64,000 bases of DNA, taken from positions 372,001 to 436,000 of the forward strand of contig NZ_JALPRS010000003.1 in NCBI RefSeq assembly GCF_023630255.1. Reading direction: 5' to 3'. The notes beneath the pieces are model-generated. The model searched no databases, had not been told where the DNA came from, and was given only the letters and a program-made list of their open reading frames with translations. The DNA comes from Pontibacter deserti. Lineage in GTDB: Bacteria > Bacteroidota > Bacteroidia > Cytophagales > Hymenobacteraceae. This document shows, one piece after another, positions 1 through 64,000 of the stretch; the first letter of the stretch is position 1; each line of letters starts with the position of its first letter. Both the position numbers and the translations under genes were made by a program.

Positions 1-49
1 TCCGTTATAAAAAGCTGGTTTAATAAATATCTGATTTTATATATAAAAA

Positions 50-77
50 GCCGCTGCAGTAGTTGCAGCGGCTTTTT
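50..77. terminator. Hairpin terminator at left edge
   Basis: Nine-base arms (GCCGCTGCA and TGCAGCGGC) enclose a five-base loop. They are preceded by AAAA and followed by TTTTT, so the hairpin could act in either direction. It probably ends a gene lying to the left of the window. Confidence 0.75.
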
Positions 78-303
78 GTTTATAGGTAGAAGTATAATTT
101 AAATTACCTTTGAAAGGATAGAGAATTGGTAAGGATTATGCGTAAAAAACCTTCAATGAAATTGTACTAAAATAATTATATTTTGTTACTTTTTGTGTTC
201 TTTTATCTTGTGTTAACAAATTGATAACAAGGCTCGTAGCCATTAATATACAGAAAGCCAAAGGGATAAATTAGTTGTTCAACAAATTAAGCTTATCCTA
301 ATT
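78..303. other. Non-coding leader region
   Basis: This AT-rich stretch shows no supported gene. A TACCTTTG string at 105-112 matches the Bacteroidetes -7 consensus TAnnTTTG, but I see no TTG at the required 19-20 bp upstream. It is noted only as a weak promoter candidate for the 31-codon ORF that follows. Confidence 0.35.
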
Positions 304-399
304 ATGAAAAATGTTTACCACAATGATGATGAGTTAGCTTACTGGATTATTGCAGGATACTTCGCAGTTGTTGGAGTAGTTGCAATGCTGGTATCTTAA
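304..399 (+). CDS. 31-residue single-span membrane protein, hypothetical
   Basis: ATG to TAA reads MKNVYHNDDELAY followed by a hydrophobic segment of about 18 residues ending in AMLVS. The polar, acidic first 13 residues and a single predicted membrane helix (about residues 14-31) resemble real small membrane proteins rather than random sequence. A strong hairpin terminator follows 21 bases after the stop, and the gene stands alone on its strand, so it probably forms a one-gene transcript. I do not recognise the family. Short proteins of this size are usually missed by gene callers. The alternative is that this is a chance ORF; the terminator placement argues against that but does not prove translation. 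Confidence 0.55.
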   Translation: MKNVYHNDDELAYWIIAGYFAVVGVVAMLVS

Positions 400-420
400 G
401 TTAATTGTTCCGTATGGAAA

Positions 421-458
421 CATAGAAGCCGCACCTTTAGATGCGGCTTCTATGTTTT
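421..458. terminator. Bidirectional hairpin terminator
   Basis: Perfect 13-base arms (CATAGAAGCCGCA and its complement) enclose an eight-base loop, followed by TTTT. It lies between the plus-strand 31-codon ORF and the end of the minus-strand serine hydrolase, so it probably serves both. Confidence 0.75.
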
Positions 459-477
459 ATAAGTATGTAAGTTCGGG

Positions 478-2049
478 TTATTTTACTCTTACAAATTTCA
501 GTTCATCAAAGTGGAAGTCTGGATTGTTTGCATCCAGGCGCATCTGGCTTATAGTGCCGTCCTCACCAATTAAAAACCTTACCCGGGTTGGGGTTAGCAG
601 CGCAAAATCGTTTTTCCAGTCCAGGTCGAAGATGTCGTGCTGCCAATGGTTAAGGGTACCGCTCAGAGCAGGTGCCGGAGCCAGCTGAAGATCCAGTTTC
701 CCATCTTTTAAAGTAACAGTAGCGTTGCCATAAAGCTCACTGTAGTAAGTGCCGGTATAAGCCGTCAGGTCCATTGTAGCCTTTGTTTTACGCTTCTTCT
801 CTTTCGGGGCTTTTGCCTGTGCTTCGGCTTGTTGTTTTTTAGCTTTTGCCATCATGTCCAACGAAACCTGGCTCCAGTCTTTGCCATTCTGCACACCAAA
901 AAACTGGTCTAAGGTATAGTTTGCCAGCGGCGACATAATGCTGCTCATGCTGTTGGTTAGAATAACAATGCCCAGGTTCTCTTCCGGTACCAGTACGGTG
1001 CGGCTGTTCATGCCTTCGTGGCCACCACCATGGTATACTTGTTTGCGTCCTTCGTAATCGCTTACGAACCAACCTAAGCCGGCTGCAGTAAAGTGTGTGG
1101 ACGGCATATACTCTTCAGCACCTTTTGATACAGGCATAGGGTTGTGTGCCTGCCACATATGGCGGCTGGCATTTTCGCTGAAGATCTTTTTCCCTTTGTA
1201 GGTGCCGCGGTTCAGGTGTAAACGCATCCATTGGGCCTGCTGCGTAACACTGGTAAATATACCAGCAGCTGGGTTCCAGTTATCCCAGGCAGTAAGTGTG
1301 GTGGCAACAGGCTTCTCATCTTTATCAAACCCATGTGGCGATGCTACATTCTGCACCCCTTTCAGATCGTTTACGGAAGTATAAGAGCGGTTCATGCCCA
1401 GCGGCTGGAAGAATGTTTCTTTAATGTAGTTCTCCCATGTTTTTCCAGACACCTTCTCGATCACTTCTCCGGCTGTAATAAACATCAGGTTAGAGTAACC
1501 ATAACCATCCCGGAAACCATATTCAGGCTCCAAATACTGCATTCTCCGGATGATATCTTCGCGGCTATAAGTAGTGTTATACCAAAGCAAATCGCCGCTA
1601 AATGTTTTCAGGCCTACACGGTGGCTCAGCAGGTCTTCGATAGTCAGATTTTCGGTAACATAAGGAGAGTACATCTTTAAGTAAGGTAGGTACTTGTTTA
1701 CCTTATCTGTCCATTTTATTTTACCGGCATCAACCAACGTAGCCAGTGCCGCCGAAGTATAAGCTTTAGAGTTAGAGGCAATTCCAAATAATGTATTTGC
1801 ATCTACTTGTCCGCCTGTTTTGTTATTAAGTACACCGTAACCTTTTGCAAATATTACAGAGTCGTTTTTAACAATGGCAATGGCCATACCCGGCACATCC
1901 CAGTCTTTCAGGGCTTTCTGATAATAAGCATCGAGTTTGGTTATAGTTGCAGCCGTAGTCGCTTTCTGGGCAAATGCTGGTTGAAATAATAAGCACAGCA
2001 TCAGGCATAGCAAAGTATAGCTGATGCGTGAAGTATAGATTTTGTTCAT
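478..2049 (-). CDS. Serine hydrolase, beta-lactamase class C / PBP-like, with DUF3471-type tail
   Basis: This 523-residue protein has a signal peptide (about 1-27, ending AFAQ) and so should be periplasmic or surface-exposed. The class C beta-lactamase/DD-peptidase fold spans about 35-400. Its catalytic SxxK motif is S92-N-S-K95, the YxN motif is Y185-S-N187, and an HGG box starts at H340 in place of KTG, which is typical of esterase or peptidase members rather than true beta-lactamases. A Lys/Ala-rich linker (about 400-422) leads into a C-terminal beta domain like DUF3471. The natural substrate cannot be read from the sequence; D-amino-acid peptides or esters are typical for the family. It is monocistronic, with a hairpin just beyond the stop. 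Confidence 0.88.
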   Translation of the reverse strand: MNKIYTSRISYTLLCLMLCLLFQPAFAQKATTAATITKLDAYYQKALKDWDVPGMAIAIVKNDSVIFAKGYGVLNNKTGGQVDANTLFGIASNSKAYTSAALATLVDAGKIKWTDKVNKYLPYLKMYSPYVTENLTIEDLLSHRVGLKTFSGDLLWYNTTYSREDIIRRMQYLEPEYGFRDGYGYSNLMFITAGEVIEKVSGKTWENYIKETFFQPLGMNRSYTSVNDLKGVQNVASPHGFDKDEKPVATTLTAWDNWNPAAGIFTSVTQQAQWMRLHLNRGTYKGKKIFSENASRHMWQAHNPMPVSKGAEEYMPSTHFTAAGLGWFVSDYEGRKQVYHGGGHEGMNSRTVLVPEENLGIVILTNSMSSIMSPLANYTLDQFFGVQNGKDWSQVSLDMMAKAKKQQAEAQAKAPKEKKRKTKATMDLTAYTGTYYSELYGNATVTLKDGKLDLQLAPAPALSGTLNHWQHDIFDLDWKNDFALLTPTRVRFLIGEDGTISQMRLDANNPDFHFDELKFVRVK

Positions 2050-2122
2050 GAAGTTAGTGTTTTAAGGTGCGGCAATATAGGGATTTTTAGAGTTGCAGGA
2101 AAATGAGGGTTATGAGTAATAT

Positions 2123-2735
2123 TTAAAGATAGCTATCCTTTCATAGCTATCTTTAATCCTGGGAGCTCTATCCACCTACCGTTTCATCTATAGCTATGGT
2201 GCCCTCACGGCCGGGAGGCCCCCTCTTTGGGCATCGCGCGGTTGCTTTCTTGCTATCCTCCTACGTCGGATTGCCCTTCAGGCACCGCAACAAATCAAAG
2301 GCGCTCAACCCAAAGACTGATATCTTTCTCATAGCAACCTCTATTCTATACTTTGAACTTGCTCGCTTCGAGATTGATCGTGATAATATTTTCGTAAGGA
2401 CAGGTCAAGACCTGTCCGATCTTGGTCTGTAACTATAAACCTATAGCTTCAGCAATAGCAATAGCAGGATTGTCCCCTTGAGGGGACTACAGGGGTGTCG
2501 AATCAGCAACTATAAAACTATATCTCCAACTATAGTAGTAGCAAAAAGGCTCCCCGCCTTAGACAAGGAGGGGTTGGAGTGGTTGGATCACAGCAACTAT
2601 AAACTACAAATTCCAAACATTAGCTGCTGCTCAAAAGACCTCCGAGCGTTTGCAAAACCTCGGAGTGTCTCAAGGATCAGCCGCTTTATAGCAAAGACGC
2701 TCGTAGGAGCTGCGCACGCTACGAGCGTCTGTTAA
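2123..2735. repeat. Palindrome-rich non-coding mosaic, copy A
   Basis: The 730-base gap between two minus-strand genes holds no credible CDS but is packed with hairpins. Arms are at 2123-2136/2143-2156 (14 bp perfect), 2398-2406/2409-2417 (GGACAGGTC with its complement), 2472-2477/2482-2487 (GTCCCC/GGGGAC) and 2695-2706/2719-2730 (AGACGCTCGTAG with its complement). A 34-base block at 2290-2323 is identical to 43788-43821. Neighbouring stretches also align in the same order with the second copy: the CAATCCTGRGAGCT-like start, a GGCC-rich block, and the GGACAGGTC palindrome followed by TGGTCT.TAACTATAAA. The unit therefore looks like a dispersed intergenic element made of nested palindromes. 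Short ORFs inside it are not supported. Confidence 0.75.
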
Positions 2736-2779
2736 AACTTCTTCAATTTAATAAATGAGGATAGCTGGGAAGGAGTAGA

Positions 2780-3751
2780 TCAGTTACCTTCTTCCCTCGG
2801 CTTATGCGGTCCTGTTTCATACTCCTTTTTCTCCATCTCCAGGCGGTGGAGTTCTTCCGGAGTTAGTGTGTTGGCAAGTGTGCCCAAACTGGGTTGGCCA
2901 GCATCTACCCAGGCAGTGTACCAGTAGTTGGCAACGGCTTGCACAGCCAATCGCATTTGGCGCTCTACCTGCCCGTTTAACTTTTTGCTGTAAGCTTCTG
3001 AAAACTCGCGGGAATACACGCGGGTGGTCAGGTTGTTGCGCACTTCAAAACTATACTTCTTTTCTTCGTCGAACTCCCGGGTTAGCTGCCGCTCAAAGTA
3101 TAGAACTGAATCTAAGGCTGTATGTGCACTGGCAACCAGATCCCACGCTTTAAGCTGAGGTTGCTCCAGGTATTGGGCCGGCCCAACAAAAAAGTCATAG
3201 TTATCAGAGAACAGTTCGGGCAACCGCGATTCCCAAAAGGCATGTATGCCACGCTGGTTTGTTAGTTGCCCATTATAGTTGCTGGTGGTGTGTAGCGGCA
3301 CGCAGGCATCGGCAATGTAGTGGCCAATGTCAGCAGAGAGGCGCAGGATCTTATCCAGGTTTCTTTCTTTGAAAGCCTGCGTTAGCTGGTACTTCATAAA
3401 GTTGATATGCCACGGTACAATACCATAAGCCAGTAGGGTGTCTTCTGTAAACTGCTCCACAGCCGGCTGCCAGAAACGTGGCAGTTTGTACAAGGCGCTG
3501 TCTCCGTATTCGTCTAGGTCGATGTAATGGCGGGGTGCTTCATCTTTTACAGCATAGCGGCGTTTGTCGGGGTTAACGGCATTCTCTGTAATGTAGCGGA
3601 TGTGCTTTTTGTAGAAACCGACCATTTCGGGTGGCAGGGCAAACACGGCCAGCCTGTTTATGCGCTGGTGCGCATAAAAGCCCCAACTATAGCCATGCAA
3701 AGGCAGCAACAATGCATAAAGTACAAGTATAGCTTTTATAGTTGTGGACAT
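2780..3751 (-). CDS. Zinc-dependent phospholipase C / S1-P1 nuclease superfamily protein
   Basis: This 323-residue secreted protein has a leader of 22 residues ending HGYS, followed directly by Trp23. In this superfamily the mature N-terminal Trp is itself a zinc ligand. Candidate ligands follow in the family order and spacing: H28, H75/D79, H144, D148, H154, H170 and E174. The D-to-H step (+6) and the final H-to-E step (+4) match Bacillus cereus phospholipase C as I recall it. The fold is therefore confident, but phospholipase and nuclease activity cannot be distinguished from sequence. The tail (about 300-323) is charged and low in complexity. It is monocistronic, with the palindrome mosaic downstream. 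Confidence 0.8.
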   Translation of the reverse strand: MSTTIKAILVLYALLLPLHGYSWGFYAHQRINRLAVFALPPEMVGFYKKHIRYITENAVNPDKRRYAVKDEAPRHYIDLDEYGDSALYKLPRFWQPAVEQFTEDTLLAYGIVPWHINFMKYQLTQAFKERNLDKILRLSADIGHYIADACVPLHTTSNYNGQLTNQRGIHAFWESRLPELFSDNYDFFVGPAQYLEQPQLKAWDLVASAHTALDSVLYFERQLTREFDEEKKYSFEVRNNLTTRVYSREFSEAYSKKLNGQVERQMRLAVQAVANYWYTAWVDAGQPSLGTLANTLTPEELHRLEMEKKEYETGPHKPREEGN

Positions 3752-3859
3752 ACCTGCGGTGTACGGAATCTAAGAAGATATTGATATTAACTATACTTTA
3801 TATTAATTATCTGCTATATTTATGTAAATTTCTTTAAAAAATATAGATTTAATCCAAGC

Positions 3860-4735
3860 ATGAAACACTTAATACTTCTAACTATTGGGGTTTTCTTAAC
3901 AATGAATCTTCAGGCACAGAAGCTTTCGGAGAAAGTAATGCAAAAAGCCTGCGATTGTGTTAATAATCTTAAGACTTATCAGCAACTTCAGGATAGTTTG
4001 CAAAACTGTACTGTAGAAGCGATGGCTTTTGTAATGAAAAATGGCACGTCTGAAGAGCGGGAGACACTAAGTAAGGTTGAAGGTATAACCGGTATATTCA
4101 AAGATGTGAAAGAAGCGCTGCCGTCTTATTGCGATAATGTAAGAAAATTGATGGTAGAAGAGAAGGTAAGAGAATATTATAGATTATCATTAAACAAGAA
4201 TGCTAACAAGTATTATGAAGAAGGTAACGAGCTTCTAGAGAAAGGTGATTTTACGGGAGCCAGAAAGGAATACGAGAAGGCTGTTAAAATTGATAAAAAC
4301 TTTGTGTACGCTCTTGATCATATTGCCATTTCGTACCGGCGAGAAAAGAATTTTGAGCTAGCAATAAAGTATTATAAGAAGTCCTTAGATGTATTTCCGG
4401 AGGGGAACTTAGCTCACTTGAACCTTGCAGTTGTTTATAGTTTACTTGAGGACTACGACAACGCTTTAAAGCATTATCAAGAATTAGTTTATCTATATCA
4501 GGATGATCCGGAGGGGTATTTTGGAGCTGGAAAGATTTTGTTTATACAGACAAAATATGAACAGGCGCTAGAAAATCTGTTTACGGCATATTTGTTGTAT
4601 AAAAAAACAAACTCAAATTACCTCAAAGACAGTGAGAGTTTAATAAGTATGGTCTACACTGATTTGAAAAATAAAGGCAAATTAGACATCTTTACTCAAA
4701 AGGCTCAGCAGTATAATGTTTCTATAAGTGAGTAG
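3860..4735 (+). CDS. Secreted tetratricopeptide-repeat protein
   Basis: This 291-residue protein has a signal peptide (about 1-19, ending LQAQ). A Cys-containing N-terminal segment (about 20-105) is followed by three to four TPR units from about 110 to 280, recognisable by repeated N/EALKHYQ- and GAGKIL-type helices. TPR arrays are protein-binding scaffolds; no enzymatic motif is visible. The gene is more AT-rich than its neighbours and contains few of the ACTATA/AGTATA hexamers common elsewhere, which may hint at later acquisition. It is a single gene, ending at a bidirectional hairpin shared with def. Confidence 0.75.
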   Translation: MKHLILLTIGVFLTMNLQAQKLSEKVMQKACDCVNNLKTYQQLQDSLQNCTVEAMAFVMKNGTSEERETLSKVEGITGIFKDVKEALPSYCDNVRKLMVEEKVREYYRLSLNKNANKYYEEGNELLEKGDFTGARKEYEKAVKIDKNFVYALDHIAISYRREKNFELAIKYYKKSLDVFPEGNLAHLNLAVVYSLLEDYDNALKHYQELVYLYQDDPEGYFGAGKILFIQTKYEQALENLFTAYLLYKKTNSNYLKDSESLISMVYTDLKNKGKLDIFTQKAQQYNVSISE

Positions 4736-4770
4736 TTTTTCAATTTAATATGGTTACCTAAAACCAAAAA

Positions 4771-4803
4771 CGGCCTGCTATAAAACTACAGCAGGCCGTT
4801 CTT
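4771..4803. terminator. Bidirectional terminator between TPR gene and def
   Basis: Nine-base arms (CGGCCTGCT/AGCAGGCCG, 4771-4779 and 4790-4798) have an A-tract on the left and a T-rich stretch on the right. They sit between convergent genes. Confidence 0.8.
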
Positions 4804-4823
4804 TATACTTCTAAACTATAAAC

Positions 4824-5396
4824 CTAGCGACGTTTATCGGCAGCCGGGAACTTCATTTTATAGTCGGCGTCTACTTCGCCTTTTGAGATCTTGGTCAGCT
4901 TATTTTTGATCAGGCGTTTTTTCAGGCCGTTCAGGTGGTCCGTGAACAGGATGCCTTCGATGTGGTCGTACTCGTGCTGGATAACACGGGCAGTCATGCC
5001 ATCATAGGTATCGGTATGCTCGTTCCATTCTTCATCCTGGTACCGGATAACGATGCGTTCCGGGCGGTAAACGGTTTCGCGAACACCCGGTATACTTAAA
5101 CAACCTTCTTCAAAGCCCCATTCTTCGCCATCTTCTTCAATAATTTCAGCATTGATAAATGCTTTCTTAACGCCTTTGCCTTCGTCTTCATCGTCCATCA
5201 TCGGCTCCGAGTCAATCACAAAAAGGCGGATGCTTTTACCGATCTGGGGTGCTGCCAGGCCAACGCCGTGTGCATGGTACATGGTAGTATACATGTCTTC
5301 TACCAGCTCTTTCAGGTTCGGGTAGTCCTGTGGGGTTATGTCTTCTGCTTCCTTTTTAAGTACAGGGTCGCCGTAGGCTACAATTGGGTAAATCAT
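4824..5396 (-). CDS. def: Peptide deformylase
   Basis: This 190-residue protein removes the N-formyl group from nascent proteins in the cytoplasm. All three family motifs are present: G44-VGLAAPQ (motif 1), E97-GCLS with metal ligand C99 (motif 2), and H141-EYDH145 supplying the other two metal ligands and the catalytic Glu142 (motif 3). An acidic insert (about 66-75, DDEDEGK) lies on a surface loop. The start overlaps the stop of ruvX by four bases (ATGA), so the two are translationally coupled. Confidence 0.97.
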   Translation of the reverse strand: MIYPIVAYGDPVLKKEAEDITPQDYPNLKELVEDMYTTMYHAHGVGLAAPQIGKSIRLFVIDSEPMMDDEDEGKGVKKAFINAEIIEEDGEEWGFEEGCLSIPGVRETVYRPERIVIRYQDEEWNEHTDTYDGMTARVIQHEYDHIEGILFTDHLNGLKKRLIKNKLTKISKGEVDADYKMKFPAADKRR

Positions 5397-5812
5397 AATA
5401 TGTTTTTGCTCTCTAAATACGATTGTAAAATGATGGCTGCGCTCACACGGTCTACAGTGCCTTTGTCTTGTCGGTCTTTCTTTTTAAGTCCGCCGGCCAG
5501 CATTGCAGCCTGTGCCATTTTAGATGTAAAGCGCTCGTCTACGGTATGCACTGGTATGCCCGGAAACTCCTTTTGCAGGGTGCGCATAAACCCGACCACA
5601 TGCTGCGTTGCATCCGAGTCTTCGCCGGAAAGGCGGCGCGGCATGCCCAGCACAATAGCTTCTACAGGTTCGCGCTGCACGTAAGCCTTCAGGTAAGCCA
5701 GCACATCTTTGGAGTGTACGGTATCCAGCGGGTTAGCTGCAATCTGTAACACATCCGTAACGGCGAGCCCTACGCGTTTTGTTCCGTAATCAATTCCCAG
5801 TATCCTGCCCAT
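5393..5812 (-). CDS. ruvX: Putative pre-16S rRNA nuclease YqgF / RuvX
   Basis: This 139-residue RNase H-fold protein is of normal length for the family. The first acidic residue is D8 in the GIDYGTKRVG motif. The central VLGMPR and VDERFTS motifs and the C-terminal DRVSAAIILQ motif supply the remaining catalytic acidic positions. The protein is annotated either as a Holliday-junction resolvase-like protein or, following work on E. coli YqgF, as the nuclease trimming the 16S rRNA 5' end. It forms a two-gene operon with def downstream. Confidence 0.93.
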   Translation of the reverse strand: MGRILGIDYGTKRVGLAVTDVLQIAANPLDTVHSKDVLAYLKAYVQREPVEAIVLGMPRRLSGEDSDATQHVVGFMRTLQKEFPGIPVHTVDERFTSKMAQAAMLAGGLKKKDRQDKGTVDRVSAAIILQSYLESKNIL

Positions 5813-5899
5813 AGTTTGCTTTTGCGCTACAAAGGTAGGGATTTAAATTGTTGGTTGATACTAGTTGCTGGTTTAGGCTGAGCAGAGGGAAAAATAGAC

Positions 5900-6391
5900 T
5901 TAAAAGCCAGCACAATCGGAAGCGGGCATGTTAACACCACCAGCCTGGTTGTAAACAACCTGTGCACCTAGGTGGCCGGCATAAGTAAGGTAACCAGCAC
6001 CTATTACCATAAGCACAACTACCAACAAGCGCAGCAGCTTAGGCCATAGTTTAAGGATGTTAACATTAATAAGTATGTTGAGCATTGCAGCGGCAGAAAA
6101 AAGATAGGCTACATTAAAGGCAGCAATTTCATGGTCTTTGAGCACGGTTGGGTCGCAGATTTTGCGCGATACAGTTGCATCGGCCATGTCGCCGGTGTAA
6201 ATAGCTACCCAGGCAGATAAAGCACCCAGGTAAAGTAAATAAGAGCCAGCCTTTTGCCAGAAAAATTTCTGATCGCCACGTGTAACCCCTGCTATACTTA
6301 TGGCTATAGTTGCCAGCAGCAGGATAGCAATCGGGAAGTGTACGCTCAGCGGATGCCAGATCTCTGTCCGCCAAAAGGTTGGCTCGTTCAT
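5900..6391 (-). CDS. DUF2231-like four-helix membrane protein
   Basis: This 163-residue integral membrane protein has four hydrophobic segments (about 19-37, 48-66, 87-105 and 111-130). It begins with WHPLSVHFPIAIL, the His-containing first-helix signature typical of DUF2231 proteins, which are suspected heme- or electron-transfer-associated membrane proteins. Two Cys near the middle and C-terminus (C79-like, C160-like) could be redox or metal sites. It starts one base after the stop of the upstream lipoprotein gene and may be the last gene of the putative iron operon. Its function is unknown. Confidence 0.7.
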   Translation of the reverse strand: MNEPTFWRTEIWHPLSVHFPIAILLLATIAISIAGVTRGDQKFFWQKAGSYLLYLGALSAWVAIYTGDMADATVSRKICDPTVLKDHEIAAFNVAYLFSAAAMLNILINVNILKLWPKLLRLLVVVLMVIGAGYLTYAGHLGAQVVYNQAGGVNMPASDCAGF

Positions 6392-6392
6392 G

Positions 6393-6710
6393 TTATTCCA
6401 GTATTCTTACAGCTACAGGGTCAAGGCGCTGACCGGTTTTTTCTACCTCTACTTCTACTTTGCCACCTTCTTTCAACTCTGCAAAAGGCACTGTCTCACC
6501 ATTCTTTGTCAGGGTTGTAGTCTCTGTAAAGTATAACTCCAGTAGTTTGTTGTCGTCAGTCTTAACATATATCTCGTTTTTCTCAGGCTCTACTTCGTGC
6601 AGCGTGCCCTGGTAAGTGCCAGACTCTACAACATCAGTTTTCTGTTCACAGCTATAAAAGAAAGGTGCCACAGCTACCAGCGCCGGGAGAAGCATTTTCG
6701 TGATTTTCAT
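6393..6710 (-). CDS. Small lipoprotein with beta-rich domain
   Basis: This 105-residue protein has a leader with a lipobox-like FYSC (lipidated Cys at 21). The mature domain is short and alternates hydrophobic and charged residues (KNEIYVKTDDNKLLELYF, then GGKVEVEVEK), which suggests a small OB- or SH3-like beta barrel. I do not recognise a named family. It lies 65 bases below the TonB receptor and one base above the DUF2231 gene, so co-transcription is likely. A periplasmic accessory role in metal handling is only inferred from context. Confidence 0.65.
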   Translation of the reverse strand: MKITKMLLPALVAVAPFFYSCEQKTDVVESGTYQGTLHEVEPEKNEIYVKTDDNKLLELYFTETTTLTKNGETVPFAELKEGGKVEVEVEKTGQRLDPVAVRILE

Positions 6711-6775
6711 GGTTTAAAAGTTAGTGTTTAAGTATAATATGTATGGTTGATTTAGTAAGTATAGCCTTTTATAGG

Positions 6776-9202
6776 TTATAGTTTGAACTGCAGTGTTACG
6801 TAATAATTACGGGCATCGGAAGGTATAATACCAGGCCCGGGATATCCGGTAGCACGGCGCGTAAAGTAACGGTTATCGGTCAGGTTATTGATACCGGATT
6901 CTAATGTGAAGCGCTTGTAAGTATAGCTGCCTGATAGATCCATTACCCAGTAAGCCGGAATTTTGCCTACTACGGCTGTTGGTTCCTCAATACTGTTATC
7001 AGCATCAGTATACTGACTGGAAGTATAAGCATATTGGTACGCCAGTTTAAAGTTGTTGCGTTTAAATGACAGCCCTGCTTTGGCGATAAGCGAAGGCGCC
7101 ATTTCCACAACGTTGCCATCTACTGTACTTAAAGGGCTGTTGTAGATAGTATGCACATACGTTATGTTAGAGAAAGCTGAAAGGCTGGTTGGGTGATCGG
7201 CTCCATAGTATAGTTTCAGCAGGTCTGCCTCGGCAAAGGTTTCAATGCCATTGTGGTACGAATCGCCGGCATTGGTGCGGATGCGCTCTATTACATTGTT
7301 TTCGTTTGCCCTGCCTATAGTTGTGATACGATCTTTATATGCGATATGGAACAGGCTGGCATCGTAGTTCAAAACCCCGCTTATATTGCCCCTAAAACCC
7401 AGATCAGAACTATAGCCGCTCTCATCCTGCATGTCCTGGTCAACTACCTGGTTCGGGTTAATTATGCGCATGTCGTTAAAGTTAATGGCGCGGTAGTTCT
7501 GCGAAAAGTTACCGTATACTTCCATCTGCTCGCCTGGCTTGTAGCTCATACCCAGGCCCATCAAAAATATGTTCCGCGAGCTGCTGCGGTCTTCCGGTAT
7601 AATCTGGTCGTAAATTATAGTTCCTGCATTGTTACGCTCTACATGGCGGTAGCTGCCGTCGGCATTGGTGTTTATCCACTCATACCGTACACCCGGGGTT
7701 ATACTTAGCTTTGGTGTGATGTTAAAGATGTTCTCGGCAAACACAGCAATGTTGCGGCTCAGGTAATCGTAGCTGGAGGTGTTTGGCCCGCCGTTGTCGG
7801 AGTAAAATCTGAAATCGGCATCTGCAGCCAGCGAGCCATCGCCCTGTTTCTGGTCTGTAAAGCCACGGTAGTAGCGCGTACCAACTAACAGCGTTGAGAA
7901 GGAATTGCCCAGGTCGTAGCGGTGAATCAGGCGCGTTTCGTTACCTATGTTCCGGAACTTGTCCTGCAGCAAAGTGCGTGGCATGGTAAGGTCGTCGGGG
8001 CGGTTTATTTTGCCCATAAAGCCCAGGGCATCACGCTGTGCCAGCAAGCCAAAGTTGCGTACATTCAGTTTGGTGCGTTCGCTGAGGCGGTAGTCCAGGG
8101 TCAGGGCCATCAGGTTCCATTTCACTTTAAACCAGTTACGGTCTCGTTTTGATTGCCGGGCATCCTGTTCGAACTCACTATCCGTTAGGCCACCCGGCTG
8201 CTGTGCCAGGTAATCCATAAAGGTATAGTCAAAGCCTATTTCCAGTTTCTGGTTTGGTTTATAGTGTATAGAGCTGAAGGCCGTGTGGGCATCAAAGCCG
8301 GAGTTCTCGCGCCAGCCGTCGCCACGCTTATACTGGTAAAAACCATAGTAATGAAACTTGCCTTTGCTGCCACCAACGCTGTTAAAGGAGTTAAACAAGC
8401 CCCATGAGCCTGTGGTCTGGCGGGTGGTGAGTTCAAAAGGTTTGTCTTCTGGCCCTTCCTTCATTACAAAGTTCAGCATGCCGCCAAACTGTGTGCCGTA
8501 TTGCAACGATGCTGCACCGCGTACTACTTCAATTCTGTCCAGGGCTTCGGTTGGTGGGGTGTAGTAGCTTTCCGGGTAACCTAAGGCATCAGCACTTATG
8601 TCGTAACCATTCTGGCGGGTGTTAAAGTTAGAAGTACGGTTTGGGCTCAGGCCACGACCGCCAATGCCTAACTGCAGACCGGCACCATCGCTTTCCCAGA
8701 TGTTTAGGCCCGCTACTTTGGCAAATACCTGGCGGCTGTTGTTAACGGCTTTGTTGGCTGTGATGTCGCTGAGCACCACTACCTCGCTCTTCTTGGCTTC
8801 GTAAATGGCTGTGCCCTCCACAGAGTTTAAGCGGGTAATGCCGAATGTCGCCTCCCGCTTCGATGTCACATTTACCTCGCGCAACTGGCCTTCCATCGGC
8901 TTCAGCTCAAAGCTTAGTACAGCCGTTCCGTTCTCAACGGTTACCTGTTTTGTAACAGAGCTCAGGCCTTCGGTATAAGCTGTGAGGGTATAAGTGCCCG
9001 GGCGGGAAACTTCTATGCTATAGTTGCCGCTGGCATCAGAAGTATAAACAGTACCTGAATTAACCAGCAGAACTTCTGCTTTTTGCACAGGCTTAGTGGT
9101 GTTGGCGTGGGTAATTTTACCTGTAATATACAAGGATTGCGCCAGCGCCAGGTGCAGGCTGCAAAGTATAAACAGGAGGGTAAGTGTAAAGCGTAGCATC
9201 AT
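6776..9202 (-). CDS. TonB-dependent outer-membrane receptor, probable iron/siderophore transporter
   Basis: This 808-residue protein has a signal peptide (about 1-22), a carboxypeptidase-regulatory-like beta-sandwich (about 24-105), a TonB plug (about 125-245, with IEVVRGAASLQYGTQFGG) and a 22-strand-type barrel ending in an aromatic/hydrophobic C-terminus (YVTLQFKL). There is no SusD partner next door, so it is not a Sus-type glycan importer. Its length and its plug resemble FecA/siderophore receptors. The substrate is inferred only from the imelysin and HTTM neighbours. It starts one base after the HTTM stop codon, so it is clearly in the same transcript. Confidence 0.85.
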   Translation of the reverse strand: MMLRFTLTLLFILCSLHLALAQSLYITGKITHANTTKPVQKAEVLLVNSGTVYTSDASGNYSIEVSRPGTYTLTAYTEGLSSVTKQVTVENGTAVLSFELKPMEGQLREVNVTSKREATFGITRLNSVEGTAIYEAKKSEVVVLSDITANKAVNNSRQVFAKVAGLNIWESDGAGLQLGIGGRGLSPNRTSNFNTRQNGYDISADALGYPESYYTPPTEALDRIEVVRGAASLQYGTQFGGMLNFVMKEGPEDKPFELTTRQTTGSWGLFNSFNSVGGSKGKFHYYGFYQYKRGDGWRENSGFDAHTAFSSIHYKPNQKLEIGFDYTFMDYLAQQPGGLTDSEFEQDARQSKRDRNWFKVKWNLMALTLDYRLSERTKLNVRNFGLLAQRDALGFMGKINRPDDLTMPRTLLQDKFRNIGNETRLIHRYDLGNSFSTLLVGTRYYRGFTDQKQGDGSLAADADFRFYSDNGGPNTSSYDYLSRNIAVFAENIFNITPKLSITPGVRYEWINTNADGSYRHVERNNAGTIIYDQIIPEDRSSSRNIFLMGLGMSYKPGEQMEVYGNFSQNYRAINFNDMRIINPNQVVDQDMQDESGYSSDLGFRGNISGVLNYDASLFHIAYKDRITTIGRANENNVIERIRTNAGDSYHNGIETFAEADLLKLYYGADHPTSLSAFSNITYVHTIYNSPLSTVDGNVVEMAPSLIAKAGLSFKRNNFKLAYQYAYTSSQYTDADNSIEEPTAVVGKIPAYWVMDLSGSYTYKRFTLESGINNLTDNRYFTRRATGYPGPGIIPSDARNYYVTLQFKL

Positions 9203-9203
9203 G

Positions 9204-10577
9204 TTATTTTTGCCCTACAGCCTGTTGTGGCGGGGCAACTTCATCAAAAGGTAAAATCCAGGTTTTAGGTAAAAAGCTGTCCTCTTCGGCGGCCAGATTT
9301 TTGGTCGGGTCGATGAAAAGACGGCTGTCGCGGCCATTCATAGTTACATATACTTCTGCACGAACCTCCGGTGCCGGTATGCCTTTCTGCTTATAATCGT
9401 CGCGGATGATGTGGGCAAACTGCAGGAGCATGTCGGGTTGGGTAGCTACCATTTTCTCCTGGTTTGGGGTAAGGTAATCGCGGTTGTTTATTTCAGACTC
9501 GTTGCCGGTTCGTGGGTCGCGCACATAAAAAAAAGCAGTGCCGGCTTTCTCCATCAGCATTACCCGCCACGAAAAACGGTAGCCCTGTTCTGTCCAGAAA
9601 AGTTTATCAGGATATAGCATAAAACGCCATGGCACCAGCACCTGCAGCACAAAGTAAAAGGCCAGCAAATTTAAAACTATAGACTGAGATTTTATAGTTG
9701 CTACCCTATAGTTTTGCGGCAACTGTACGCTGGTTATACTTCTGAAAAAGGCAAGAATACGCTCATGAAAAGCAGGAGAGAAGAAAATCAGTGTGCTCAC
9801 CATCATAATATAAGGGAACATACCGATCTGGAACAGCACAGCCGTCAGCACATGGAAAACTATAACGGTAGCATAGGCCAGCAGCCTGCTCTTGCGCCAA
9901 CTCAAAAAGAACGGAATAGTAAGGTCATAAAAAGCGCCAAACCAGCTGAAAACATAGGCTACCCAAACATAGTCGAAGAGTGGACCAATGAGTGGCAGGT
10001 GCGTGTGAGCCGGTAACCACACGCGCAGCGGCATGGCCTCCAGCAGCCAGTCTGGGTTAAGCTTGGCTACACCGGCGTAAAAGTATACCAGCCCCAGTTG
10101 CAGCTGAAAAATAAGTATAGTCCAGCGCGGCACATGGCTTGCCCACAGGCCAGGCTTGCGCAGCACATCCAGCGAAAAATGGCGGTGCGCCGGCACCAGT
10201 ATCATCAGGAAGGCAACTATACTTACAAAGTAATAATGATTCAGGTAGTTAGTCTTATCTATCAGCTCTACATAGGTAAAGCTTAGGAAGAACAGTGCCG
10301 CAGCCCACCTGTAAAACAGCCCCAGCATAATACCCAAGGCTGATAGCGCCATTACGCAAAACAAAATATACATCCCGGTTTCACCGAGCGGTTTTACCCA
10401 TTCAAAGCCATAAAACGGGAAGTATACTTTAGGCATTACATACAGCTCTGTTACCCAGCCTTTTAGTATAAAGCGCACAATGCTGGCCAGCATCATTCCG
10501 CCGAAAATTATACGGAACATTGCCAGCGGCGCAGCAGACATAGGAGTAGTAAGGAAAGGACGGAGCTTTAGCAACAT
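9204..10577 (-). CDS. HTTM-domain membrane protein (vitamin K-dependent carboxylase-like)
   Basis: This 457-residue multi-span protein has about eight hydrophobic segments between residues 20 and 335, followed by a soluble tail of about 120 residues. Family signatures include DKTNYLNHYYF at about 106 and FYAGVAKLNPDWL at about 165, typical of the HTTM domain that is related to vitamin K-dependent gamma-glutamyl carboxylase. Whether it carboxylates anything is unknown; bacterial HTTM proteins are largely uncharacterised. Its position between imelysin and a TonB receptor suggests a role in metal acquisition, for example acting on a peptide or on the receptor system. It ends one base before the receptor gene and starts 12 bases after the imelysin stop. 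Confidence 0.82.
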   Translation of the reverse strand: MLLKLRPFLTTPMSAAPLAMFRIIFGGMMLASIVRFILKGWVTELYVMPKVYFPFYGFEWVKPLGETGMYILFCVMALSALGIMLGLFYRWAAALFFLSFTYVELIDKTNYLNHYYFVSIVAFLMILVPAHRHFSLDVLRKPGLWASHVPRWTILIFQLQLGLVYFYAGVAKLNPDWLLEAMPLRVWLPAHTHLPLIGPLFDYVWVAYVFSWFGAFYDLTIPFFLSWRKSRLLAYATVIVFHVLTAVLFQIGMFPYIMMVSTLIFFSPAFHERILAFFRSITSVQLPQNYRVATIKSQSIVLNLLAFYFVLQVLVPWRFMLYPDKLFWTEQGYRFSWRVMLMEKAGTAFFYVRDPRTGNESEINNRDYLTPNQEKMVATQPDMLLQFAHIIRDDYKQKGIPAPEVRAEVYVTMNGRDSRLFIDPTKNLAAEEDSFLPKTWILPFDEVAPPQQAVGQK

Positions 10578-10589
10578 GTTCAGAGGCTG

Positions 10590-11705
10590 TTAATCACCGT
10601 CGTTATCGGTGTAAGAGATGGTAACTCCCAGTTTAGAAGGCATATCTGTTTTGGTAAGCACGATCAGCTTCTGCAGCTCATCATACACCTTGTTTACTGC
10701 CGCCTGGTTGGTTGTAACTGCGTCCTTTATCGGTGCATTTACAGCTTCTGCTGCTGCAATGGCAAGGTTAAACTGCTGCTCTATAGCATCCGACAACAGC
10801 ATATTATCTTTCTTAGCATTTACATGGTTCAGGTAGTCATCCAGCCCAATCCCGTTCGTGCCGTCTGCCGACATGCCCAGGAAGATAGCCTTCTCTGCTC
10901 TCAGGTTTTGTAGCAACAGCTCCAGTGAGGTGCCGCTATAGTAGGCTTCTGCTTCTGTAGGACGTGCTGTGCCGGCTGTAAACTTACCAGCAGGTATACC
11001 TAATTTGTAACGCTTGGTGATATCGATATCGGAGTTAAGCTGGTTTACCAGGTTACCTATGGCACTGCCTACTGCCGTACCTTCTGATTGCTTAAAGGTG
11101 GTGCTATAATTTTGGGTGGTCCAGGCGTTGTAGGTGTTTTGTGCGTGCTGCACCACCAGGTTGGTTATATCCTGCAGGTACTTTTTGCGGTTAGCGACAT
11201 TTGTTGCCGTTGTATATTGTGCTACAACGTCTGCTTCTGTTGCCTGGCCATACAGCAGGTAATCCAGGGCCGGAAAACCTTTTGCAACTAAGTTGGCTGA
11301 AGCCTGCAGATCATAAGTGCCTGCTGTAATGTTGCTTTCTATCTGGGTGGCACTGGTCGGGAACACATTCAGGTTTGAGCGCAGCATTTGCTCATCGGCT
11401 GGGCCAAACTCATATGGACTTAGCTCCTGCCAGGTAAGGTATGCCTGCTGGTACTTCTGGCGTGCTGTGTTTAGCGTGGCCGCAGTTGGTGCAGCAACAA
11501 AGGCATCTACAGCAGCTTTCATCTCGTTGGTAACTACTGTAAAGCGCTGGTACCCGGGTACAATCAGATTGTCGGCATAGTTGGTGAGCATAGCTTTGCG
11601 GTCAAAGTCAGAGCCCGTATTGTCGTCTCCGTTATCTGAGCTGCAGCTTGTTAAAGTAACCAAACCTGCCAGCACTGCTAACACATAAATTTTTGCCTTC
11701 TTCAT
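10590..11705 (-). CDS. Imelysin-family lipoprotein
   Basis: This 371-residue lipoprotein has a lipobox LTSC (Cys21). The helical imelysin-like (ICMP-type) domain covers most of the protein, with two related halves. The FPALDYLLYG motif at about 143 corresponds to the conserved FxxLDYLLYG of the family. Imelysins are iron-regulated periplasmic or outer-membrane proteins, not proven peptidases, and bind or deliver iron in several bacteria. It is transcribed between the DUF4856 and HTTM genes, which supports an iron-uptake operon. Confidence 0.88.
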   Translation of the reverse strand: MKKAKIYVLAVLAGLVTLTSCSSDNGDDNTGSDFDRKAMLTNYADNLIVPGYQRFTVVTNEMKAAVDAFVAAPTAATLNTARQKYQQAYLTWQELSPYEFGPADEQMLRSNLNVFPTSATQIESNITAGTYDLQASANLVAKGFPALDYLLYGQATEADVVAQYTTATNVANRKKYLQDITNLVVQHAQNTYNAWTTQNYSTTFKQSEGTAVGSAIGNLVNQLNSDIDITKRYKLGIPAGKFTAGTARPTEAEAYYSGTSLELLLQNLRAEKAIFLGMSADGTNGIGLDDYLNHVNAKKDNMLLSDAIEQQFNLAIAAAEAVNAPIKDAVTTNQAAVNKVYDELQKLIVLTKTDMPSKLGVTISYTDNDGD

Positions 11706-11796
11706 AATATGCTTATATGGTAAAAGCAGCAGCTATAACATTATGTAATGCTATAGCTGCTGCTGTAAAATTACTTAAACTAAACTTCTGCAGTTG

Positions 11797-12894
11797 CTAT
11801 AGTTGCCCTTTAATCGCATCCATGCTGTAGGCTGCGCTCAGGATATCGATTGCTGCTACAATGTCAGCGCTTGTTGTGTTGTACAGGTTAGTACCAATTT
11901 TAGCCATTACCTGCTCATACTGTGCATCTGTCAATTTTCTGTCAGTTTTATACTTCAGGCCCATTACGAAACCGATAGCCTCAGACAGGTAGTGACTCTT
12001 TTTAGCCTGATCAGTAATGTTAGTGCGGGCAGCGTTCAGCTCATGTATAGCCGATGCAGCTACTAAACGTTCCCACTCACTGCGCAGGGTGGCAGCAGCA
12101 GCATTTTTACCAGCCATATCATTTGCCGAGATAGCCGCACGACCTTTTAGAAAGGCATCCATCATGGTCTTGTTGCTGTTCAAAGCTGCATTTACCTGGT
12201 TGCTATAGTTAGCCCAGAACTTAAGACCAGTTGTGTTTGTCGGGAAATCGGTAGGGGCGCCAAAGTAACCGAAGGCTTCATCCCAGTGGTGCTCCATTTT
12301 GGTTCCCTCGCCTGGCGTTACAGTTGTATTGTCTATAGTTGAGCCAATTTTAAGGTCGGTCAGGTAGCCCTCTACTGCCTGGTTATAAAATACAGCTCCC
12401 ATTAATCCTTTAGCTATCACCTGGGCGTACTCAACACCATTAGCATCTACTAAATACTTCTTGTTATCAGAAGTAGTAAGTATACCGGCTGTTCCGTTAG
12501 AGGCTGCAGCACCCGCCGATTGGCTGGCAGTAGCTACGGCATTAAAAAATCCTTCAAAAGTAGTTTGTGCTGTTGCTATGGTCTTATCTTTCAGTTGCTT
12601 TCCGGAAGTGTTTAGGCTGGCATCAGCAAAAGGTGCATTGGCATTTGCATACATGTTGCGCATTACCTGTGCATCCAGTACAGCACCATTGTTACCTGTT
12701 TTTATATAAGCATCCAGTTCGCTTAGCATACCAAGGCGAGCAGTCTGGCCACTGTAGTTTACATTCTGGAAGTTATATGTGGTAGGTACCTCGTAAGAAA
12801 CAGCGTCGTCGCCATCTTCGGAGCAGGAGGTAAATAGTACGCTGGCAGCAATGGCAGCTAAAGCAACAGTTCTATATTTGAAGAAGTTAAGCAT
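11797..12894 (-). CDS. DUF4856-domain lipoprotein
   Basis: The longest ORF reaches 12969, but I place the start at 12894. There MLNFFKYR begins a classic lipoprotein leader ending LFTSC (Cys24), and a longer start would run through the promoter and operator region. The 365-residue product contains the DUF4856 hallmark MEHHWDEAFGYFG at about 225. Family members are repeatedly found next to imelysin genes, so this is likely a surface or periplasmic partner in iron uptake; its biochemical role is unknown. It is the first gene of the operon, directly downstream of the twin-operator promoter. Confidence 0.85.
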   Translation of the reverse strand: MLNFFKYRTVALAAIAASVLFTSCSEDGDDAVSYEVPTTYNFQNVNYSGQTARLGMLSELDAYIKTGNNGAVLDAQVMRNMYANANAPFADASLNTSGKQLKDKTIATAQTTFEGFFNAVATASQSAGAAASNGTAGILTTSDNKKYLVDANGVEYAQVIAKGLMGAVFYNQAVEGYLTDLKIGSTIDNTTVTPGEGTKMEHHWDEAFGYFGAPTDFPTNTTGLKFWANYSNQVNAALNSNKTMMDAFLKGRAAISANDMAGKNAAAATLRSEWERLVAASAIHELNAARTNITDQAKKSHYLSEAIGFVMGLKYKTDRKLTDAQYEQVMAKIGTNLYNTTSADIVAAIDILSAAYSMDAIKGQL

Positions 12895-12910
12895 AAAATA
12901 GTGAGGAGTT

Positions 12911-12933
12911 TTATTTAGAATTATTTTAAATAA
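12911..12933 (-). promoter_or_regulatory. Palindromic operator O1
   Basis: This is a 23-base near-palindrome with half-sites TTATTTAGAAT and ATTTTAAATAA around a central T. Only one symmetric pair is imperfect. It overlaps the expected transcription start of the DUF4856 operon, 17 bases above the ATG. It resembles iron-regulator (Fur-like) boxes in being AT-rich and palindromic; the identity of the regulator is inference. Confidence 0.65.
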
Positions 12934-12938
12934 TGATG

Positions 12939-12969
12939 CAAAGCTAAAACTGATCTGTATATTAGGCAA
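12939..12969 (-). promoter_or_regulatory. Promoter of the DUF4856-imelysin-HTTM-TonB operon
   Basis: On the minus strand TTG (12967-12969) is followed by exactly 20 bases and then TAGCTTTG (12939-12946). This is a full match to the Bacteroidetes TTG-N19/20-TAnnTTTG promoter. It lies precisely between the two 23-bp palindromes, three bases from one and five from the other. Confidence 0.75.
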
Positions 12970-12972
12970 GTG

Positions 12973-12995
12973 TTATTTAGAATAATTTTAAATAA
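12973..12995 (-). promoter_or_regulatory. Palindromic operator O2
   Basis: This is a second copy of the 23-base palindrome, differing from O1 only at the central base (A instead of T). Centre-to-centre distance is 62 bp, close to six helical turns, so repressors bound to O1 and O2 would lie on the same face of the DNA. O2 is just upstream of the -33 TTG. Confidence 0.65.
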
Positions 12996-13154
12996 GTTTG
13001 TAAGGTTTCGATAACAACAGGTGAATGAAAGCTGCATGATGCAACCCTGTTAAATTTGTATTTGTATAGATAAGGAGCCCTTCTGTATATTTAAAGCAAT
13101 TGGTATATCCGGCTCGCTATTTGAACCGGTAATGCAGATACATAAAGTATAACT

Positions 13155-14816
13155 ATGAATAAGATAGAACATGGCGAAGACAGGAACAGCATCCGGAATA
13201 CGCCTATTCAGATAAAGTTGCCGCTATTTATTGCCCTTGCCCTGGTGGCAGGCGTACTGATTGGTGCAAACACTTTCTCTCCATCCACAACTAATCCGCA
13301 GGACACAGCCAAAAGCTATTTGAAGTTTCGTGACATACTGAGCTACATAGACCGCGACTATGTGGATACTGTAAACATTGAGGAGCTTGCTAATTATGGC
13401 ATAACCAAAATGCTGGAAAAACTTGACCCGCATACGGCCTATATTCCTGCAGATGAAATGGCGATGGCTCGTTCTTACCTGGAAGGCGATTTTGAAGGAA
13501 TAGGAGTGGAGTTCAATATTTTTAAGGATACTATTTATGTGATCACACCACTGAGTGGCGGACCATCAGAAGCAGCGGGTATACTTGCGGGCGATAAGAT
13601 CATAAAAGTAAATAATGAGACAGTAGCTGGTATTGGCATTACCAATGAAGGTGTGTTTAAAAAACTACGTGGCGAAAAGGGCTCTAAGGTAAACCTAAGT
13701 ATACAGCGGGGCAACAACCCTAAACTTTTACCTTTTACTATACAGCGCGATAAGATTCCGACTGTTTCGGTTGATGTAAGCTATATGGTAAACGATAAAA
13801 CGGGTTATATAAAAGTAAGTCGTTTCTCGGCTAACACATTCGAAGAATTTAAGCAGGCACTTGCCGGGCTTAAAAAGAAAGGTATGAACCAGCTTATACT
13901 TGATCTTCGTGGTAACCCGGGAGGTTACATGGATCATGCTACCCGAATGGCTGATGAGTTCCTGGCTGGTAATAAGTTACTTGTGTACACCGATGGTAAA
14001 GGTACCCGTTATGACTCTAAGAGTTTTGCACGTACCAAAGGAGAATTTGAAAATGGCTCTCTGATTATACTTCTGGATGAAGGCAGCGCCTCGGCTTCGG
14101 AGATTGTGGCTGGTGCCATTCAGGACAACGACCGCGGACTTATAGTCGGCCGCCGTTCATTTGGGAAAGGTCTTGTACAAATGCCTATCCCATTAAATGA
14201 CGGATCAGAGCTGCGCCTTACTATTTCGAGATATTATACACCAAGCGGGCGCTCTATTCAGAAGGCTTATACAAACGGTGCAGAAGATTATGAGAAGGAC
14301 ATGCTTCGTCGTCTGGAGCGGGGCGAATACTTCCATCAGGATAGCAGCCTGTTTGTAGATTCGCTTAAGTTTAAGACATCGAAAGGGCGTGTGGTTTACG
14401 GAGGTGGTGGTATTATGCCAGATGTTTTTGTGCCACGCGATACAACAGAATTCTCAGCATACCTGAGCCAGCTTTACAACAAAAATGTGATGCGCGAGTA
14501 CGCTTTGTCCTACTATAAAAACAACCAGAAACAACTGGAGAAGATGAGCTTTGCGCAGTATAAAAAGTCATTTCAGGTAACAGATAAGATGTTGCAGGAC
14601 CTGGTAACACTTGCTGGTAAAAGCGACGTGACATACAAGGCAGAAGAGTTTAATCGTTCTAAAAGCCTGATCCGTAACAACCTGAAAGCTTTTATTGCCC
14701 GCAGCGTGTTTGGTAACAATGGTTTCTTCCCGGTATTGCACGAAGCAGATGACGAGTTTCAAACGGCCCTGAAGCAATTCGGGCGGGCACAGAAGCTGGC
14801 AAAAGGCGGTGTATAA
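13155..14816 (+). CDS. S41-family C-terminal processing protease
   Basis: This 553-residue protein is membrane-anchored by one N-terminal helix (about 23-40), with the bulk in the periplasm. A PDZ domain (about 105-190) precedes the S41 catalytic domain. In that domain the GSASASE motif gives the catalytic S313, and FGKGLVQ gives K338, 25 residues later as in E. coli Prc. A C-terminal helical extension (about 430-553) is typical of Bacteroidota CtpA-like enzymes. It probably trims envelope proteins. It is transcribed divergently from the iron operon; TAAATTTG at 13051-13058 fits a -7 box, but I see no matching -33 TTG. Confidence 0.93.
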   Translation: MNKIEHGEDRNSIRNTPIQIKLPLFIALALVAGVLIGANTFSPSTTNPQDTAKSYLKFRDILSYIDRDYVDTVNIEELANYGITKMLEKLDPHTAYIPADEMAMARSYLEGDFEGIGVEFNIFKDTIYVITPLSGGPSEAAGILAGDKIIKVNNETVAGIGITNEGVFKKLRGEKGSKVNLSIQRGNNPKLLPFTIQRDKIPTVSVDVSYMVNDKTGYIKVSRFSANTFEEFKQALAGLKKKGMNQLILDLRGNPGGYMDHATRMADEFLAGNKLLVYTDGKGTRYDSKSFARTKGEFENGSLIILLDEGSASASEIVAGAIQDNDRGLIVGRRSFGKGLVQMPIPLNDGSELRLTISRYYTPSGRSIQKAYTNGAEDYEKDMLRRLERGEYFHQDSSLFVDSLKFKTSKGRVVYGGGGIMPDVFVPRDTTEFSAYLSQLYNKNVMREYALSYYKNNQKQLEKMSFAQYKKSFQVTDKMLQDLVTLAGKSDVTYKAEEFNRSKSLIRNNLKAFIARSVFGNNGFFPVLHEADDEFQTALKQFGRAQKLAKGGV

Positions 14817-14887
14817 GCGCACCACCCGGAATATTTGTACATTTGTAAAGATTACACCAGTTTTAACTATAAACATAGCTTTAACGC

Positions 14888-16090
14888 ATGCCATTTTATT
14901 ATAAACTGGGAGAGATCCCTCATAAAAGACATACACAGTTCCGGCAGCCGGACGGCAGTTTATACGCCGAGCAGCTGGTGGGTACGCATGGTTTCAGCGG
15001 TGTTTCATCGTTGCTGTACCACATTAATCCGCCTACCAAAATAAGCCGCATAGAGGAGCCGGTGCCTTTTAAACCAAAAGTAGCCGAAGGTATAAAACTG
15101 GCACCACACCACCTGCGCACGCTAAACCTGGAAACTACAGGTACCGACTATCTGGATGCCCGTAAAACCGTACTGCTCAACAACGATGTGGATATCAGTA
15201 TCTGCAACCCGAGCGAGCGGGAAATGAACTACTACTATAAAAATGCAGCCAGCGATGAAGTAGTGTTTGTGCACGATGGTAGCGGTGATCTGCTCACCCA
15301 GATGGGCCGTATCCCGTTCAAGACCGGCGATTACCTGGTAATTCCGCGCACGGTTATCCATAAGTTCAGGTTCGATGAGGGGCAGGTGAGATTGCTGATC
15401 ATAGAAAGCCACAGCCCGATAGAAACGCCACGTCGTTATCGAAACCACTTTGGGCAATTACTGGAGCACTCGCCATTCTGTGAGCGCGACATGCGCCCGC
15501 CGATAGAACTGATAACTGAAACCGGAAAAGGGGAGTACCGTGTGCAGATCAAAAAAGAAGGATACCTGCACCAGTATTACTATGAGTTCAGTCCGTTTGA
15601 TGCTGTTGGCTGGGATGGCTACTTCTTCCCGTATGCCTTCTCCATCTATGACTTTGAACCGATAACAGGCCGTATACATCAGCCACCTCCCGTACACCAG
15701 ACCTTCGAGGCGCATAACTTCGTGATCTGTTCGTTTGTGCCTAGGCTGTTCGATTACCACCCGTTATCTATACCTGCGCCATACAACCACTCTAACGTAG
15801 ACTCTGACGAGGTGCTATACTATGTGGAAGGTAATTTTATGAGCCGCAAGGGTGTAGACAGGGCTTCGTTTACTATACACCCTGGTGGTATACCGCATGG
15901 TCCGCACCCAGGCACAGTTGAGGCAAGTATAGGCAAAAAGGAAACGAACGAGTATGCCGTGATGATCGATACTTTTAAGCCGCTGCACCTGACCGAGTAT
16001 GCCGTAGATCTGATGGACAAGAACTACCCAATGAGCTGGAACGAAAACCACGACACCAACGGCCCGCGCCCGGCTGATATGATGGATTAA
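14888..16090 (+). CDS. Homogentisate 1,2-dioxygenase family protein
   Basis: This 400-residue cupin-fold enzyme of the homogentisate dioxygenase family would open the ring of homogentisate in tyrosine/phenylalanine degradation. The C-terminal domain holds H301 (YNHSN) and H337 (IPHGPH), 36 residues apart, the same spacing as iron ligands H335 and H371 of the human enzyme as I recall. The position of the third ligand (Glu341) is occupied by D307, with E308 next to it, so the metal site may be slightly altered. It is about 10% shorter than the eukaryotic enzyme. No fumarylacetoacetase or 4-HPPD gene is adjacent. It is followed by its own terminator. Confidence 0.8.
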   Translation: MPFYYKLGEIPHKRHTQFRQPDGSLYAEQLVGTHGFSGVSSLLYHINPPTKISRIEEPVPFKPKVAEGIKLAPHHLRTLNLETTGTDYLDARKTVLLNNDVDISICNPSEREMNYYYKNAASDEVVFVHDGSGDLLTQMGRIPFKTGDYLVIPRTVIHKFRFDEGQVRLLIIESHSPIETPRRYRNHFGQLLEHSPFCERDMRPPIELITETGKGEYRVQIKKEGYLHQYYYEFSPFDAVGWDGYFFPYAFSIYDFEPITGRIHQPPPVHQTFEAHNFVICSFVPRLFDYHPLSIPAPYNHSNVDSDEVLYYVEGNFMSRKGVDRASFTIHPGGIPHGPHPGTVEASIGKKETNEYAVMIDTFKPLHLTEYAVDLMDKNYPMSWNENHDTNGPRPADMMD

Positions 16091-16107
16091 CTGATTTATA
16101 CTTTGAG

Positions 16108-16147
16108 CCGGAGCTACAGCGAATAACTATAGCTCCGGTTATTTTTT
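16108..16147 (+). terminator. Terminator after the homogentisate dioxygenase-like gene
   Basis: Nine-base arms (CCGGAGCTA at 16108-16116 and TAGCTCCGG at 16130-16138) are followed by a T-run (ATTTTTT). Confidence 0.8.
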
Positions 16148-16163
16148 ACGTTTACCCTTTACC

Positions 16164-16694
16164 ATGAAAAAGTTTTTTACCGCAGCCATGCTGCTTGTTT
16201 TATTTGCCACAGTAGTAGCTTGTGATTCAATTGACGACCTGCTTACGTTTTACATCAACGAAGAAGAAACCATAGTTGTAGAGTCTAACTTCCCGATTGG
16301 CTTAGTTGCTTTTGCACCTATAACTGTGCCTACCAACTCTGAAGAGACCTTTAAAAATAACAAGACCCGTGCAGAACTGGTTAAAGAAGTAACTCTGAAC
16401 AAGCTCACCTTAACTATAGCTGATACCGCAAAAAGTGCTGATTTTGATTTTCTGGAAAGTATAGAAATCTATATCCAGGCGGACGGGCTGGATGAAGTAC
16501 GCATTGCTTACCTGGAAGAGGTACCATTGGATGTAAAAACGCTGAACATGAACCTGACCAATGCCAAGCTGGACGAATTCCTGAAGAAAGATAGCTATAC
16601 CATCCGTACAGCTGCCGTGCTGCGCAATACCGTTGTTAGCGATGTAAATATAAATGCAGCCATGCGCTTTAAGGTAACTGCCGACCCTATTTAA
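16164..16694 (+). CDS. Hypothetical lipoprotein
   Basis: This 176-residue protein has a leader ending TVVAC (Cys20, a lipobox), so it is a predicted periplasmic or outer-membrane lipoprotein. The mature part is beta-rich, with no catalytic motif that I recognise. Its stop codon shares one base with the start of the GroES-like gene (TAATG), which implies translational coupling. Function unknown. Confidence 0.72.
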   Translation: MKKFFTAAMLLVLFATVVACDSIDDLLTFYINEEETIVVESNFPIGLVAFAPITVPTNSEETFKNNKTRAELVKEVTLNKLTLTIADTAKSADFDFLESIEIYIQADGLDEVRIAYLEEVPLDVKTLNMNLTNAKLDEFLKKDSYTIRTAAVLRNTVVSDVNINAAMRFKVTADPI

Positions 16695-17086
16695 TGCATG
16701 CTTTATCCATGAGAATTTCAGAGAAGAACAAACTGGAGAAGATCATTATAGTAGGAGACCGCGTTCTTATAAAGCCAAAGTCATCGCGGGAGCAGACCAA
16801 AAGCGGTTTATACTTACCACCTGGCGTACAGGAAAAAGAAAAAGTACAGGAAGGCTACATCATGCGTGTTGGCCCTGGCTACCCTATACCTGCCGACTAT
16901 AGTTTTGAGGAAGAGTCCTGGGAAGAAGATAAGGAAGATGTGCGCTATATTCCGCTGCAGGCAAAAGAAGGCGACCTGGCTATTTACCTGCAGCGCGACG
17001 CAATAGAGATAAACTATATGGGTGAAAAATATTTTATAGTACCGCAGTCTGCTGTACTGATGCTGGTGCGGGAAGAAGACCTGTAG
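16694..17086 (+). CDS. GroES-like (Cpn10-fold) protein
   Basis: This 130-residue protein begins with VGDRVLIKPKSS at about 21-32 and KSGLYLPPG at about 40-48, both close to the GroES pattern (DRVLVKP, SGIVLP). It ends with a strand pair like the GroES C-terminus (YFIVPQSAVLML). An acidic insert (about 74-85, EEESWEEDKED) enlarges the middle and is unlike canonical GroES. No groEL is adjacent. It is more likely a Bacteroidota paralogue of GroES with a private role than the housekeeping co-chaperonin. Start may be the first ATG (coupled to the upstream stop) or the internal Met6 at 16709. Confidence 0.78.
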   Translation: MHALSMRISEKNKLEKIIIVGDRVLIKPKSSREQTKSGLYLPPGVQEKEKVQEGYIMRVGPGYPIPADYSFEEESWEEDKEDVRYIPLQAKEGDLAIYLQRDAIEINYMGEKYFIVPQSAVLMLVREEDL

Positions 17087-17110
17087 TTTATACGTTACCC
17101 AACATATTTT

Positions 17111-17139
17111 AAAGCCATACAGCAATGTGTGGCTTTTTT
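17111..17139 (+). terminator. Terminator after the GroES-like gene
   Basis: Ten-base arms at 17111-17120 and 17127-17136, including one G-T pair, are followed by TTTTT. Confidence 0.7.
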
Positions 17140-17270
17140 ATTTTAATAATTCTCTTTGCTCAAGCAACCATTTTACATTTCATTACATCTTTATCTCATT
17201 AAGACTATACTTGCCTTCCGGAATAATTTACCTTTGCATATTGATATAAATTGTACGCGCTAATACTACT

Positions 17271-19823
17271 ATGAAAAAACGTTCACAAGCAGCTTTACTT
17301 AAAGTTTTCTGCTGCATCTTGCTTAGTTTACCAAGCTTTTATGCTGTGGGTCAGTCAGCTAAAAAGTCTCAACCTACCATTACCAAAAAAGAACTTGCGG
17401 CACTTCGCGTAACAGCTTCTCCTAAAATAGATGGGGTGCTGGATGAACCCGAATGGCAGCAGGCCCAGATCGCCACTGATTTTATCCAGAACAGGCCAAC
17501 ACCCGGGCCAAAAGAGAAGCATAAAACCGAAGTACGGATCATGTATGATGATGCTGCCATTTATGTGGGTGCCATCATGAATGATGTATCCCAGGACAGC
17601 ATCTTAAAACAGCTAGGCAAACGCGATGATTTAGGTAATACAGACTTTTTTGGCGTTTTTCTGGACACGTATAACGACCAGTTAAATGGCTTTGGCTTTT
17701 TTATAACGCCGGCAGGTGTGCAGCTAGATGCCCGGTACTCTACCAACGGAGAAGACTGGAGCTGGAATGCTGTATGGGAAAGTAATGCCAGTTTACAAGG
17801 TACCAGCTGGGTAGCCGAATTTAAAATACCTTATTCCGCGCTACGCTTTAGCAGTAAGCCTGAGCAGCTATGGGGGATTAACTTTATGCGTAACCGCCAG
17901 TCTACGCGCCAAGGCTATTTCTGGAACCACGTAGACCCAGCAATAGACGGTTTTGCAAACCAATGGGGCAAACTTATAGGCCTTAAAAATATAGAAGCTC
18001 CGCTACGCTTGTCTTTTACACCCTATATCTCGGCATACGCCGAAACAATACCCCAGATTAAAGAAGGCAGCAACGACGATGTAAACTATAACACCGACTA
18101 TAATTTTGGCGGCGGCATGGATGTGAAGTATGGAATTAATGATGCCTTTACCTTAGACATGACCCTGATACCCGATTTCAGCCAGGTACAGTCTGATAAC
18201 CAGGTGCTGAACCTGTCGCCATTTGAAGTACAGTTTAATGAAAACCGGCCATTCTTTATGGAAGGTACAGAGCTGTTCAATAAGGGGAACTTCTTTTATT
18301 CACGCAGAATAGGTGGCGCTCCTATAAACATGCTTAACAGTGACGAAGAGGAGAAACTTGGCAACAGGATTATCGACAACCCTCTAGAAACAAAGATGCT
18401 GAACGGTACCAAAGTATCGGGGCGTACAGAGTCAGGATTGGGTATAGGAGTGTTTAACGCGATAGTAGGTAGGCAGTTTGCCACTGTAGAAAATAGTGAA
18501 GGCACCAGGTTTAAAAAAGAAACGCAGCCACTTACTAACTACAATGTTTTTGTTTTAGATCAGTCGCTCAAGAACAACTCTTACGTGACCCTGATCAATA
18601 ACAATGTAATGCGTCAGGGCAGCACATACGATGCAAACCTAACAGGTTTGCTCTTTAAGTTTGCAGATAAGAAAAATATGTATGCCATAGATGGTAAAGC
18701 AGCTTTGAGTCAGAAGTATTTATCTGATAGTACTGCGCTCGGCCATACTTATAGGGTAGGGTTAAGTAAAATGAGCGGCAATTTTCAGGTTTACGCATCA
18801 CATACACTTATCTCTGATACTTATGATCCTAATGACTTAGGTATTCTGTTTGTGAACAACTCTATGGAAGAGAACCTGCAGTTCAACTACAACATTTATC
18901 AGCCTTTCTGGAAGTTCCTGAACATGTATACCAACATTGGGGCGATTTATGCTCGCAGGTATGAGCCGGACGCCTTCCAGAACTTTGTAATCTATGGTAA
19001 CCTGAATACTACTACAAAGAATTTCATGAGCTTAGGTATGTTCTTTAATGTAGAGCCTGTTATAACTTACGACTTTTTTGAGCCGCGTGTGAATGGATGG
19101 TATTATACTTTCCCGACCAACAATAATATTGGCGGTTATATCTCTTCTGACTACCGCAAAAAGCTTGCTGTCGATGTTAGTGGTAATTACCGGTGGTTTG
19201 ATGAAAACAACAGGCATAACATTAACTTCTCTATTTCGCCCCGCTATAGAGTTAACGACAAGTTAATGTTTGTTTACAGCTATGACCGCAACTTGCGTTT
19301 TGATGATATGGGCTTTGCCAGAACGTTTATACAGGGCGAGGAAGATGATCCTAACAAAGAACGTGTGATAATATTTGGTTTGCGCGATGTAAATGCAACC
19401 ACCAGTACACTTACCAGCAGCTATAGTTTCAATAATAAAATGTCGGTTTCGTTGCGCGCGCGCCACTACTGGTCTAAGGCCGAGTATTCTAAGTTTTACC
19501 GTTTGGCAACCGACGGTAGTCTTACCCCAGATAGCTACCCGAATGGCTATGATGATCAGTTTAAAGGCAGTAACCATAACAGGAACTTCAATGCCTTTAA
19601 TATAGATATGATCTACTCGTGGTGGTTTGCCCCGGGCAGCGAGATAAGCATAGCCTGGAAAAACGCTATCATGGAGGATCAGAGCAGTGTGGTGCCTCGT
19701 TACCTGGATAACTTTACCAATACTATATCTTCGCCGCAGAATAACAGCCTATCTATTAAAGTGCTTTATTATATTGATTACCTGACTTTAAAGAATAAGC
19801 TTGCTAAAAATAAGAAGGCATGA
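17271..19823 (+). CDS. DUF5916 protein with CBM9-like N-terminal domain
   Basis: This 850-residue exported protein has a signal peptide (about 1-27, ending AVGQ). Residues about 45-235 form a carbohydrate-binding family 9-like domain (KIDGVLDEPEWQQA, then NTDFFGVFLDTYND). The remainder is the long beta-rich DUF5916 domain, thought to form an outer-membrane barrel; aromatic and hydrophobic strands alternate through to the end. Members are common in Bacteroidota, often near transport genes, but their role is unknown. A TACCTTTG string at 17229-17236 is a possible -7 element, without a well-spaced TTG. It is monocistronic. Confidence 0.85.
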   Translation: MKKRSQAALLKVFCCILLSLPSFYAVGQSAKKSQPTITKKELAALRVTASPKIDGVLDEPEWQQAQIATDFIQNRPTPGPKEKHKTEVRIMYDDAAIYVGAIMNDVSQDSILKQLGKRDDLGNTDFFGVFLDTYNDQLNGFGFFITPAGVQLDARYSTNGEDWSWNAVWESNASLQGTSWVAEFKIPYSALRFSSKPEQLWGINFMRNRQSTRQGYFWNHVDPAIDGFANQWGKLIGLKNIEAPLRLSFTPYISAYAETIPQIKEGSNDDVNYNTDYNFGGGMDVKYGINDAFTLDMTLIPDFSQVQSDNQVLNLSPFEVQFNENRPFFMEGTELFNKGNFFYSRRIGGAPINMLNSDEEEKLGNRIIDNPLETKMLNGTKVSGRTESGLGIGVFNAIVGRQFATVENSEGTRFKKETQPLTNYNVFVLDQSLKNNSYVTLINNNVMRQGSTYDANLTGLLFKFADKKNMYAIDGKAALSQKYLSDSTALGHTYRVGLSKMSGNFQVYASHTLISDTYDPNDLGILFVNNSMEENLQFNYNIYQPFWKFLNMYTNIGAIYARRYEPDAFQNFVIYGNLNTTTKNFMSLGMFFNVEPVITYDFFEPRVNGWYYTFPTNNNIGGYISSDYRKKLAVDVSGNYRWFDENNRHNINFSISPRYRVNDKLMFVYSYDRNLRFDDMGFARTFIQGEEDDPNKERVIIFGLRDVNATTSTLTSSYSFNNKMSVSLRARHYWSKAEYSKFYRLATDGSLTPDSYPNGYDDQFKGSNHNRNFNAFNIDMIYSWWFAPGSEISIAWKNAIMEDQSSVVPRYLDNFTNTISSPQNNSLSIKVLYYIDYLTLKNKLAKNKKA

Positions 19824-19910
19824 AATTAAGAGTTAGAGCGTGTGCTTATACTTGGTTACAACTTCAACTATAGCTTAAACTAATATTGCAGTTGCTGTGC
19901 ACCATTAACA

Positions 19911-19942
19911 AAAAAGGCTCTGAGATTATCAGAGCCTTTTTT
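19911..19942. terminator. Bidirectional terminator
   Basis: Arms GGCTCTGA (19916-19923) and TCAGAGCC (19929-19936) are flanked by A-tract and T-tract. They sit between the convergent DUF5916 and subtilase genes. Confidence 0.85.
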
Positions 19943-19958
19943 GTTAAGTTATAATTGC

Positions 19959-22900
19959 TTAGCGTTGTAGCACAAGCTTCTGCACAAAAGTTTCATCATT
20001 ATAATGAATTCGCATAAAGTATACACCACTGGCATTGGCTGATAAATCGATGTCGCCCTCATACATGCCGTTATGCTTCTCTACTAAACCTGTTTTAAGT
20101 GGCTTGCCAAGGATATCATACACTTCATACCTGATTACATCAGTTGGGACAAGTTCTGCAGCAAGTATGAATATGCCAGAGCTTGGGTTACGGGCAATAA
20201 TGACTTTACCATTCAGTTCTGCTGCGCCTGGTTTATAAACAAAATTATAAACTTCAGATGTTTTTGAAACGCAGCCATCTACTGTAGCTATCAGGCTGTA
20301 TTTACCACTCTCAGTTGGTGTATAGTTTTGATCTGTAGCACCTGGTATAGGGCTACCATTTAAAAACCACTGATTTCCAGTTGCTGCATTTGATGTAAGA
20401 ACTTCGCCATTACGTGTAATAACAGCTTGGTCTATAGCGTTTTTACCTTTTACCTGTACTTCTATACGTTCACTTTTACAGCCAAGAGCCTTCACCTTAA
20501 GATCGTAGAAGTAGTAGTAATAAGTATTGGATTCAGTTGATGCAGAGTTTCCAGTTATCTCAAAAACATTTGGTACGCCCATAGGGTATGGAACATTTGC
20601 TTTGTTGTTTCTGAACAGTGTCGCACCAGTTGTACTTTCAAAATCAACTGCAATTGTATAGTTTCCTGCGGCTGGTAATTTTAATCCTAAATAATAAACC
20701 TCACCCTGGTCAGCAGGATCGTTAGGAAGAGGGCCTGGTCCAGGTGTTGATCGTGTAGGCGTAGCATCTATTGTTCTGATAGATACGGCTGCATCATTCT
20801 CATCGAATACTGTAAATGTAATTTTGCCTGCGTTTCCAATATAAAGCCTGGCACTCTCAAGAACTACCGGAGCATAAGCTTTAACATAGACATCAGGGTC
20901 GAATTGGTTGTAGTCTCCATAGCTTAAATCAGATTTCTTGGTATAGCCTACACTTACATTCAGATCATTAATACCTGCATACATAGTAGTTCCTACTTTA
21001 TCAGCCGGGAATTGGAATTGATTTCCTATAGCCACCGGATTGGTATCTGTAGCAGAGTTATACCAGTAAATTGAACCGTTACCTGTTCCGGTAAAAGAGT
21101 AGTTCGGGTCATTTCCGCAACGCTGAATAGAGACCTGTGGAGCACTTTCAGTACCAGGTACAGTCAGGATAAATGCTTTTTGGTTATTTGAAGGAATTAC
21201 ATCTCCCTGTAATCCTGCTTCTGCAATAAGCTCATAAGTCGCGCCTGCTTCAGTTGAGAATGCCGGCAACGTTAGTTCTCCCTCTCGTGATGGATTAATT
21301 GAACCTTTATAAACTGTATTCAACTGAGTTACTTCTGTTCCATTTTTACGCACAGCAACTTTAACAGGAATATTGCTCTGTATTGTTGAGCCATTGTTAC
21401 GAAGCCTTACACTTACAATTTGGCTTGGCGTTGCACATATAACTTCATCAATGGTGCTGATACTTAAGGCAGCAATGTCTTTAGCCGGTTTATTAAGCTG
21501 GACCAGATAATCTTGTGTTTCGCCATTACTATATGTGCCACATGATGCTATAGTAGTAGCATCTGTAGTTTCTGATAATACAACACGCATACGAACTTTA
21601 TAACCTATTGTAATATTTGTAGGAGCAGTAACAGCGGCATTTATAGTAGTATTATCATCTATTACTGATGATACGGCAGCTTCTTCACCGGCATCAGTAA
21701 AGCTGCCATTGGCATTCCAGTCGATAAATACCTTTGCAATCTTAGCTGCATTGGTAGTGCAGGTGCCTGGCTTAATCTGGATATTTCTGGTTTGGCCGGC
21801 TTCTATCGAGAATATCGCTTCTGTATTGTTGCTATAAGTCGTGCATCCAGGTGTACCTGCCGGAGAAATGGTAGTGCCGTCTATTGCTACACTTTCTATT
21901 CTGGAACCTTGTTCTGATGTTGGAGCCGAAGTACAATAAATTGCGCCACCAACACCACTTGCAAGTATAGAGTATGCCTGTGGCCCTTTGGATAAAGTGC
22001 CTTTGTGGCGTACACTTATCTTGTATGTTTCACCGGGGGCCGGGTTTGCGATAAGAATTTGCTCTACATTGTCCAGTATGTTATCTCCGGGAGTTGCGGC
22101 AGCTGTTGGAGCTGCTGGATTTAATGTCCATGGCTGATAGGTAGTGCCATCATGAAAAATTCTTACATCTAAGTCGTTTACCAACCGAGGTGCTCGGTTA
22201 TTAAGCGCAATTGTTGCCAGTTCAATTGGAGTTGCCTCTGGGTCAGTCCAAGCAATTGTTACTACCAGTGGTCCTGTTCCTGAAGCAACAACATCTAGGT
22301 TATAGGTTTCGCCCTGCTGTAACTGACGTTCTTCTATCAAATGTTTGTAAAGTGGTGTGCCAGCACGTTTTGAATCAGTTATGGTCATAGCAGCGCGTCC
22401 CACATTCAATAATCCCCAACCATGTATATAGTCAGGACCAGCTGCAATACCTGCCTCATCGGCTGTATGTATCACGAGGCCTTTAAGTGTCGCAGAACGC
22501 ATCACACTGCCGTTCATGGTATTGGCATAATGTTCTTGTAGCAATAGTAATGAACCTGATACATTAGGGGCTGCCATTGATGTACCACTCATTACACCAT
22601 ACGCATTATTGCTTGTACCTAGAGAAGATAGCAGGTTTACGCCATTACCCACAATGTCTGGTTTTATACGGCCATCGTCAGTAGGACCCCAACTGCTAAA
22701 GGAAGAGATTTTTACATCAGAAGTCTGCTGGTAACCATTAGAGATAGGCTCTACTGCACCTACAGTAAGTACATTTTTAGCAGTTCCATAGGTAGAAATA
22801 ATATCGTAACCATTATTGTTGCTTATATTGCCTCTTGCAGCTATCAGCTCAAAAGATCCGGTTCTTGAACGGCGGAAATATGGTTGTCCTGGTGCCGGGC

Positions 22901-23732
22901 CGTTTTCGCTGCGGTTGTTGCCAGACGATTTTACCATCAGATAATAGGGTGCATCATATGCTATTTTATCCCATTGCGCTGCACTGTTATCATAATAACC
23001 AAACTTGTAGTCTTCAAAGGTGCTAATATCCGGATTACCCCACCATTCCCAGTACGGATCAGTAGTGCCACCTTTACGATCAGGATTATAGCGCCAACCG
23101 CTTATAGAGCCATAAGAATGATTAGAAACTAATAAATTCTTGGCTGCGGCGGCCATCTCAGACACGTCATTACTAAAATCATATGCATATAATTTTTTTG
23201 TCTGATACGCCATGCCTTTTGCCAACAAGTTTACTCCTGATGCTGCCATAGTTCCGGCTACGTGTGTAGCATGGTCGCTAACTGTAGTTGCTCCGTCCTG
23301 CTGTACCACACGGCTATTTAGCTCCTGATGAGAAGTGCGTACACGGCCACCATCCCAGATAGCTAATTTATCGCCTACTGCGCTACTTGCTCCGCTAAGT
23401 GCAAGCCCAAGTGATCCGCCTACCCATACCTGATCAGTGCCTACTGTGGCAGCCGCACGTGAGTTGTTATCAGTAATATAGTAAATAGGCATTCCTTTAG
23501 AGTCAATGCCTTGTAAGGAGATGTGACGACCGTCAGAAGATGTTTTCTCAATAACCCAGCCATGTTTTTTTGCCAACTCCAGAGCTTTAGCCCTGTTTGC
23601 TTTATAGTCTTTTGCTGCGGCTACTGAAAATCTTTCTAACTCAAGCTTGTTAGTTGGTGCTGTACGCTGTGCAATTGCCGTGGTGGTCGTAACTAAGGTT
23701 AGAGCTGTGATCCAAAGGCTCAATCTTCTCAT
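19959..23732 (-). CDS. Large secreted S8 (subtilisin-like) protease with GEVED domain and T9SS sorting tail
   Basis: This 1257-residue protein has a signal peptide (about 1-22). The S8 catalytic domain contains D127 (WDGG), H157 (HATHVAG), the oxyanion N272 (SSGNN) and S385 (GTSMAAP). An insert-rich catalytic domain and a proprotein-convertase-like beta domain (about 470-590) follow. A GEVED-type module lies at about 600-745 (VFIDWNANGSFTDAGEE), then CARDB-like and Ig-like beta modules. The last ~75 residues form a type A T9SS C-terminal sorting domain. It is therefore exported through the outer membrane and anchored or released at the surface. Codons are relatively poor in the ACTATA/AGTATA motif. 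Confidence 0.92.
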   Translation of the reverse strand: MRRLSLWITALTLVTTTTAIAQRTAPTNKLELERFSVAAAKDYKANRAKALELAKKHGWVIEKTSSDGRHISLQGIDSKGMPIYYITDNNSRAAATVGTDQVWVGGSLGLALSGASSAVGDKLAIWDGGRVRTSHQELNSRVVQQDGATTVSDHATHVAGTMAASGVNLLAKGMAYQTKKLYAYDFSNDVSEMAAAAKNLLVSNHSYGSISGWRYNPDRKGGTTDPYWEWWGNPDISTFEDYKFGYYDNSAAQWDKIAYDAPYYLMVKSSGNNRSENGPAPGQPYFRRSRTGSFELIAARGNISNNNGYDIISTYGTAKNVLTVGAVEPISNGYQQTSDVKISSFSSWGPTDDGRIKPDIVGNGVNLLSSLGTSNNAYGVMSGTSMAAPNVSGSLLLLQEHYANTMNGSVMRSATLKGLVIHTADEAGIAAGPDYIHGWGLLNVGRAAMTITDSKRAGTPLYKHLIEERQLQQGETYNLDVVASGTGPLVVTIAWTDPEATPIELATIALNNRAPRLVNDLDVRIFHDGTTYQPWTLNPAAPTAAATPGDNILDNVEQILIANPAPGETYKISVRHKGTLSKGPQAYSILASGVGGAIYCTSAPTSEQGSRIESVAIDGTTISPAGTPGCTTYSNNTEAIFSIEAGQTRNIQIKPGTCTTNAAKIAKVFIDWNANGSFTDAGEEAAVSSVIDDNTTINAAVTAPTNITIGYKVRMRVVLSETTDATTIASCGTYSNGETQDYLVQLNKPAKDIAALSISTIDEVICATPSQIVSVRLRNNGSTIQSNIPVKVAVRKNGTEVTQLNTVYKGSINPSREGELTLPAFSTEAGATYELIAEAGLQGDVIPSNNQKAFILTVPGTESAPQVSIQRCGNDPNYSFTGTGNGSIYWYNSATDTNPVAIGNQFQFPADKVGTTMYAGINDLNVSVGYTKKSDLSYGDYNQFDPDVYVKAYAPVVLESARLYIGNAGKITFTVFDENDAAVSIRTIDATPTRSTPGPGPLPNDPADQGEVYYLGLKLPAAGNYTIAVDFESTTGATLFRNNKANVPYPMGVPNVFEITGNSASTESNTYYYYFYDLKVKALGCKSERIEVQVKGKNAIDQAVITRNGEVLTSNAATGNQWFLNGSPIPGATDQNYTPTESGKYSLIATVDGCVSKTSEVYNFVYKPGAAELNGKVIIARNPSSGIFILAAELVPTDVIRYEVYDILGKPLKTGLVEKHNGMYEGDIDLSANASGVYFMRIHYNDETFVQKLVLQR

Positions 23733-23860
23733 AAAAGGGTAAAAGTTGTAGTCATAATTGCTTTCAAGTTACTACTTAAGCTTCAGATTGCCAAAGTCGT
23801 TCCCATCAAAATATAATTTTCATTCAATGTTGTAACGCTGATTTTGAGCCAGGTATAAAA

Positions 23861-23890
23861 ACAAAAAGCACCAGCGTTAGCCGGTGCTTT
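23861..23890. terminator. Terminator between subtilase and hemB
   Basis: A GCACC...GGTGC hairpin extended by AGC/GC pairing (23868-23887) has an A-tract before it and TTTT after it. On the minus strand it ends hemB transcription. Confidence 0.65.
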
Positions 23891-23914
23891 TATGAAGTCT
23901 ATACTTGTATGATC

Positions 23915-24889
23915 TTACCTCCTGATGTACTGTGCGTACTCTTTAGCAAAGTAAGTTAATATGATATCGGCGCCGGCACGTTTTATACTTGTCAGCACTT
24001 CAACCATGGCTTTTTCACCATCTATCCAGCCATTTTGAGCTGCTGCTTTTACCATGGCATATTCACCACTGATATTATAAGCTGCAATTGGCAGATAGGA
24101 GTTGTCGCGAAGTGATTTGATGATGTCCAGGTAAGCCAGGGCTGGTTTTACCATCAGAAAGTCAGCACCTTCCTGTGTGTCCAGTTCTGCTTCTAATAAA
24201 GCTTCTCGGCTGTTGGCAAAGTTCATCTGGTAAGTTTTCTTGTCACCTTTCTTAGGGGCGGAGTCCAGTGCGTCGCGGAACGGACCGTAGAACGAGCTGG
24301 CATACTTTGCGGTGTAGCTCATAATGCCAACCTTATGATAGCCTGCTTCGTCCAGCACACGTCTGATGTGGCCAACTCTGCCATCCATCATATCTGAAGG
24401 GCCAACTATATCGGAACCCGCTTGGGCTTGTACCAACGCCATCTTGCCTAAAACTTCTAAGGTTTCATCATTCAGGATCTCGCCATTCTCCACGATTCCA
24501 TCATGACCATCAGAACTATAAGGGTCCAGGGCAACATCAGTCATCAGCACTACATCCGGGAAATTTCTCTTGATCTCACGGATCGCTTTCGGGAACAAGC
24601 CTTCCGGGTTATGGCTTTCCGTGGCCATTTTATCTTTCAGCTGTTCTGGTATACTTGCAAATGGGGCAAAAGCTTTTACACCTAACTCCACACAGCTGTT
24701 CACTTCTTCTAAAAGGGTGTCGATAGAGAAGCGGTTGATGCCAGGCATAGAGCTTATCTCTACTTTTTTGCTCTGGCCTTCTATTATAAATAACGGATAA
24801 ATGAAGTCATTCAGGGTTAGCGTGGTTTCAGCCACCATGTTCCGGATAACTTCGCTTTGACGGTTACGTCTTGGTCTTCTTGTTATCAT
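23915..24889 (-). CDS. hemB: Porphobilinogen synthase (delta-aminolevulinate dehydratase)
   Basis: This 324-residue cytosolic enzyme condenses two 5-aminolevulinate molecules to porphobilinogen in heme biosynthesis. Schiff-base lysines are K195 (SYTAKYAS) and K248 (MVKPALAYLD). The metal-binding loop (from D118, DVALDPYSSDGHDG) carries Asp where zinc-type enzymes carry Cys, so this is the Mg-dependent type. Normal length. It is transcribed alone. Confidence 0.97.
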   Translation of the reverse strand: MITRRPRRNRQSEVIRNMVAETTLTLNDFIYPLFIIEGQSKKVEISSMPGINRFSIDTLLEEVNSCVELGVKAFAPFASIPEQLKDKMATESHNPEGLFPKAIREIKRNFPDVVLMTDVALDPYSSDGHDGIVENGEILNDETLEVLGKMALVQAQAGSDIVGPSDMMDGRVGHIRRVLDEAGYHKVGIMSYTAKYASSFYGPFRDALDSAPKKGDKKTYQMNFANSREALLEAELDTQEGADFLMVKPALAYLDIIKSLRDNSYLPIAAYNISGEYAMVKAAAQNGWIDGEKAMVEVLTSIKRAGADIILTYFAKEYAQYIRR

Positions 24890-25012
24890 ATCTATATTAA
24901 ATAAATATAAAAAGCTTGTAAATCAATGTGCTGTAAAGGTACGGCTTGTAGCCCGGAATAGAAATGATTTATACTGTTTATTGCTGTTGCCAAACAAACC
25001 ATAGTATCTTAA

Positions 25013-25050
25013 AAGTATAAAAGCGACACTATTGCGCCGCTTTTATACTT
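25013..25050. terminator. Hairpin terminator between hemB and rocD
   Basis: Perfect 13-base arms at 25013-25025 and 25038-25050 (AAGTATAAAAGCG and its complement) enclose a 12-base loop. The outer part of each arm is itself an AGTATA/TATACT hexamer. On the minus strand it is well placed to end rocD transcription. Confidence 0.75.
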
Positions 25051-25070
25051 TATAGTTTAATTTATACTTG

Positions 25071-26312
25071 CTAAAACTGCATCAGCACTGATTCGATGAT
25101 ATCGCAGCACTCGTGCAGTTGCTCTTCGGTAATAACCAACGGCGGTGCAAAACGAATAATGTCACCGTGAGTAGGCTTGGCCAGCAGACCTCTCTCCATC
25201 AATAGCACACAAACATCCCAGGCAGTACGTCCGTCAACAGTTGGCTCAATTATAATGGCATTCAATAAGCCACGGCCACGTACAGTAGTTACCAATTCAG
25301 GGCGCTCCATTTTTATCTGGTTCATACGCTCCCGGAAGATGTGGCCCAGTTTCAGTGCATTATCGGTCAGTTGCTCGTCTTTAATAACATCCAGTGCTGC
25401 CATTGCTACGGCTGCGGCCAATGGATTACCACCAAAAGTAGATCCATGCTCACCAGGTTGTATACAAAGCATTATATCATCGTTGGCAAGCACGCATGAA
25501 ACTGGCAGCACGCCACCTGATAACGCTTTGCCAAGTATAAGAATGTCAGCCTTGACGTCGTCGTAATAACTGGCGAGTAGCTTTCCGGTACGGCCTATGC
25601 CTGTTTGTATTTCATCGGTGATCATGAGCACGTTATACTCTTTGCAGAGAGCGTGGCACTTAGCAAGGTAACCTTCGTCTGGCACCATTACGCCAGCTTC
25701 ACCTTGTATGGGCTCAACCAAGAAACCGCATACGTTCGGGTTCTCTTTCAGGGCCAGTTCCAGCGCATTAGCATCATTATAAGGTACAACTTTATAGCCC
25801 GGCATGTATGGCCCGAAACCTTTTGTAGAATCAGGGTCGGTGGAGAAGGAGATGATACCGGTAGTTCGACCATGGAAGTTATGCTCTACAACAATAATCT
25901 CGGCACTGTTTGGGGCTAATCCCTTTTTGGTATATCCCCATTTGCGGGCAAGTTTAATGGCGGTCTCTACGGCTTCAGCGCCGGAGTTCATGTATAGTGC
26001 TTTGTCGTAGCCAAAATACTCGCAGATGTACTTTTCAGCTATGCCAAGTTTGTCGTTATAAAAAGCTCTTGAAGTTAGTGTAAGCTGTTGTGCCTGCTCG
26101 GTAAGAGCATTGATAATGCGCGGGTGGCAGTGGCCCTGATTCACAGCGCTGTATGCTGACAGGAAATCGTAGTAGTGTTTGCCTTCTACATCCCAAAGGT
26201 GTACGCCTTCGCCACGAGTAAGTACAACGGGTAGCGGATGGTAATTATGGGCGCCATACTTGTGCTCAATGTCTATGGCTTCCTGGCTCGATGAAATGGT
26301 CTGTGTGTTCAT
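25071..26312 (-). CDS. rocD: Ornithine--oxo-acid transaminase
   Basis: This 413-residue PLP-dependent class III aminotransferase converts ornithine to glutamate-5-semialdehyde. The PLP lysine is K262 ([10 protein letters not shown]), and D233 ([11 protein letters not shown]) contacts the cofactor ring. The N-terminal [10 protein letters not shown] segment is typical of ornithine transaminases rather than acetylornithine enzymes. An arginase-family gene starts 770 bases away on the other strand, which fits an arginine-to-glutamate route if that protein is active. Confidence 0.95.
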
Positions 26313-26431
26313 AGTTTTAACGTAAGCTCTAAGTTGGGCGCAGGTATACCTATGCCGTTATACTTTTACACAAAATATAATTTATAGTTGTAAATGTAAT
26401 AAAACACGACCTGAATAAAAATTATAAACGC

Positions 26432-26740
26432 TTACGCCCGTCGTGCCAGTTGCATACAGCGGCTAAGTATAGCCTCAAATTCCGCAGGGTCATAAGCAGC
26501 ATAGGTATCTGTCATTAAGCCTAAATCATTTGTATGGGTTCTGAAGCCAAAGATTTCGCACTGCCCGGAAGTGTTTTGGGCCTTAACGCGGTGCCGCTCC
26601 AGTAAGGTAAGCTGCTCAGGTAAGAAAGGAGTGGAGAGTTCGGAGCAAAATATCTGGTGTTGCTGTATGCTGAAGGTGTTTACAAAACCACGGGCACGCA
26701 TATCTATAATAGCATCTGTAAGCGTCTGGTAGGTAGGCAT
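26432..26740 (-). CDS. Conserved small protein of unknown function
   Basis: This 102-residue soluble protein starts MPTYQTLTDAI and contains two Cys. It resembles a family of ~100-residue Bacteroidota proteins that I remember being labelled, probably wrongly, as phosphoribosylpyrophosphate synthetase (pattern: Y.TL..AI..L..RG). No PRPP-synthase motif is visible, so I do not accept that function. It is transcribed on the minus strand upstream of rocD, 119 bases away. Confidence 0.6.
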   Translation of the reverse strand: MPTYQTLTDAIIDMRARGFVNTFSIQQHQIFCSELSTPFLPEQLTLLERHRVKAQNTSGQCEIFGFRTHTNDLGLMTDTYAAYDPAEFEAILSRCMQLARRA

Positions 26741-26904
26741 AGGCAGGTATTTTAATTAAAAGAATAAACCCTAAGCTATGGGGCAACAGCCGAAGCGCAT
26801 AGAAGAATAACGCCTTTGGCAGGTAAAGCAGTGTTGCTATTGTGTAATTTTGGCTAACGTATCTTATTTCAGGATATTTGTAGCTGATATACAGGTAGAA
26901 GAAG

Positions 26905-27072
26905 ATGCAACCGCTAATAGAAGGAGAAGATTATTATTTAAATGAGCAGGGACTAATGGTATTTACAGCTAAGTACCACCTGAAACGCGGCTACTGTTGT
27001 GAGAGCGGGTGCCGGCACTGCCCATATGGTTTCCGGAAGAAGCAGCGAGAAGCAAATCAGAGCAAGGATTAA
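26905..27072 (+). CDS. DUF5522-type small Cys-rich protein
   Basis: ATG to TAA gives 55 residues. The centre reads GYCCESGCRHCPYGF (about 29-43), with Cys31, Cys32, Cys36 and Cys39. This CxSGCRHCPYGF pattern defines the DUF5522 family and suggests a metal or zinc-knuckle site. The C-terminus is basic. It ends ten bases before the arginase-family start, so the two are probably co-transcribed. The upstream extension of the arginase ORF overlaps this gene in another frame, and the conserved Cys motif shows which reading is real here. Confidence 0.8.
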   Translation: MQPLIEGEDYYLNEQGLMVFTAKYHLKRGYCCESGCRHCPYGFRKKQREANQSKD

Positions 27073-27082
27073 CTATAAAACT

Positions 27083-27973
27083 ATGATACAGCTTATTGGC
27101 ATACCTTCTTTTGCTGGTGCCCTTTACCCCGGAACCGATGAAACACCGGCTGCGCTGCGCAAACAAGGTATACAGGCTTTGCTGGAACAAAATGGCTTGC
27201 CTGTTTCTAATTGGGGCGATGTAGTGTTGCCATCTTACCTACCGCGCCATGACATAGCGCCCGTGCGTAACTGGCCTGCTCCGCATATGGTATGGGAAGC
27301 TATAATTAAACAGGGGAGTAGTTGGTTTGCGCCTGAAAAGTTTAACCTGCTATTGGGTGGTGATTGCAGTATAATAGTGGGTGTAGCAGATTACCTGGCT
27401 AAACTGTATGGAGAAAAGCTATACTTGTTGATTATAGATGCGCATGTAGATGTAGTTAAACCTGAACCTGAATTATGTGTAGGCGCAGCAGCCATGGGCT
27501 TATGGTTTTTAACTAACGAGAACCTGTTGTGGCAAAAGCCTGTAAGTGTAGATGCCGGGCAGATAAAAGTACTAGGTTGCCAGAATCCGCCTGCTGAAAC
27601 ATATGGCATCACAACTATAACCCTGCAGCAACTGCGCCAAAATATAAAAAATGTTTCTGAAGCTATACTTGCCAGCATCCCAGAGGATGGTAGGGTTCTT
27701 ATCCATTTTGATGTGGATGTTATTGGTAAAGCAGAAATGCCCGCTGCCTATGCACCCAGCGAAACAGGTTTAACTATAGCTGAGGCTCATGAATTATTAA
27801 CTTATCTTGTTGCAGATCCCCGAACTATAGGCATGGAAGTGACTGAATTTTCCGCATTAAAAGATACCGATGGTAGCAACGCTCGGAGCTTAGTCAGGCT
27901 ACTTGCAGATACACTAAGCAAAGGCTTAAGTACGCGAAAATTGCAACCAGAACAAGAAGCTATACTTAAGTAG
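27083..27973 (+). CDS. Arginase/agmatinase (ureohydrolase) family protein with altered metal ligand
   Basis: I place the start at 27083 (MIQLIGIPSF), not at 26999, because the longer frame overlaps the DUF5522 gene. This 296-residue ureohydrolase-fold protein keeps the ligands D119, H121 and D123 (DAHVDV) and D210, D212 (HFDVDV). However, the first motif reads GGDCS with C95 in place of the usual His. The third motif lacks the usual LDP (VIGK instead). Possible activities are arginase, another guanidino- or formimino-hydrolase, or a non-catalytic relative. rocD across the gap supports arginine catabolism but does not prove it. Confidence 0.82.
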   Translation: MIQLIGIPSFAGALYPGTDETPAALRKQGIQALLEQNGLPVSNWGDVVLPSYLPRHDIAPVRNWPAPHMVWEAIIKQGSSWFAPEKFNLLLGGDCSIIVGVADYLAKLYGEKLYLLIIDAHVDVVKPEPELCVGAAAMGLWFLTNENLLWQKPVSVDAGQIKVLGCQNPPAETYGITTITLQQLRQNIKNVSEAILASIPEDGRVLIHFDVDVIGKAEMPAAYAPSETGLTIAEAHELLTYLVADPRTIGMEVTEFSALKDTDGSNARSLVRLLADTLSKGLSTRKLQPEQEAILK

Positions 27974-28050
27974 TAGTGCTGACAGATTGATAAATTAATG
28001 TGGCTTAATGGCGGAGTAAGGGCAATTGTATAAAAATATTCGCTATGTTT

Positions 28051-28081
28051 TTGAAATTGTGTATCATTTTACTGATATTTG
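28051..28081 (+). promoter_or_regulatory. Promoter of rpmB
   Basis: TTG (28051-28053), 20 bases, then GATATTTG (28074-28081) gives one mismatch to TAnnTTTG with ideal spacing, 35 bases before the ATG. The spacing equals that of the rpmG and iron-operon promoters in this window. Confidence 0.6.
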
Positions 28082-28116
28082 CACCCCTATTGAAATAATT
28101 TAGAAGATAATACAAG

Positions 28117-28356
28117 ATGGCACGAGTTTGCGACCTAACCGGTAAAAGACCTCAAGTAGGAAATAACGTATCACACGCTAACAATAAAACGAAGCGTAGA
28201 TTCTATCCAAACCTTCAGAAGAAGCGTTTTTACATCCCTGAAGAAGATGCTTGGATTACACTTAAAGTTTCTACTTCAGCTTTAAGAACGATCAACAAGA
28301 ATGGTATCACTGCTGTTCTTAAGAAAGCAGTAGAGCAAGGCTATATCCTGTACTAA
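28117..28356 (+). CDS. rpmB: 50S ribosomal protein L28
   Basis: This 79-residue basic protein is of normal length for the Bacteroidota type and starts [12 protein letters not shown], the standard L28 opening. It contains the conserved [16 protein letters not shown] block. Only one Cys is present near the start, so it lacks the zinc ribbon of some L28 proteins. Its stop codon shares a base with the start of the following peptidase gene (TAATG). Confidence 0.97.
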
Positions 28357-29765
28357 TGGCCGCCATCCGGCTATGCGTGCTGCTTGTTTGGGCAACTATA
28401 ACAGCTGCCACGGCACAGTCGCGTGTATCCCCGGACAAGCCATCTGATACTTTAGATAAAGAATTTCACCGGCAACGGAGAGAGCAGCTGCGTAAGCAAC
28501 TACCTGCTCGCTCCGTTGCTGTTTTTTTTGCCGCCCCTGTTCGTAACCGTTCCAACGATGTAGATCACTACTATCATCAGGATCCGGATTTTTATTACCT
28601 GACCGGCTATACCGAGCCAAATGCAGTACTTATAGTTTATGCCGAGCCGCAAACTATAAATGGCAAGCAGGTAAAGGAATTGCTGTTTGTGCAGCCCAAT
28701 AATGCACAAGCCGAGTTATGGAATGGCAAACGCCTGGGCGTAGAAGGATCTGCTGCTACATTAGGTATAACTACTCAACCTAACACAGCTTTTAAATCTT
28801 ATTTAGATAAAGCAGACCTGCAACAGGTATACATTAAACCTTTGCCTACCGATGTGCGCGACGACGAACGCGATAATGCCGACCTTTATAGTTTAGTAGA
28901 GCAGTTCAGGGCAAAGAATGTAAAGGCTGATGAAAAGGCGCTGGAAATTGTAATGGGGCAGATGCGTGAGGAGAAAACTCCGGAAGAGATTAATCTTTTG
29001 CGTAAAGCTGTCACCATCTCGGCTCTTGGCCAGATAGAAGTGATGAAGGCAATGCAGCCCAATATGTCGGAGCTGGAAGTGCAAGGTTTACACGAGTTTG
29101 TGCATAATAAGTATGGCGCACATCATGTCGGTTATCCGTCTATAGTTGGTGCCGGTAACAATGGTTGTGTACTGCATTATATTGAGAGCGGCAAACCAAG
29201 TATAAGTAACAACGAACTGGTGCTGATGGATGTGGGAGCCGAATACAAAGGCTACACCGCCGATGTTACCCGCACAATACCTGCCAATGGTAAATTCTCT
29301 CCTGAACAAAAAGCTATTTACGAACTGGTTTTAAAAGCGCAAGACGCTGGTATTGAACAGTGTAAAGTTGGCAATGATTTCTCGGCGCCCGGCCAGGCAG
29401 CACAGGAAGTTATTGCAGAAGGGCTCGTGAAATTAGGTATTATTAAAAATAAATCTGAAGCGCGCCGTTACTTCCCGCATGGTACCTCTCATTACATTGG
29501 CCTCGATGTGCACGATGCCGGTACTTACGGGCCGTTTAAAGCCAATTCGGTTATTACCGTAGAGCCGGGTATTTACATACCTGATGGCAGCCCTTGCGAT
29601 AAAAAGTGGTGGGGGATAGGTATACGCATCGAAGACGATATTCTGATCACGGATAAAGGCTGGGAAAACCTGTCTAAACTTGCCCCCCGCACCGTAGCTG
29701 ATATTGAAAAAGCCATGGCGCAACCAAGTGCGCTGGATGACTTCAAACTTCCGGAGATCAAGTAG
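28356..29765 (+). CDS. Exported M24 Xaa-Pro aminopeptidase (aminopeptidase P type)
   Basis: This 469-residue protein has a short signal peptide (about 1-20, ending TAAT/AQ), so it is periplasmic. An aminopeptidase P N-terminal domain (about 35-180) precedes the M24 pita-bread catalytic domain. That domain carries the two-metal ligands in order: Asp in LMDVGAEYKG, Asp in TADVTRT, His in HGTSHYIGLDVHD, Glu in VEPGIYIP and Glu in IRIEDD. It releases N-terminal residues preceding Pro. The start overlaps the rpmB stop by one base, which is an odd place for a peptidase: in most Bacteroidota rpmG follows rpmB directly. Confidence 0.92.
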   Translation: MAAIRLCVLLVWATITAATAQSRVSPDKPSDTLDKEFHRQRREQLRKQLPARSVAVFFAAPVRNRSNDVDHYYHQDPDFYYLTGYTEPNAVLIVYAEPQTINGKQVKELLFVQPNNAQAELWNGKRLGVEGSAATLGITTQPNTAFKSYLDKADLQQVYIKPLPTDVRDDERDNADLYSLVEQFRAKNVKADEKALEIVMGQMREEKTPEEINLLRKAVTISALGQIEVMKAMQPNMSELEVQGLHEFVHNKYGAHHVGYPSIVGAGNNGCVLHYIESGKPSISNNELVLMDVGAEYKGYTADVTRTIPANGKFSPEQKAIYELVLKAQDAGIEQCKVGNDFSAPGQAAQEVIAEGLVKLGIIKNKSEARRYFPHGTSHYIGLDVHDAGTYGPFKANSVITVEPGIYIPDGSPCDKKWWGIGIRIEDDILITDKGWENLSKLAPRTVADIEKAMAQPSALDDFKLPEIK

Positions 29766-29785
29766 AAAATAACCTACAGCCAAAG

Positions 29786-30346
29786 ATGGGATACATAATC
29801 GCTTACTTTGTTCTGTTTGCTACTATTTTCTTTTTCGCTTATAGATGGGAATGGAAGAATAACAGAGAAGGTGTAAAAAGTGCATTCCGACTCATTTTAT
29901 TCCTTATGGGGCTCATCGCTCTAAATTATGCTTTTGCCTTATTTCAAAACCTGACACTTGATCCAGCCAAGTATAGCCATCCGTTTAATGCCAAACGGCA
30001 AGCTGTTGGATTGATGGAGTTACCTAAGTCCTGGAAACCAGAAAAGGAAGTGTTTGGAAGTTGGACCGAATATTTAAATACTTTAGGTACAACCTACAGG
30101 CAATCATTTATTCCAGCAGATACAATTTCAATCCAGCAAATACATCACGCTAAGTCTGTGGAAGTGATAGATGGCGAAATCGTTACTGAAACAGACTGGT
30201 TCAAAAGCAATGCGAGAAGCATGTACTTGATTTATAATTTCAAAGAAGAGAATCATAGTGCTTACTATACCAGCGGCAATAAAGCAAGAGATTTAAGTCG
30301 GCAAGAAGCTGTTGATACCCTTAAAGTATGGGGCGTGATAAGGTGA
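29786..30346 (+). CDS. Hypothetical two-span membrane protein
   Basis: This 186-residue protein has two hydrophobic helices near the N-terminus (about 3-19 and 34-51), then a soluble domain with no recognised motif. It begins 20 bases after the aminopeptidase stop and belongs to the same transcript. The base composition is somewhat more AT-rich than the aminopeptidase. The function is unknown. Together with the peptidase it separates rpmB from rpmG. Confidence 0.7.
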   Translation: MGYIIAYFVLFATIFFFAYRWEWKNNREGVKSAFRLILFLMGLIALNYAFALFQNLTLDPAKYSHPFNAKRQAVGLMELPKSWKPEKEVFGSWTEYLNTLGTTYRQSFIPADTISIQQIHHAKSVEVIDGEIVTETDWFKSNARSMYLIYNFKEENHSAYYTSGNKARDLSRQEAVDTLKVWGVIR

Positions 30347-30445
30347 AAGAATGAGTTTGAAAGCTCTTTTGGAGTGATTTCAGGATTGAAATAATCTTGT
30401 TTGTCTTACCCAAAGCTGAACTTTGCAATAAAATTTATAGTTTGT

Positions 30446-30476
30446 TTGTAGTTAAGAATTTAAGATTCTATATTTG
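30446..30476 (+). promoter_or_regulatory. Promoter of rpmG
   Basis: TTG (30446-30448), 20 bases, then TATATTTG (30469-30476) is a full match to the Bacteroidetes promoter, 28 bases before the ATG. It shows that rpmG onward can be transcribed independently of rpmB. Confidence 0.75.
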
Positions 30477-30504
30477 CAGTCCCAAATAAAAAATTACAAG
30501 AGAG

Positions 30505-30693
30505 ATGGCTAAAAAAGCAAAAGGTAATAGAATCCAGGTTATTATGGAGTGCACAGAGCATAAAAATTCTGGCATGCCTGGAACTTCAAGGTACATCACT
30601 ACCAAAAACAGAAAGAATACTGCTGAGCGTTTAGAGCTTAAGAAGTATAACCCGGTGTTGAAAAAAGTAACTGTACATAAAGAAATTAAATAA
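30505..30693 (+). CDS. rpmG: 50S ribosomal protein L33
   Basis: This 62-residue basic protein starts [20 protein letters not shown], a typical Bacteroidota L33. Only Cys16 is present, so it is the zinc-independent (C-minus) type rather than the four-Cys zinc form. DUF4295 follows two bases after its stop. Confidence 0.97.
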
Positions 30694-30695
30694 CC

Positions 30696-30848
30696 ATGGC
30701 TAAGAAGGTAGTTGCAACCCTAAAGACCGCCACAGGTAAAGACTGGGCAAAAGTGATCAAAGCCGTTAAGTCGCCAAAAACTGGTGCTTATAGCTTTAAA
30801 GAAGAAATGGTTCCTGTTGACAAAGTGCAGGAAGTTCTTGCAAAGTAA
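30696..30848 (+). CDS. DUF4295 small basic protein
   Basis: ATG to TAA gives 50 residues (MAKKVVATLKTATGK..., ending VQEVLAK). It is the Bacteroidota-specific DUF4295 protein that regularly sits between rpmG and ftsY, and a ribosome-associated role is suspected from that linkage. It is highly basic, and the start is two bases after the rpmG stop. Confidence 0.9.
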   Translation: MAKKVVATLKTATGKDWAKVIKAVKSPKTGAYSFKEEMVPVDKVQEVLAK

Positions 30849-30885
30849 TACAAGCCTACTCTACTATTATAGATAGATAACACGA

Positions 30886-30911
30886 AGAAGTCCCTGCATT
30901 GGGACTTTTTT
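30886..30911 (+). terminator. Terminator after DUF4295
   Basis: Arms AAGTCCC (30888-30894) and GGGACTT (30901-30907) are followed by a T-run. The hairpin separates the ribosomal-protein genes from ftsY. Confidence 0.75.
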
Positions 30912-30958
30912 AGTATATTACCGTTTCACCGCTAAAGCTTACCCAACAACAACGCAGC

Positions 30959-31921
30959 ATGGGAATTTTTGACTTTTTCAGCAAAGAGAAAAAACAGGAA
31001 TCGCTGGACAAAGGGCTGGAGAAAACCAAAGACAGCTTTTTTGGACAACTGAGCAAAGCCGTTATCGGTAAATCTACAGTTGATGTAGAAGTACTGGACG
31101 AGCTGGAAGAAATCCTGGTGCATGCCGATGTGGGCGTTGAAACCACTGTAAAGATCATCGACCGCATTGAGAAACGTGTAGCCCGCGATAAATATGTAAA
31201 TACATCGGAGCTGGACCGTATTCTGCGCGAAGAAATTGCTGCCCTGCTGGAAGAAAACAAAGCCGGCGACGGAGCAAACTTTGATCTGCCGGCAGGTATA
31301 AAACCATATGTAATTATGGTAGTAGGTGTGAACGGTGTAGGTAAAACTACAACGATTGGCAAGCTAGCTGCACAATTCCATAAAGCCGGTAAAAAAGTAG
31401 TGCTGGGCGCTGCCGATACCTTCCGTGCCGCTGCCGTTGATCAGTTGATCATCTGGGGCGAGCGTGTGGGCGTACCTGTTATATCGCATGGTATGAACAC
31501 TGACCCTGCTTCTGTGGCTTACGATGCTGTGAAGAAGGGAGTGGAAATTGGTGCTGATGTAGTGATCATAGACACCGCTGGCCGACTGCACAATAAGGTT
31601 GGCTTGATGAACGAGCTTTCGAAGATCAAGCGTGTGATGCAGAAAATAACAGAAGATACCCCGCACGAAGTGTTGCTGGTATTGGATGGCAGCACAGGGC
31701 AAAATGCATTACTGCAGGCTCGCGAGTTTACCAAAGCCACAGACGTTACAGCACTTGCCATTACAAAGTTAGATGGCACGGCAAAAGGCGGCGTAGTGAT
31801 CGGTATTTCGGATGAGTTTAAGATCCCAGTCAAGTATATTGGCGTGGGTGAGAAAATTGAAGACCTGCAATTGTTTGATAAGCAGCAGTTTGTGGAGTCG
31901 TTCTTCTCGCGTAAGAAGTAA
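30959..31921 (+). CDS. ftsY: Signal recognition particle receptor FtsY
   Basis: This 320-residue SRP-family GTPase docks ribosome-SRP complexes at the inner membrane. The N-terminal helical N domain (about 15-100) lacks the long acidic A domain of E. coli FtsY, as is usual here. In the G domain the P-loop is GVNGVGKT (123-130), followed by DTAGR (about 207) and TKLDGTAKGG (about 276). A lipoprotein gene begins seven bases after the stop, and rimO follows it. Confidence 0.97.
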   Translation: MGIFDFFSKEKKQESLDKGLEKTKDSFFGQLSKAVIGKSTVDVEVLDELEEILVHADVGVETTVKIIDRIEKRVARDKYVNTSELDRILREEIAALLEENKAGDGANFDLPAGIKPYVIMVVGVNGVGKTTTIGKLAAQFHKAGKKVVLGAADTFRAAAVDQLIIWGERVGVPVISHGMNTDPASVAYDAVKKGVEIGADVVIIDTAGRLHNKVGLMNELSKIKRVMQKITEDTPHEVLLVLDGSTGQNALLQAREFTKATDVTALAITKLDGTAKGGVVIGISDEFKIPVKYIGVGEKIEDLQLFDKQQFVESFFSRKK

Positions 31922-31928
31922 GTATAGT

Positions 31929-32441
31929 ATGAAGAGTTTTCTGTTTTCGGCGCTGCTATTGCTGGCAGCCTGTTGCGGTAGCAAGCAGGGCAAGGCAACT
32001 ACAGGCTCAGAAACAGAAACTATAACTTTAGCTACGCAGGTGCAGCAAAGCCAGGCAGCTATAAAGCAAGGTATAACTAGCCGCGTTTTATGGGAATCCG
32101 GCAACCAGATGCCTTCGCCTGATGCACCGCCAACCGAAAGCAAACGTGGTGTGCAACGTACGGTTTATGTCTACGAGCTCACCAATGCAAACCAGGTTAC
32201 CACACAAAACGGTGTATTTCACACCAACATTCAAACTAATTTAGTAGCTCAGGTTGTTACAGATGCTAACGGATTCTTTTCTGTTAGCCTGAAGCCCGGC
32301 AAGTATAGCCTTTTCACGAAAGAAGAGAAGGGCTTATACGCCAACCTTTTTGACGGTGAGAATAACATTTTCCCGGTTGAAGTGAAGGAAGGGCAGGTTA
32401 CAACTATAGAGTTTCTGATAAATTATCAAGCAAGTTATTAA
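31929..32441 (+). CDS. Lipoprotein with carboxypeptidase-regulatory-like domain
   Basis: I start at 31929 rather than 31812, because the longer frame would overlap ftsY by over 100 bases while MKSFLFSALLLLAACC is a proper lipoprotein leader (Cys15 or Cys16). The 170-residue protein has a beta-sandwich-like C-terminal half (VTDANGFFSVSLKPGKYSLF, about 117-136) like CarboxypepD_reg or transthyretin-type modules. The function is unknown. It sits in the ftsY-rimO operon, seven bases after ftsY and three before rimO. Confidence 0.78.
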   Translation: MKSFLFSALLLLAACCGSKQGKATTGSETETITLATQVQQSQAAIKQGITSRVLWESGNQMPSPDAPPTESKRGVQRTVYVYELTNANQVTTQNGVFHTNIQTNLVAQVVTDANGFFSVSLKPGKYSLFTKEEKGLYANLFDGENNIFPVEVKEGQVTTIEFLINYQASY

Positions 32442-32444
32442 TAC

Positions 32445-33758
32445 GTGAAAGTAAGAAGCTTAAAGAAGGATAAGGTAAACGTGATCACCTTGGGTTGTTC
32501 TAAAAACCTGGTAGATTCGGAAGTGTTGATGGGGCAGCTGCGTGCCAATGAGTTTGATGTGGCGCACGAGTCTGACAAAGATGATTCGAACATCATTATC
32601 GTTAACACCTGCGGCTTTATAGACAATGCCAAGCAGGAATCTATAGATACTATTCTGCGCTACGCCGATGCCAAAGAAGCCGGCCAGATAGACAAACTAT
32701 ACGTTACAGGTTGCCTTTCGCAGCGCTATAAAGACTCGTTGGAAGCCGAAATTCCGCAGGTAGATGCCTACTTTGGAACACTGGAATTGCCGCGATTGCT
32801 TAAGACACTGGAAGCAGACTATAAGCACGAGCTGATTGGTGAACGTTTACTGACTACGCCATCACATTACGCATACTTTAAGATTGCTGAAGGCTGTAAC
32901 CGTCCTTGCTCTTTCTGTGCGATACCACTAATGCGTGGCAAGCACGTGGACCGCCCGATTGAAGACCTAGTGAAGGAAGCAAAGCGCCTGGCAGGTATGG
33001 GTACAAAAGAACTTATACTTATCGCCCAGGACCTGACTTATTACGGTTTGCAGCAATACGGTGAGCGTAAGCTGGCTGACCTGCTAAGAAATCTTTCGGA
33101 TGTGGAAGGTATCGAATGGATCAGGATGCAGTATGCCTACCCGTCGCAGTTCCCGATGGAAGTGTTTGATGTGATGGCGGAGCGCGACAATATCTGCAAA
33201 TATCTGGATATGCCGTTGCAGCACATCTCGGATAACATGCTGAAGACGATGCGCCGCGGTATCAGCAAGCGCAGAACGATAGAACTGGTAGATTCTATCC
33301 GTCAGCGCGTGCCGGACATTGCTTTAAGAACAACGCTTATCGCAGGTCACCCAGGCGAAACAGACCAGGATTTCCAGGAACTGTATGACTGGGTAGAAGA
33401 AACCCGTTTCGACAGACTGGGCATTTTTGCTTACTCACACGAAGACAACACGCACTCTTATACTTTAGAAGACAATGTGCCGGACGAAGTGAAGCAGGAG
33501 CGTGCAGACGCTATCATGGAACTACAACAAGGCATTTCTGTAGAGCTGAACGAGGAGAAAGTAGGCAAAACTTATAAAGTGCTGTTTGATAGAAAAGAAA
33601 GCGGTTATTTTGTAGGCCGTACACAATACGACTCTCCGGAAGTAGACAACGAAGTACTGGTACCAGCAGATAGCAACTATGTAAGACTTGGTGACTTCGC
33701 AAATGTGAAGATCACAGATTCTTCGGACTTTGACCTTTACGGCGAAGTGGTTAGTTAG
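32445..33758 (+). CDS. rimO: Ribosomal protein S12 methylthiotransferase RimO
   Basis: This 437-residue radical-SAM enzyme methylthiolates the conserved Asp of ribosomal protein S12. The N-terminal UPF0004 domain has LGCSKNLVDSE with its cluster Cys. The radical-SAM motif is CNRPCSFC (about 147-154), with MRGKHVDRP downstream. A C-terminal TRAM domain (about 370-437) follows. The start codon is GTG (32445), three bases after the preceding stop. Lack of the MiaB-type motif details and the SPT-like TRAM favour RimO over MiaB. Confidence 0.94.
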   Translation: MKVRSLKKDKVNVITLGCSKNLVDSEVLMGQLRANEFDVAHESDKDDSNIIIVNTCGFIDNAKQESIDTILRYADAKEAGQIDKLYVTGCLSQRYKDSLEAEIPQVDAYFGTLELPRLLKTLEADYKHELIGERLLTTPSHYAYFKIAEGCNRPCSFCAIPLMRGKHVDRPIEDLVKEAKRLAGMGTKELILIAQDLTYYGLQQYGERKLADLLRNLSDVEGIEWIRMQYAYPSQFPMEVFDVMAERDNICKYLDMPLQHISDNMLKTMRRGISKRRTIELVDSIRQRVPDIALRTTLIAGHPGETDQDFQELYDWVEETRFDRLGIFAYSHEDNTHSYTLEDNVPDEVKQERADAIMELQQGISVELNEEKVGKTYKVLFDRKESGYFVGRTQYDSPEVDNEVLVPADSNYVRLGDFANVKITDSSDFDLYGEVVS

Positions 33759-33794
33759 ATATTAGATTTAAGATATTAGAATTTAGACTAACAA

Positions 33795-33829
33795 ATTCGG
33801 CCCGGTAGAAATTCTACCGGGCCGAATTG
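33795..33829. terminator. Long palindromic terminator between rimO and PH-domain gene
   Basis: Seventeen-base perfect arms (33795-33811 and 33813-33829) flank a single central base. The core is GGCCCGGTAGAA and its complement. The hairpin lies between two convergent genes and would stop transcription both ways. Confidence 0.8.
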
Positions 33830-33876
33830 CTTTTATGAATATCCAATTTTACGGAATTGAGTCTAACATCTAATGT

Positions 33877-34257
33877 CTACTTCAAGACATACTTGCTCAG
33901 TACCTTGTAGGCTTCGTTTATATTATCTCCTTTCCGGAAATCCTGCTTTATAGTTGGCGTAGACTCGCCAGTCAGCCAGATCTTAAGCTCCGCGTCAAAA
34001 TCCATCATGCCAGCTGTTTCTTTCGAAAACATTTTAATGCTGCTGTACGGAATGGATTGATAATCTACTTTAGAGCCGGTTAAGCCTTGCTTGTTCACAA
34101 CAATAAGGCGCTTGTTAGTAAATACCAGCATGTCGCGGATAAGTTTGTAGGCTTTTTCAATCTGTTCATTGTCCAGCAAAATAGGCTGAAACTCGGCACT
34201 TAATTTTTCGATTGATACTTCGGATGCATGACCCATCAGGCCGCTAAGTAAACCCAT
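33877..34257 (-). CDS. Bacterial PH-domain protein
   Basis: This 126-residue soluble protein has a domain (about 15-125) of the bacterial pleckstrin-homology type (bPH_1), recognised by FTNKRLIVVNKQG, the SIPYSSIKMFSKET loop and DFDAELKIWL. Similar small proteins are common in bacteria; many form rings in crystals and have no known function. It is monocistronic on the minus strand, with a 225-base gap upstream to bshC. Confidence 0.82.
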   Translation of the reverse strand: MGLLSGLMGHASEVSIEKLSAEFQPILLDNEQIEKAYKLIRDMLVFTNKRLIVVNKQGLTGSKVDYQSIPYSSIKMFSKETAGMMDFDAELKIWLTGESTPTIKQDFRKGDNINEAYKVLSKYVLK

Positions 34258-34483
34258 AGTTTTATAGTTTATAGTTTGGTGTACAGAAAGATAAGAGTTA
34301 TACTTTATACTTGAAAGAGCCAGATTTGAAACTACGTTTACACCATCTGATTTGCTTTCTGTCGTATCATCTGTAAATCAAAAAATAAAAACCGTACTTT
34401 GTAGCGTGGCTGGCAAAGTATAAACAGCCAAAACCCAAACCCGATTAAGCTGTTATAGTTGCTATAAAAATACGTCGCCGCCG

Positions 34484-36061
34484 ATGGAAGTAACCACTAT
34501 GAAGATCACAAAAATGGATTATGCCGCAACCGGCGCCTTCTCCCAGACTATAACCGACTACCTTGCGCAAAACGAAAAGCTCAAACCGTTTTATAACCGT
34601 TTTCCGGGTATAAATGTGTTTGAAGCCCAGCTACAGGAGAAAGAGTTTAGTTCAGAGCAGCGGCAGGTGTTGCATAAGGCACTGCAGGAGCAGTATAGTT
34701 CTGTTTCGGAGATCAATCCGAAAGTGCAGCAGAACATTGATCTGTTGTTACAGCCCAATACCTTTACCATTACTACCGGCCACCAGCTAAACATCTTTAC
34801 CGGTCCATTATACTTTGTGTATAAGATCATTACAGGCATAAATACCTGTAAGCAACTGCAGGCAGCTTACCCGGACTATAACTTTGTGCCGGTTTACTGG
34901 ATGGCCACCGAAGACCACGATTTTGCCGAGATCAACCACTTTAATTTGTTCGGGAAAGGCTACAAATGGCAGACAGAGCAGACAGGCGCTGTAGGCAGAT
35001 TCTCAACTGAGGGCTTGGACCAGTTGCTGGACGAAATGCCTGAAAAATTTGCTGTGTTTGAGGAGGCTTACCGCAATAGCAAAACCCTGACCGATGCCAC
35101 CCGTGCTATAACCCATAGTTTGTTTGCCGATTATGGTTTGGTAAGTATAGATGGGGATCAGGCTGAACTGAAAAAAGCACTAACGCCGGTTATCGAAAAA
35201 GAGCTGACTGAAAACCTTTCGCATAAACTGGTTTCTGAAACAAGCGCGCAACTGGAAGAACTGGGTTATAAACCACAGGTATATTCGCGCGAGATCAACT
35301 TGTTTTACCTGAAAGATGGACTGCGTGAGCGCATTGTGCAGGAAGACGGCAAGTATAAAGTACTGAATACCGATATCAGCTTCACACAGGAAGAAATACT
35401 ACAACTAGCAAAAGAGCATCCGGAGCAGTTCAGTCCAAATGTTATACTTCGGCCACTGTACGAAGAGCTTATACTTCCGAATCTGGCTTATATTGGTGGT
35501 GGGGCAGAAGTGGTGTACTGGTTCCAGCTGAAAAAAGTGTTTGAAGCTTATAAAGTAGCTTTCCCGGTGCTGATGCTGCGCAACTCGGCTATGTACATTA
35601 ACCGCGGCAATGCCAGCCGGATGCATAAACTTGGGCTCTCAGCTGAACAAATGTTCAAGCCATTCTTAGATCTGAAGAAATACTTGTCGAGCCAGCTGCA
35701 CGAGGAAGAAATTACCCTGAAAGCGCAGCAGAAAACGGTGGAAGATGCCTTTAAGGAAGTGGAAAAGCTGGCCAAAAGTATAGACCCGACGCTGGTTAAA
35801 GCTGTAGCCGCCGAAGAGCAAAAGGCATACAATGCCCTGCAAATACTGGAAAAGAAACTATCCAAAGCCCGTGACAGTAAGCATGAGCAAACCTTTAAGC
35901 AACTCGAGAACCTGAAGGAGAAGTTGTTCCCGGGCGGTAGCCTGCAGGAGCGCCACGACAACCTGCTTAGCTATCAAGCCAATAACCCCGATTTTATACC
36001 TGCGTTGGTGGATGCCTTCGATCCGTTTGATTTGAAATTTACGATACTGGAAGAAGAGTAA
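34484..36061 (+). CDS. bshC: Bacillithiol biosynthesis cysteine-adding enzyme BshC
   Basis: This 525-residue protein joins cysteine to glucosaminyl-malate in bacillithiol synthesis, the low-molecular-weight thiol of many Bacteroidota and Firmicutes. Typical BshC blocks are present: TGHQLNIFTGPLYFVYK (about 99-115), VYWMATEDHDFAEI (about 138-151) and a Rossmann-like core, then a long coiled-coil (about 400-480). Start is either 34484 or the internal Met6 at 34499 (MKITKMDY); the latter resembles other BshC proteins. Its stop shares one base with the next gene. Confidence 0.94.
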   Translation: MEVTTMKITKMDYAATGAFSQTITDYLAQNEKLKPFYNRFPGINVFEAQLQEKEFSSEQRQVLHKALQEQYSSVSEINPKVQQNIDLLLQPNTFTITTGHQLNIFTGPLYFVYKIITGINTCKQLQAAYPDYNFVPVYWMATEDHDFAEINHFNLFGKGYKWQTEQTGAVGRFSTEGLDQLLDEMPEKFAVFEEAYRNSKTLTDATRAITHSLFADYGLVSIDGDQAELKKALTPVIEKELTENLSHKLVSETSAQLEELGYKPQVYSREINLFYLKDGLRERIVQEDGKYKVLNTDISFTQEEILQLAKEHPEQFSPNVILRPLYEELILPNLAYIGGGAEVVYWFQLKKVFEAYKVAFPVLMLRNSAMYINRGNASRMHKLGLSAEQMFKPFLDLKKYLSSQLHEEEITLKAQQKTVEDAFKEVEKLAKSIDPTLVKAVAAEEQKAYNALQILEKKLSKARDSKHEQTFKQLENLKEKLFPGGSLQERHDNLLSYQANNPDFIPALVDAFDPFDLKFTILEEE

Positions 36062-36633
36062 TGCTGAAAGCGGAACTACGGAAACTGATGCTGCAACAGC
36101 GTAGGGCATTGCCAGCTGAGGAAGTGCAGCGCCGCAGCAAAAGTATAGCCGATCAGTTTTTTGCTAATTTCAGTTTGCAGGCCGGGCAAACAGTGCATGT
36201 ATTTCTGCCTATTGTTAAGAACAACGAAGTAAACACCTGGCCAATAATCGAGCGGTTACGATTGGAGCATCCCGAAGTGCGCGTAGCCGTACCCGTGACT
36301 GATGTGGAGCAGAATATACTTACCCACCACCACCTCACCGACGAAGCTATACTTATAGAAAACCCCTGGGGCATACCGGAGCCGCAAAACGCACAGCACA
36401 TACTTGCCCCTGAAGTAGATATCGTGCTTATACCTTTGCTGGCATTTGATAAAGCAGGTCACCGCGTTGGGTATGGCAAAGGCTTCTACGACCGCTTCCT
36501 GGCCGACTGCCGTCTGGATGTGCTGAAAGTAGGTTTATCGCAGGAGCCGCCTGTAGAAAGTATAACCGACCCTAACCCATTTGATGTGCCGCTAGATGCC
36601 GTGGTGATGCCTAATGGTGTTTGGTGGAAGTAA
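36061..36633 (+). CDS. 5-formyltetrahydrofolate cyclo-ligase
   Basis: This 190-residue enzyme of one-carbon metabolism converts 5-formyl-THF to 5,10-methenyl-THF using ATP. The basic N-terminal segment (KAELRKLMLQQRRAL) and the diagnostic GYGKGFYDRFL motif (about 139-149) are clear. It overlaps the bshC stop by one base (TAATG), so it is co-translated with it. The E. coli equivalent is called ygfA. Confidence 0.94.
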   Translation: MLKAELRKLMLQQRRALPAEEVQRRSKSIADQFFANFSLQAGQTVHVFLPIVKNNEVNTWPIIERLRLEHPEVRVAVPVTDVEQNILTHHHLTDEAILIENPWGIPEPQNAQHILAPEVDIVLIPLLAFDKAGHRVGYGKGFYDRFLADCRLDVLKVGLSQEPPVESITDPNPFDVPLDAVVMPNGVWWK

Positions 36634-36638
36634 CTGAT

Positions 36639-37775
36639 CTATTCGGACTTTCCTTCACGTTTGTCTTCTGCAGCTTCTTCCTTTCCTTCTTCAATTAATT
36701 CACCCGCTTCTTCCTGGGTTTGCTTGTCGGCTTCAGGCTCTTCTTGCTCATACTTGTTTTCCGGGGCAAAGCTTAGCCTGATAAATATCGGGAAGTGATC
36801 GGAGTCGATGTCAGGCAATCTTTTCATGCTCTCAACCTTAAAATGCGTGGAGTGGAAAACATGGTCCAGGGGCCAGCGCAGAATGGGGTAATTGGCATTA
36901 AAGGTGTTATAAAATCCTCTTCCAAGTCGGGGGTCCAGCAGTCCGCTTACCTCTTGGAAAAGCTCTGTGGTACGAGACCAGGCCACATCATTAAAATCGC
37001 CGGCTACTATAACCGGGTACTTAGAATTGGCAATGTCGCGGGCAATCATCACTATTTCAGCATCCCGTTTTTCAGAGGTGGCATCTTCGGTTGGTACAGG
37101 TGGTTTGGGATGCACCACATGCAACTCCACCCATGTGCCATTACGCAGCTTCACAAAGGTTTTAATAGATGGAATATCTTTATCGAGGAGGTAACTTACT
37201 TTTTGCTGGCGCAGCGGCAACTTACTATAAAGGTGCATGCCATACGTGTTTTCAAGCGGGATCTCTACGCGGTGTGGGTACTGTTTCGTGACATTTGCCA
37301 AACCCTGCTGCCATGCCAAATCTGATTCTAACAGCAAGACAATATCAGGCTCTTGCTTTTGTATAAGTGCGGCAAGCTTGCTATGCTCTTTGTTGTCCAT
37401 AAACACATTCGAGACCAGCAAACTAATGTTGGTGTCTTCAGGTGTGTTTTCAGCAGCATCTTTAACCTCTTTGGGCGCCAGAAAAGTATAGGGGTAAATA
37501 TTAACGGCCTGGTAAATGATAGCAATAGAGAGCGCTGCCAACAGAAACTTATCGCGTTTGCGCTCTTTGGGTGCCAGCCAAATGTAAAGTATAAAGCTAA
37601 AAACAGCCAGTGCAAAAAGCTGCAGACGAGGATAATCAAACACACGTACGTACCACTCCTGTGAGTGTAGCAAAGGTAAAAAGGTGGCGAGAATAGAAAA
37701 CGTGGCCAAGGCTTGTAGTGTAATAACTAAAGCTGGTCGTCTGATAAGAGCAGGTGGTTTAGGTGCAGCTGACAA
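36639..37775 (-). CDS. Membrane-anchored endonuclease/exonuclease/phosphatase family protein
   Basis: This 378-residue protein has three N-terminal membrane helices (about 13-35, 48-66 and 78-95), then an EEP domain (about 125-335). Catalytic motifs are the Glu of LLLESD, GDFNDVAW and the C-terminal DSDHFPIF. The last ~45 residues are a low-complexity tail of Glu, Lys and Asp. Substrates in this fold range from DNA to phospholipids; none can be chosen here. It converges with the 5-formyl-THF cyclo-ligase gene, five bases apart. Confidence 0.85.
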   Translation of the reverse strand: MSAAPKPPALIRRPALVITLQALATFSILATFLPLLHSQEWYVRVFDYPRLQLFALAVFSFILYIWLAPKERKRDKFLLAALSIAIIYQAVNIYPYTFLAPKEVKDAAENTPEDTNISLLVSNVFMDNKEHSKLAALIQKQEPDIVLLLESDLAWQQGLANVTKQYPHRVEIPLENTYGMHLYSKLPLRQQKVSYLLDKDIPSIKTFVKLRNGTWVELHVVHPKPPVPTEDATSEKRDAEIVMIARDIANSKYPVIVAGDFNDVAWSRTTELFQEVSGLLDPRLGRGFYNTFNANYPILRWPLDHVFHSTHFKVESMKRLPDIDSDHFPIFIRLSFAPENKYEQEEPEADKQTQEEAGELIEEGKEEAAEDKREGKSE

Positions 37776-37853
37776 AGTATAGTTTAAACAGTATATGTGC
37801 TGCAGTACGCAATAGCGTTAACGAAGTTAAGATTGCAGCTTTGCAGAAAACAT

Positions 37854-37885
37854 AACGCCCTGCTGATATTTACCAACAGGGCGTT
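37854..37885 (-). terminator. Terminator after the 113-residue unknown gene
   Basis: Arms AACGCCCTG and CAGGGCGTT (37854-37862 and 37877-37885) enclose a 14-base loop. The hairpin lies just beyond the end of the minus-strand gene. Confidence 0.7.
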
Positions 37886-37905
37886 TATACTTGCAGCCGG
37901 GGCTG

Positions 37906-38247
37906 TTATTTCTTCTTCTTGCCTTTGTTCAGGCTTTTCAGGTGCTGTACCGGTCCAAACTCAGCCTGCTCTATTGTTCTGCCGCCGATATAGATCTTGC
38001 GCAGCTGCACTTCTACAGGAGCCATTGTTTTGGTCATGTCCGAAGACACTACTTTGCTATAGAACTCTTTTGCTTTAACAGATGCGCCACGCTCAAAAGC
38101 ATGTTTCTGCTCGTTTTTGCTAACCGGCATACCTGGTATAACCTGGTAAGTAGTGCAAACTACTTCGTATTTAGACTGGAAAGGCTTTACTACGCCACGA
38201 CCAATTGCCTTTATCGGGCTTATTGCTTTTGTAAATAACTTCTTCAT
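37906..38247 (-). CDS. Hypothetical basic protein
   Basis: This 113-residue protein is strongly basic and ends GKKKK. It has no membrane segment and no motif that I recognise. The lysine-rich N-terminus (MKKLFTKAISPIKAIGRG) could be amphipathic. It has its own terminator downstream. Function unknown. Confidence 0.6.
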   Translation of the reverse strand: MKKLFTKAISPIKAIGRGVVKPFQSKYEVVCTTYQVIPGMPVSKNEQKHAFERGASVKAKEFYSKVVSSDMTKTMAPVEVQLRKIYIGGRTIEQAEFGPVQHLKSLNKGKKKK

Positions 38248-38398
38248 TTATGAACTATAGGGTAAAGGTTTTTTCATGCTATGCAAAATAATACAATATC
38301 CCGAAAGTTAAAGTTCACTGGCTAAATAAAAGTATGAATCCAATACAGATATAGGTATAGTTATACTTTAGGGGCAGGTTAATGTGCTGATTTACAGG

Positions 38399-39076
38399 CT
38401 ATAGTACAGGCCTGATGCCGCGTGTCATCTCGCGTTTGCCGGGAGGGCCGGGCAATGCTTCTACTATAAATCCGGCCGCTTTCAGGTTACGTTTAAAAGC
38501 TCCTTTGGCGCAATAGGTTACCAGTATACCACCCGGGCGGGTAGCGTTGTATAGTTTGGCAAATACTTCTTCGGTCCAGAGCTCAGGTTGCTTTTCCGGG
38601 GCAAAGGCATCAAAATACACTACATCGTAGTAAGCTTCCGGCGGACAGAACTCTTCCAGTGTTTCGTGTATTTTTTGCAGCGTAAAGTACGGACTCAGGT
38701 CTACAGGCTCGTTCCAGGGAGCGGCATGCATCTTTTTAAAATTATCGAGTAGCTCCGGGTTCAAAATGAATTGCTCAAAATGCAGTTGCTCCACTACATC
38801 CATCGTTAAGGGATACTTCTCCAGGGTGTCGTACTGTACAAAGGCTTTCTGGGCAAGTGCAAAAGGCAACGTAAGTATGGCATTAAGGCCGGTACCGAAC
38901 CCAATTTCAAGTATCTTTACGTCGCGCTTCTGTTCCAGGGCATACTCCAGTCCGTGCTTTATAAACACATGCTGCGACTCCTGCAACGCGCCGTGCACCG
39001 AATGGTAATGCTCGTTCAGATCAGGAACATACAGGGTGTTAGAGCCATCTTTGGTCTGGCGTATCTCGAGGTGCAT
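38399..39076 (-). CDS. mnmD: tRNA U34 mnm5s2U-biosynthesis methyltransferase MnmD
   Basis: I start at 39076 (MHLEIRQTKDG); a longer frame to 39127 adds 17 residues with no family match. The 225-residue SAM-dependent methyltransferase of the DUF752 family completes mnm5(s2)U at the tRNA wobble position. The SAM-binding motif is EIGFGTGLNAILT (about 63-75). The YFDAFAPEKQPELW block (about 155-168) and the PGPPGKREMTRG tail (about 211-222) are diagnostic. It is the stand-alone form, without the MnmC oxidase domain found in E. coli. Confidence 0.92.
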   Translation of the reverse strand: MHLEIRQTKDGSNTLYVPDLNEHYHSVHGALQESQHVFIKHGLEYALEQKRDVKILEIGFGTGLNAILTLPFALAQKAFVQYDTLEKYPLTMDVVEQLHFEQFILNPELLDNFKKMHAAPWNEPVDLSPYFTLQKIHETLEEFCPPEAYYDVVYFDAFAPEKQPELWTEEVFAKLYNATRPGGILVTYCAKGAFKRNLKAAGFIVEALPGPPGKREMTRGIRPVL

Positions 39077-39295
39077 GATTTTTATGGGTAAGCTACAAAT
39101 GTAAACATATCCGCTAACTGTGTGCAAGTATTAATGATTAATTAGGAATGAATAATGACTAAAATATTTTGAATGTCTGAACCAAAGATAAATAATGAAT
39201 TCTGGAATTAAGTGTGATTAAAATTCCTGTTCATCATTTCGCTCACACTTCATCTACGGTTCAGACAAACAACCAATAGCAACCAGCAATAAACT

Positions 39296-39724
39296 ATGGC
39301 CCGCATAAAAGTAACTATACCACCCCACAAACATTTTACGGCAACTATACCGGTGCGCATAACCGACCTCAACTATGGTAACCACCTTGGCAACGATGCT
39401 TTGCTGTCTATTTTGCACGAGGCCCGCATGCAACTGCTTGGCCACTTTGGCTGGAGCGAACTGCAGATTGGCGGAGCAAGTATGATAATGGCCGACGTGG
39501 CGATAGAGTATAAAGGCGAAGGCTTTTACGGTGATATCTTAACCATAGCTCTGGCTTTCGACGACATCAGCAAGTATGGCTTTGATATAACTTACCATGT
39601 TACCAACCAGCTTGGCAAAGAAGTAGCGCGTGCTAAAACGGGTATGTTGTGCTTTAATTACCAGGAGCGGAAACTAATGGCACTTCCCGATGAAGTAAAG
39701 GCAAAAATTGAAACTAAAGCCTGA
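39296..39724 (+). CDS. HotDog-fold acyl-CoA thioesterase (4HBT family)
   Basis: This 142-residue cytosolic hotdog protein has the family core RITDLNYGNHLGNDAL (about 22-37), including the Asp/Asn and His positions of the 4-hydroxybenzoyl-CoA thioesterase type. A beta-sheet with VAIEYKGEGFYGDIL follows. The substrate is unknown. rlmN begins 21 bases after its stop. Confidence 0.85.
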   Translation: MARIKVTIPPHKHFTATIPVRITDLNYGNHLGNDALLSILHEARMQLLGHFGWSELQIGGASMIMADVAIEYKGEGFYGDILTIALAFDDISKYGFDITYHVTNQLGKEVARAKTGMLCFNYQERKLMALPDEVKAKIETKA

Positions 39725-39745
39725 GTATTTTTGTAATTTTGTGGT

Positions 39746-40819
39746 ATGAATTTGATCGCAGATATACCTGTTTTAAATAAAAAAGACATCCGTAAGCTAA
39801 CGCTGGACGGCCTGAAAGCCTGGTTGGTGGAAAATGGTGAGAAGCCTTTCCGTGCCAAGCAGATCTATGAGTGGCTCTGGAAGCACTCTATTCAGTCGTT
39901 TGCGGAGATGAACAACGTTAGCCTTGCCCTGCGCGAAAAACTGGAGCAGCACTTTGCCATTAACGCCGTGCAGGTTGCTACCGAGCAGCTGAGCAACGAC
40001 GGAACTATAAAATCTGCGTTTAAACTATACGACAGCAACATTGTAGAAGGCGTACTGATACCGCATGACGAGCGCAAAACGGCCTGCGTTAGTAGCCAGG
40101 TGGGTTGCTCGCTTACCTGCAAGTTCTGCGCTACCGGCTACATGGACCGCGTGCGTAACCTCGATGCCGCTGAAATTTACGACCAGGTAGTACGCATAAA
40201 CGAGCAAAGCCTTCGCCAGTATGGTCAGCCGCTTACCAACATTGTATACATGGGTATGGGCGAACCAATGCTGAATTATGCCAACGTAATGCAAAGTATA
40301 GAGCGCATTACGGCACACGATGGCCTGGGTATGGCTGCGCGCCGCATTACGGTAAGCACAGCCGGTATTGCCAAAATGATCAAGAAAATGGCGGATGATG
40401 GTGTGAAAGCAAACCTTGCCTTGTCGTTGCACGCGGCAAACGACGAGAAGCGCAACCAGATTATGCCGATAAACGAAACCAACTCTTTGGAAGCGCTGAA
40501 AGATGCCCTGAAGCATTATCACCAGGTAACAGGCCGTAAGGTAACGTATGAGTATATCGTGTTTGATAACTTTAACGATACCCTGCAGGATGCCGAAGAA
40601 CTGCTTCGTTTCTCGAAGATCATCCCTTGCAAGATCAACCTGATAGAGTATAACCCGATTGCCAATGCTGATTTTGTGAACACAGATGATGACCGCCTGC
40701 AGAACTTTATTTATTACCTGGCAGACCGTGGAGTGCAGGTAAACGTGCGCCGCAGCCGTGGTAAAGACATTGATGCTGCCTGCGGACAGCTGGCCGTGAA
40801 AGAGCAACAAACTACTTAA
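39746..40819 (+). CDS. rlmN: 23S rRNA/tRNA adenine-C2 methyltransferase RlmN
   Basis: This 357-residue radical-SAM enzyme methylates A2503 of 23S rRNA and A37 of some tRNAs. The cluster motif is CSLTCKFC (about 118-125), MGMGEPMLNY is at about 171, and the C-terminal catalytic Cys lies in DAACGQL (about 347). A -7-like TAATTTTG sits at 39734-39741, but no correctly spaced TTG is visible, so the gene is probably read from the thioesterase promoter. Confidence 0.96.
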   Translation: MNLIADIPVLNKKDIRKLTLDGLKAWLVENGEKPFRAKQIYEWLWKHSIQSFAEMNNVSLALREKLEQHFAINAVQVATEQLSNDGTIKSAFKLYDSNIVEGVLIPHDERKTACVSSQVGCSLTCKFCATGYMDRVRNLDAAEIYDQVVRINEQSLRQYGQPLTNIVYMGMGEPMLNYANVMQSIERITAHDGLGMAARRITVSTAGIAKMIKKMADDGVKANLALSLHAANDEKRNQIMPINETNSLEALKDALKHYHQVTGRKVTYEYIVFDNFNDTLQDAEELLRFSKIIPCKINLIEYNPIANADFVNTDDDRLQNFIYYLADRGVQVNVRRSRGKDIDAACGQLAVKEQQTT

Positions 40820-40846
40820 GTATACACACTACGCAACTATAAACTA

Positions 40847-40876
40847 AAAACGCCTGCTGTACTCAGCAGGCGTTTT
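40847..40876. terminator. Bidirectional terminator between rlmN and the YihY/BrkB gene
   Basis: Thirteen-base perfect arms (40847-40859 and 40864-40876) form a symmetric hairpin with A-tract and T-tract at its base. Confidence 0.85.
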
Positions 40877-40881
40877 TAGTT

Positions 40882-41844
40882 TTATGGGTTCTTGTTGTGT
40901 CTTCCTTCAGATTTGGGCCTTCCGCTCTGGGTATCATCTTTATCAGATGTTTCTTCTACCTCCCGCACAAACACGGCATGTACTTTTGGACGGATACGTT
41001 GGCCATATTTCTTAGCATACTGTTGGGTAAACTCAGCCCCGAAGAACACGATCATAGATGAATAATAGATCCAGACAAGTATAATGATGATAGAACCTGC
41101 CGCACCATAAGCTGAGCCCGGATCTGAAGTGCTGATGTACCAGCTAATCAGGAATTTACCTAGCCCAAATAGCAGTGCCGTTACCACTGCGCCAATAAAT
41201 GTGTCTTTCCAGCGGATAATACCATCGGGTAGGTACTTAAAAATGAGAGCAAAAAGTAACGAAATAAGACCTACTGAAATTACAAAATCTATAATTCGGA
41301 TAACCCATGCCCCAAGCCCCGGCAGCAAACTGGAAATAAACTCACTAAGCATTGCTATAGCCGTACTCATCACCAGCGAGATCAGCATAAGCAGGGCAAT
41401 GCTCAGAATAATGCCAAACGAAGACAGCCTTTCTTTAACCATCCGTAGTATGCCATTCTCCGGCTTCACTTTCAGGTTCCAGACGCTGTTTAACGATTGC
41501 TGCAGTGTTACAAAAAAGGTAGTTCCGGCAAACACTAAGGTACCTATACCTACCCAAAGTGCCCAACCGGTCCCGCTGACCGATGCATTTTTAATGATGG
41601 TTTGTACTTCTGCTGCAGCCTGTGGCCCGGTGGCGGATGAAATCTGCTTAGATAGCTCGCCTGATACTGCCGCTTCTCCGAAAAAAAAGCCGGCTGCCTT
41701 AATGATAATAATGAGAAGTGGTGGAATAGAAAAGATGGCGTTAAATGCGAGTGCCGCTGCCAATCGCAACGACTCATTATCCAGGAATTCTGAAACTGAT
41801 GCTTTCAGCAGGGAAAAAGTATCTTTAAGTGCGAATGCAGCCAT
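40882..41844 (-). CDS. YihY/BrkB-family integral membrane protein
   Basis: This 320-residue protein has six hydrophobic segments (about 28-52, 90-115, 140-160, 175-200, 210-230 and 240-262) and the family's LAAALAFNAIFSIPPLL opening. It was once annotated as ribonuclease BN by error. It may be a transporter or a flippase-like protein; the family remains uncharacterised. The C-terminal ~50 residues are charged and cytosolic. It is monocistronic. Confidence 0.88.
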   Translation of the reverse strand: MAAFALKDTFSLLKASVSEFLDNESLRLAAALAFNAIFSIPPLLIIIIKAAGFFFGEAAVSGELSKQISSATGPQAAAEVQTIIKNASVSGTGWALWVGIGTLVFAGTTFFVTLQQSLNSVWNLKVKPENGILRMVKERLSSFGIILSIALLMLISLVMSTAIAMLSEFISSLLPGLGAWVIRIIDFVISVGLISLLFALIFKYLPDGIIRWKDTFIGAVVTALLFGLGKFLISWYISTSDPGSAYGAAGSIIIILVWIYYSSMIVFFGAEFTQQYAKKYGQRIRPKVHAVFVREVEETSDKDDTQSGRPKSEGRHNKNP

Positions 41845-41960
41845 ATTATTTGTGCAATTTGTTTAGGTTACTGATTACGTTCTGCAAAACAGGATAGTTT
41901 GACTTTGCCCGTTACCGGCTGATGATATAAGTATAAGTACTAGTTGAAAGAGGTATAAAA

Positions 41961-41995
41961 ACAAAAGGACTGCTAAAACTTAGCAGTCCTTTTGT
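41961..41995. terminator. Terminator downstream of DUF4403 gene
   Basis: Perfect 15-base arms (41961-41975, 41981-41995) enclose the loop AAACT. The hairpin has A-tract and T-tract at its base and works in both directions. Confidence 0.85.
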
Positions 41996-42019
41996 TAGAT
42001 CCGGTTTCTATGCCTTAAT

Positions 42020-43495
42020 CTATAGTTTGTCTATGGTAGCAGTTAGGTTACCCTTTGCATTTATCACGGTGCGTATGGCAGTTGGTGTTAAATAAATGTT
42101 GTCCGGTTCTATAGCCTGTATCTTTCCTTTCAGCATCACCGATTCGTGCACACGGCCCTGTTTATCCAAAGCTTGCTGCAATGTTTTGTGCGCGTCTGTT
42201 AGCTGGTCTTTAACAGGGATGTTTACCTGCTGCTGAATCATATCCTTAAACTTATTCTTGGCTAACCAGCTGGCTGTGCTTAGTAGTTTATCCTTCGTCT
42301 CTAAAGTATAATCTACATCACGCACTTTTATAGATGAAGTAGCCGCATCGTAATATGGTGTGCCGCGCAAGTATACTTTACCTACAATCTTTTTAGTGAA
42401 CAGGCCCGCTTTTGTTTTACCATCCACGTCCAGCATCAGCACCAACTGATCACCGCCCGGCGTTATACTTGCATCTTTTACAGTAAGCTGGCTTTTATCA
42501 TCATCAAACTTATAGGTCTGGTTAGCTACTTGCTGTTGCAGCATTTTACTAGCGTGTGTGTAAGGTATATCAGCAGTTAACCCTACCTGAATGTTATCCG
42601 TCAGCTTATTGTCGAATACCAGTTTAGGTAGCGCTTTATTGGTTTTAACAGCAGGCTTACCATCGGTAGTTACATTTATGTAAGAAGTTATACCAATGCG
42701 CATAGCCAATGTGCCGTTGCGGGCCTGAAGCGGCGTAACACGCACATCCTGCGGCAATACTTGTAGCCAGGCATTCATGTCGTCGTTTACTTTAACGGGC
42801 TCCTGTAGCATTGTCCAGGCCTGTTGCACATATTTCTTAACATCTACCTGTTTCTGTAGTTCTGCATCAAGCTGTTTGGTTAGCGTTGCCATTTGTTTAC
42901 GAAGCGCCGGCTCCACAAAGCGTGCCAACCCAATCTTTAGCGGGCCTAATTCTATCACAGGCTTAGTATTTCCCCATTCGAAGTCGCCGGTAGTGGTGGT
43001 TTTTAACTTATAATCTTCTGTAAGACCAATCTTACTTTCCGTATTGATAACCATATCAAACCTGGTGTCTTCGGTCTTGTCGATAGCCGGGCAAAGTTTG
43101 CAAGGGTCCCATTTCCAGCGCCCTTTTGCGTAGATATTCAGTGGTACACTAAAGTATATTTTATCTTTATCTGCCCTGATGCTCATGCGGCCATTCTTGC
43201 TAACAGTAACCGCTACGTCGTCATCGTCCAAGTTAGTATCCTTGTAAAGTACTCCTGCAAACTGACGATTCAGCATCTCTTCTAAGGTCGCAACCTGAAC
43301 GCTTACAGGTATGGTTATAGAAGAAAGCCTTGGTTGGTATACTGGAGCTGCAGCTGCCGTAGCTTCTGGAGCTGCAGTCTGTAGTTTTGACGTGCTGGTG
43401 CAGCCTGTTAAGTATAGTATTGCTGATAGCAACAGCGCAGATATAAGGGATGTGTATCTCACAAGTTTATAGAGTTTTCTGAAATTACGGCGCAA
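42020..43495 (-). CDS. DUF4403-family lipoprotein
   Basis: This 491-residue protein has a leader ending LTGC (Cys32) and is a predicted lipoprotein. The DUF4403 domain fills the rest, with the conserved RWKWDPCKLC segment (about 128-137), which could form a disulfide or bind metal, and two repeated beta-rich halves suggestive of lipid-binding (BPI/SMP-like) tubular folds. That fold is only a guess. Function unknown. The upstream side faces the copy B repeat region. Confidence 0.82.
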   Translation of the reverse strand: MRRNFRKLYKLVRYTSLISALLLSAILYLTGCTSTSKLQTAAPEATAAAAPVYQPRLSSITIPVSVQVATLEEMLNRQFAGVLYKDTNLDDDDVAVTVSKNGRMSIRADKDKIYFSVPLNIYAKGRWKWDPCKLCPAIDKTEDTRFDMVINTESKIGLTEDYKLKTTTTGDFEWGNTKPVIELGPLKIGLARFVEPALRKQMATLTKQLDAELQKQVDVKKYVQQAWTMLQEPVKVNDDMNAWLQVLPQDVRVTPLQARNGTLAMRIGITSYINVTTDGKPAVKTNKALPKLVFDNKLTDNIQVGLTADIPYTHASKMLQQQVANQTYKFDDDKSQLTVKDASITPGGDQLVLMLDVDGKTKAGLFTKKIVGKVYLRGTPYYDAATSSIKVRDVDYTLETKDKLLSTASWLAKNKFKDMIQQQVNIPVKDQLTDAHKTLQQALDKQGRVHESVMLKGKIQAIEPDNIYLTPTAIRTVINAKGNLTATIDKL

Positions 43496-43562
43496 GTTAG
43501 CACAGATTTAGTTTATGTAACAGAGGGGAGGTAGGAAGAGTGCCGGCGAGGGCTTTCTTTGC

Positions 43563-44050
43563 TGTCATCCCGAGCGAAACCGAAGGATCCCATTTATCCT
43601 AAAGATTACATTTGTACTGATTTGAACTAAGCAATACTTCCATAGTCAATTTCAATCCTGAGAGCTTTATTCACCTACAGTTGTCATAGCTGGCTTTGGT
43701 GCGCTCATGGCCGCGGGGCCCCGTCTTCGGGTATCGCGCTGCTGATTTGAAGCTCCCCTCGTACCTCGGGTTGCCTTCGGCACCGCGACAAATCAAAGGC
43801 GCTCAACCCAAAGACTGATATGGTCCGATAGCTAAGCTATAGTTAATTTGAGTTCTATAGTTTTATAGCTTTTCTTGTGGTTGTATTTCCGTAGGGACAG
43901 GTCACGACCTGTCCGCCCATGGTCTATAACTATAAAACCAAAGCTCGAACTATAGCAATGGCAGAAAGTCCCCCTTTGAAGGGGGCGAAGGGGGATGTTT
44001 AACGCCAACTATAAAATCAACCCAGATATCTCAAGCTGTTCGAGATGACA
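43563..44050. repeat. Palindrome mosaic copy B, bounded by inverted repeats
   Basis: The 670-base gap between the DUF4403 and tdh genes carries no CDS. Its left end (43563-43576, TGTCATCCCGAGCG) and right end (44029-44050, ending GATGACA) are related inverted repeats of the same type as the 82-base hairpin at 50624-50705. Between them lies copy B of the mosaic: a 34-base block identical to 2290-2323 at 43788-43821, the GGACAGGTC palindrome at 43895-43903/43906-43914, and a CCCCCTTTGAAGGGGG stem near 43973. The whole 488-base unit looks like a non-autonomous, MITE-like or composite repeat. Confidence 0.7.
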
Positions 44051-44068
44051 GAAAAAAGTAACAGAAGC

Positions 44069-44094
44069 TCCCTCTCCTGTTTTTAGGAGAGGGA
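44069..44094. repeat. Short palindrome TCCCTCTCCT...AGGAGAGGGA
   Basis: Ten-base perfect arms (44069-44078, 44085-44094) flank a six-base loop directly beside copy B. It is another member of the intergenic palindrome set, with no T-run and so not an obvious terminator. Confidence 0.6.
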
Positions 44095-44112
44095 TGGGGT
44101 GAGGTAAAACAA

Positions 44113-44142
44113 AAAAGGCGACACATCGCTGCATCGCCTTTT
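44113..44142. terminator. Terminator downstream of tdh
   Basis: Arms AAAAGGCGA (44113-44121) and TCGCCTTTT (44134-44142) with a 12-base loop. On the minus strand this ends tdh transcription. Confidence 0.7.
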
Positions 44143-44165
44143 TCTAAAACTATAGTTCTGCAAAC

Positions 44166-45140
44166 CTATACAGCCTGCTCTTGCTTCATCTTTTTCAAAT
44201 TCAGCAGCATATCCGCAGTCATCGCATCCAGGTCGTAAGCTGGTTTCCAGTTCCAGTCCTGTTGTGCGGCGCTGTCGTCTATGCTTTGTGGCCACGAGTC
44301 GGCTATTTGCTGGCGCGAGTCTGGCTTGTAGCTGATCTCAAATTCCGGGATATGTTTCTGGATTGACTCAGCGATCTCTTTTGGTGAGAAGCTCATGGCG
44401 CTCAGGTTATACGAGCTGCGAACTTTTACTTGCTCTGCCGGGGCATGCATCAAGTCCAATGTAGCTTTCAGGGCATCTGGCATGTACATCATCGGCAGGT
44501 AGGTGTTCTCGCTCAGGAAGCATTCGTAGCTGGCGCTTTCCAAGGCCTGGTGGTAAATATCAACGGCGTAATCTGTTGTACCACCACCTGGTAATGCTTT
44601 GTAACCAATAAGGCCAGGGTAACGCAGGCTGCGCACATCCAGGCCATACTTCTCGAAATAATATTCGCACCAGCGCTCACCAGCCTGTTTACTGATACCA
44701 TACACCGTGTTAGGGTCCATGATCGTGTGCTGCGGCGTGTTCTGGCGTGGGGTGTTCGGTCCGAAAACAGCAATAGAGCTCGGCCAGTATACCTTCTCTA
44801 CTTTATGCTCCAGGGCCAGGTCCAGCACATTAAACAGGCCGTCCATGTTCAGCTTCCATGCAAATTTCGGATTTTTCTCGCCGGTTGCTGACAGCACCGC
44901 TGCCAGGTGGTAGATCTGCTTGAATTTATATTTTGCTGCCAGTTCGCCCATTGCTTTTGGGTCCAGCACATCTATTTTCTCGAAAGGGCCTGAATCGCGC
45001 AGGTCGACATTTTTAGGTGCTGCAATATCTGCCGCCACTACATTGCTTCCGCCATACATATTACGCAGTTCCATGGTTAGTTCTGAGCCAAGCTGGCCAC
45101 TCGAACCTATTACCAATACCGTATCACTTGTGTTTGCCAT
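44166..45140 (-). CDS. tdh: L-threonine 3-dehydrogenase, SDR/epimerase type
   Basis: I take the start at 45140 (MANTSDTVLV); the frame extends eight codons further to 45164. The 324-residue Rossmann protein belongs to the extended SDR type of threonine dehydrogenase. The NAD site is GSSGQLGSELT (about 12-22) and the catalytic YxxxK is in VYGISKQAG (about 142-150). The LSENTYLPMMYMPDA block is typical of these threonine dehydrogenases. The product, 2-amino-3-ketobutyrate, is the substrate of Kbl, encoded 1.6 kb away on the other strand. Confidence 0.88.
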   Translation of the reverse strand: MANTSDTVLVIGSSGQLGSELTMELRNMYGGSNVVAADIAAPKNVDLRDSGPFEKIDVLDPKAMGELAAKYKFKQIYHLAAVLSATGEKNPKFAWKLNMDGLFNVLDLALEHKVEKVYWPSSIAVFGPNTPRQNTPQHTIMDPNTVYGISKQAGERWCEYYFEKYGLDVRSLRYPGLIGYKALPGGGTTDYAVDIYHQALESASYECFLSENTYLPMMYMPDALKATLDLMHAPAEQVKVRSSYNLSAMSFSPKEIAESIQKHIPEFEISYKPDSRQQIADSWPQSIDDSAAQQDWNWKPAYDLDAMTADMLLNLKKMKQEQAV

Positions 45141-45485
45141 AATTACGCTAAATCGTTTGCACAAAGTAACCTATTTCAATGCAATCCTGAAAGTATAACT
45201 TATAAGAAACACAGGTGCTTGTATGATTTGGATAGGAGAAAGTTGCTTAAATACAAAAAGAGAGTGCCTGCGTATTGCAAGCGCTCTCTAAAACCAAACT
45301 AATCTAACACTTATTACACACCTTGTAACAAAGGTAACTAACTGGTTGCAGCCCCGGAACAGCATGCCGCAGACTTAAAGATTAAATAACATTAGCCTGA
45401 AAAGCAGCCTGGATGTTACTGGCTTGTGCAACGGATTTGCCTATATTTGTAAGAATTAGCCTGTGTTTTACAAGACGGCCTGTAC
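45141..45485. other. Divergent intergenic region between tdh and the repeat-protein gene
   Basis: There is no gene here. A nine-base hairpin (45259-45267/45281-45289, AGAGAGTGC with GCGCTCTCT) is followed by AAAA on its right side and preceded by an A-tract, so it does not fit a terminator for the plus strand. TATATTTG at 45442-45449 matches the -7 consensus for the downstream gene, but the nearest TTG (45424) is only 15 bp away. Regulation of both divergent genes presumably sits here. Confidence 0.45.
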
Positions 45486-46646
45486 ATGACGTTTGAAGAA
45501 TACCTTGTAAAGAAACGCATTAATAAAGCTGCATTTGTGGCTGGCGACCCTGCGCGGTTTGCTGCCTGGGAAGACATGTATACCCAGATGCACCCGAACA
45601 GCTTTTATATTGCCGTAAAAATGGTGATAAATGATGTGCGGTTAAGGTATCATTTAGCGGAAAAAGATGTGCCAAAAGCTGCTCCGGCAACTGCTGCACC
45701 ACGCCCGGTTATGCGTCGTGCCGCTCCGGCTGCAGAAGCAACACAACCTGCTGTTCCACAGGAAACATTAGAAGCCACACCAACTCCAAAGCCGCGGCCA
45801 GTAGTTAAGCACCCAACTATAACCAAGCCAACTATAGCCGAAGGCGAAACTATAAATCCGGAAGAAACTAAACCTGCTGAGCCAGCTAAGCCAAGGCCGG
45901 TAATCAAGCGACCAATTATAGCTAAACCTGCAGCTACTGCAGAGGGCGAAACTCCGGTTTCAGAAAGTAAGCCTGCAACAGAAGGTACCACGCCAACCAG
46001 ACCACGGCCGGTAATTAAGCGTCCTGCCGCTTTACAGAAACCTGCTACAGAAGGAACAGAAGCTACCAAAGCTTCAGAGCCAACTATAGTTCCGGAAGCC
46101 GAAACGCCTAAACCACCAGCGCGCCCAAGACCTGTTATAAAAAGACCGACTGCCCTGCAAAAGCCAACAGAAGAAAAACCTGCGGATGTAGAAGGTCCAT
46201 CAACAGAGATAACTAACGGAACTATAAAGCCAGCAGAAACTATAGTTTCAGGAGAGGCGGAAACGCCAAAACCTGCCCGGCCACGACCGGTAATGAAACG
46301 ACCTGTAGCTCTGCAGCAGCCACTTGTAGCAGAAGAAGCTAAACCTGAAGCTGAAAAGTCGGAAGAGCAGCCAACTATAAACGCTGCCGAAGAACCTGTT
46401 CCTGCGCCAAAGCCACCAAGGCCGCGACCTGTAATTAAAAGGCCAACGCCTGCTACAGAGTCAACTATAAGCGAAGCGAAACCGGAAGAACCAACGCAGC
46501 CAACTATAGCTGAGGCAAAAGCTGAGCAGCCTGAACCGGAGGTACCAACAGACGAAACTATAAAACCAAAGCCGCCACGTCCGCGCCCTATTATCCGGAG
46601 GCCACCGCCTAAACCAGATGAGACCGGCGACGCAACCGGCGTATAA
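45486..46646 (+). CDS. Pro/Thr/Lys-rich PRPVIKRP-repeat protein
   Basis: This 386-residue protein has no signal peptide. A folded-looking head (about 1-62) begins MTFEEYLVKKRINKAAF and contains aromatic residues. The rest is a disordered array of about eight units built on PRPVIKRP (variants PRPVMRRA, PRPVVKHP, PRPVMKRP, PRPIIRRP), separated by acidic Glu/Thr/Ala/Pro linkers. The charge alternates between basic PRPVIKRP blocks and acidic linkers. All ten Thr-Ile pairs are encoded ACT-ATA. It resembles proline-rich, SH3-ligand-like or polyelectrolyte spacer proteins, but I know no family. kbl follows 58 bases after it on the same strand. Confidence 0.75.
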   Translation: MTFEEYLVKKRINKAAFVAGDPARFAAWEDMYTQMHPNSFYIAVKMVINDVRLRYHLAEKDVPKAAPATAAPRPVMRRAAPAAEATQPAVPQETLEATPTPKPRPVVKHPTITKPTIAEGETINPEETKPAEPAKPRPVIKRPIIAKPAATAEGETPVSESKPATEGTTPTRPRPVIKRPAALQKPATEGTEATKASEPTIVPEAETPKPPARPRPVIKRPTALQKPTEEKPADVEGPSTEITNGTIKPAETIVSGEAETPKPARPRPVMKRPVALQQPLVAEEAKPEAEKSEEQPTINAAEEPVPAPKPPRPRPVIKRPTPATESTISEAKPEEPTQPTIAEAKAEQPEPEVPTDETIKPKPPRPRPIIRRPPPKPDETGDATGV

Positions 46647-46704
46647 CTATAGTTTATAACTTATCCAGAACTAAAAACGAACAACGATAAACGAATAACG
46701 AAAT

Positions 46705-47901
46705 ATGTACGAAACCTTAAAACCTGACCTGGAACAACAGCTGGAAGAAATAAAGGCTGCCGGACTATATAAGCAAGAGCGCATTATTACTACGCCACAG
46801 GGCGCCGACATTGATACCACACAGATGCACCATGTGCTTAACTTCTGCGCCAACAACTACCTGGGCTTATCGGCTCACCCAAAGGTAATTGAAGCTGCCA
46901 AGGAAGCTATTGATACACATGGCTACGGCATGAGCTCAGTGCGTTTTATCTGCGGTACCCAGGATATTCATAAAGAGCTGGAGCGTAAGTTATCTGAGTT
47001 CTTAGGCACTGAAGATACAATCCTTTACGCCGCCGCTTTCGATGCGAATGGTGGTGTGTTTGAGCCTTTGTTTGATGCCGATTCAGCTATTATTTCGGAT
47101 GCGCTGAACCATGCTTCAATTATAGATGGCGTGCGTTTGTGTAAGGCACAGCGTTTCCGTTATAACCACAACGACATGGCCGACCTGGAAGCAAAGCTGC
47201 AGGAGGCTGTAAATGCCAATACAAAACACCGCATTATAGTTACCGACGGTTCATTCTCGATGGACGGTACAGTTGCACAGCTGGATAAGATCGTAGCACT
47301 GGCTGACAAGTATAAAGCGCTGATCATGGTAGATGATTCGCATTCTACTGGCTTTATGGGTAAGACCGGCCGTGGCGTGCACGAGTACCACAACGTAATG
47401 GATAAAGTGGACATCATTACAGGTACGCTGGGCAAAGCACTGGGTGGTGCCATGGGTGGTTTCACATCCGGTAAAAAAGAGATTATTGAGATGCTGCGCC
47501 AGCGTTCGCGTCCTTACCTGTTCTCTAACTCACTGGCTCCGTCTATAGTGGGCGCTTCTATTGCCGTATTGGATATGCTGAGCTCAACCACTGAACTGCG
47601 CGATAAGCTGGAGTGGAACACCAAATATTTCCGTGAGCAGATAACAGCAGCCGGTTTCGATATTAAGCCAGGCGATCACCCGATTGTACCGGTTATGTTG
47701 TACGATGCACCGCTGGCACAGGAATTTGCAGCCCGTATGCTGGACAGAGGTATTTATGTGATCGGTTTCTACTACCCGGTTGTACCAAAAGGCCAGGCCC
47801 GTATCCGTGTGCAGCTGTCTGCCGTGCACGACAGAGTACATATCGATAAATGTATTGCCGCCTTTACCGAAGTAGGCAGAGAGCTTGGTGTGATCAAGTA
47901 A
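46705..47901 (+). CDS. kbl: Glycine C-acetyltransferase (2-amino-3-ketobutyrate CoA ligase)
   Basis: This 398-residue PLP enzyme of the alpha-oxoamine synthase family splits 2-amino-3-ketobutyrate with CoA into glycine and acetyl-CoA. The PLP lysine is in [13 protein letters not shown] (about 244), and [11 protein letters not shown] (about 211) carries the Asp/His contacts. NYLGLSAHP near residue 50 and the family's length match. With tdh it forms the two-step threonine-to-glycine pathway. Confidence 0.94.
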
Positions 47902-47921
47902 GATTATCCCTCGTGAATAAT

Positions 47922-47956
47922 AAAAAGGCCACTCTTATAACAGGAGTGGCTTTTTT
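47922..47956 (+). terminator. Terminator after kbl
   Basis: Arms GCCACTC (47928-47934) and GAGTGGC (47944-47950) are preceded by AAAAA and followed by TTTTTT. Confidence 0.8.
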
Positions 47957-48000
47957 CTTGTTGAGTTTTAGTAACTTGATGTTTAAACTATAAATCTGGA

Positions 48001-48219
48001 ATGGAATTGATCTCGTTTGGCAGCAGCAACTTTACCTATAGTTTGATAATCACGCTGATGATTATCTATTATGCAGGAGCGTTGGTGTCGCTTATTCACC
48101 TGATTTTTAAAACAGATTACGATCTGAAAGAGCGCCTGCTCTGGATGCTGGTGCTATGGCTTATACCTATACTTGGATTAATATTCTACTGGGTAAGCTG
48201 GCGGAAACGTAAAGTATAA
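48001..48219 (+). CDS. Small PLD nuclease N-terminal-type membrane protein
   Basis: This 72-residue protein has two membrane helices (about 12-35 and 46-64) and a basic C-terminus (SWRKRKV). The pattern YYAGALVSLIHLI...W.LVLWLIPILGLIFYW matches the PLDc_N mini-domain, also found fused to cardiolipin synthases but common as a free-standing protein. Its function when free-standing is unknown. Confidence 0.78.
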   Translation: MELISFGSSNFTYSLIITLMIIYYAGALVSLIHLIFKTDYDLKERLLWMLVLWLIPILGLIFYWVSWRKRKV

Positions 48220-48263
48220 ACTTAGTACTGGCGCTGGTATCTAACCGGTGTCGCAAAGTGTGC

Positions 48264-48281
48264 GCGAGTCTCCAGACTCGC
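48264..48281. repeat. Short palindrome GCGAGTCT-CC-AGACTCGC
   Basis: Eight-base perfect arms with a two-base centre lie seven bases past the end of cdaA (minus strand). There is no T-run, so it is classed with the window's intergenic palindromes. It might still help end cdaA transcripts. Confidence 0.5.
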
Positions 48282-48288
48282 TGGGAAA

Positions 48289-49128
48289 TCAGGCAGCACT
48301 CACCGATTTTTCGGATGGGCTTATAGTTGCACGTTGGTCCGTATCGAACAGGAACTGGTTAAGCTTTACGCGCAGGTCAGCAGAAGATAAGTTACGGAAA
48401 GCTTCGCCGTTTCGCACCAAGGCAATCTGCCCGGTCTCTTCCGAAACTACCAAAACTATACTGTCTGTGATCTCCGTTAAACCGATAGCTGCACGGTGCC
48501 TCAGACCCATAGAAGCCGGAATCTCCTGGTTCTCAGAAACCGGAAGTATACAGCGCGCCGCTTTTATTCGATTGCTTGCTATAATTACGGCACCATCGTG
48601 TAGCGGGCTGTTCTTGTTAAAGATCGACATCAGCAAACGCTTCGAGATAACGGCATCAATCAAATCCCCTGACTCGGCATAGTATTTCAACTCAGAGCTT
48701 TTTGCAAATACAATAAGGGCACCCGTATTTTTAGCGGCCAGTGATTTTGCAGCTTCTATAAAAGGCGTTAAGCTCAGTTTTTCTGTTTGCTCGCGGCGCC
48801 ACGGAAATCCCCAGAAACGGTCGTGGTTAAAGGCGGTGGTTTTACCTATTAATAACAGGAAACGGCGGATCTCAGGCTGGAACAGGATAATGGCAGCAAG
48901 CACACCCACCCCCATAAACTGCCCAAGTATAATACTGAGCAACTCCATGCCGGCGGCACGCACCACCAGGTATAGCAGGTAAATAGAGAGCAGGCCTAAA
49001 AAGATCTTGAGCGCCACACTACCGGTAAGCAGCTTGTATAGTTGGTATAGCAGCGCCGTTACGAGCAGAATGTCGATGATGTCGAGAAACTCGATCTCTA
49101 AAAACCCTATTGTGAATAAGAATGTCAA
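48289..49128 (-). CDS. cdaA: Diadenylate cyclase CdaA (c-di-AMP synthase)
   Basis: This 279-residue protein has three N-terminal membrane helices (about 20-38, 42-60 and 66-84), then a DisA_N cyclase domain. The catalytic motifs are LHDGAVII (about 173-180) and GLRHRAAIG (about 208-216); together they bind ATP and metal. It makes the second messenger c-di-AMP, which governs osmotic and cell-wall homeostasis. Its start overlaps the folP stop by four bases (ATGA), so it is translationally coupled to folP. The glmM/cdaR partners of Firmicutes are not present here. Confidence 0.93.
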   Translation of the reverse strand: MTFLFTIGFLEIEFLDIIDILLVTALLYQLYKLLTGSVALKIFLGLLSIYLLYLVVRAAGMELLSIILGQFMGVGVLAAIILFQPEIRRFLLLIGKTTAFNHDRFWGFPWRREQTEKLSLTPFIEAAKSLAAKNTGALIVFAKSSELKYYAESGDLIDAVISKRLLMSIFNKNSPLHDGAVIIASNRIKAARCILPVSENQEIPASMGLRHRAAIGLTEITDSIVLVVSEETGQIALVRNGEAFRNLSSADLRVKLNQFLFDTDQRATISPSEKSVSAA

Positions 49129-49991
49129 AGTGTTGTTTTCTTGTATAGTTCTATTGCCTGCTTAGTTTCTTTTACGTCGTGTACACGCAAAATATTGGCT
49201 CCCTTCATCAGGGCAATGGTATTTACAACTATCGTTCCGGTTAAGGCATCAGCCTGGTCAATGCCCAGTGTTTTGTAAACCATCGATTTACGCGACATGC
49301 CCGCAAGTATAGGTAAGCCCAATATACGCAAATCTTCCAGACGGTTCAGTAACTCGAAGTTATGTTCTGTAGTTTTTGCAAAGCCAAAACCGGGGTCAAG
49401 TATAATATCGTTAACGCCGAGGCGGGTAAGCTTAGCCACCTGTTGCTGCAGCTCGTCCAGCACTTCTATCGTCACATCGCTATAGTTGGCCATAGTTTGC
49501 ATGGTTTGCGGTGTGCCGCGCATGTGCATCAGTATGTACGGAACCTGCAGTCGGGCCACGGTCTCAAACATCTTTTCATCCAAAGTGCCACCTGCCACGT
49601 CGTTTATGATAGCTGCGCCTGCGTTTATACTTGCTTCGGCCACATCAGCCCTGAATGTATCCACTGAAAGTAAAACATCCGGAAACTCCCGAACTATAGA
49701 TTCGATGGCAGGTATAAGCCTGTCATGTTCTTCCTGAGACGAAATATCTGCTGCGCCGGGACGCGTGGAATAACCACCAATATCGAGTATGTCGGCCCCT
49801 TCAGCCAGCATAACGCGGGCACGTTCAATGGCTTCTTCGGTGGAGCTCAGGCGGCTGCCGGGGTAAAAAGAATCGGGGGTAACATTCAGGATGCCCATCA
49901 CCAGCGGCGTGTCCAGGGAGAGGAGCTTTCCGCGACAGTTAAGTGTGGTTTTTTTCTTAAAAAGCGTATCTTTCGATTCCAATGTAGGCAC
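49125..49991 (-). CDS. folP: Dihydropteroate synthase
   Basis: This 288-residue TIM-barrel enzyme of folate synthesis joins p-aminobenzoate to the pterin diphosphate; it is the sulfonamide target. Signatures are MGILNVTPDSF (about 34-44), DIGGYSTRPGA (about 71-81), MHMRGTPQTM (about 155-164), DPGFGFAKT (about 200-208) and the C-terminal RVHDV. The cdaA gene overlaps its stop. The DUF1599 gene reads away from it 35 bases upstream. Confidence 0.96.
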   Translation of the reverse strand: MPTLESKDTLFKKKTTLNCRGKLLSLDTPLVMGILNVTPDSFYPGSRLSSTEEAIERARVMLAEGADILDIGGYSTRPGAADISSQEEHDRLIPAIESIVREFPDVLLSVDTFRADVAEASINAGAAIINDVAGGTLDEKMFETVARLQVPYILMHMRGTPQTMQTMANYSDVTIEVLDELQQQVAKLTRLGVNDIILDPGFGFAKTTEHNFELLNRLEDLRILGLPILAGMSRKSMVYKTLGIDQADALTGTIVVNTIALMKGANILRVHDVKETKQAIELYKKTTL

Positions 49992-50026
49992 CTTGGTCTA
50001 TTGATTTTAAAATTAAAGCTAAAAAG

Positions 50027-50581
50027 TTGATTAGTCAAACACTCCAGGAATATAATCAGGTAGTACAGCGCTGCAAAGACACTTTTGTGAAGAAAACAAA
50101 AGATTATGGCACGGCTTGGCGCGTGCTGCGACTGCCTTCTATTACCGATCAGATCTTTATTAAGGCGCAACGCATCCGCTCTATTCAGGAGAAGGGCAAG
50201 CAGCTGGTGGAAGACGACATCCGCGACGAGTTTGTAGGCATTATTAACTACTGCGTAATTGCCCTGATGCAGCTTAGTTTGCCAGCCGATGCCGAACAGA
50301 CGTTGCCAGCCGAAGAAGTAGAGCGCCAGTATACGCACCACATCGAAGAGAACATAAAGCTGCTGACGGCCAAGAACCACGATTACGGCGAAGCCTGGCG
50401 CGACATGCGTGTAAGCTCCATCACCGACATTATCCTGATGAAACTATACCGCACCAAGCAGATAGAAGACAACGAAGGCCAGACGCTGATCTCGGAAGGT
50501 GTGGAAGCCAACTACCGCGACATGATCAACTACGCCGTTTTTGCGCTGATAAAGCTGGGTTTTGCGGAGAAGGTGCAGTAA
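50027..50581 (+). CDS. DUF1599 nucleotide-modification-associated protein
   Basis: This 184-residue protein has two copies of the same module: KKTKDYGTAWRVLRLPSITD (about 21-40) and the related KNHDYGEAWRDMRVSSITD (about 113-131). This is the DUF1599 family, thought to act in nucleotide metabolism or base modification; the exact reaction is unknown. The only start available upstream of the conserved region is TTG at 50027, since no ATG or GTG lies in frame. It is divergent from folP with a 35-base gap. Confidence 0.85.
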   Translation: MISQTLQEYNQVVQRCKDTFVKKTKDYGTAWRVLRLPSITDQIFIKAQRIRSIQEKGKQLVEDDIRDEFVGIINYCVIALMQLSLPADAEQTLPAEEVERQYTHHIEENIKLLTAKNHDYGEAWRDMRVSSITDIILMKLYRTKQIEDNEGQTLISEGVEANYRDMINYAVFALIKLGFAEKVQ

Positions 50582-50623
50582 GTTATAGTTTATAAATTTG
50601 GCTATAGTTGTAACATTCTTTAG

Positions 50624-50705
50624 TGTCATCCCGAGCGCAGCCGAGGGATCTTATACTGCACAATAGGTGGGCACATAAGATGTCTCGACTGCGCTCGACA
50701 TGACA
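50624..50705. repeat. 82-base imperfect inverted repeat (CCGAGCGCAG type)
   Basis: Thirty-one-base arms (50624-50654 and 50675-50705) match at 26 positions and both begin or end TGTCAT/ATGACA. The left arm contains CCGAGCGCAGCCGAGG and the right CTCGACTGCGCTCGACA. Related arms bound the 488-base unit at 43563-44050. It is a REP-like palindromic element, common in this phylum to my knowledge, sitting between DUF1599 and an AT-rich lipoprotein gene. Confidence 0.75.
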
Positions 50706-50725
50706 GGTTGATTAAATTACAAGAA

Positions 50726-51298
50726 ATGAAATACTTTATAGTTATTGCTGTAGCTCTACTTTGTATGACTTCTTGTAGTAACTCAAAGAGCTATAGTATT
50801 GATGGTATAGAGTATACTGTAACTCCTGTTGATAGCTCTTTAAATTTATTGGTTGAGACCAATGAATTTTCTGGCGTTATATTTAATGAGAAGACAAAGC
50901 CATACCGTGATATCTTCTCATTTAGGATGTTGGTTAGACCAACTAAAGAAGAAAAAATTACGGCTTTTACACCGTCTCTTGAAGAAATCATCAAAGCCGA
51001 GAGAATTCTAAAAAGATGTGTTGAAGTCGATAAGATTGGTGCTGACAGTATGGAAATATCGGATGGCTCAATTCAAGAATTATCTAACTATAGCAGGCAG
51101 TATTTTGGAGCAGTTAATGAAAAAGGTCAAAAGCTTATTTGGATTAACTGTTTTGCAAAACAGAGTGCCTTTATTAATCCTACTTGGAAAATAGAAGAAG
51201 TTTCTGTAGATGATGGTGGAGACTGGTTCTTTAATATAATTACAAATATTGATACAGATGAATGTTACGGTTTCTTTAGAAACTCAATTGGTGGTTAA
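50726..51298 (+). CDS. Hypothetical AT-rich lipoprotein
   Basis: I start at ATG 50726 (MKYFIVIAVALLCMTSC) rather than the in-frame TTG at 50708; the leader ends with lipobox MTSC (Cys17). The 190-residue protein has an alpha/beta soluble domain with DSMEISDGSIQEL and DGGDWFFNI, none of which I recognise. Its codon use is distinctly more AT-rich than both neighbours, and it lies directly beside the 82-base repeat element, which suggests insertion into an otherwise conserved cluster. Function unknown. Confidence 0.68.
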   Translation: MKYFIVIAVALLCMTSCSNSKSYSIDGIEYTVTPVDSSLNLLVETNEFSGVIFNEKTKPYRDIFSFRMLVRPTKEEKITAFTPSLEEIIKAERILKRCVEVDKIGADSMEISDGSIQELSNYSRQYFGAVNEKGQKLIWINCFAKQSAFINPTWKIEEVSVDDGGDWFFNIITNIDTDECYGFFRNSIGG

Positions 51299-51359
51299 CT
51301 CCACAACTATAAACTTATTAACTTTCTAAACCTCTAACTTTCTAACTGAAAGCAGAACC

Positions 51360-52454
51360 ATGAAATACATCACCAAATTCTTCTGGCTCTTTGTGGGCGT
51401 GCTGTTCATCTTTTCAGGGTTGATCAAGATAAACGACCCGGTAGGCACTGCCATTAAACTGGAAGAGTATTTCGAAGTTTTCTCGACAGACATTGCGCCG
51501 TTCTTTAAATCGCTGGAGCCGGCCGCGCTGTTTCTGTCTATTTTCCTGAGTGCACTGGAGATTGTGCTGGGCGTGGCGCTGCTCGTGCGCTGGAAACTGA
51601 AAGAAGTGTTGTGGCTACTGTTGGCCATGATCGTGTTCTTCACTTTCCTGACGTTCTATTCAGCCTATTTTAACAAAGTAACCGACTGCGGCTGCTTCGG
51701 CGATGCTATAAAGCTTACGCCTTGGGAATCGTTTACCAAAGATGTGGTGCTGCTGGTGATGATCATCGTGCTGCTGATGACCCAGCGTTACCTGCAACCG
51801 TTTATCAGCCAGAAGGTGGGCGCAGCTATAACCGCGCTTACAGCTATACTATCGGTGGGCATTGGCTGGTACGCTTACGAAAACCTGCCTTACATCGACT
51901 TCCGCGCTTACAAGATTGGTAACAACATCCCAACACTCATGAAGCCATCGGCACCGCTGAAGTATAAGTATGTGATGACGAAAGGCGGCGAAGAACAGGA
52001 GTTTACAGAATACCCAACTGACACCACCTGGGCCTTTAAAGAAATGGTAGCTGTTAATCCGGAAGATGGCCCTAAGATTACAGATTTCAACGTTTGGAAC
52101 GATGAAGGCGACCATACGCAGGAGGTATTGACCGGTACTAAACTGGTTATAGTGGTGCAAAACGTAGCCAAAGCCGGCACCGAAAATTTTGATAAGATAA
52201 ATGCGCTGGTTGCAGCAGCAGAGAAGCAGGGCATTACACCTATAGTTATTACCAGCAGTGGAGCACAGGAGTTTGAAGCATTCCGACACGAAGTAAATCT
52301 GGCAGCCCCATATTTTTTTGGCGATGGTACAGTGCTTAAAACCATTATCCGCTCAAACCCGGGTATATGGCTTCTGAAAGACGGCACCACCAAAGGCCTG
52401 TGGCACCACAACAATACGCCAACTATTGAGGAAGTGAAGCAGTTGTTACAATAG
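51360..52454 (+). CDS. BT_3928-like DoxX/MauE membrane protein with redox C-terminal domain
   Basis: This 364-residue protein has four N-terminal membrane helices (about 5-25, 52-72, 76-96 and 118-150) of the DoxX/MauE type, with TDCGCFGDAIKLT (about 103-115) carrying paired Cys. The soluble C-terminal half (about 185-364) resembles a thioredoxin-like fold but lacks a CxxC. Bacteroides homologues lie with DUF1599 and triosephosphate isomerase genes. Here the DUF1599 partner is one gene away, separated by the AT-rich lipoprotein. A disulfide or quinone redox role is inferred from the Cys pair. Confidence 0.82.
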   Translation: MKYITKFFWLFVGVLFIFSGLIKINDPVGTAIKLEEYFEVFSTDIAPFFKSLEPAALFLSIFLSALEIVLGVALLVRWKLKEVLWLLLAMIVFFTFLTFYSAYFNKVTDCGCFGDAIKLTPWESFTKDVVLLVMIIVLLMTQRYLQPFISQKVGAAITALTAILSVGIGWYAYENLPYIDFRAYKIGNNIPTLMKPSAPLKYKYVMTKGGEEQEFTEYPTDTTWAFKEMVAVNPEDGPKITDFNVWNDEGDHTQEVLTGTKLVIVVQNVAKAGTENFDKINALVAAAEKQGITPIVITSSGAQEFEAFRHEVNLAAPYFFGDGTVLKTIIRSNPGIWLLKDGTTKGLWHHNNTPTIEEVKQLLQ

Positions 52455-52459
52455 GATAT

Positions 52460-53167
52460 ATGCAGCAGATTCAAGCGGGAGATATTATCTCTTATACACA
52501 AATGTGCCTTTCGGAAGGTCATTCTTTGCAACGGGGAATGAATTTCCAAATTGGTGGCAGGGTAAGCGTTATCCTAATGTCTGTGCGTAAAGGTGCTCCT
52601 TATGCGGATAGGTTGGAAGACGATGGAGAAGTTTTAATTTATGAAGGACATGATGTCCCTAAAAATGAAGCTGCATATCCAAAGTTAGTTGATCAGCTAA
52701 TGGAAACTCCAAAAGGTACTCCAACTCAAAACGGGAAATTCTTTAAGGCCGCCCATGATTTTAAAGATGGTGGAGCAGAACCTGAACTGGTGAAGGTATA
52801 CGAGAAAATTAAAGATGGCATTTGGGTTTATAATGGTGTCTTTGAGCTAATTGATGCCTGGGAAGAAATAGGTGATAACAGAAGTGTTTTCAAGTTTAAG
52901 CTAAGAGTAACTGATAGGACTGCATCACAAAAAACTGAAAGAGCTGAAGAGCTTAAAGATTTAAATCATAATAGAATGATCCCTACTTCAGTTAAACTAG
53001 ATGTTTGGAAGCGTGATAAAGGTAAATGTGTTGAGTGTGGTAGCAGTGATAACCTTCATTTTGACCATATTTTACCCTTCTCAAAAGGTGGCACATCTCT
53101 TAAAACAGATAATATCCAATTGCTTTGTGCAAGACATAATTTGCAAAAAAGCGATAAAATAGTTTAA
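52460..53167 (+). CDS. SRA-like domain / HNH nuclease, candidate modification-dependent restriction enzyme
   Basis: This 235-residue protein starts five bases after the DoxX gene and ends 11 before the ABC permease. The N-terminal part (about 30-152) resembles SRA/YDG base-flipping domains: GGRVSVILMS, then EDDGEVLIYEGHD and a closing SVFKFKLRV. The C-terminal part (about 175-235) is an HNH nuclease: Cys190 and Cys193, D202-H203, N218, Cys223 and H226. SRA-HNH fusions typically recognise 5-methyl- or hydroxymethyl-cytosine and cut DNA (type IV). It is AT-rich compared with its neighbours and contains none of the ACTATA/AGTATA hexamers, which points to recent transfer. The SRA assignment is less certain than the HNH. 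Confidence 0.72.
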   Translation: MQQIQAGDIISYTQMCLSEGHSLQRGMNFQIGGRVSVILMSVRKGAPYADRLEDDGEVLIYEGHDVPKNEAAYPKLVDQLMETPKGTPTQNGKFFKAAHDFKDGGAEPELVKVYEKIKDGIWVYNGVFELIDAWEEIGDNRSVFKFKLRVTDRTASQKTERAEELKDLNHNRMIPTSVKLDVWKRDKGKCVECGSSDNLHFDHILPFSKGGTSLKTDNIQLLCARHNLQKSDKIV

Positions 53168-53178
53168 AGCAATTATAC

Positions 53179-54240
53179 ATGAAATTTCTAGGATTTATAC
53201 TTAGCCGACTGGGGCACGGCCTGCTGATCATGCTGGGTGTGTTGGTGGTGGTATTTTTCCTGTTCAACGTGCTGCCTGGCGACCCGGTGGCGATGCTGGC
53301 TGGCCAACGCTCCGACCTAAGCACGCGCGAAGCCATTACCAAAGACTTGGGTCTGGATAAACCATTACCGGCGCAGCTGCTATACTATATAAATGATGTG
53401 TCTCCGCTATCGGTGCACGAAGACACCGAAGCTAACCAGGAGAAGTATGAATACAGCAAACTGGCAGATTTCGGCGAAGATGCTATAGTTTGGAAGACGC
53501 CTTACCTGCGCCGCTCGTTCCAGAGCAATAAATCTGTAACCGATATCCTGTTAGACCATTTTACAGGCACCTTATGGTTGGCTGTGGCGGCCATGCTTAT
53601 TGCGACGGTGTTTGGTATACTTTTCGGGGTGCTGGCTTCACTCAGGCCGCATAGTACCTTAGATCATACCTTAATAACCACATCTGTGCTGGGTATTTCG
53701 GTACCCTCGTTTGTGGCGGCTATACTTATTGCTATTACCTTCGGCTTTTACTGGAGCGACTGGACCGGCCTGAGCCTGACCGGGCAACTATACGAGATCG
53801 ATCCTTTTGAAGGAAAAGAGCTGAAACTTCGCAATTTGTTGCTTCCGGCTTTTGCGTTAGGTATTCGCCCGTTGGCGGTTATAGTTCAGCTTACGCGCAG
53901 CTCCATGCTCGATGTCATGTCGCAGGACTATATTCGTACGGCACGTGCCAAAGGACTGAACCGAAGCAAAGTCATCGTTAACCATGCGCTCAAAAATGCA
54001 CTTAACCCCGTAGTTACCGCTGCTTCGGGTTGGATGGCTTCGCTCATGGCCGGTGCCTTCTTTATCGAGTACATCTTTAACTGGAAAGGTTTAGGCTCGG
54101 TAACAATACAGGCTGTGCAGAATCTCGACTTTCCGCTGGTAATGGGAGCCACGCTGTTTGTAGCTTTCCTGTTCGTGCTCATCAACATCTTCGTAGACCT
54201 GCTCTACGCCGCCTTAGACCCAAGGGTAAAACTTGACTAA
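53179..54240 (+). CDS. ABC transporter permease, DppB/OppB type
   Basis: This 353-residue inner-membrane protein has six hydrophobic segments. The binding-protein-dependent transport domain covers about 120-350, with the EAA loop DVMSQDYIRTARAKGLNRSK (about 245-264) that contacts the ATPase. The N-terminal FNVLPGDPVAMLAGQRSD is typical of peptide/nickel permeases. A long periplasmic insert (about 70-110) is present. No partner permease, ATPase or binding protein is adjacent, so it must work with proteins encoded elsewhere. Confidence 0.88.
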   Translation: MKFLGFILSRLGHGLLIMLGVLVVVFFLFNVLPGDPVAMLAGQRSDLSTREAITKDLGLDKPLPAQLLYYINDVSPLSVHEDTEANQEKYEYSKLADFGEDAIVWKTPYLRRSFQSNKSVTDILLDHFTGTLWLAVAAMLIATVFGILFGVLASLRPHSTLDHTLITTSVLGISVPSFVAAILIAITFGFYWSDWTGLSLTGQLYEIDPFEGKELKLRNLLLPAFALGIRPLAVIVQLTRSSMLDVMSQDYIRTARAKGLNRSKVIVNHALKNALNPVVTAASGWMASLMAGAFFIEYIFNWKGLGSVTIQAVQNLDFPLVMGATLFVAFLFVLINIFVDLLYAALDPRVKLD

Positions 54241-54328
54241 CGCTTCGCTAATTATGAATGATTTTTATACTTCTGCATTATCCGATCAATTCATAATTTC
54301 TAATTCATAATTTCTAATTCTAAAGAAG

Positions 54329-54835
54329 ATGCTGATCTTTTTACTCGGTATGATGGGCAGTGGCAAGTCCACGTTAGGGAAGGAGCTGGCTGAGAAACTG
54401 GGCTATACTTTCCTGGACCTGGATGCGGTTATCGAGGAGAGAGAGCAACGAACTATAGCACAAATCTTTGAACAGGAAGGGCAGGAGCGATTCCGGGAAC
54501 TGGAGCATGAAGCGTTGCAAAGTATAATTGCGAACTATAGTCAGGCTATAGTTGCTACAGGCGGCGGCACACCCTGCTTTTTCGATAACATGGCACTTAT
54601 GAATGCAGCCGGAGAAACCATCTTCCTGGACGTGCCACCTGAAATTTTAGCTGAAAGACTCTCACAGTCAGACCTTAACCTGCGCCCTTTACTGACGGGC
54701 AAAACACAATCCGAACTAATCTCGTTCTTAGGCAAAACATTAGCAGAACGTCGCCAGTTTTATGTGCAGGCAAAGCACCTAGTTGCAGCGCCAACGTATA
54801 CTAGTAATGCATTGCTGGCGTTGCTTCGGCTATAA
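54329..54835 (+). CDS. aroK: Shikimate kinase
   Basis: This 168-residue P-loop kinase phosphorylates shikimate in aromatic amino-acid synthesis. The Walker A is GMMGSGKST (about 7-15), the substrate Asp is in DLDAVIEER (about 31-39), and GGGTP (about 77-81) contacts shikimate. RLRP-like LNLRPLL (about 114-120) is the lid. Normal length. It stands alone with short AT-rich spacers on both sides. Confidence 0.95.
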   Translation: MLIFLLGMMGSGKSTLGKELAEKLGYTFLDLDAVIEEREQRTIAQIFEQEGQERFRELEHEALQSIIANYSQAIVATGGGTPCFFDNMALMNAAGETIFLDVPPEILAERLSQSDLNLRPLLTGKTQSELISFLGKTLAERRQFYVQAKHLVAAPTYTSNALLALLRL

Positions 54836-54937
54836 GTATAGCTTCCTGATACCCTGTTTTTGTTCTATCCCCGACGAAGCAACATTCAATTTTAGTTAGT
54901 TTGGCGGCCTGAAAGAACTAAAGCGTAACTATAAACT

Positions 54938-55546
54938 ATGAAACCTAATCACAAAGGACGAGCTCAGATCTTCCAGAACCCTGTTTTGGAGCGGCTCACC
55001 AGAACGCACATTGCCCTCCCGATTTTTATCTTTATAGCTATTTCGGTAGGCTTGATTTACTACGGGCTGACGTACGGCTTTATAGACGTGCTGGAAGCCA
55101 TTGGCCTTTTTTTCCTGGGTTGGTTTATTTTCAGTCTAATGGAATACTCGGCACATCGCTTTATCTTTCACATGGATACCGATACGCCGGTAAAAGCCAG
55201 AATTCAGTATACTTTCCATGGCAACCACCACGAGTACCCAAAAGACAAAGAGCGCCTGGCTATGCCACCAATTGTTAGTGTGCTGATCGCCTCGTTCCTG
55301 TTCTTTGTGTTTAAGCTGATATTCGGGCAGTTGGTGTTCGGAATTGTAGCCGGCGTATTGTTTGGGTATGCCATGTATCTGTTAGTGCATTATGCTGTGC
55401 ACGCCTATGCTCCGCCTAAAAACTTCCTGAAAACGCTCTGGATCCATCACAGCATCCATCATTATAAAGATCCTGAAGTAGCCTACGGTGTATCGTCTCC
55501 GCTATGGGATTACCTTTTAGGTACGATGCCGAAAAGGGCTAAATAA
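54938..55546 (+). CDS. Fatty acid hydroxylase / sterol desaturase family protein
   Basis: This 202-residue membrane protein has four hydrophobic helices and the di-iron histidine clusters HRFIFH (about 68-73), HGNHHEYP (about 90-97), HYAVH (about 149-153) and HHSIHH (about 168-173). These match the FA_hydroxylase superfamily, which inserts a hydroxyl into lipid acyl chains, carotenoids or sphingolipids. The substrate is unknown; sphingolipid or ornithine-lipid alpha-hydroxylation is plausible in Bacteroidota. Confidence 0.88.
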   Translation: MKPNHKGRAQIFQNPVLERLTRTHIALPIFIFIAISVGLIYYGLTYGFIDVLEAIGLFFLGWFIFSLMEYSAHRFIFHMDTDTPVKARIQYTFHGNHHEYPKDKERLAMPPIVSVLIASFLFFVFKLIFGQLVFGIVAGVLFGYAMYLLVHYAVHAYAPPKNFLKTLWIHHSIHHYKDPEVAYGVSSPLWDYLLGTMPKRAK

Positions 55547-55862
55547 CTTTTAATAGAATTCTAACTAAAGTATAGCAGGGAAGTCAATGACTTCCCTTTT
55601 CTGTTTCTTTTAAAAAATAATAGGAGGATTTTTTATATAGGAGAATTTCAATGTTTTAACATGTAAGTTGTTCAGGTACAGTTTAAAGGGTTGCACTTAA
55701 CCAATAATATTTAATTTTATGACAAGCTGATCGGTAGCTAAATGACTGTATAACAGGGTAGTAAGTTGTGGGCGTTATATGATATATGAAAAGATGTACA
55801 TATCTTAGCATTACTATTTAAGTAACATCGGTTACACATTCATGTGATTGAAATACCCTAAA
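55547..55862. other. Intergenic region with terminator before surface-protein gene
   Basis: This 316-base AT-rich gap contains no gene. A GGGAAGTCA/TGACTTCCC hairpin with TTTT (55578-55600) ends the hydroxylase transcript. I see no full TTG-N20-TAnnTTTG promoter in the remainder. Confidence 0.55.
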
Positions 55863-58199
55863 ATGAAGAAGCAAGTAGCTTACAAATTAGTACTCATTCT
55901 CTTTTTCATAATAAGTGGTTTAGTTGTAGTGCCTGTAGGCGCACAAGTCAGTATTCCGCCAATGGTAGCCCAAGGGTATCAGCTTAAACACCACTACTCT
56001 CAAGATTTTAACACATTACCGGCTTCCGGCAGCAGCTCCTGGGCAAATGGCACTTCTTTGCCTGGTTGGTACGCTGTTCAGAAAAACGGAGAATTTAAAA
56101 CCTCCATTATTGCTAACAATGGTGATACAAGGGGCTTTGCTTTGTACAGCTTCGGAAGTGTTGCTGCCACCGATCGTGCCTTAGGCGGGCATGGCGCAGA
56201 AGGTTGGCAAGGCTATTATTATGCACTTCGGTTCAAGAACGACTCTGGCAGAACTATAAAACATATTAATGTAAGTTTCGCCATAGAGCAATGGTACTGG
56301 ACCAAAACGGCATCTTCCCCTTTTAGCTTTTCCTATAAAACAGGAGCTTCGGTTACAAACCCTGCAGATGCTACTGGCTGGACAACAGTTACTAACCTGG
56401 CAGGAAGTATAAAAGCAGCATCTGCTACCGCCAATGCAAAGCCATTATCCGGAAATGATGCAGCAAACAGAATACAACTTCAGGATCTTATACTTCAGGT
56501 AAATCTGGCACCAGGCGATGAGCTGATGCTGCGCTGGGAGCAACAGGATGCCGTATATGAATCAAACAATAAAGGTGAGTATCCATCAATTGCACTTGAT
56601 GATGTACAGGTGGAGTTTGTTCAGAATGATGTATTCTATGCGATAGGTAAAGTGCTTAGTAACATTTCTAACTGGACAACAGACGGGACAACAGCGGGTC
56701 GCACACCAACTAATTTTACTGATGTTGAGCAACTGTTTGTTGTAAACACGGCTGGTAGCTATAAATTAAGTAAAGGTCTTGCTATATCCGGCGTAAACTC
56801 AAAGCTTATACTTGGGCAGGGCACTGATATTACAACCCTAACGGTACCCAATAAATATGCCCTTAAAGGCTCTGTAGACATAGCTGATAATGCCACACTG
56901 ATTTTAAATCATGCATCTGTAGCGCCAACCTTTGGCAGTCTTGCCTCAAACAGTACCGTAGTTTACACCGATAGTACTTCTGCCCCGATTGGCGGCACTT
57001 ATGGAAACCTGCGGATAACTGGCGGAAGGCAAAAAACCATAGATACAAACCTGCTGGTAAAAGGTAAACTTTGGCTGGATGAAACGAGCATCATGCTCCG
57101 CAACAGCGTGCTTACCTTAGATAATGGCGCAACCCTGGAAGCTGTAGGAGATGCTGCTCTTATTAAAATGAATGCAGGTGCAAGTATAAAACAGTATGTG
57201 CAGGGTGGCGGCAGCAACTTTTTGCCAATTGCCTCTGAAACTGGGTATGCACCCGTTAAAGTAGCACTGCCAGCTGGTAATACACCGCGTTATGTCAGTA
57301 TAAATGTAACAGATGGGATATATGTACGCTACGATGCTAATCAGCAGGGAGTAGGTGAACCGGTACGAACTGAAGTGGTAAATAAGGTTTGGAATATCAG
57401 CCAGGAGGGGGCTACTACTCCGGATGCCACTGTTACATTTTACTGGAATGTCGCTGACGAGCTGCCGAATTTTGATCGGAACCTGGCAGAACTGGCGTAT
57501 TATAATGCTGCGAAAGAAGCCTGGGAAGCAGCGGGTGCATCAAGCACAACCGGTGCGCGCGTTGCAGCTACCACTCCAGCTAATTATATGGGGCAAACCA
57601 ATGTAAGAAGTGGTATGTATGCTGTTTGGCAACCTCCACGCGGCCCATTGCCAGTAGAGCTAACAACATTTACAGCAAACTATAAAAACGGGTTTACCAC
57701 CCTGAACTGGAGCACGGCATCAGAGTACAATAGCAGTTACTTTGTAATCGAAACAAGTACGGATGGGAAACATTTCAGCAAAGTAGGGGAGGTAAAAGCG
57801 GCAGGTTTCAGTACGGTTAATAAAGATTACACTTTCACGCATCAGCCAACAGGTAACGGTATTATTTACTATAGATTAGCAGAATATGCTGTAAATGGTA
57901 CGAAGTCCTATTCTAAAATAGTGGAAATAAATGCCAGGCAAACAGGTGCTGTAAGGATAGACATGTTCCCAAATCCAAGTAAGGGAAAGCTATACCTGGC
58001 ATCTGCAACTATAACCGGCATTGTAAATGTAGTACTTTGCGATATTACAGGTAAGGCCATACTTACCCAACAAGTAGCTCTGGAGGCTGGTCAGCCATCA
58101 GAGATAAATCTGAAGCATTTGATGGAGGGTATATACCTGGTGCAGGTGCATAGTAGTGCCGGACGGCAGGTAATGAGGTTGCTGCATTCCCCCAATTAA
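55863..58199 (+). CDS. T9SS-exported surface protein with C-terminal sorting domain
   Basis: I start at ATG 55863 (MKKQVAYKLVL), not the TTG at 55848. This protein of about 778 residues has a signal peptide (about 1-28, ending VGAQ). An N-terminal carbohydrate-binding or lamin-like beta domain (about 35-260, with SQDFNTLPASGSSSW) precedes beta-helix-like repeats (about 265-430). A Fn-like domain (about 595-690, TTFTANYKNGFTTLNWSTAS) follows, with a type A T9SS sorting domain at the C-terminus (MFPNPSKGKLYL, then GIYLVQV). It is therefore secreted through the outer membrane; the substrate or partner is unknown. Confidence 0.86.
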   Translation: MKKQVAYKLVLILFFIISGLVVVPVGAQVSIPPMVAQGYQLKHHYSQDFNTLPASGSSSWANGTSLPGWYAVQKNGEFKTSIIANNGDTRGFALYSFGSVAATDRALGGHGAEGWQGYYYALRFKNDSGRTIKHINVSFAIEQWYWTKTASSPFSFSYKTGASVTNPADATGWTTVTNLAGSIKAASATANAKPLSGNDAANRIQLQDLILQVNLAPGDELMLRWEQQDAVYESNNKGEYPSIALDDVQVEFVQNDVFYAIGKVLSNISNWTTDGTTAGRTPTNFTDVEQLFVVNTAGSYKLSKGLAISGVNSKLILGQGTDITTLTVPNKYALKGSVDIADNATLILNHASVAPTFGSLASNSTVVYTDSTSAPIGGTYGNLRITGGRQKTIDTNLLVKGKLWLDETSIMLRNSVLTLDNGATLEAVGDAALIKMNAGASIKQYVQGGGSNFLPIASETGYAPVKVALPAGNTPRYVSINVTDGIYVRYDANQQGVGEPVRTEVVNKVWNISQEGATTPDATVTFYWNVADELPNFDRNLAELAYYNAAKEAWEAAGASSTTGARVAATTPANYMGQTNVRSGMYAVWQPPRGPLPVELTTFTANYKNGFTTLNWSTASEYNSSYFVIETSTDGKHFSKVGEVKAAGFSTVNKDYTFTHQPTGNGIIYYRLAEYAVNGTKSYSKIVEINARQTGAVRIDMFPNPSKGKLYLASATITGIVNVVLCDITGKAILTQQVALEAGQPSEINLKHLMEGIYLVQVHSSAGRQVMRLLHSPN

Positions 58200-58205
58200 A
58201 TAAAT

Positions 58206-58233
58206 CAAAAAGGAGCCTTTTGGCTCCTTTTTT
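58206..58233 (+). terminator. Terminator after the 778-residue surface protein
   Basis: AAAAGGAGCC (58208-58217) and GGCTCCTTTT (58222-58231) form a hairpin closed by a T-run. It also lies just past the stop of the minus-strand 56-codon gene, so it can serve both strands. Confidence 0.8.
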
Positions 58234-58402
58234 ATCTTCTGAATCTTCTGAATATCCAGGCAATCAGAAGTATAACTATAACAATAACAACGAGAGCAGT
58301 CCACATGCCTGCTTCAAAAATGTCTCCGACCAGTTCGCAACTGCTCAGTGTAAAAGCCATTAATATTAACAGCGTTGCTAAATATGTTCTTAAGTTGTTC
58401 AT
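58232..58402 (-). CDS. 56-residue lipoprotein/membrane protein, small Bacteroidota family
   Basis: The minus strand from ATG 58402 to TAA 58232 encodes 56 residues: MNNLRTYLATLL..., a lipobox LSSC (Cys22), ELVGDIFEAGMW, then one membrane helix and the basic tail RRFRR. The SCE(L/V)VGxIFxAGxW pattern followed by a helix recurs in short Bacteroidota proteins that I remember being mislabelled as phosphatidate cytidylyltransferase; they are far too small for that enzyme. The stop lies beside the terminator shared with the convergent T9SS gene. Function unknown. Confidence 0.78.
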   Translation of the reverse strand: MNNLRTYLATLLILMAFTLSSCELVGDIFEAGMWTALVVIVIVILLIAWIFRRFRR

Positions 58403-58784
58403 AGTTGTATCGTTTATGTCGGATGATGAGCCAGTATAGTGGTGCTATCTGAAGCCCATCATATGAAAATATACCTATCAGTAAATACTGTATTGTGGCG
58501 CAAAAGGTTGAGCGTCATTCGCCTCAGGTGGTGAAACAGCAACCATCAGAGGTCCCTCAATGGTATACATCTGCAACTATAGAAAAAATAGTGCTTACCG
58601 AGGCTACTATGCTTGTTTATAGTGTTTTAACTATATAAATTGTGTACGTAATATTTCAAGATAATATTTGCTTTAGCCTGCATTATCAATTCCTAAGCCC
58701 TCCTTTGGGGACAGAAGCAATAAGTTAGTAGTGTTGGAGCGAGAGAAGAAGTGATTTGTTTCTGTTTTATTATATACATTTTTT
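58403..58784. other. Intergenic region before the 1340-residue protein gene
   Basis: This 382-base gap holds no gene and no hairpin with a T-run. A perfect promoter is not visible. It must contain the start signals for both the minus-strand 56-codon gene and the plus-strand giant gene. Confidence 0.4.
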
Positions 58785-61700
58785 ATGCAACAACTTTACT
58801 CCAAGGCCTCAGTCGGCCTTAGAACAAGCTTACCACATTCTGTTGAAACAGGAAGCGCAAAGCTTGGCTTACCCAACAGCAGAAAATCTGTTAAAGCAAT
58901 TTCGCTACTTCTTTTCTTTGCTTTGTTTTTTTCGCTTAGGCTAGGTTACGGGCAGAGTACCTACTCCTGGCAACCAGTGGGCAAGGCAGGCATTTCTGTT
59001 GGTGCTGCCACTCATACTTCTATTGTCTTAGATGCCCAGGGCGTACCTCACATTGCTTTTTATGGTGATGCAGGTACTGGTATTGGTACACGTGGTATGG
59101 TTATGAAATACGATGGTACAAACTGGGTAGCAGTTGATATTTTCGGCTTTTCAGATGGTGTCATCAACTCAACATCATTGGCAATTGATGCCAACAGTAA
59201 ACCATACATCGCTTACCAGGACTCAGATGCCGGTAAAAATAAAGCAGTAGTAAAAACCATTAGAGATGGTCGTTTCAGGCTGGTTCGTTATGATGGCTTA
59301 TTCCCTAATGAAGGGACTGGTGCTTCTGCAGCAGGCGATAACCCTTCGATAGCGCTGGATAAAAGCGGGGTGCCTTATGTAGCTATCCAGGACGAACTAA
59401 ATGGCAACAGGCTTACCGTGTACAAATTTATAGGTAATAGCTGGGTTATGGTTGGGGCGGCTGGCTTTTCTGCAGGTGTAGCCTACAATCCATCACTTAA
59501 ATTAAATGCTAATAATGTGCCTTATGTTGCTTACCAGGATGGAGGCAGTGCAGGCAAAGTTACAGTTATGAAGTATAACGGCACTGACTGGGAAAATGTA
59601 GGTACTGCCGGCCTTTCTGATGATGTAGCTACTGAGCCTTCGCTTGCACTTGGTAGCAACGGCATGCCTTACGTGGCTTATTCTGAAGGTAGTGATAAAA
59701 TGGCTACTGTCAAGAAGTTTAACGGATCGGCCTGGGAAGGAGTAGGAGCTACAAAGTTCTCTGTTAGCGGTGCCCTCACCATTTCACTAGCTTTAGATGC
59801 TGCTGGAGTTCCTTATGTGGCCTACCGCGACTTTGGGAATGGCAACGAAGCTACTTTAATGAAATTTAACGGCACTACTTGGGATGCAGTAGGCACAAGT
59901 GCTTCAGCAGGTGCGGCGTATTATACTTCTTTAACTATAGATGCTTATGGCACGCCCTATGTAGCTTTCCAGGATGGGGAAAATGGTAACAAAGCTACTG
60001 TTATGAAGTTTGTGCCAGCAGCACCTGCTATTACTGTGCAACCGGTTTCTAAAAGTGTTACAGCAGATGCCGGTGTTAACTTTTTGGTAGAGGCTACAGG
60101 CGAGGGCACGGTACGTTACCAGTGGCAGGTTAGCCAGGATGGCGGCTCCACTTATTTAAATATACAAGATGGCTTAGGTTATACAGGAGCAGCAACACCA
60201 ACACTGGCTATTTCCAAAGCATCTATTTACATGAATGGCTACCAGTACCGCGTGCTGGTTAATAATGGCGCTGTTACTGTATCCAATGCATCAATTCTAA
60301 CAGTAAATATGAAGGGTTATGGAAACACAAGTATATGGCAGGTAGTAGGCAAGCGTGGGTTTTCCCCGGGTTCTGTGCAGTACTCAAAAGTAGCTGTTGA
60401 TGCTAGTGGCACACCATATGTTGCATTCGCAGATGCATCCCAGGGTGGTAGAGCTACGGTAATGAGATACAATGGTACAAACTGGGAACTGGTTGGTAGC
60501 GCAGGATTTTCAGGAGGAATGACACAGTACCTGATAACTAGCCAGTTGAGCTTAGCGATTGATGCCAATGGTACACCTTACATAGCCTACACTGATGGCA
60601 GTAAAAACGATAAAGCCACGGTTATGAAGTTTGACGGTACCCAGTGGGTTACTGTGGGTACGGCAGGCTTCACTCCTTGGGTAGCTACTAATCCGGTGTT
60701 AGTTATAGATGCTAATGGCACCCCTTATATAGCATTTGATGAAAGCGGTACTACGGTTATGAAGTTTAATGGCACGGCCTGGGTAACAGTAGGCAGTAAT
60801 AAATTCTCTGCTAACGGGGCTGTATCAGACCTGGATATAGCTCTGGATGCTACCGGTATGCCTAATGTAGTGTTTTCAGAATATGGCAATAATGGCAGCA
60901 GGGGTAAAGTAATGAGATTTGACGGTACTAACTGGCTGACTATAGGTGAAGGAAACTTCTCAGCGGGTAAGGCGGGATATACTTCACTGGAACTAGATGC
61001 TATGGGCAGCCCTTATGTTGCTTTTGTTGATGCAACTAACGGAGATAAGGCTACTGTATTGAAGTTTGACGGTACAAATTGGGTAACAGTAGGAGCTGCC
61101 AGCATACCTGATAGCAAGGTTGCCTTCACAAACCTGAAACTAAACGCTGCTGGTGTTCCTTACCTCTCTTATAGTAACATATATGACAATAATTTTAGCC
61201 GGACTAGTGTTATCCAATTTAACGGTACATCGTGGGAATTGGTCGGTGATGCAGCTATATTAAATAATTCTGTAAGTGATTTTAATATAAGTGGTGCAGG
61301 TATACCATACGTTGTTTATTATGATGGTGACAATAGTGGGAAAGCTACAGTTCTAAGCTTTTCTCCGAATGCTATGCCTACCGACATTGCACTTGTAACC
61401 TCAATAATAAACGAGAACGTGGGCAACTATACCATAGTTAGTGGTTTTACTACAACTGATGCCGATGCCAATGACACGCACACTTATACTTTGGTTTCCG
61501 GTGAGGGGTCTGAAGACAATGGCAACTTTACAATCAGTAACAATTCTCTAATGATCTTGCTGTCGCCGGACTACGAAATCAAGAGCTCTTACAAAATCAG
61601 GGTAAGAACCAGCGACGGGAAGCTTAATGGTTCTTTTGAAAAAGCTTTAGTGCTGCAGGTAAATGACCTGGATGAGATTGCTCCTGCTAACTATACAGTA

Positions 61701-62807
61701 GCCTTTAACCAAGACTTGATCACCTATAATAATAAGAGTGCTGCCTCTGTAACTGTAACAGGTGCAGAAGTAGGAGCTACTTATAACTATTCTATAACCA
61801 GCTCTGGAGGAGGAACTCTGGTAACAGGTACCGGCGAAGTAACAGCTGCTACCTTTAATGTTAATGATATCGACGTTACTCCTTTAGCAGATGGTGAGTT
61901 AACTATAGCGCTAAAACTGACGGATACAGCTAAGAATACAGGGGCTGATGCCACAGCACAAACGAAGAAGAATACCCGCTACGTAATTGGCGCCGCCCGA
62001 CCATCGTATGTGAAGGTGCCTTACCTGACTACATTTGCCCAGTTAGGTAGCAGCTTACCAGCTACCGTAGAGGCTACGTATCTGGATGGTAGAAAAGAAC
62101 CTCTTCCTGTTACCTGGGATGGTGCTACTTATAAGGGCACTGAAGCCGGCGTTTACGAGCTTATTGGAACGCTAACTTTAGCTGAAGGAACTATAAACCC
62201 GGATAATGTAACTACTTACATTATAGTAGAAGTGGAGCAAAGTAAAGCGCCTACTGCTATTGCGTTAAGCAAAAATGCACTGGAAGAGAACAATGTAATA
62301 GGTACCGTTATAGGTGTGTTATCAACCACAGACCCTGATGCTGGTGATACACATACTTTTAAACTGGTAGATGGCGATGGAGATACAGACAATGCGCTCT
62401 TCACGATTGAAGGTAATGAGCTGAAGGCAGCACAGGTATTTGATTTTGAAACGAAGAGTAGCTTTAGTATTCGTATTCAGACAAAGGACAGCGGTGGCTT
62501 AACTCATGAAACAGCTAAAGTTATCACAGTAAATGATGTGTACGAAGCACCTACAGGTATAGCAGATGAGCATTATACAGGATTGAAAGTTTATCCTAAC
62601 CCAGCCAGCCAGTACCTGGTCGTAAGTTCAGATAAAGTTATCGAATCTGTCAGCTTAGTGAACAGCCAGGGCAGAGTGGTACTTAAAAGTGCAAACAGAA
62701 GCGTGCAGGTGCAGCTAAATACTGAATCTTATACGCCTGGGGTATACACAGTACTTGTTGCCTCGCAAGGCAAAATCTATAGTCGCCGTATAGTTATAGT
62801 TAGATAA
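58785..62807 (+). CDS. Giant T9SS surface protein with two beta-propeller blocks, Ig-like and cadherin-like domains
   Basis: This 1340-residue protein has an unusually long N-terminus: 40 mostly polar residues precede the hydrophobic leader (about 41-56, ending GYGQ). Two blocks of seven or so ~48-residue repeats (about 60-410 and 515-865) follow the pattern LDA.G.PYVAY.D...KATVMK(Y/F)NGT.W..VG, typical of beta-propellers. Between them sits an Ig-like domain (about 415-505, VRYQWQVSQDGG). Two cadherin-like domains (about 866-965 and 1150-1250) flank a bacterial Ig-like domain (about 1065-1145). The end is a type A T9SS sorting domain (VYPNPASQYLVV...). It is likely a surface adhesin or binding protein. 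Confidence 0.86.
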   Translation: MQQLYSKASVGLRTSLPHSVETGSAKLGLPNSRKSVKAISLLLFFALFFSLRLGYGQSTYSWQPVGKAGISVGAATHTSIVLDAQGVPHIAFYGDAGTGIGTRGMVMKYDGTNWVAVDIFGFSDGVINSTSLAIDANSKPYIAYQDSDAGKNKAVVKTIRDGRFRLVRYDGLFPNEGTGASAAGDNPSIALDKSGVPYVAIQDELNGNRLTVYKFIGNSWVMVGAAGFSAGVAYNPSLKLNANNVPYVAYQDGGSAGKVTVMKYNGTDWENVGTAGLSDDVATEPSLALGSNGMPYVAYSEGSDKMATVKKFNGSAWEGVGATKFSVSGALTISLALDAAGVPYVAYRDFGNGNEATLMKFNGTTWDAVGTSASAGAAYYTSLTIDAYGTPYVAFQDGENGNKATVMKFVPAAPAITVQPVSKSVTADAGVNFLVEATGEGTVRYQWQVSQDGGSTYLNIQDGLGYTGAATPTLAISKASIYMNGYQYRVLVNNGAVTVSNASILTVNMKGYGNTSIWQVVGKRGFSPGSVQYSKVAVDASGTPYVAFADASQGGRATVMRYNGTNWELVGSAGFSGGMTQYLITSQLSLAIDANGTPYIAYTDGSKNDKATVMKFDGTQWVTVGTAGFTPWVATNPVLVIDANGTPYIAFDESGTTVMKFNGTAWVTVGSNKFSANGAVSDLDIALDATGMPNVVFSEYGNNGSRGKVMRFDGTNWLTIGEGNFSAGKAGYTSLELDAMGSPYVAFVDATNGDKATVLKFDGTNWVTVGAASIPDSKVAFTNLKLNAAGVPYLSYSNIYDNNFSRTSVIQFNGTSWELVGDAAILNNSVSDFNISGAGIPYVVYYDGDNSGKATVLSFSPNAMPTDIALVTSIINENVGNYTIVSGFTTTDADANDTHTYTLVSGEGSEDNGNFTISNNSLMILLSPDYEIKSSYKIRVRTSDGKLNGSFEKALVLQVNDLDEIAPANYTVAFNQDLITYNNKSAASVTVTGAEVGATYNYSITSSGGGTLVTGTGEVTAATFNVNDIDVTPLADGELTIALKLTDTAKNTGADATAQTKKNTRYVIGAARPSYVKVPYLTTFAQLGSSLPATVEATYLDGRKEPLPVTWDGATYKGTEAGVYELIGTLTLAEGTINPDNVTTYIIVEVEQSKAPTAIALSKNALEENNVIGTVIGVLSTTDPDAGDTHTFKLVDGDGDTDNALFTIEGNELKAAQVFDFETKSSFSIRIQTKDSGGLTHETAKVITVNDVYEAPTGIADEHYTGLKVYPNPASQYLVVSSDKVIESVSLVNSQGRVVLKSANRSVQVQLNTESYTPGVYTVLVASQGKIYSRRIVIVR

Positions 62808-62835
62808 CTATAAATTATAGTCGACTCTCTTTAAC

Positions 62836-62882
62836 AGAAGGGTATGTTCGGGGTGATACAATCTCCCGGGCATACCTTTTCT
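62836..62882 (+). terminator. Terminator after the giant surface-protein gene
   Basis: Imperfect arms AGAAGGGTATGTTCGGGG and CCCGGGCATACCTTTTCT (about 62836-62853 and 62865-62882) end in a T-run. Confidence 0.7.
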
Positions 62883-62948
62883 GTTTTAGAACAGCTATAG
62901 TTTGAGTATACAGACTTCGGGAATGATGAATAGAAAGGTATAAAAACA

Positions 62949-62977
62949 AAAAAGCCACTCATTGCTGAGTGGCTTTT
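62949..62977 (-). terminator. Terminator of the tRNA-Asn transcript
   Basis: Arms AAAAGCCACTCA (62950-62961) and TGAGTGGCTTTT (62965-62976) enclose a three-base loop. The hairpin lies directly beyond the 3' end of the tRNA-Asn sequence on the minus strand and is probably the original terminator of that gene. Confidence 0.75.
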
Positions 62978-62978
62978 G

Positions 62979-63023
62979 CTCCCCCTCCTGGGCTCGAACC
63001 AGGGACCCCCTGATTAACAGTCA
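62979..63023 (-). tRNA. tRNA-Asn (GTT), 3' portion only: probable attachment site
   Basis: The minus strand here reads the anticodon loop CTGTTAA (anticodon GTT), the 3' anticodon stem TCAGG, a variable loop, the T arm CCTGG-TTCGAGC-CCAGG, and the acceptor strand AGGGGGA with discriminator G (no encoded CCA). The 5' half, D arm and acceptor 5' strand are missing: upstream of the loop only three of five stem bases still pair, and the sequence then diverges. A truncated tRNA 3' end beside an integrase gene is the classic attL/attR of an integrative element, where the intact tRNA copy lies at the other end. Confidence 0.85.
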
Positions 63024-63135
63024 CAGGTGTGATTTGTCACTTATTATCAGATGCTTTTCTATTTGCTGATAAACAGGCTTTTACAGAAAGAGGTTTGACA
63101 TGTTTTTTCCTTTATTAATAGGTCTTATCATGATT

Positions 63136-63157
63136 TGTATGCAAATTGTATGCAAAT
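63136..63157 (+). repeat. Tandem 11-base repeat upstream of integrase
   Basis: TGTATGCAAAT occurs twice head to tail (63136-63146, 63147-63157), one helical turn apart. Including the preceding AT the first copy forms a small palindrome ATTTG-TATG-CAAAT. It sits 17 bases before the integrase ATG and may bind a regulator or the recombinase itself. Confidence 0.55.
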
Positions 63158-63174
63158 ATTAGCAGTAAAATTGC

Positions 63175-64000
63175 ATGCAGGACGCATCCACCAATATAAT
63201 TATCGATACCAGAAGGGCGCTGAAAGACGGAACTTTTCCTGTAAAACTGCGTGTCACATACCAGCGGAAGCAGAAGTACTACCCCACAGGCATTAACCTG
63301 ACCATTGAGGATTTCGAGAAGATGAACTCCAGCCGTCCCGGACGGGAGTTCAAGGGTGTCAAGCTGAAGCTCGAGGCACAGGAACAGGAAGCTGCTCAAA
63401 TTATCTCCAAGCTCCAAAGCTTCTCATTTGAGGATTTTGAGAAACGCATCCAGCGGGACGGACTGCCCAACGAAGTGTTTTCCGCATTTGACGAAGCCAT
63501 CGCGAGATTCCGAAAGGCAGGGAGATCAGCCACGGCTGATAACTACATGAGTGCGCGCAATTCGCTCCGGGGATTTGTCAGCGGTAAGGCTTATGCATCG
63601 CGGAAGGGAAAGACGAAAACAGAAATAAAGGCACTGCTGCAGGAAGAGGAAGAGAACACGCTTCCGCTGCCTTTTTCCCGCGTCACGCCCGGCTTTCTTG
63701 AGAATTATGAGGAATGGATGTCACGTGAAGGACGCTCCGCTACCACCGTGGGTATCTATCTGCGTCCGCTCCGTGCGTTGTTCAACGAAGCCATTGCTTC
63801 CGGCGATGTGTCACAAGAGCAATATCCTTTTGGGAAACGAAAGTACCAGATCCCTGCCGGGGTGAATGTGAAGAAAGCGCTTGGGCTAGGGGACATACAG
63901 AAGATCTTTGATTATGTTCCTGTAACGGAGAGTGAGGCAAGGGGAAGGGACATGTGGATGTTCTCTTACTTGTGCAGCGGGATGAACGTAAAGGATATGG
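63175..64000 (+). CDS. Tyrosine recombinase / integrase, N-terminal part (runs off window)
   Basis: The ATG at 63175 opens an uninterrupted frame of 275 codons to the window edge with no stop. The first ~60 residues form the Bacteroidota integrase arm domain (RRALKDGTFPVKLRVTY, then KQKYYPTGI). A SAM-like core-binding helical domain follows (about 105-225, with YLRPLRALFNEAIASG). The beginning of the catalytic domain is seen (about 235-275, MWMFSYLCSGMNVKDM). The catalytic R-H-R-Y residues lie beyond the edge. It is GC-richer than the neighbourhood and carries no ACTATA/AGTATA hexamers. Together with the tRNA-Asn fragment it marks the start of an integrative element. Confidence 0.9.
   Translation, partial: MQDASTNIIIDTRRALKDGTFPVKLRVTYQRKQKYYPTGINLTIEDFEKMNSSRPGREFKGVKLKLEAQEQEAAQIISKLQSFSFEDFEKRIQRDGLPNEVFSAFDEAIARFRKAGRSATADNYMSARNSLRGFVSGKAYASRKGKTKTEIKALLQEEEENTLPLPFSRVTPGFLENYEEWMSREGRSATTVGIYLRPLRALFNEAIASGDVSQEQYPFGKRKYQIPAGVNVKKALGLGDIQKIFDYVPVTESEARGRDMWMFSYLCSGMNVKDM

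Follow-up and report, generated by a model that had tools for sequence, protein, structure and literature searches.

The genome of Pontibacter deserti carries thousands of copies of a short asymmetric word, AA[C/G]TATA, which occurs 15,210 times in 4.15 Mb against 1,396 occurrences of the reversed word, and which changes by one base between clades of the genus. The best explanation, to which a probability of about 0.4 is given, is that AA[CG]TATA(R) serves the genus as a self-recognition word, kept by biased DNA exchange in a manner analogous to uptake sequences.

The word and its placement in the genome

The original prediction concerned the window, which is the whole stretch of 64,000 nucleotides analysed, and held that the hexamers ACTATA and AGTATA and their complements are in strong excess there. 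Its hand counts are exact: 9601-10260 contains 10 hexamers, and 45781-46680 contains 14. The window contains 94 ACTATA, 87 AGTATA, 86 TATAGT, and 70 TATACT. With the strands pooled, the 180 ACTATA and 157 AGTATA observed compare with 44-48 expected from base composition and with 134 (z 7.3) and 117 (z 6.4), respectively, from an order-4 Markov model. The excess over this model is confirmed in the window and in 624 kb of the organism's own genome, and it is sharper than first described.

A longer unit, AA[C/G]TATA, contains the hexamers as its core, and the base that follows it is A, G, or C and seldom T; the asymmetric unit is therefore a heptamer to octamer (AASTATAV). There are 253 copies of AA[CG]TATA on the two strands of the window (3.95/kb), comprising 130 AACTATA and 123 AAGTATA where 12.7 of each are expected. 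The single-base neighbours of the heptamer, the C/G swap aside, are near chance in the window (2-37 copies each), and no depletion of near-motif words is seen there. The hexamer was dropped as the unit because the heptamer is sharper, and a longer consensus was dropped because the positions past the eighth base, like the flanks, carry little information; at the base directly 5' of the word, A or C is slightly favoured. In the 624 kb, AAGTATA (1371) and AACTATA (935) are the two commonest 7-mers. The order-4 model expects 612 and 489 of them, and an order-5 model 1127 AAGTATA, both sets of expectations being fed by the motif copies themselves.

The test of strand bias suggested with the original prediction finds equal strands (7656 vs 7554 in the whole genome). 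The copies are likewise indifferent to gene direction (343 sense, 334 antisense), and no replication polarity is detected by GC-skew strand (521 vs 473, p 0.14). The density is 6.90/kb between genes and 3.04/kb within them, and falls to 0.85/kb in the highly expressed region of the ribosomal-protein genes. Overlapping motif pairs number 46 in 264 kb. Inverted pairs were rejected as terminators, the convergent gaps (9.3/kb) being only mildly denser than the co-directional (7.1) and divergent (7.5) ones. The spacing shows the 3-bp coding period alone, with no helical 10.5-bp phasing. The expectation that Ile ATA codons sit mostly within the words is not borne out, as 371 of 1801 do so.

Within the window, the densest genes are an HTTM / vitamin K-dependent gamma-carboxylase-like gene (9204..10577, minus strand; 12 copies, 8.73/kb) and a proline-rich repeat-like protein gene (45486..46646, plus strand; 12 copies, 10.34/kb). 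The protein of the latter has no Pfam match and contains many Thr-Ile pairs; as the region 45781-46680 lies in this repeat-like gene, its hexamer matches are probably not independent. The hemB gene for porphobilinogen synthase (23915..24889, minus strand; 4 copies) served to place the genome, its value of 82% pointing to Pontibacter as the probable genus, and as an anchor for finding orthologous regions. As had been noticed, the SRA-like/HNH gene (52460..53167, plus strand; GC 0.38) has no copy of the motif or of the hexamers, and the word is sparse in the TPR gene (3860..4735, plus strand; GC 0.35; one copy, 1.14 AASTATA/kb) and in the giant subtilase with a sorting tail (19959..23732, minus strand; 4 copies, 1.06/kb). 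No tRNA was reported in the window by ARAGORN.

In 629.5 kb of the organism's own DNA, eight motif-free gaps longer than 2.2 kb are seen where 0.73 are expected. The longest one sampled is an integrase element, in keeping with the claim that acquired DNA lacks the word, although ordinary genes lie in two or more of the eight.

Dialects, losses, and turnover within the genus

Among 50 genomes of the genus, AAGTATA is found in 20, AACTATA in a clade of 7 (three of them mixed with AAGTATA), and AGGTATA in a clade of 12. One base separates the dialects, and their distribution follows the tree. In the other 11 genomes, which fall in two clades, the word is weak or empty. The cut-offs on the ratio (motif-poor < 6, motif-rich ≥ 8) were set after the ratios were seen. 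The median genome size is 4.6 Mb for the motif-rich (n = 39) and 5.8 Mb for the motif-poor genomes (n = 11), with r = -0.54 for contrasts. No convincing replacement word was found in 20-60 kb of each motif-poor genome. Weak words were noted in two of these, AGGTATA in G036 and both AAGTATA and AACTATA in G007.

None of 100 genomes from five further genera in the family, nor of 22 from other families in the order, shows the excess. The data thus support the view of a DNA signature spread across the lineage and missing from acquired DNA, to which the heptamer-to-octamer unit and the one-base dialects within the genus are added here. Among 80 named loci, 18 from other genera were inspected for sharp words of their own, the strongest being CTACCCC (32 vs 6.8) in L008.

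Orthologous motif sites are better kept than permuted words, yet they turn over. Sites present in all five aligned species amount to 10/35 and 12/73 (permuted words, 22/283 and 52/719), and private sites to 7/35 and 24/73 (permuted words, 178/283 and 395/719). Where the residues are unchanged, the motif is retained in 1690 of 2490 comparisons, whereas permuted words are retained in 4208 of 10463. An initial polarised count of 0 gains and 26 losses was set aside because its criteria were uneven; a similar one that included a control yielded 28 to 0, vs 113 to 127 for 100 permuted words. The site-frequency comparison across five species is fairer than such counts, and private sites are seen in it. 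Few of the sites shared with G031 show a direct C/G swap (6 of 62), so dialects shift mainly through turnover.

Candidate machinery and competing explanations

The data show the excess of the word, its equal presence on both strands, its clade-specific dialects, two clades where it is weak or missing, sites that are conserved and yet turn over, and its scarcity in ribosomal genes and the integrase element. The self-recognition reading infers from them an exchange process, a recogniser, and the way in which cause runs. In this reading, some process of exchange, with natural DNA uptake the likeliest and a recombination step further on the alternative, would have a DNA-binding component that prefers word-bearing DNA. 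Such DNA from kin would then enter or recombine more often, and copies would spread and be kept where their cost is small, while genes under strong constraint and DNA of recent arrival would hold few of them. If the preference of the recogniser moved by one base, the dialect of the genome would slowly change, and loss of the process would let the word decay.

The closest kinds are HIP1 and the uptake sequences (DUS/USS), and the likeness to them proposed originally is apt as a likeness rather than as membership. In the account of Neisseriaceae DUS in PMC3630211, the dialects are congruent with phylogeny, one genome holds two dialects at once, and kingDUS has 5918 copies in 2.4 Mb. As in that account, the Pontibacter word is short and non-palindromic, has thousands of copies on both strands, one- or few-base dialects, and mixed genomes, and forms some overlapping dyad pairs; unlike DUS, it is shorter and denser, belongs to another phylum, and occurs in a genus in whose 50 genomes no full-length pilus ATPase was found. 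PMC8459023 and PMC7965970 describe transformation in Bacteroidota that does not need the classical machinery, and a preference of Riemerella columbina for its own DNA; by analogy, this lends further support. Riemerella shares the phylum, ComEC, and DprA with Pontibacter, but the candidate signals given for this transformable relative are only A/T-run k-mers, which counts against the reading.

The equal strands, tree-following dialects, site conservation, smaller motif-rich genomes, and universal ComEC and DprA all argue for self-recognition. The last two proteins, however, occur in each of the 50 genomes, including all 11 motif-poor ones, so that their presence is not discriminating, and broken frames are confined to the motif-rich G009 and G022, which is taken, though unproven, as assembly error. 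No report of natural transformation in Pontibacter was found in the literature. Nor was a full-length pilus-type ATPase found in the 50 genomes: no PF00437 match spans more than 66 of the 370 positions, with three genomes marginally over the cut-off and 31 scored of up to 45 candidates per genome. A pilin, the known type of uptake-sequence receptor, is therefore unlikely. The density also exceeds that of known uptake sequences, though the 7-mer is shorter. None of the genes considered (ComEC, DprA, AddB-like, and PF01555 methyltransferases) tracks the motif.

A repair or modification bias of the HIP kind is an unlikely source of the word. A word-recognising enzyme, e.g. a methyltransferase with a coupled mismatch-repair preference, would resolve mismatches toward the word, making and keeping copies without benefit, and dialects would follow its specificity. 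Conservation with turnover fits this as well, and HIP1 and its alternates, as presented in PMC4390886, are equally iterated in coding and non-coding DNA, lineage-bound, and replaced or lost in some relatives. HIP1 reaches 300-2700 per Mb in cyanobacteria, vs 3666 for AASTATA, which as a degenerate 7-mer is not directly comparable. The HIPs, however, are GC-rich palindromic octamers tied to methyltransferases, an orphan enzyme for a sub-sequence being expected in the genomes that have them, while AASTATAV is asymmetric and AT-rich, its near-motif words are not depleted, and PF01555, the sole methyltransferase family searched, is absent from 19 of the 50 genomes, including 13 of the 39 motif-rich ones and that of P. 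deserti.

Similarly improbable is a site for an abundant chromosome-architecture protein, whereby selection would hold the density high and sites would co-evolve with the protein. The genome-wide, orientation-free distribution, the greater density between genes, and retention at the synonymous level are consistent with such a site; the sparse ribosomal region, the lack of helical phasing, and the two clades that manage without the word speak against it.

Chi sites are over-represented short asymmetric words linked to enzymes of the AddAB/RecBCD type; they typically show strand polarity with replication, and the known ones are G-rich. A Chi-like signal, by which an AddAB-type nuclease would spare and repair word-rich genomes and degrade foreign DNA, matches the shape of the word, its scarcity in the integrase element, the smaller motif-rich genomes, and the AddB-like PDDEXK_1 proteins in 50 of 50 genomes. 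It is nevertheless very improbable, as the word is AT-rich, far denser, and without polarity, and each of the 11 motif-poor genomes has the enzyme intact.

Least probable of all is a pure product of replication or context-dependent mutation with no selection or recogniser, for although the motif-fed models predict 612 (order 4) or 1127 (order 5) of the 1371 AAGTATA, the near-chance neighbours, the one-base shift between clades, and the conservation above permuted words argue against it.

Meaning for the genus

An explanation of why certain lineages load their genomes with a single short word exists, in part, for uptake sequences but not for HIP1. If self-recognition holds, a Bacteroidota exchange signal with a non-pilin receptor, three dialects at different stages of replacement, and two losses might, more tentatively, represent an independent invention of the uptake-sequence principle. 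As one genus supplies 50 genomes in which three dialects one base apart, mixtures of them, and two losses occur, the recogniser can be sought through gene profiling and dialect-matched substitutions. Should the word prove to serve DNA uptake, it would have no sharply defined forerunner in the literature searched for the Bacteroidota, which, in the accounts cited above, transform with their own machinery. The word may also be of use in spotting acquired DNA in these genomes.

The word and its distribution

The excess of the hexamers ACTATA and AGTATA in the original prediction is real, and its two hand counts are exact on recount, but the unit is a sharper and longer word of which the hexamers are only the core. 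AACTATA occurs 130 times and AAGTATA 123 times in the window (both strands; 12.7 expected for each from base composition), and their other single-base neighbours have 2–37 copies each. Base 8, following the motif in the window, is A (0.46), G (0.34), C (0.16) or T (0.04); the remaining flanking positions carry little information. CTAG is strongly depleted in window positions 1–64000 (66 versus 297 expected).

A sample of 624 kb from the own genome (the window and 28 stretches; the 5.5-kb contig C7 excluded) has AAGTATA and AACTATA as its two commonest heptamers, and they exceed an order-4 Markov model (1371 observed versus 612, and 935 versus 489), in whose ranking AAGTATA is first and AACTATA third, behind the overlapping AGTATAA. 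The 4.15-Mb genome contains AASTATA (S = C or G) 7656 times on the forward strand and 7554 times on the reverse strand, and the reversed word 699 and 697 times.

In the first 264 kb the motif shows no strand bias (343 sense, 334 antisense) and is present in every codon phase, most commonly with ATA in frame (180 sense, 211 antisense). Divided by the sign of the GC skew, the copies number 521 and 473. An explanation of the word as a signal like Chi is weakened, because strand polarity is lacking. A HIP-like explanation is also weakened, since PF01555 methyltransferases, the one family considered, are missing from 13 of the 39 motif-rich genomes of the genus.

Across the 624 kb the motif is found at 6.90/kb in DNA outside called genes and at 3.04/kb within them (reversed word, 0.44/kb and 0.34/kb); the gene calls came from a longest-ORF script, so that part of the intergenic DNA may represent missed genes. 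Genes with GC below 0.36 have 1.91 motif copies/kb (reversed word, 0.70), and those with GC 0.49–0.52 have 3.12 (0.13). The ribosomal-protein region (20 kb) has 17 motif and 10 reversed-word copies, and contig C7 (GC 0.54), taken as a putative rRNA operon, has 0.18 motif copies/kb. A gene at 45486–46646 of the window, with 12 copies, encodes a proline-rich, repeat-like protein of RPRPVIKRP units that has no Pfam match; Thr-Ile is a frequent reading of ACTATA there.

Motif-free gaps longer than 2.2 kb number eight in 629.5 kb of own DNA, with 0.73 expected. The longest (5.1 kb) contains an integrase and an AAA protein; the others contain a SIR2-like protein, a glycosyltransferase cluster (GC 0.34), a SusD-like gene, contig C7, two proteins tested and both without Pfam match, a repeat-rich secreted protein, and a pseudouridine synthase. 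Foreign DNA does not account for every gap. The AT-rich, motif-poor stretch L211:6898–11999 (locus from C1:850001–870000 of the own genome), encoding an integrase, an AAA-type protein and then a SIR2-like protein, is probably an integrated element carrying a defence gene. As had been claimed, the motif is absent from the gene of an SRA-like and HNH protein (window 52460–53167, GC 0.38), possibly an acquired nuclease directed at modified DNA.

Taxonomic range and dialects

The hemB gene of the window has 82% identity to that of Pontibacter mangrovi (runner-up, 74%), and the genus is accordingly taken as Pontibacter. In P. mangrovi, AAGTATA occurs 45 times in 21 kb (1.8 expected). In the family sample of 150 genomes (50 of the genus, own genome counted, and 100 of five other genera), the excess over the reversed word is at most about 1.4-fold in any of the 100, and at most about 1.1-fold in any of 22 genomes from other families of the order. 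Hymenobacter latericoloratus (locus L008) has 32 copies of CTACCCC in 21 kb (6.8 expected), which may be a local repeat or a further iterated word. Among the matches listed in literature searches on Pontibacter motifs and methylomes, Bacteroidetes uptake sequences and overrepresented words, no report of the motif was found, and there was no paper on Pontibacter natural competence, the searches mostly covering papers outside subscription; the methylome match concerned other genera only.

Dialects were derived for the 50 genomes by counting AAGTATA and AGGTATA, with AACTATA obtained by difference, and mapped onto a tree built from 33 ribosomal-region genes (18,324 columns). AAGTATA is dominant in 20 genomes (8.8–38.5 times the reversed word). 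The AACTATA clade has seven genomes (7.3–20.9); in three of them (the own genome, G027 and G074) AAGTATA is in excess as well (12.3–17.6). The AGGTATA clade has twelve (17.7–38.4; bootstrap 100). In the 11 motif-poor genomes, which form two clades (bootstrap 97 and 100), every word is at a ratio of 5.7 or less. AAGTATA genomes also show AGGTATA at 3.3–6.7, and therefore its ratio of 5.7 in genome G036 tells little. Base 8 leans toward A after the AAG-type word in G000, G013, G004 and P. mangrovi, and toward G after the AAC-type word in G018 and G031 and after the AGG-type word. From how widely it is spread, we infer that AAGTATA is the ancestral dialect.

Turnover of sites

In the own clade, represented by seven species, the own genome has roughly half of its coding motif copies in common with G031, G130, G074 or G027 (identity 0.78–0.80), versus 0.24–0.28 of generic heptamers; across all pairs tested, the shared fraction of motif copies runs from 0.30 to 0.80. 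When whole DNA was aligned for five species per clade, sites present in all five are more frequent for the motif than for permuted words in the AGG clade (10/35 versus 22/283, p 0.0008) and in the own clade (12/73 versus 52/719, p 0.011), and private sites are less frequent (7/35 versus 178/283, and 24/73 versus 395/719). At sites with no change in the encoded residues, 1690 of 2490 comparisons retain the motif, versus 4208 of 10463 for permuted words, the comparisons not being independent because species pairs overlap. Single sites turn over, and the overall density is held.

Possible recognition in DNA exchange

Recognition of the word linked to uptake or recombination is a tentative reading, with a probability of roughly 0.4. 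The word is asymmetric and orientation-free, dense at cheap sites and scarce both in the integrase element and in genes under constraint; it is split by clade into dialects one base apart, and in two clades it is weak or absent. A bias toward kin DNA in uptake or recombination would be expected to produce such a pattern.

The known receptor of the DNA uptake sequence (DUS) of Neisseriaceae is a pilin. PF00437 matches in the genus span at most 66 of 370 positions. Uptake in Bacteroidota may proceed by other means: Riemerella anatipestifer is transformed with the help of ComEC, DprA, ComF and RecA together with four proteins that do not resemble known machinery, and R. columbina shows a preference for its own DNA (PMC8459023, PMC7965970). 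DUS dialects have the same traits as the Pontibacter word, including one genome with two dialects (PMC3630211). ComEC and DprA are found in all 50 genomes, and the test is non-discriminating because the 11 motif-poor ones have both. In G009 and G022, and only in these two of the 50, both frames are broken, through assembly error or real loss.

In the 50 genomes the motif is negatively related to genome size (Spearman -0.43; independent contrasts, r -0.54), the medians being 4.6 Mb in motif-rich and 5.8 Mb in motif-poor genomes (sizes rounded to 0.1 Mb). Other causes are possible, and the smaller motif-rich genomes match what a process that excludes foreign DNA would predict.
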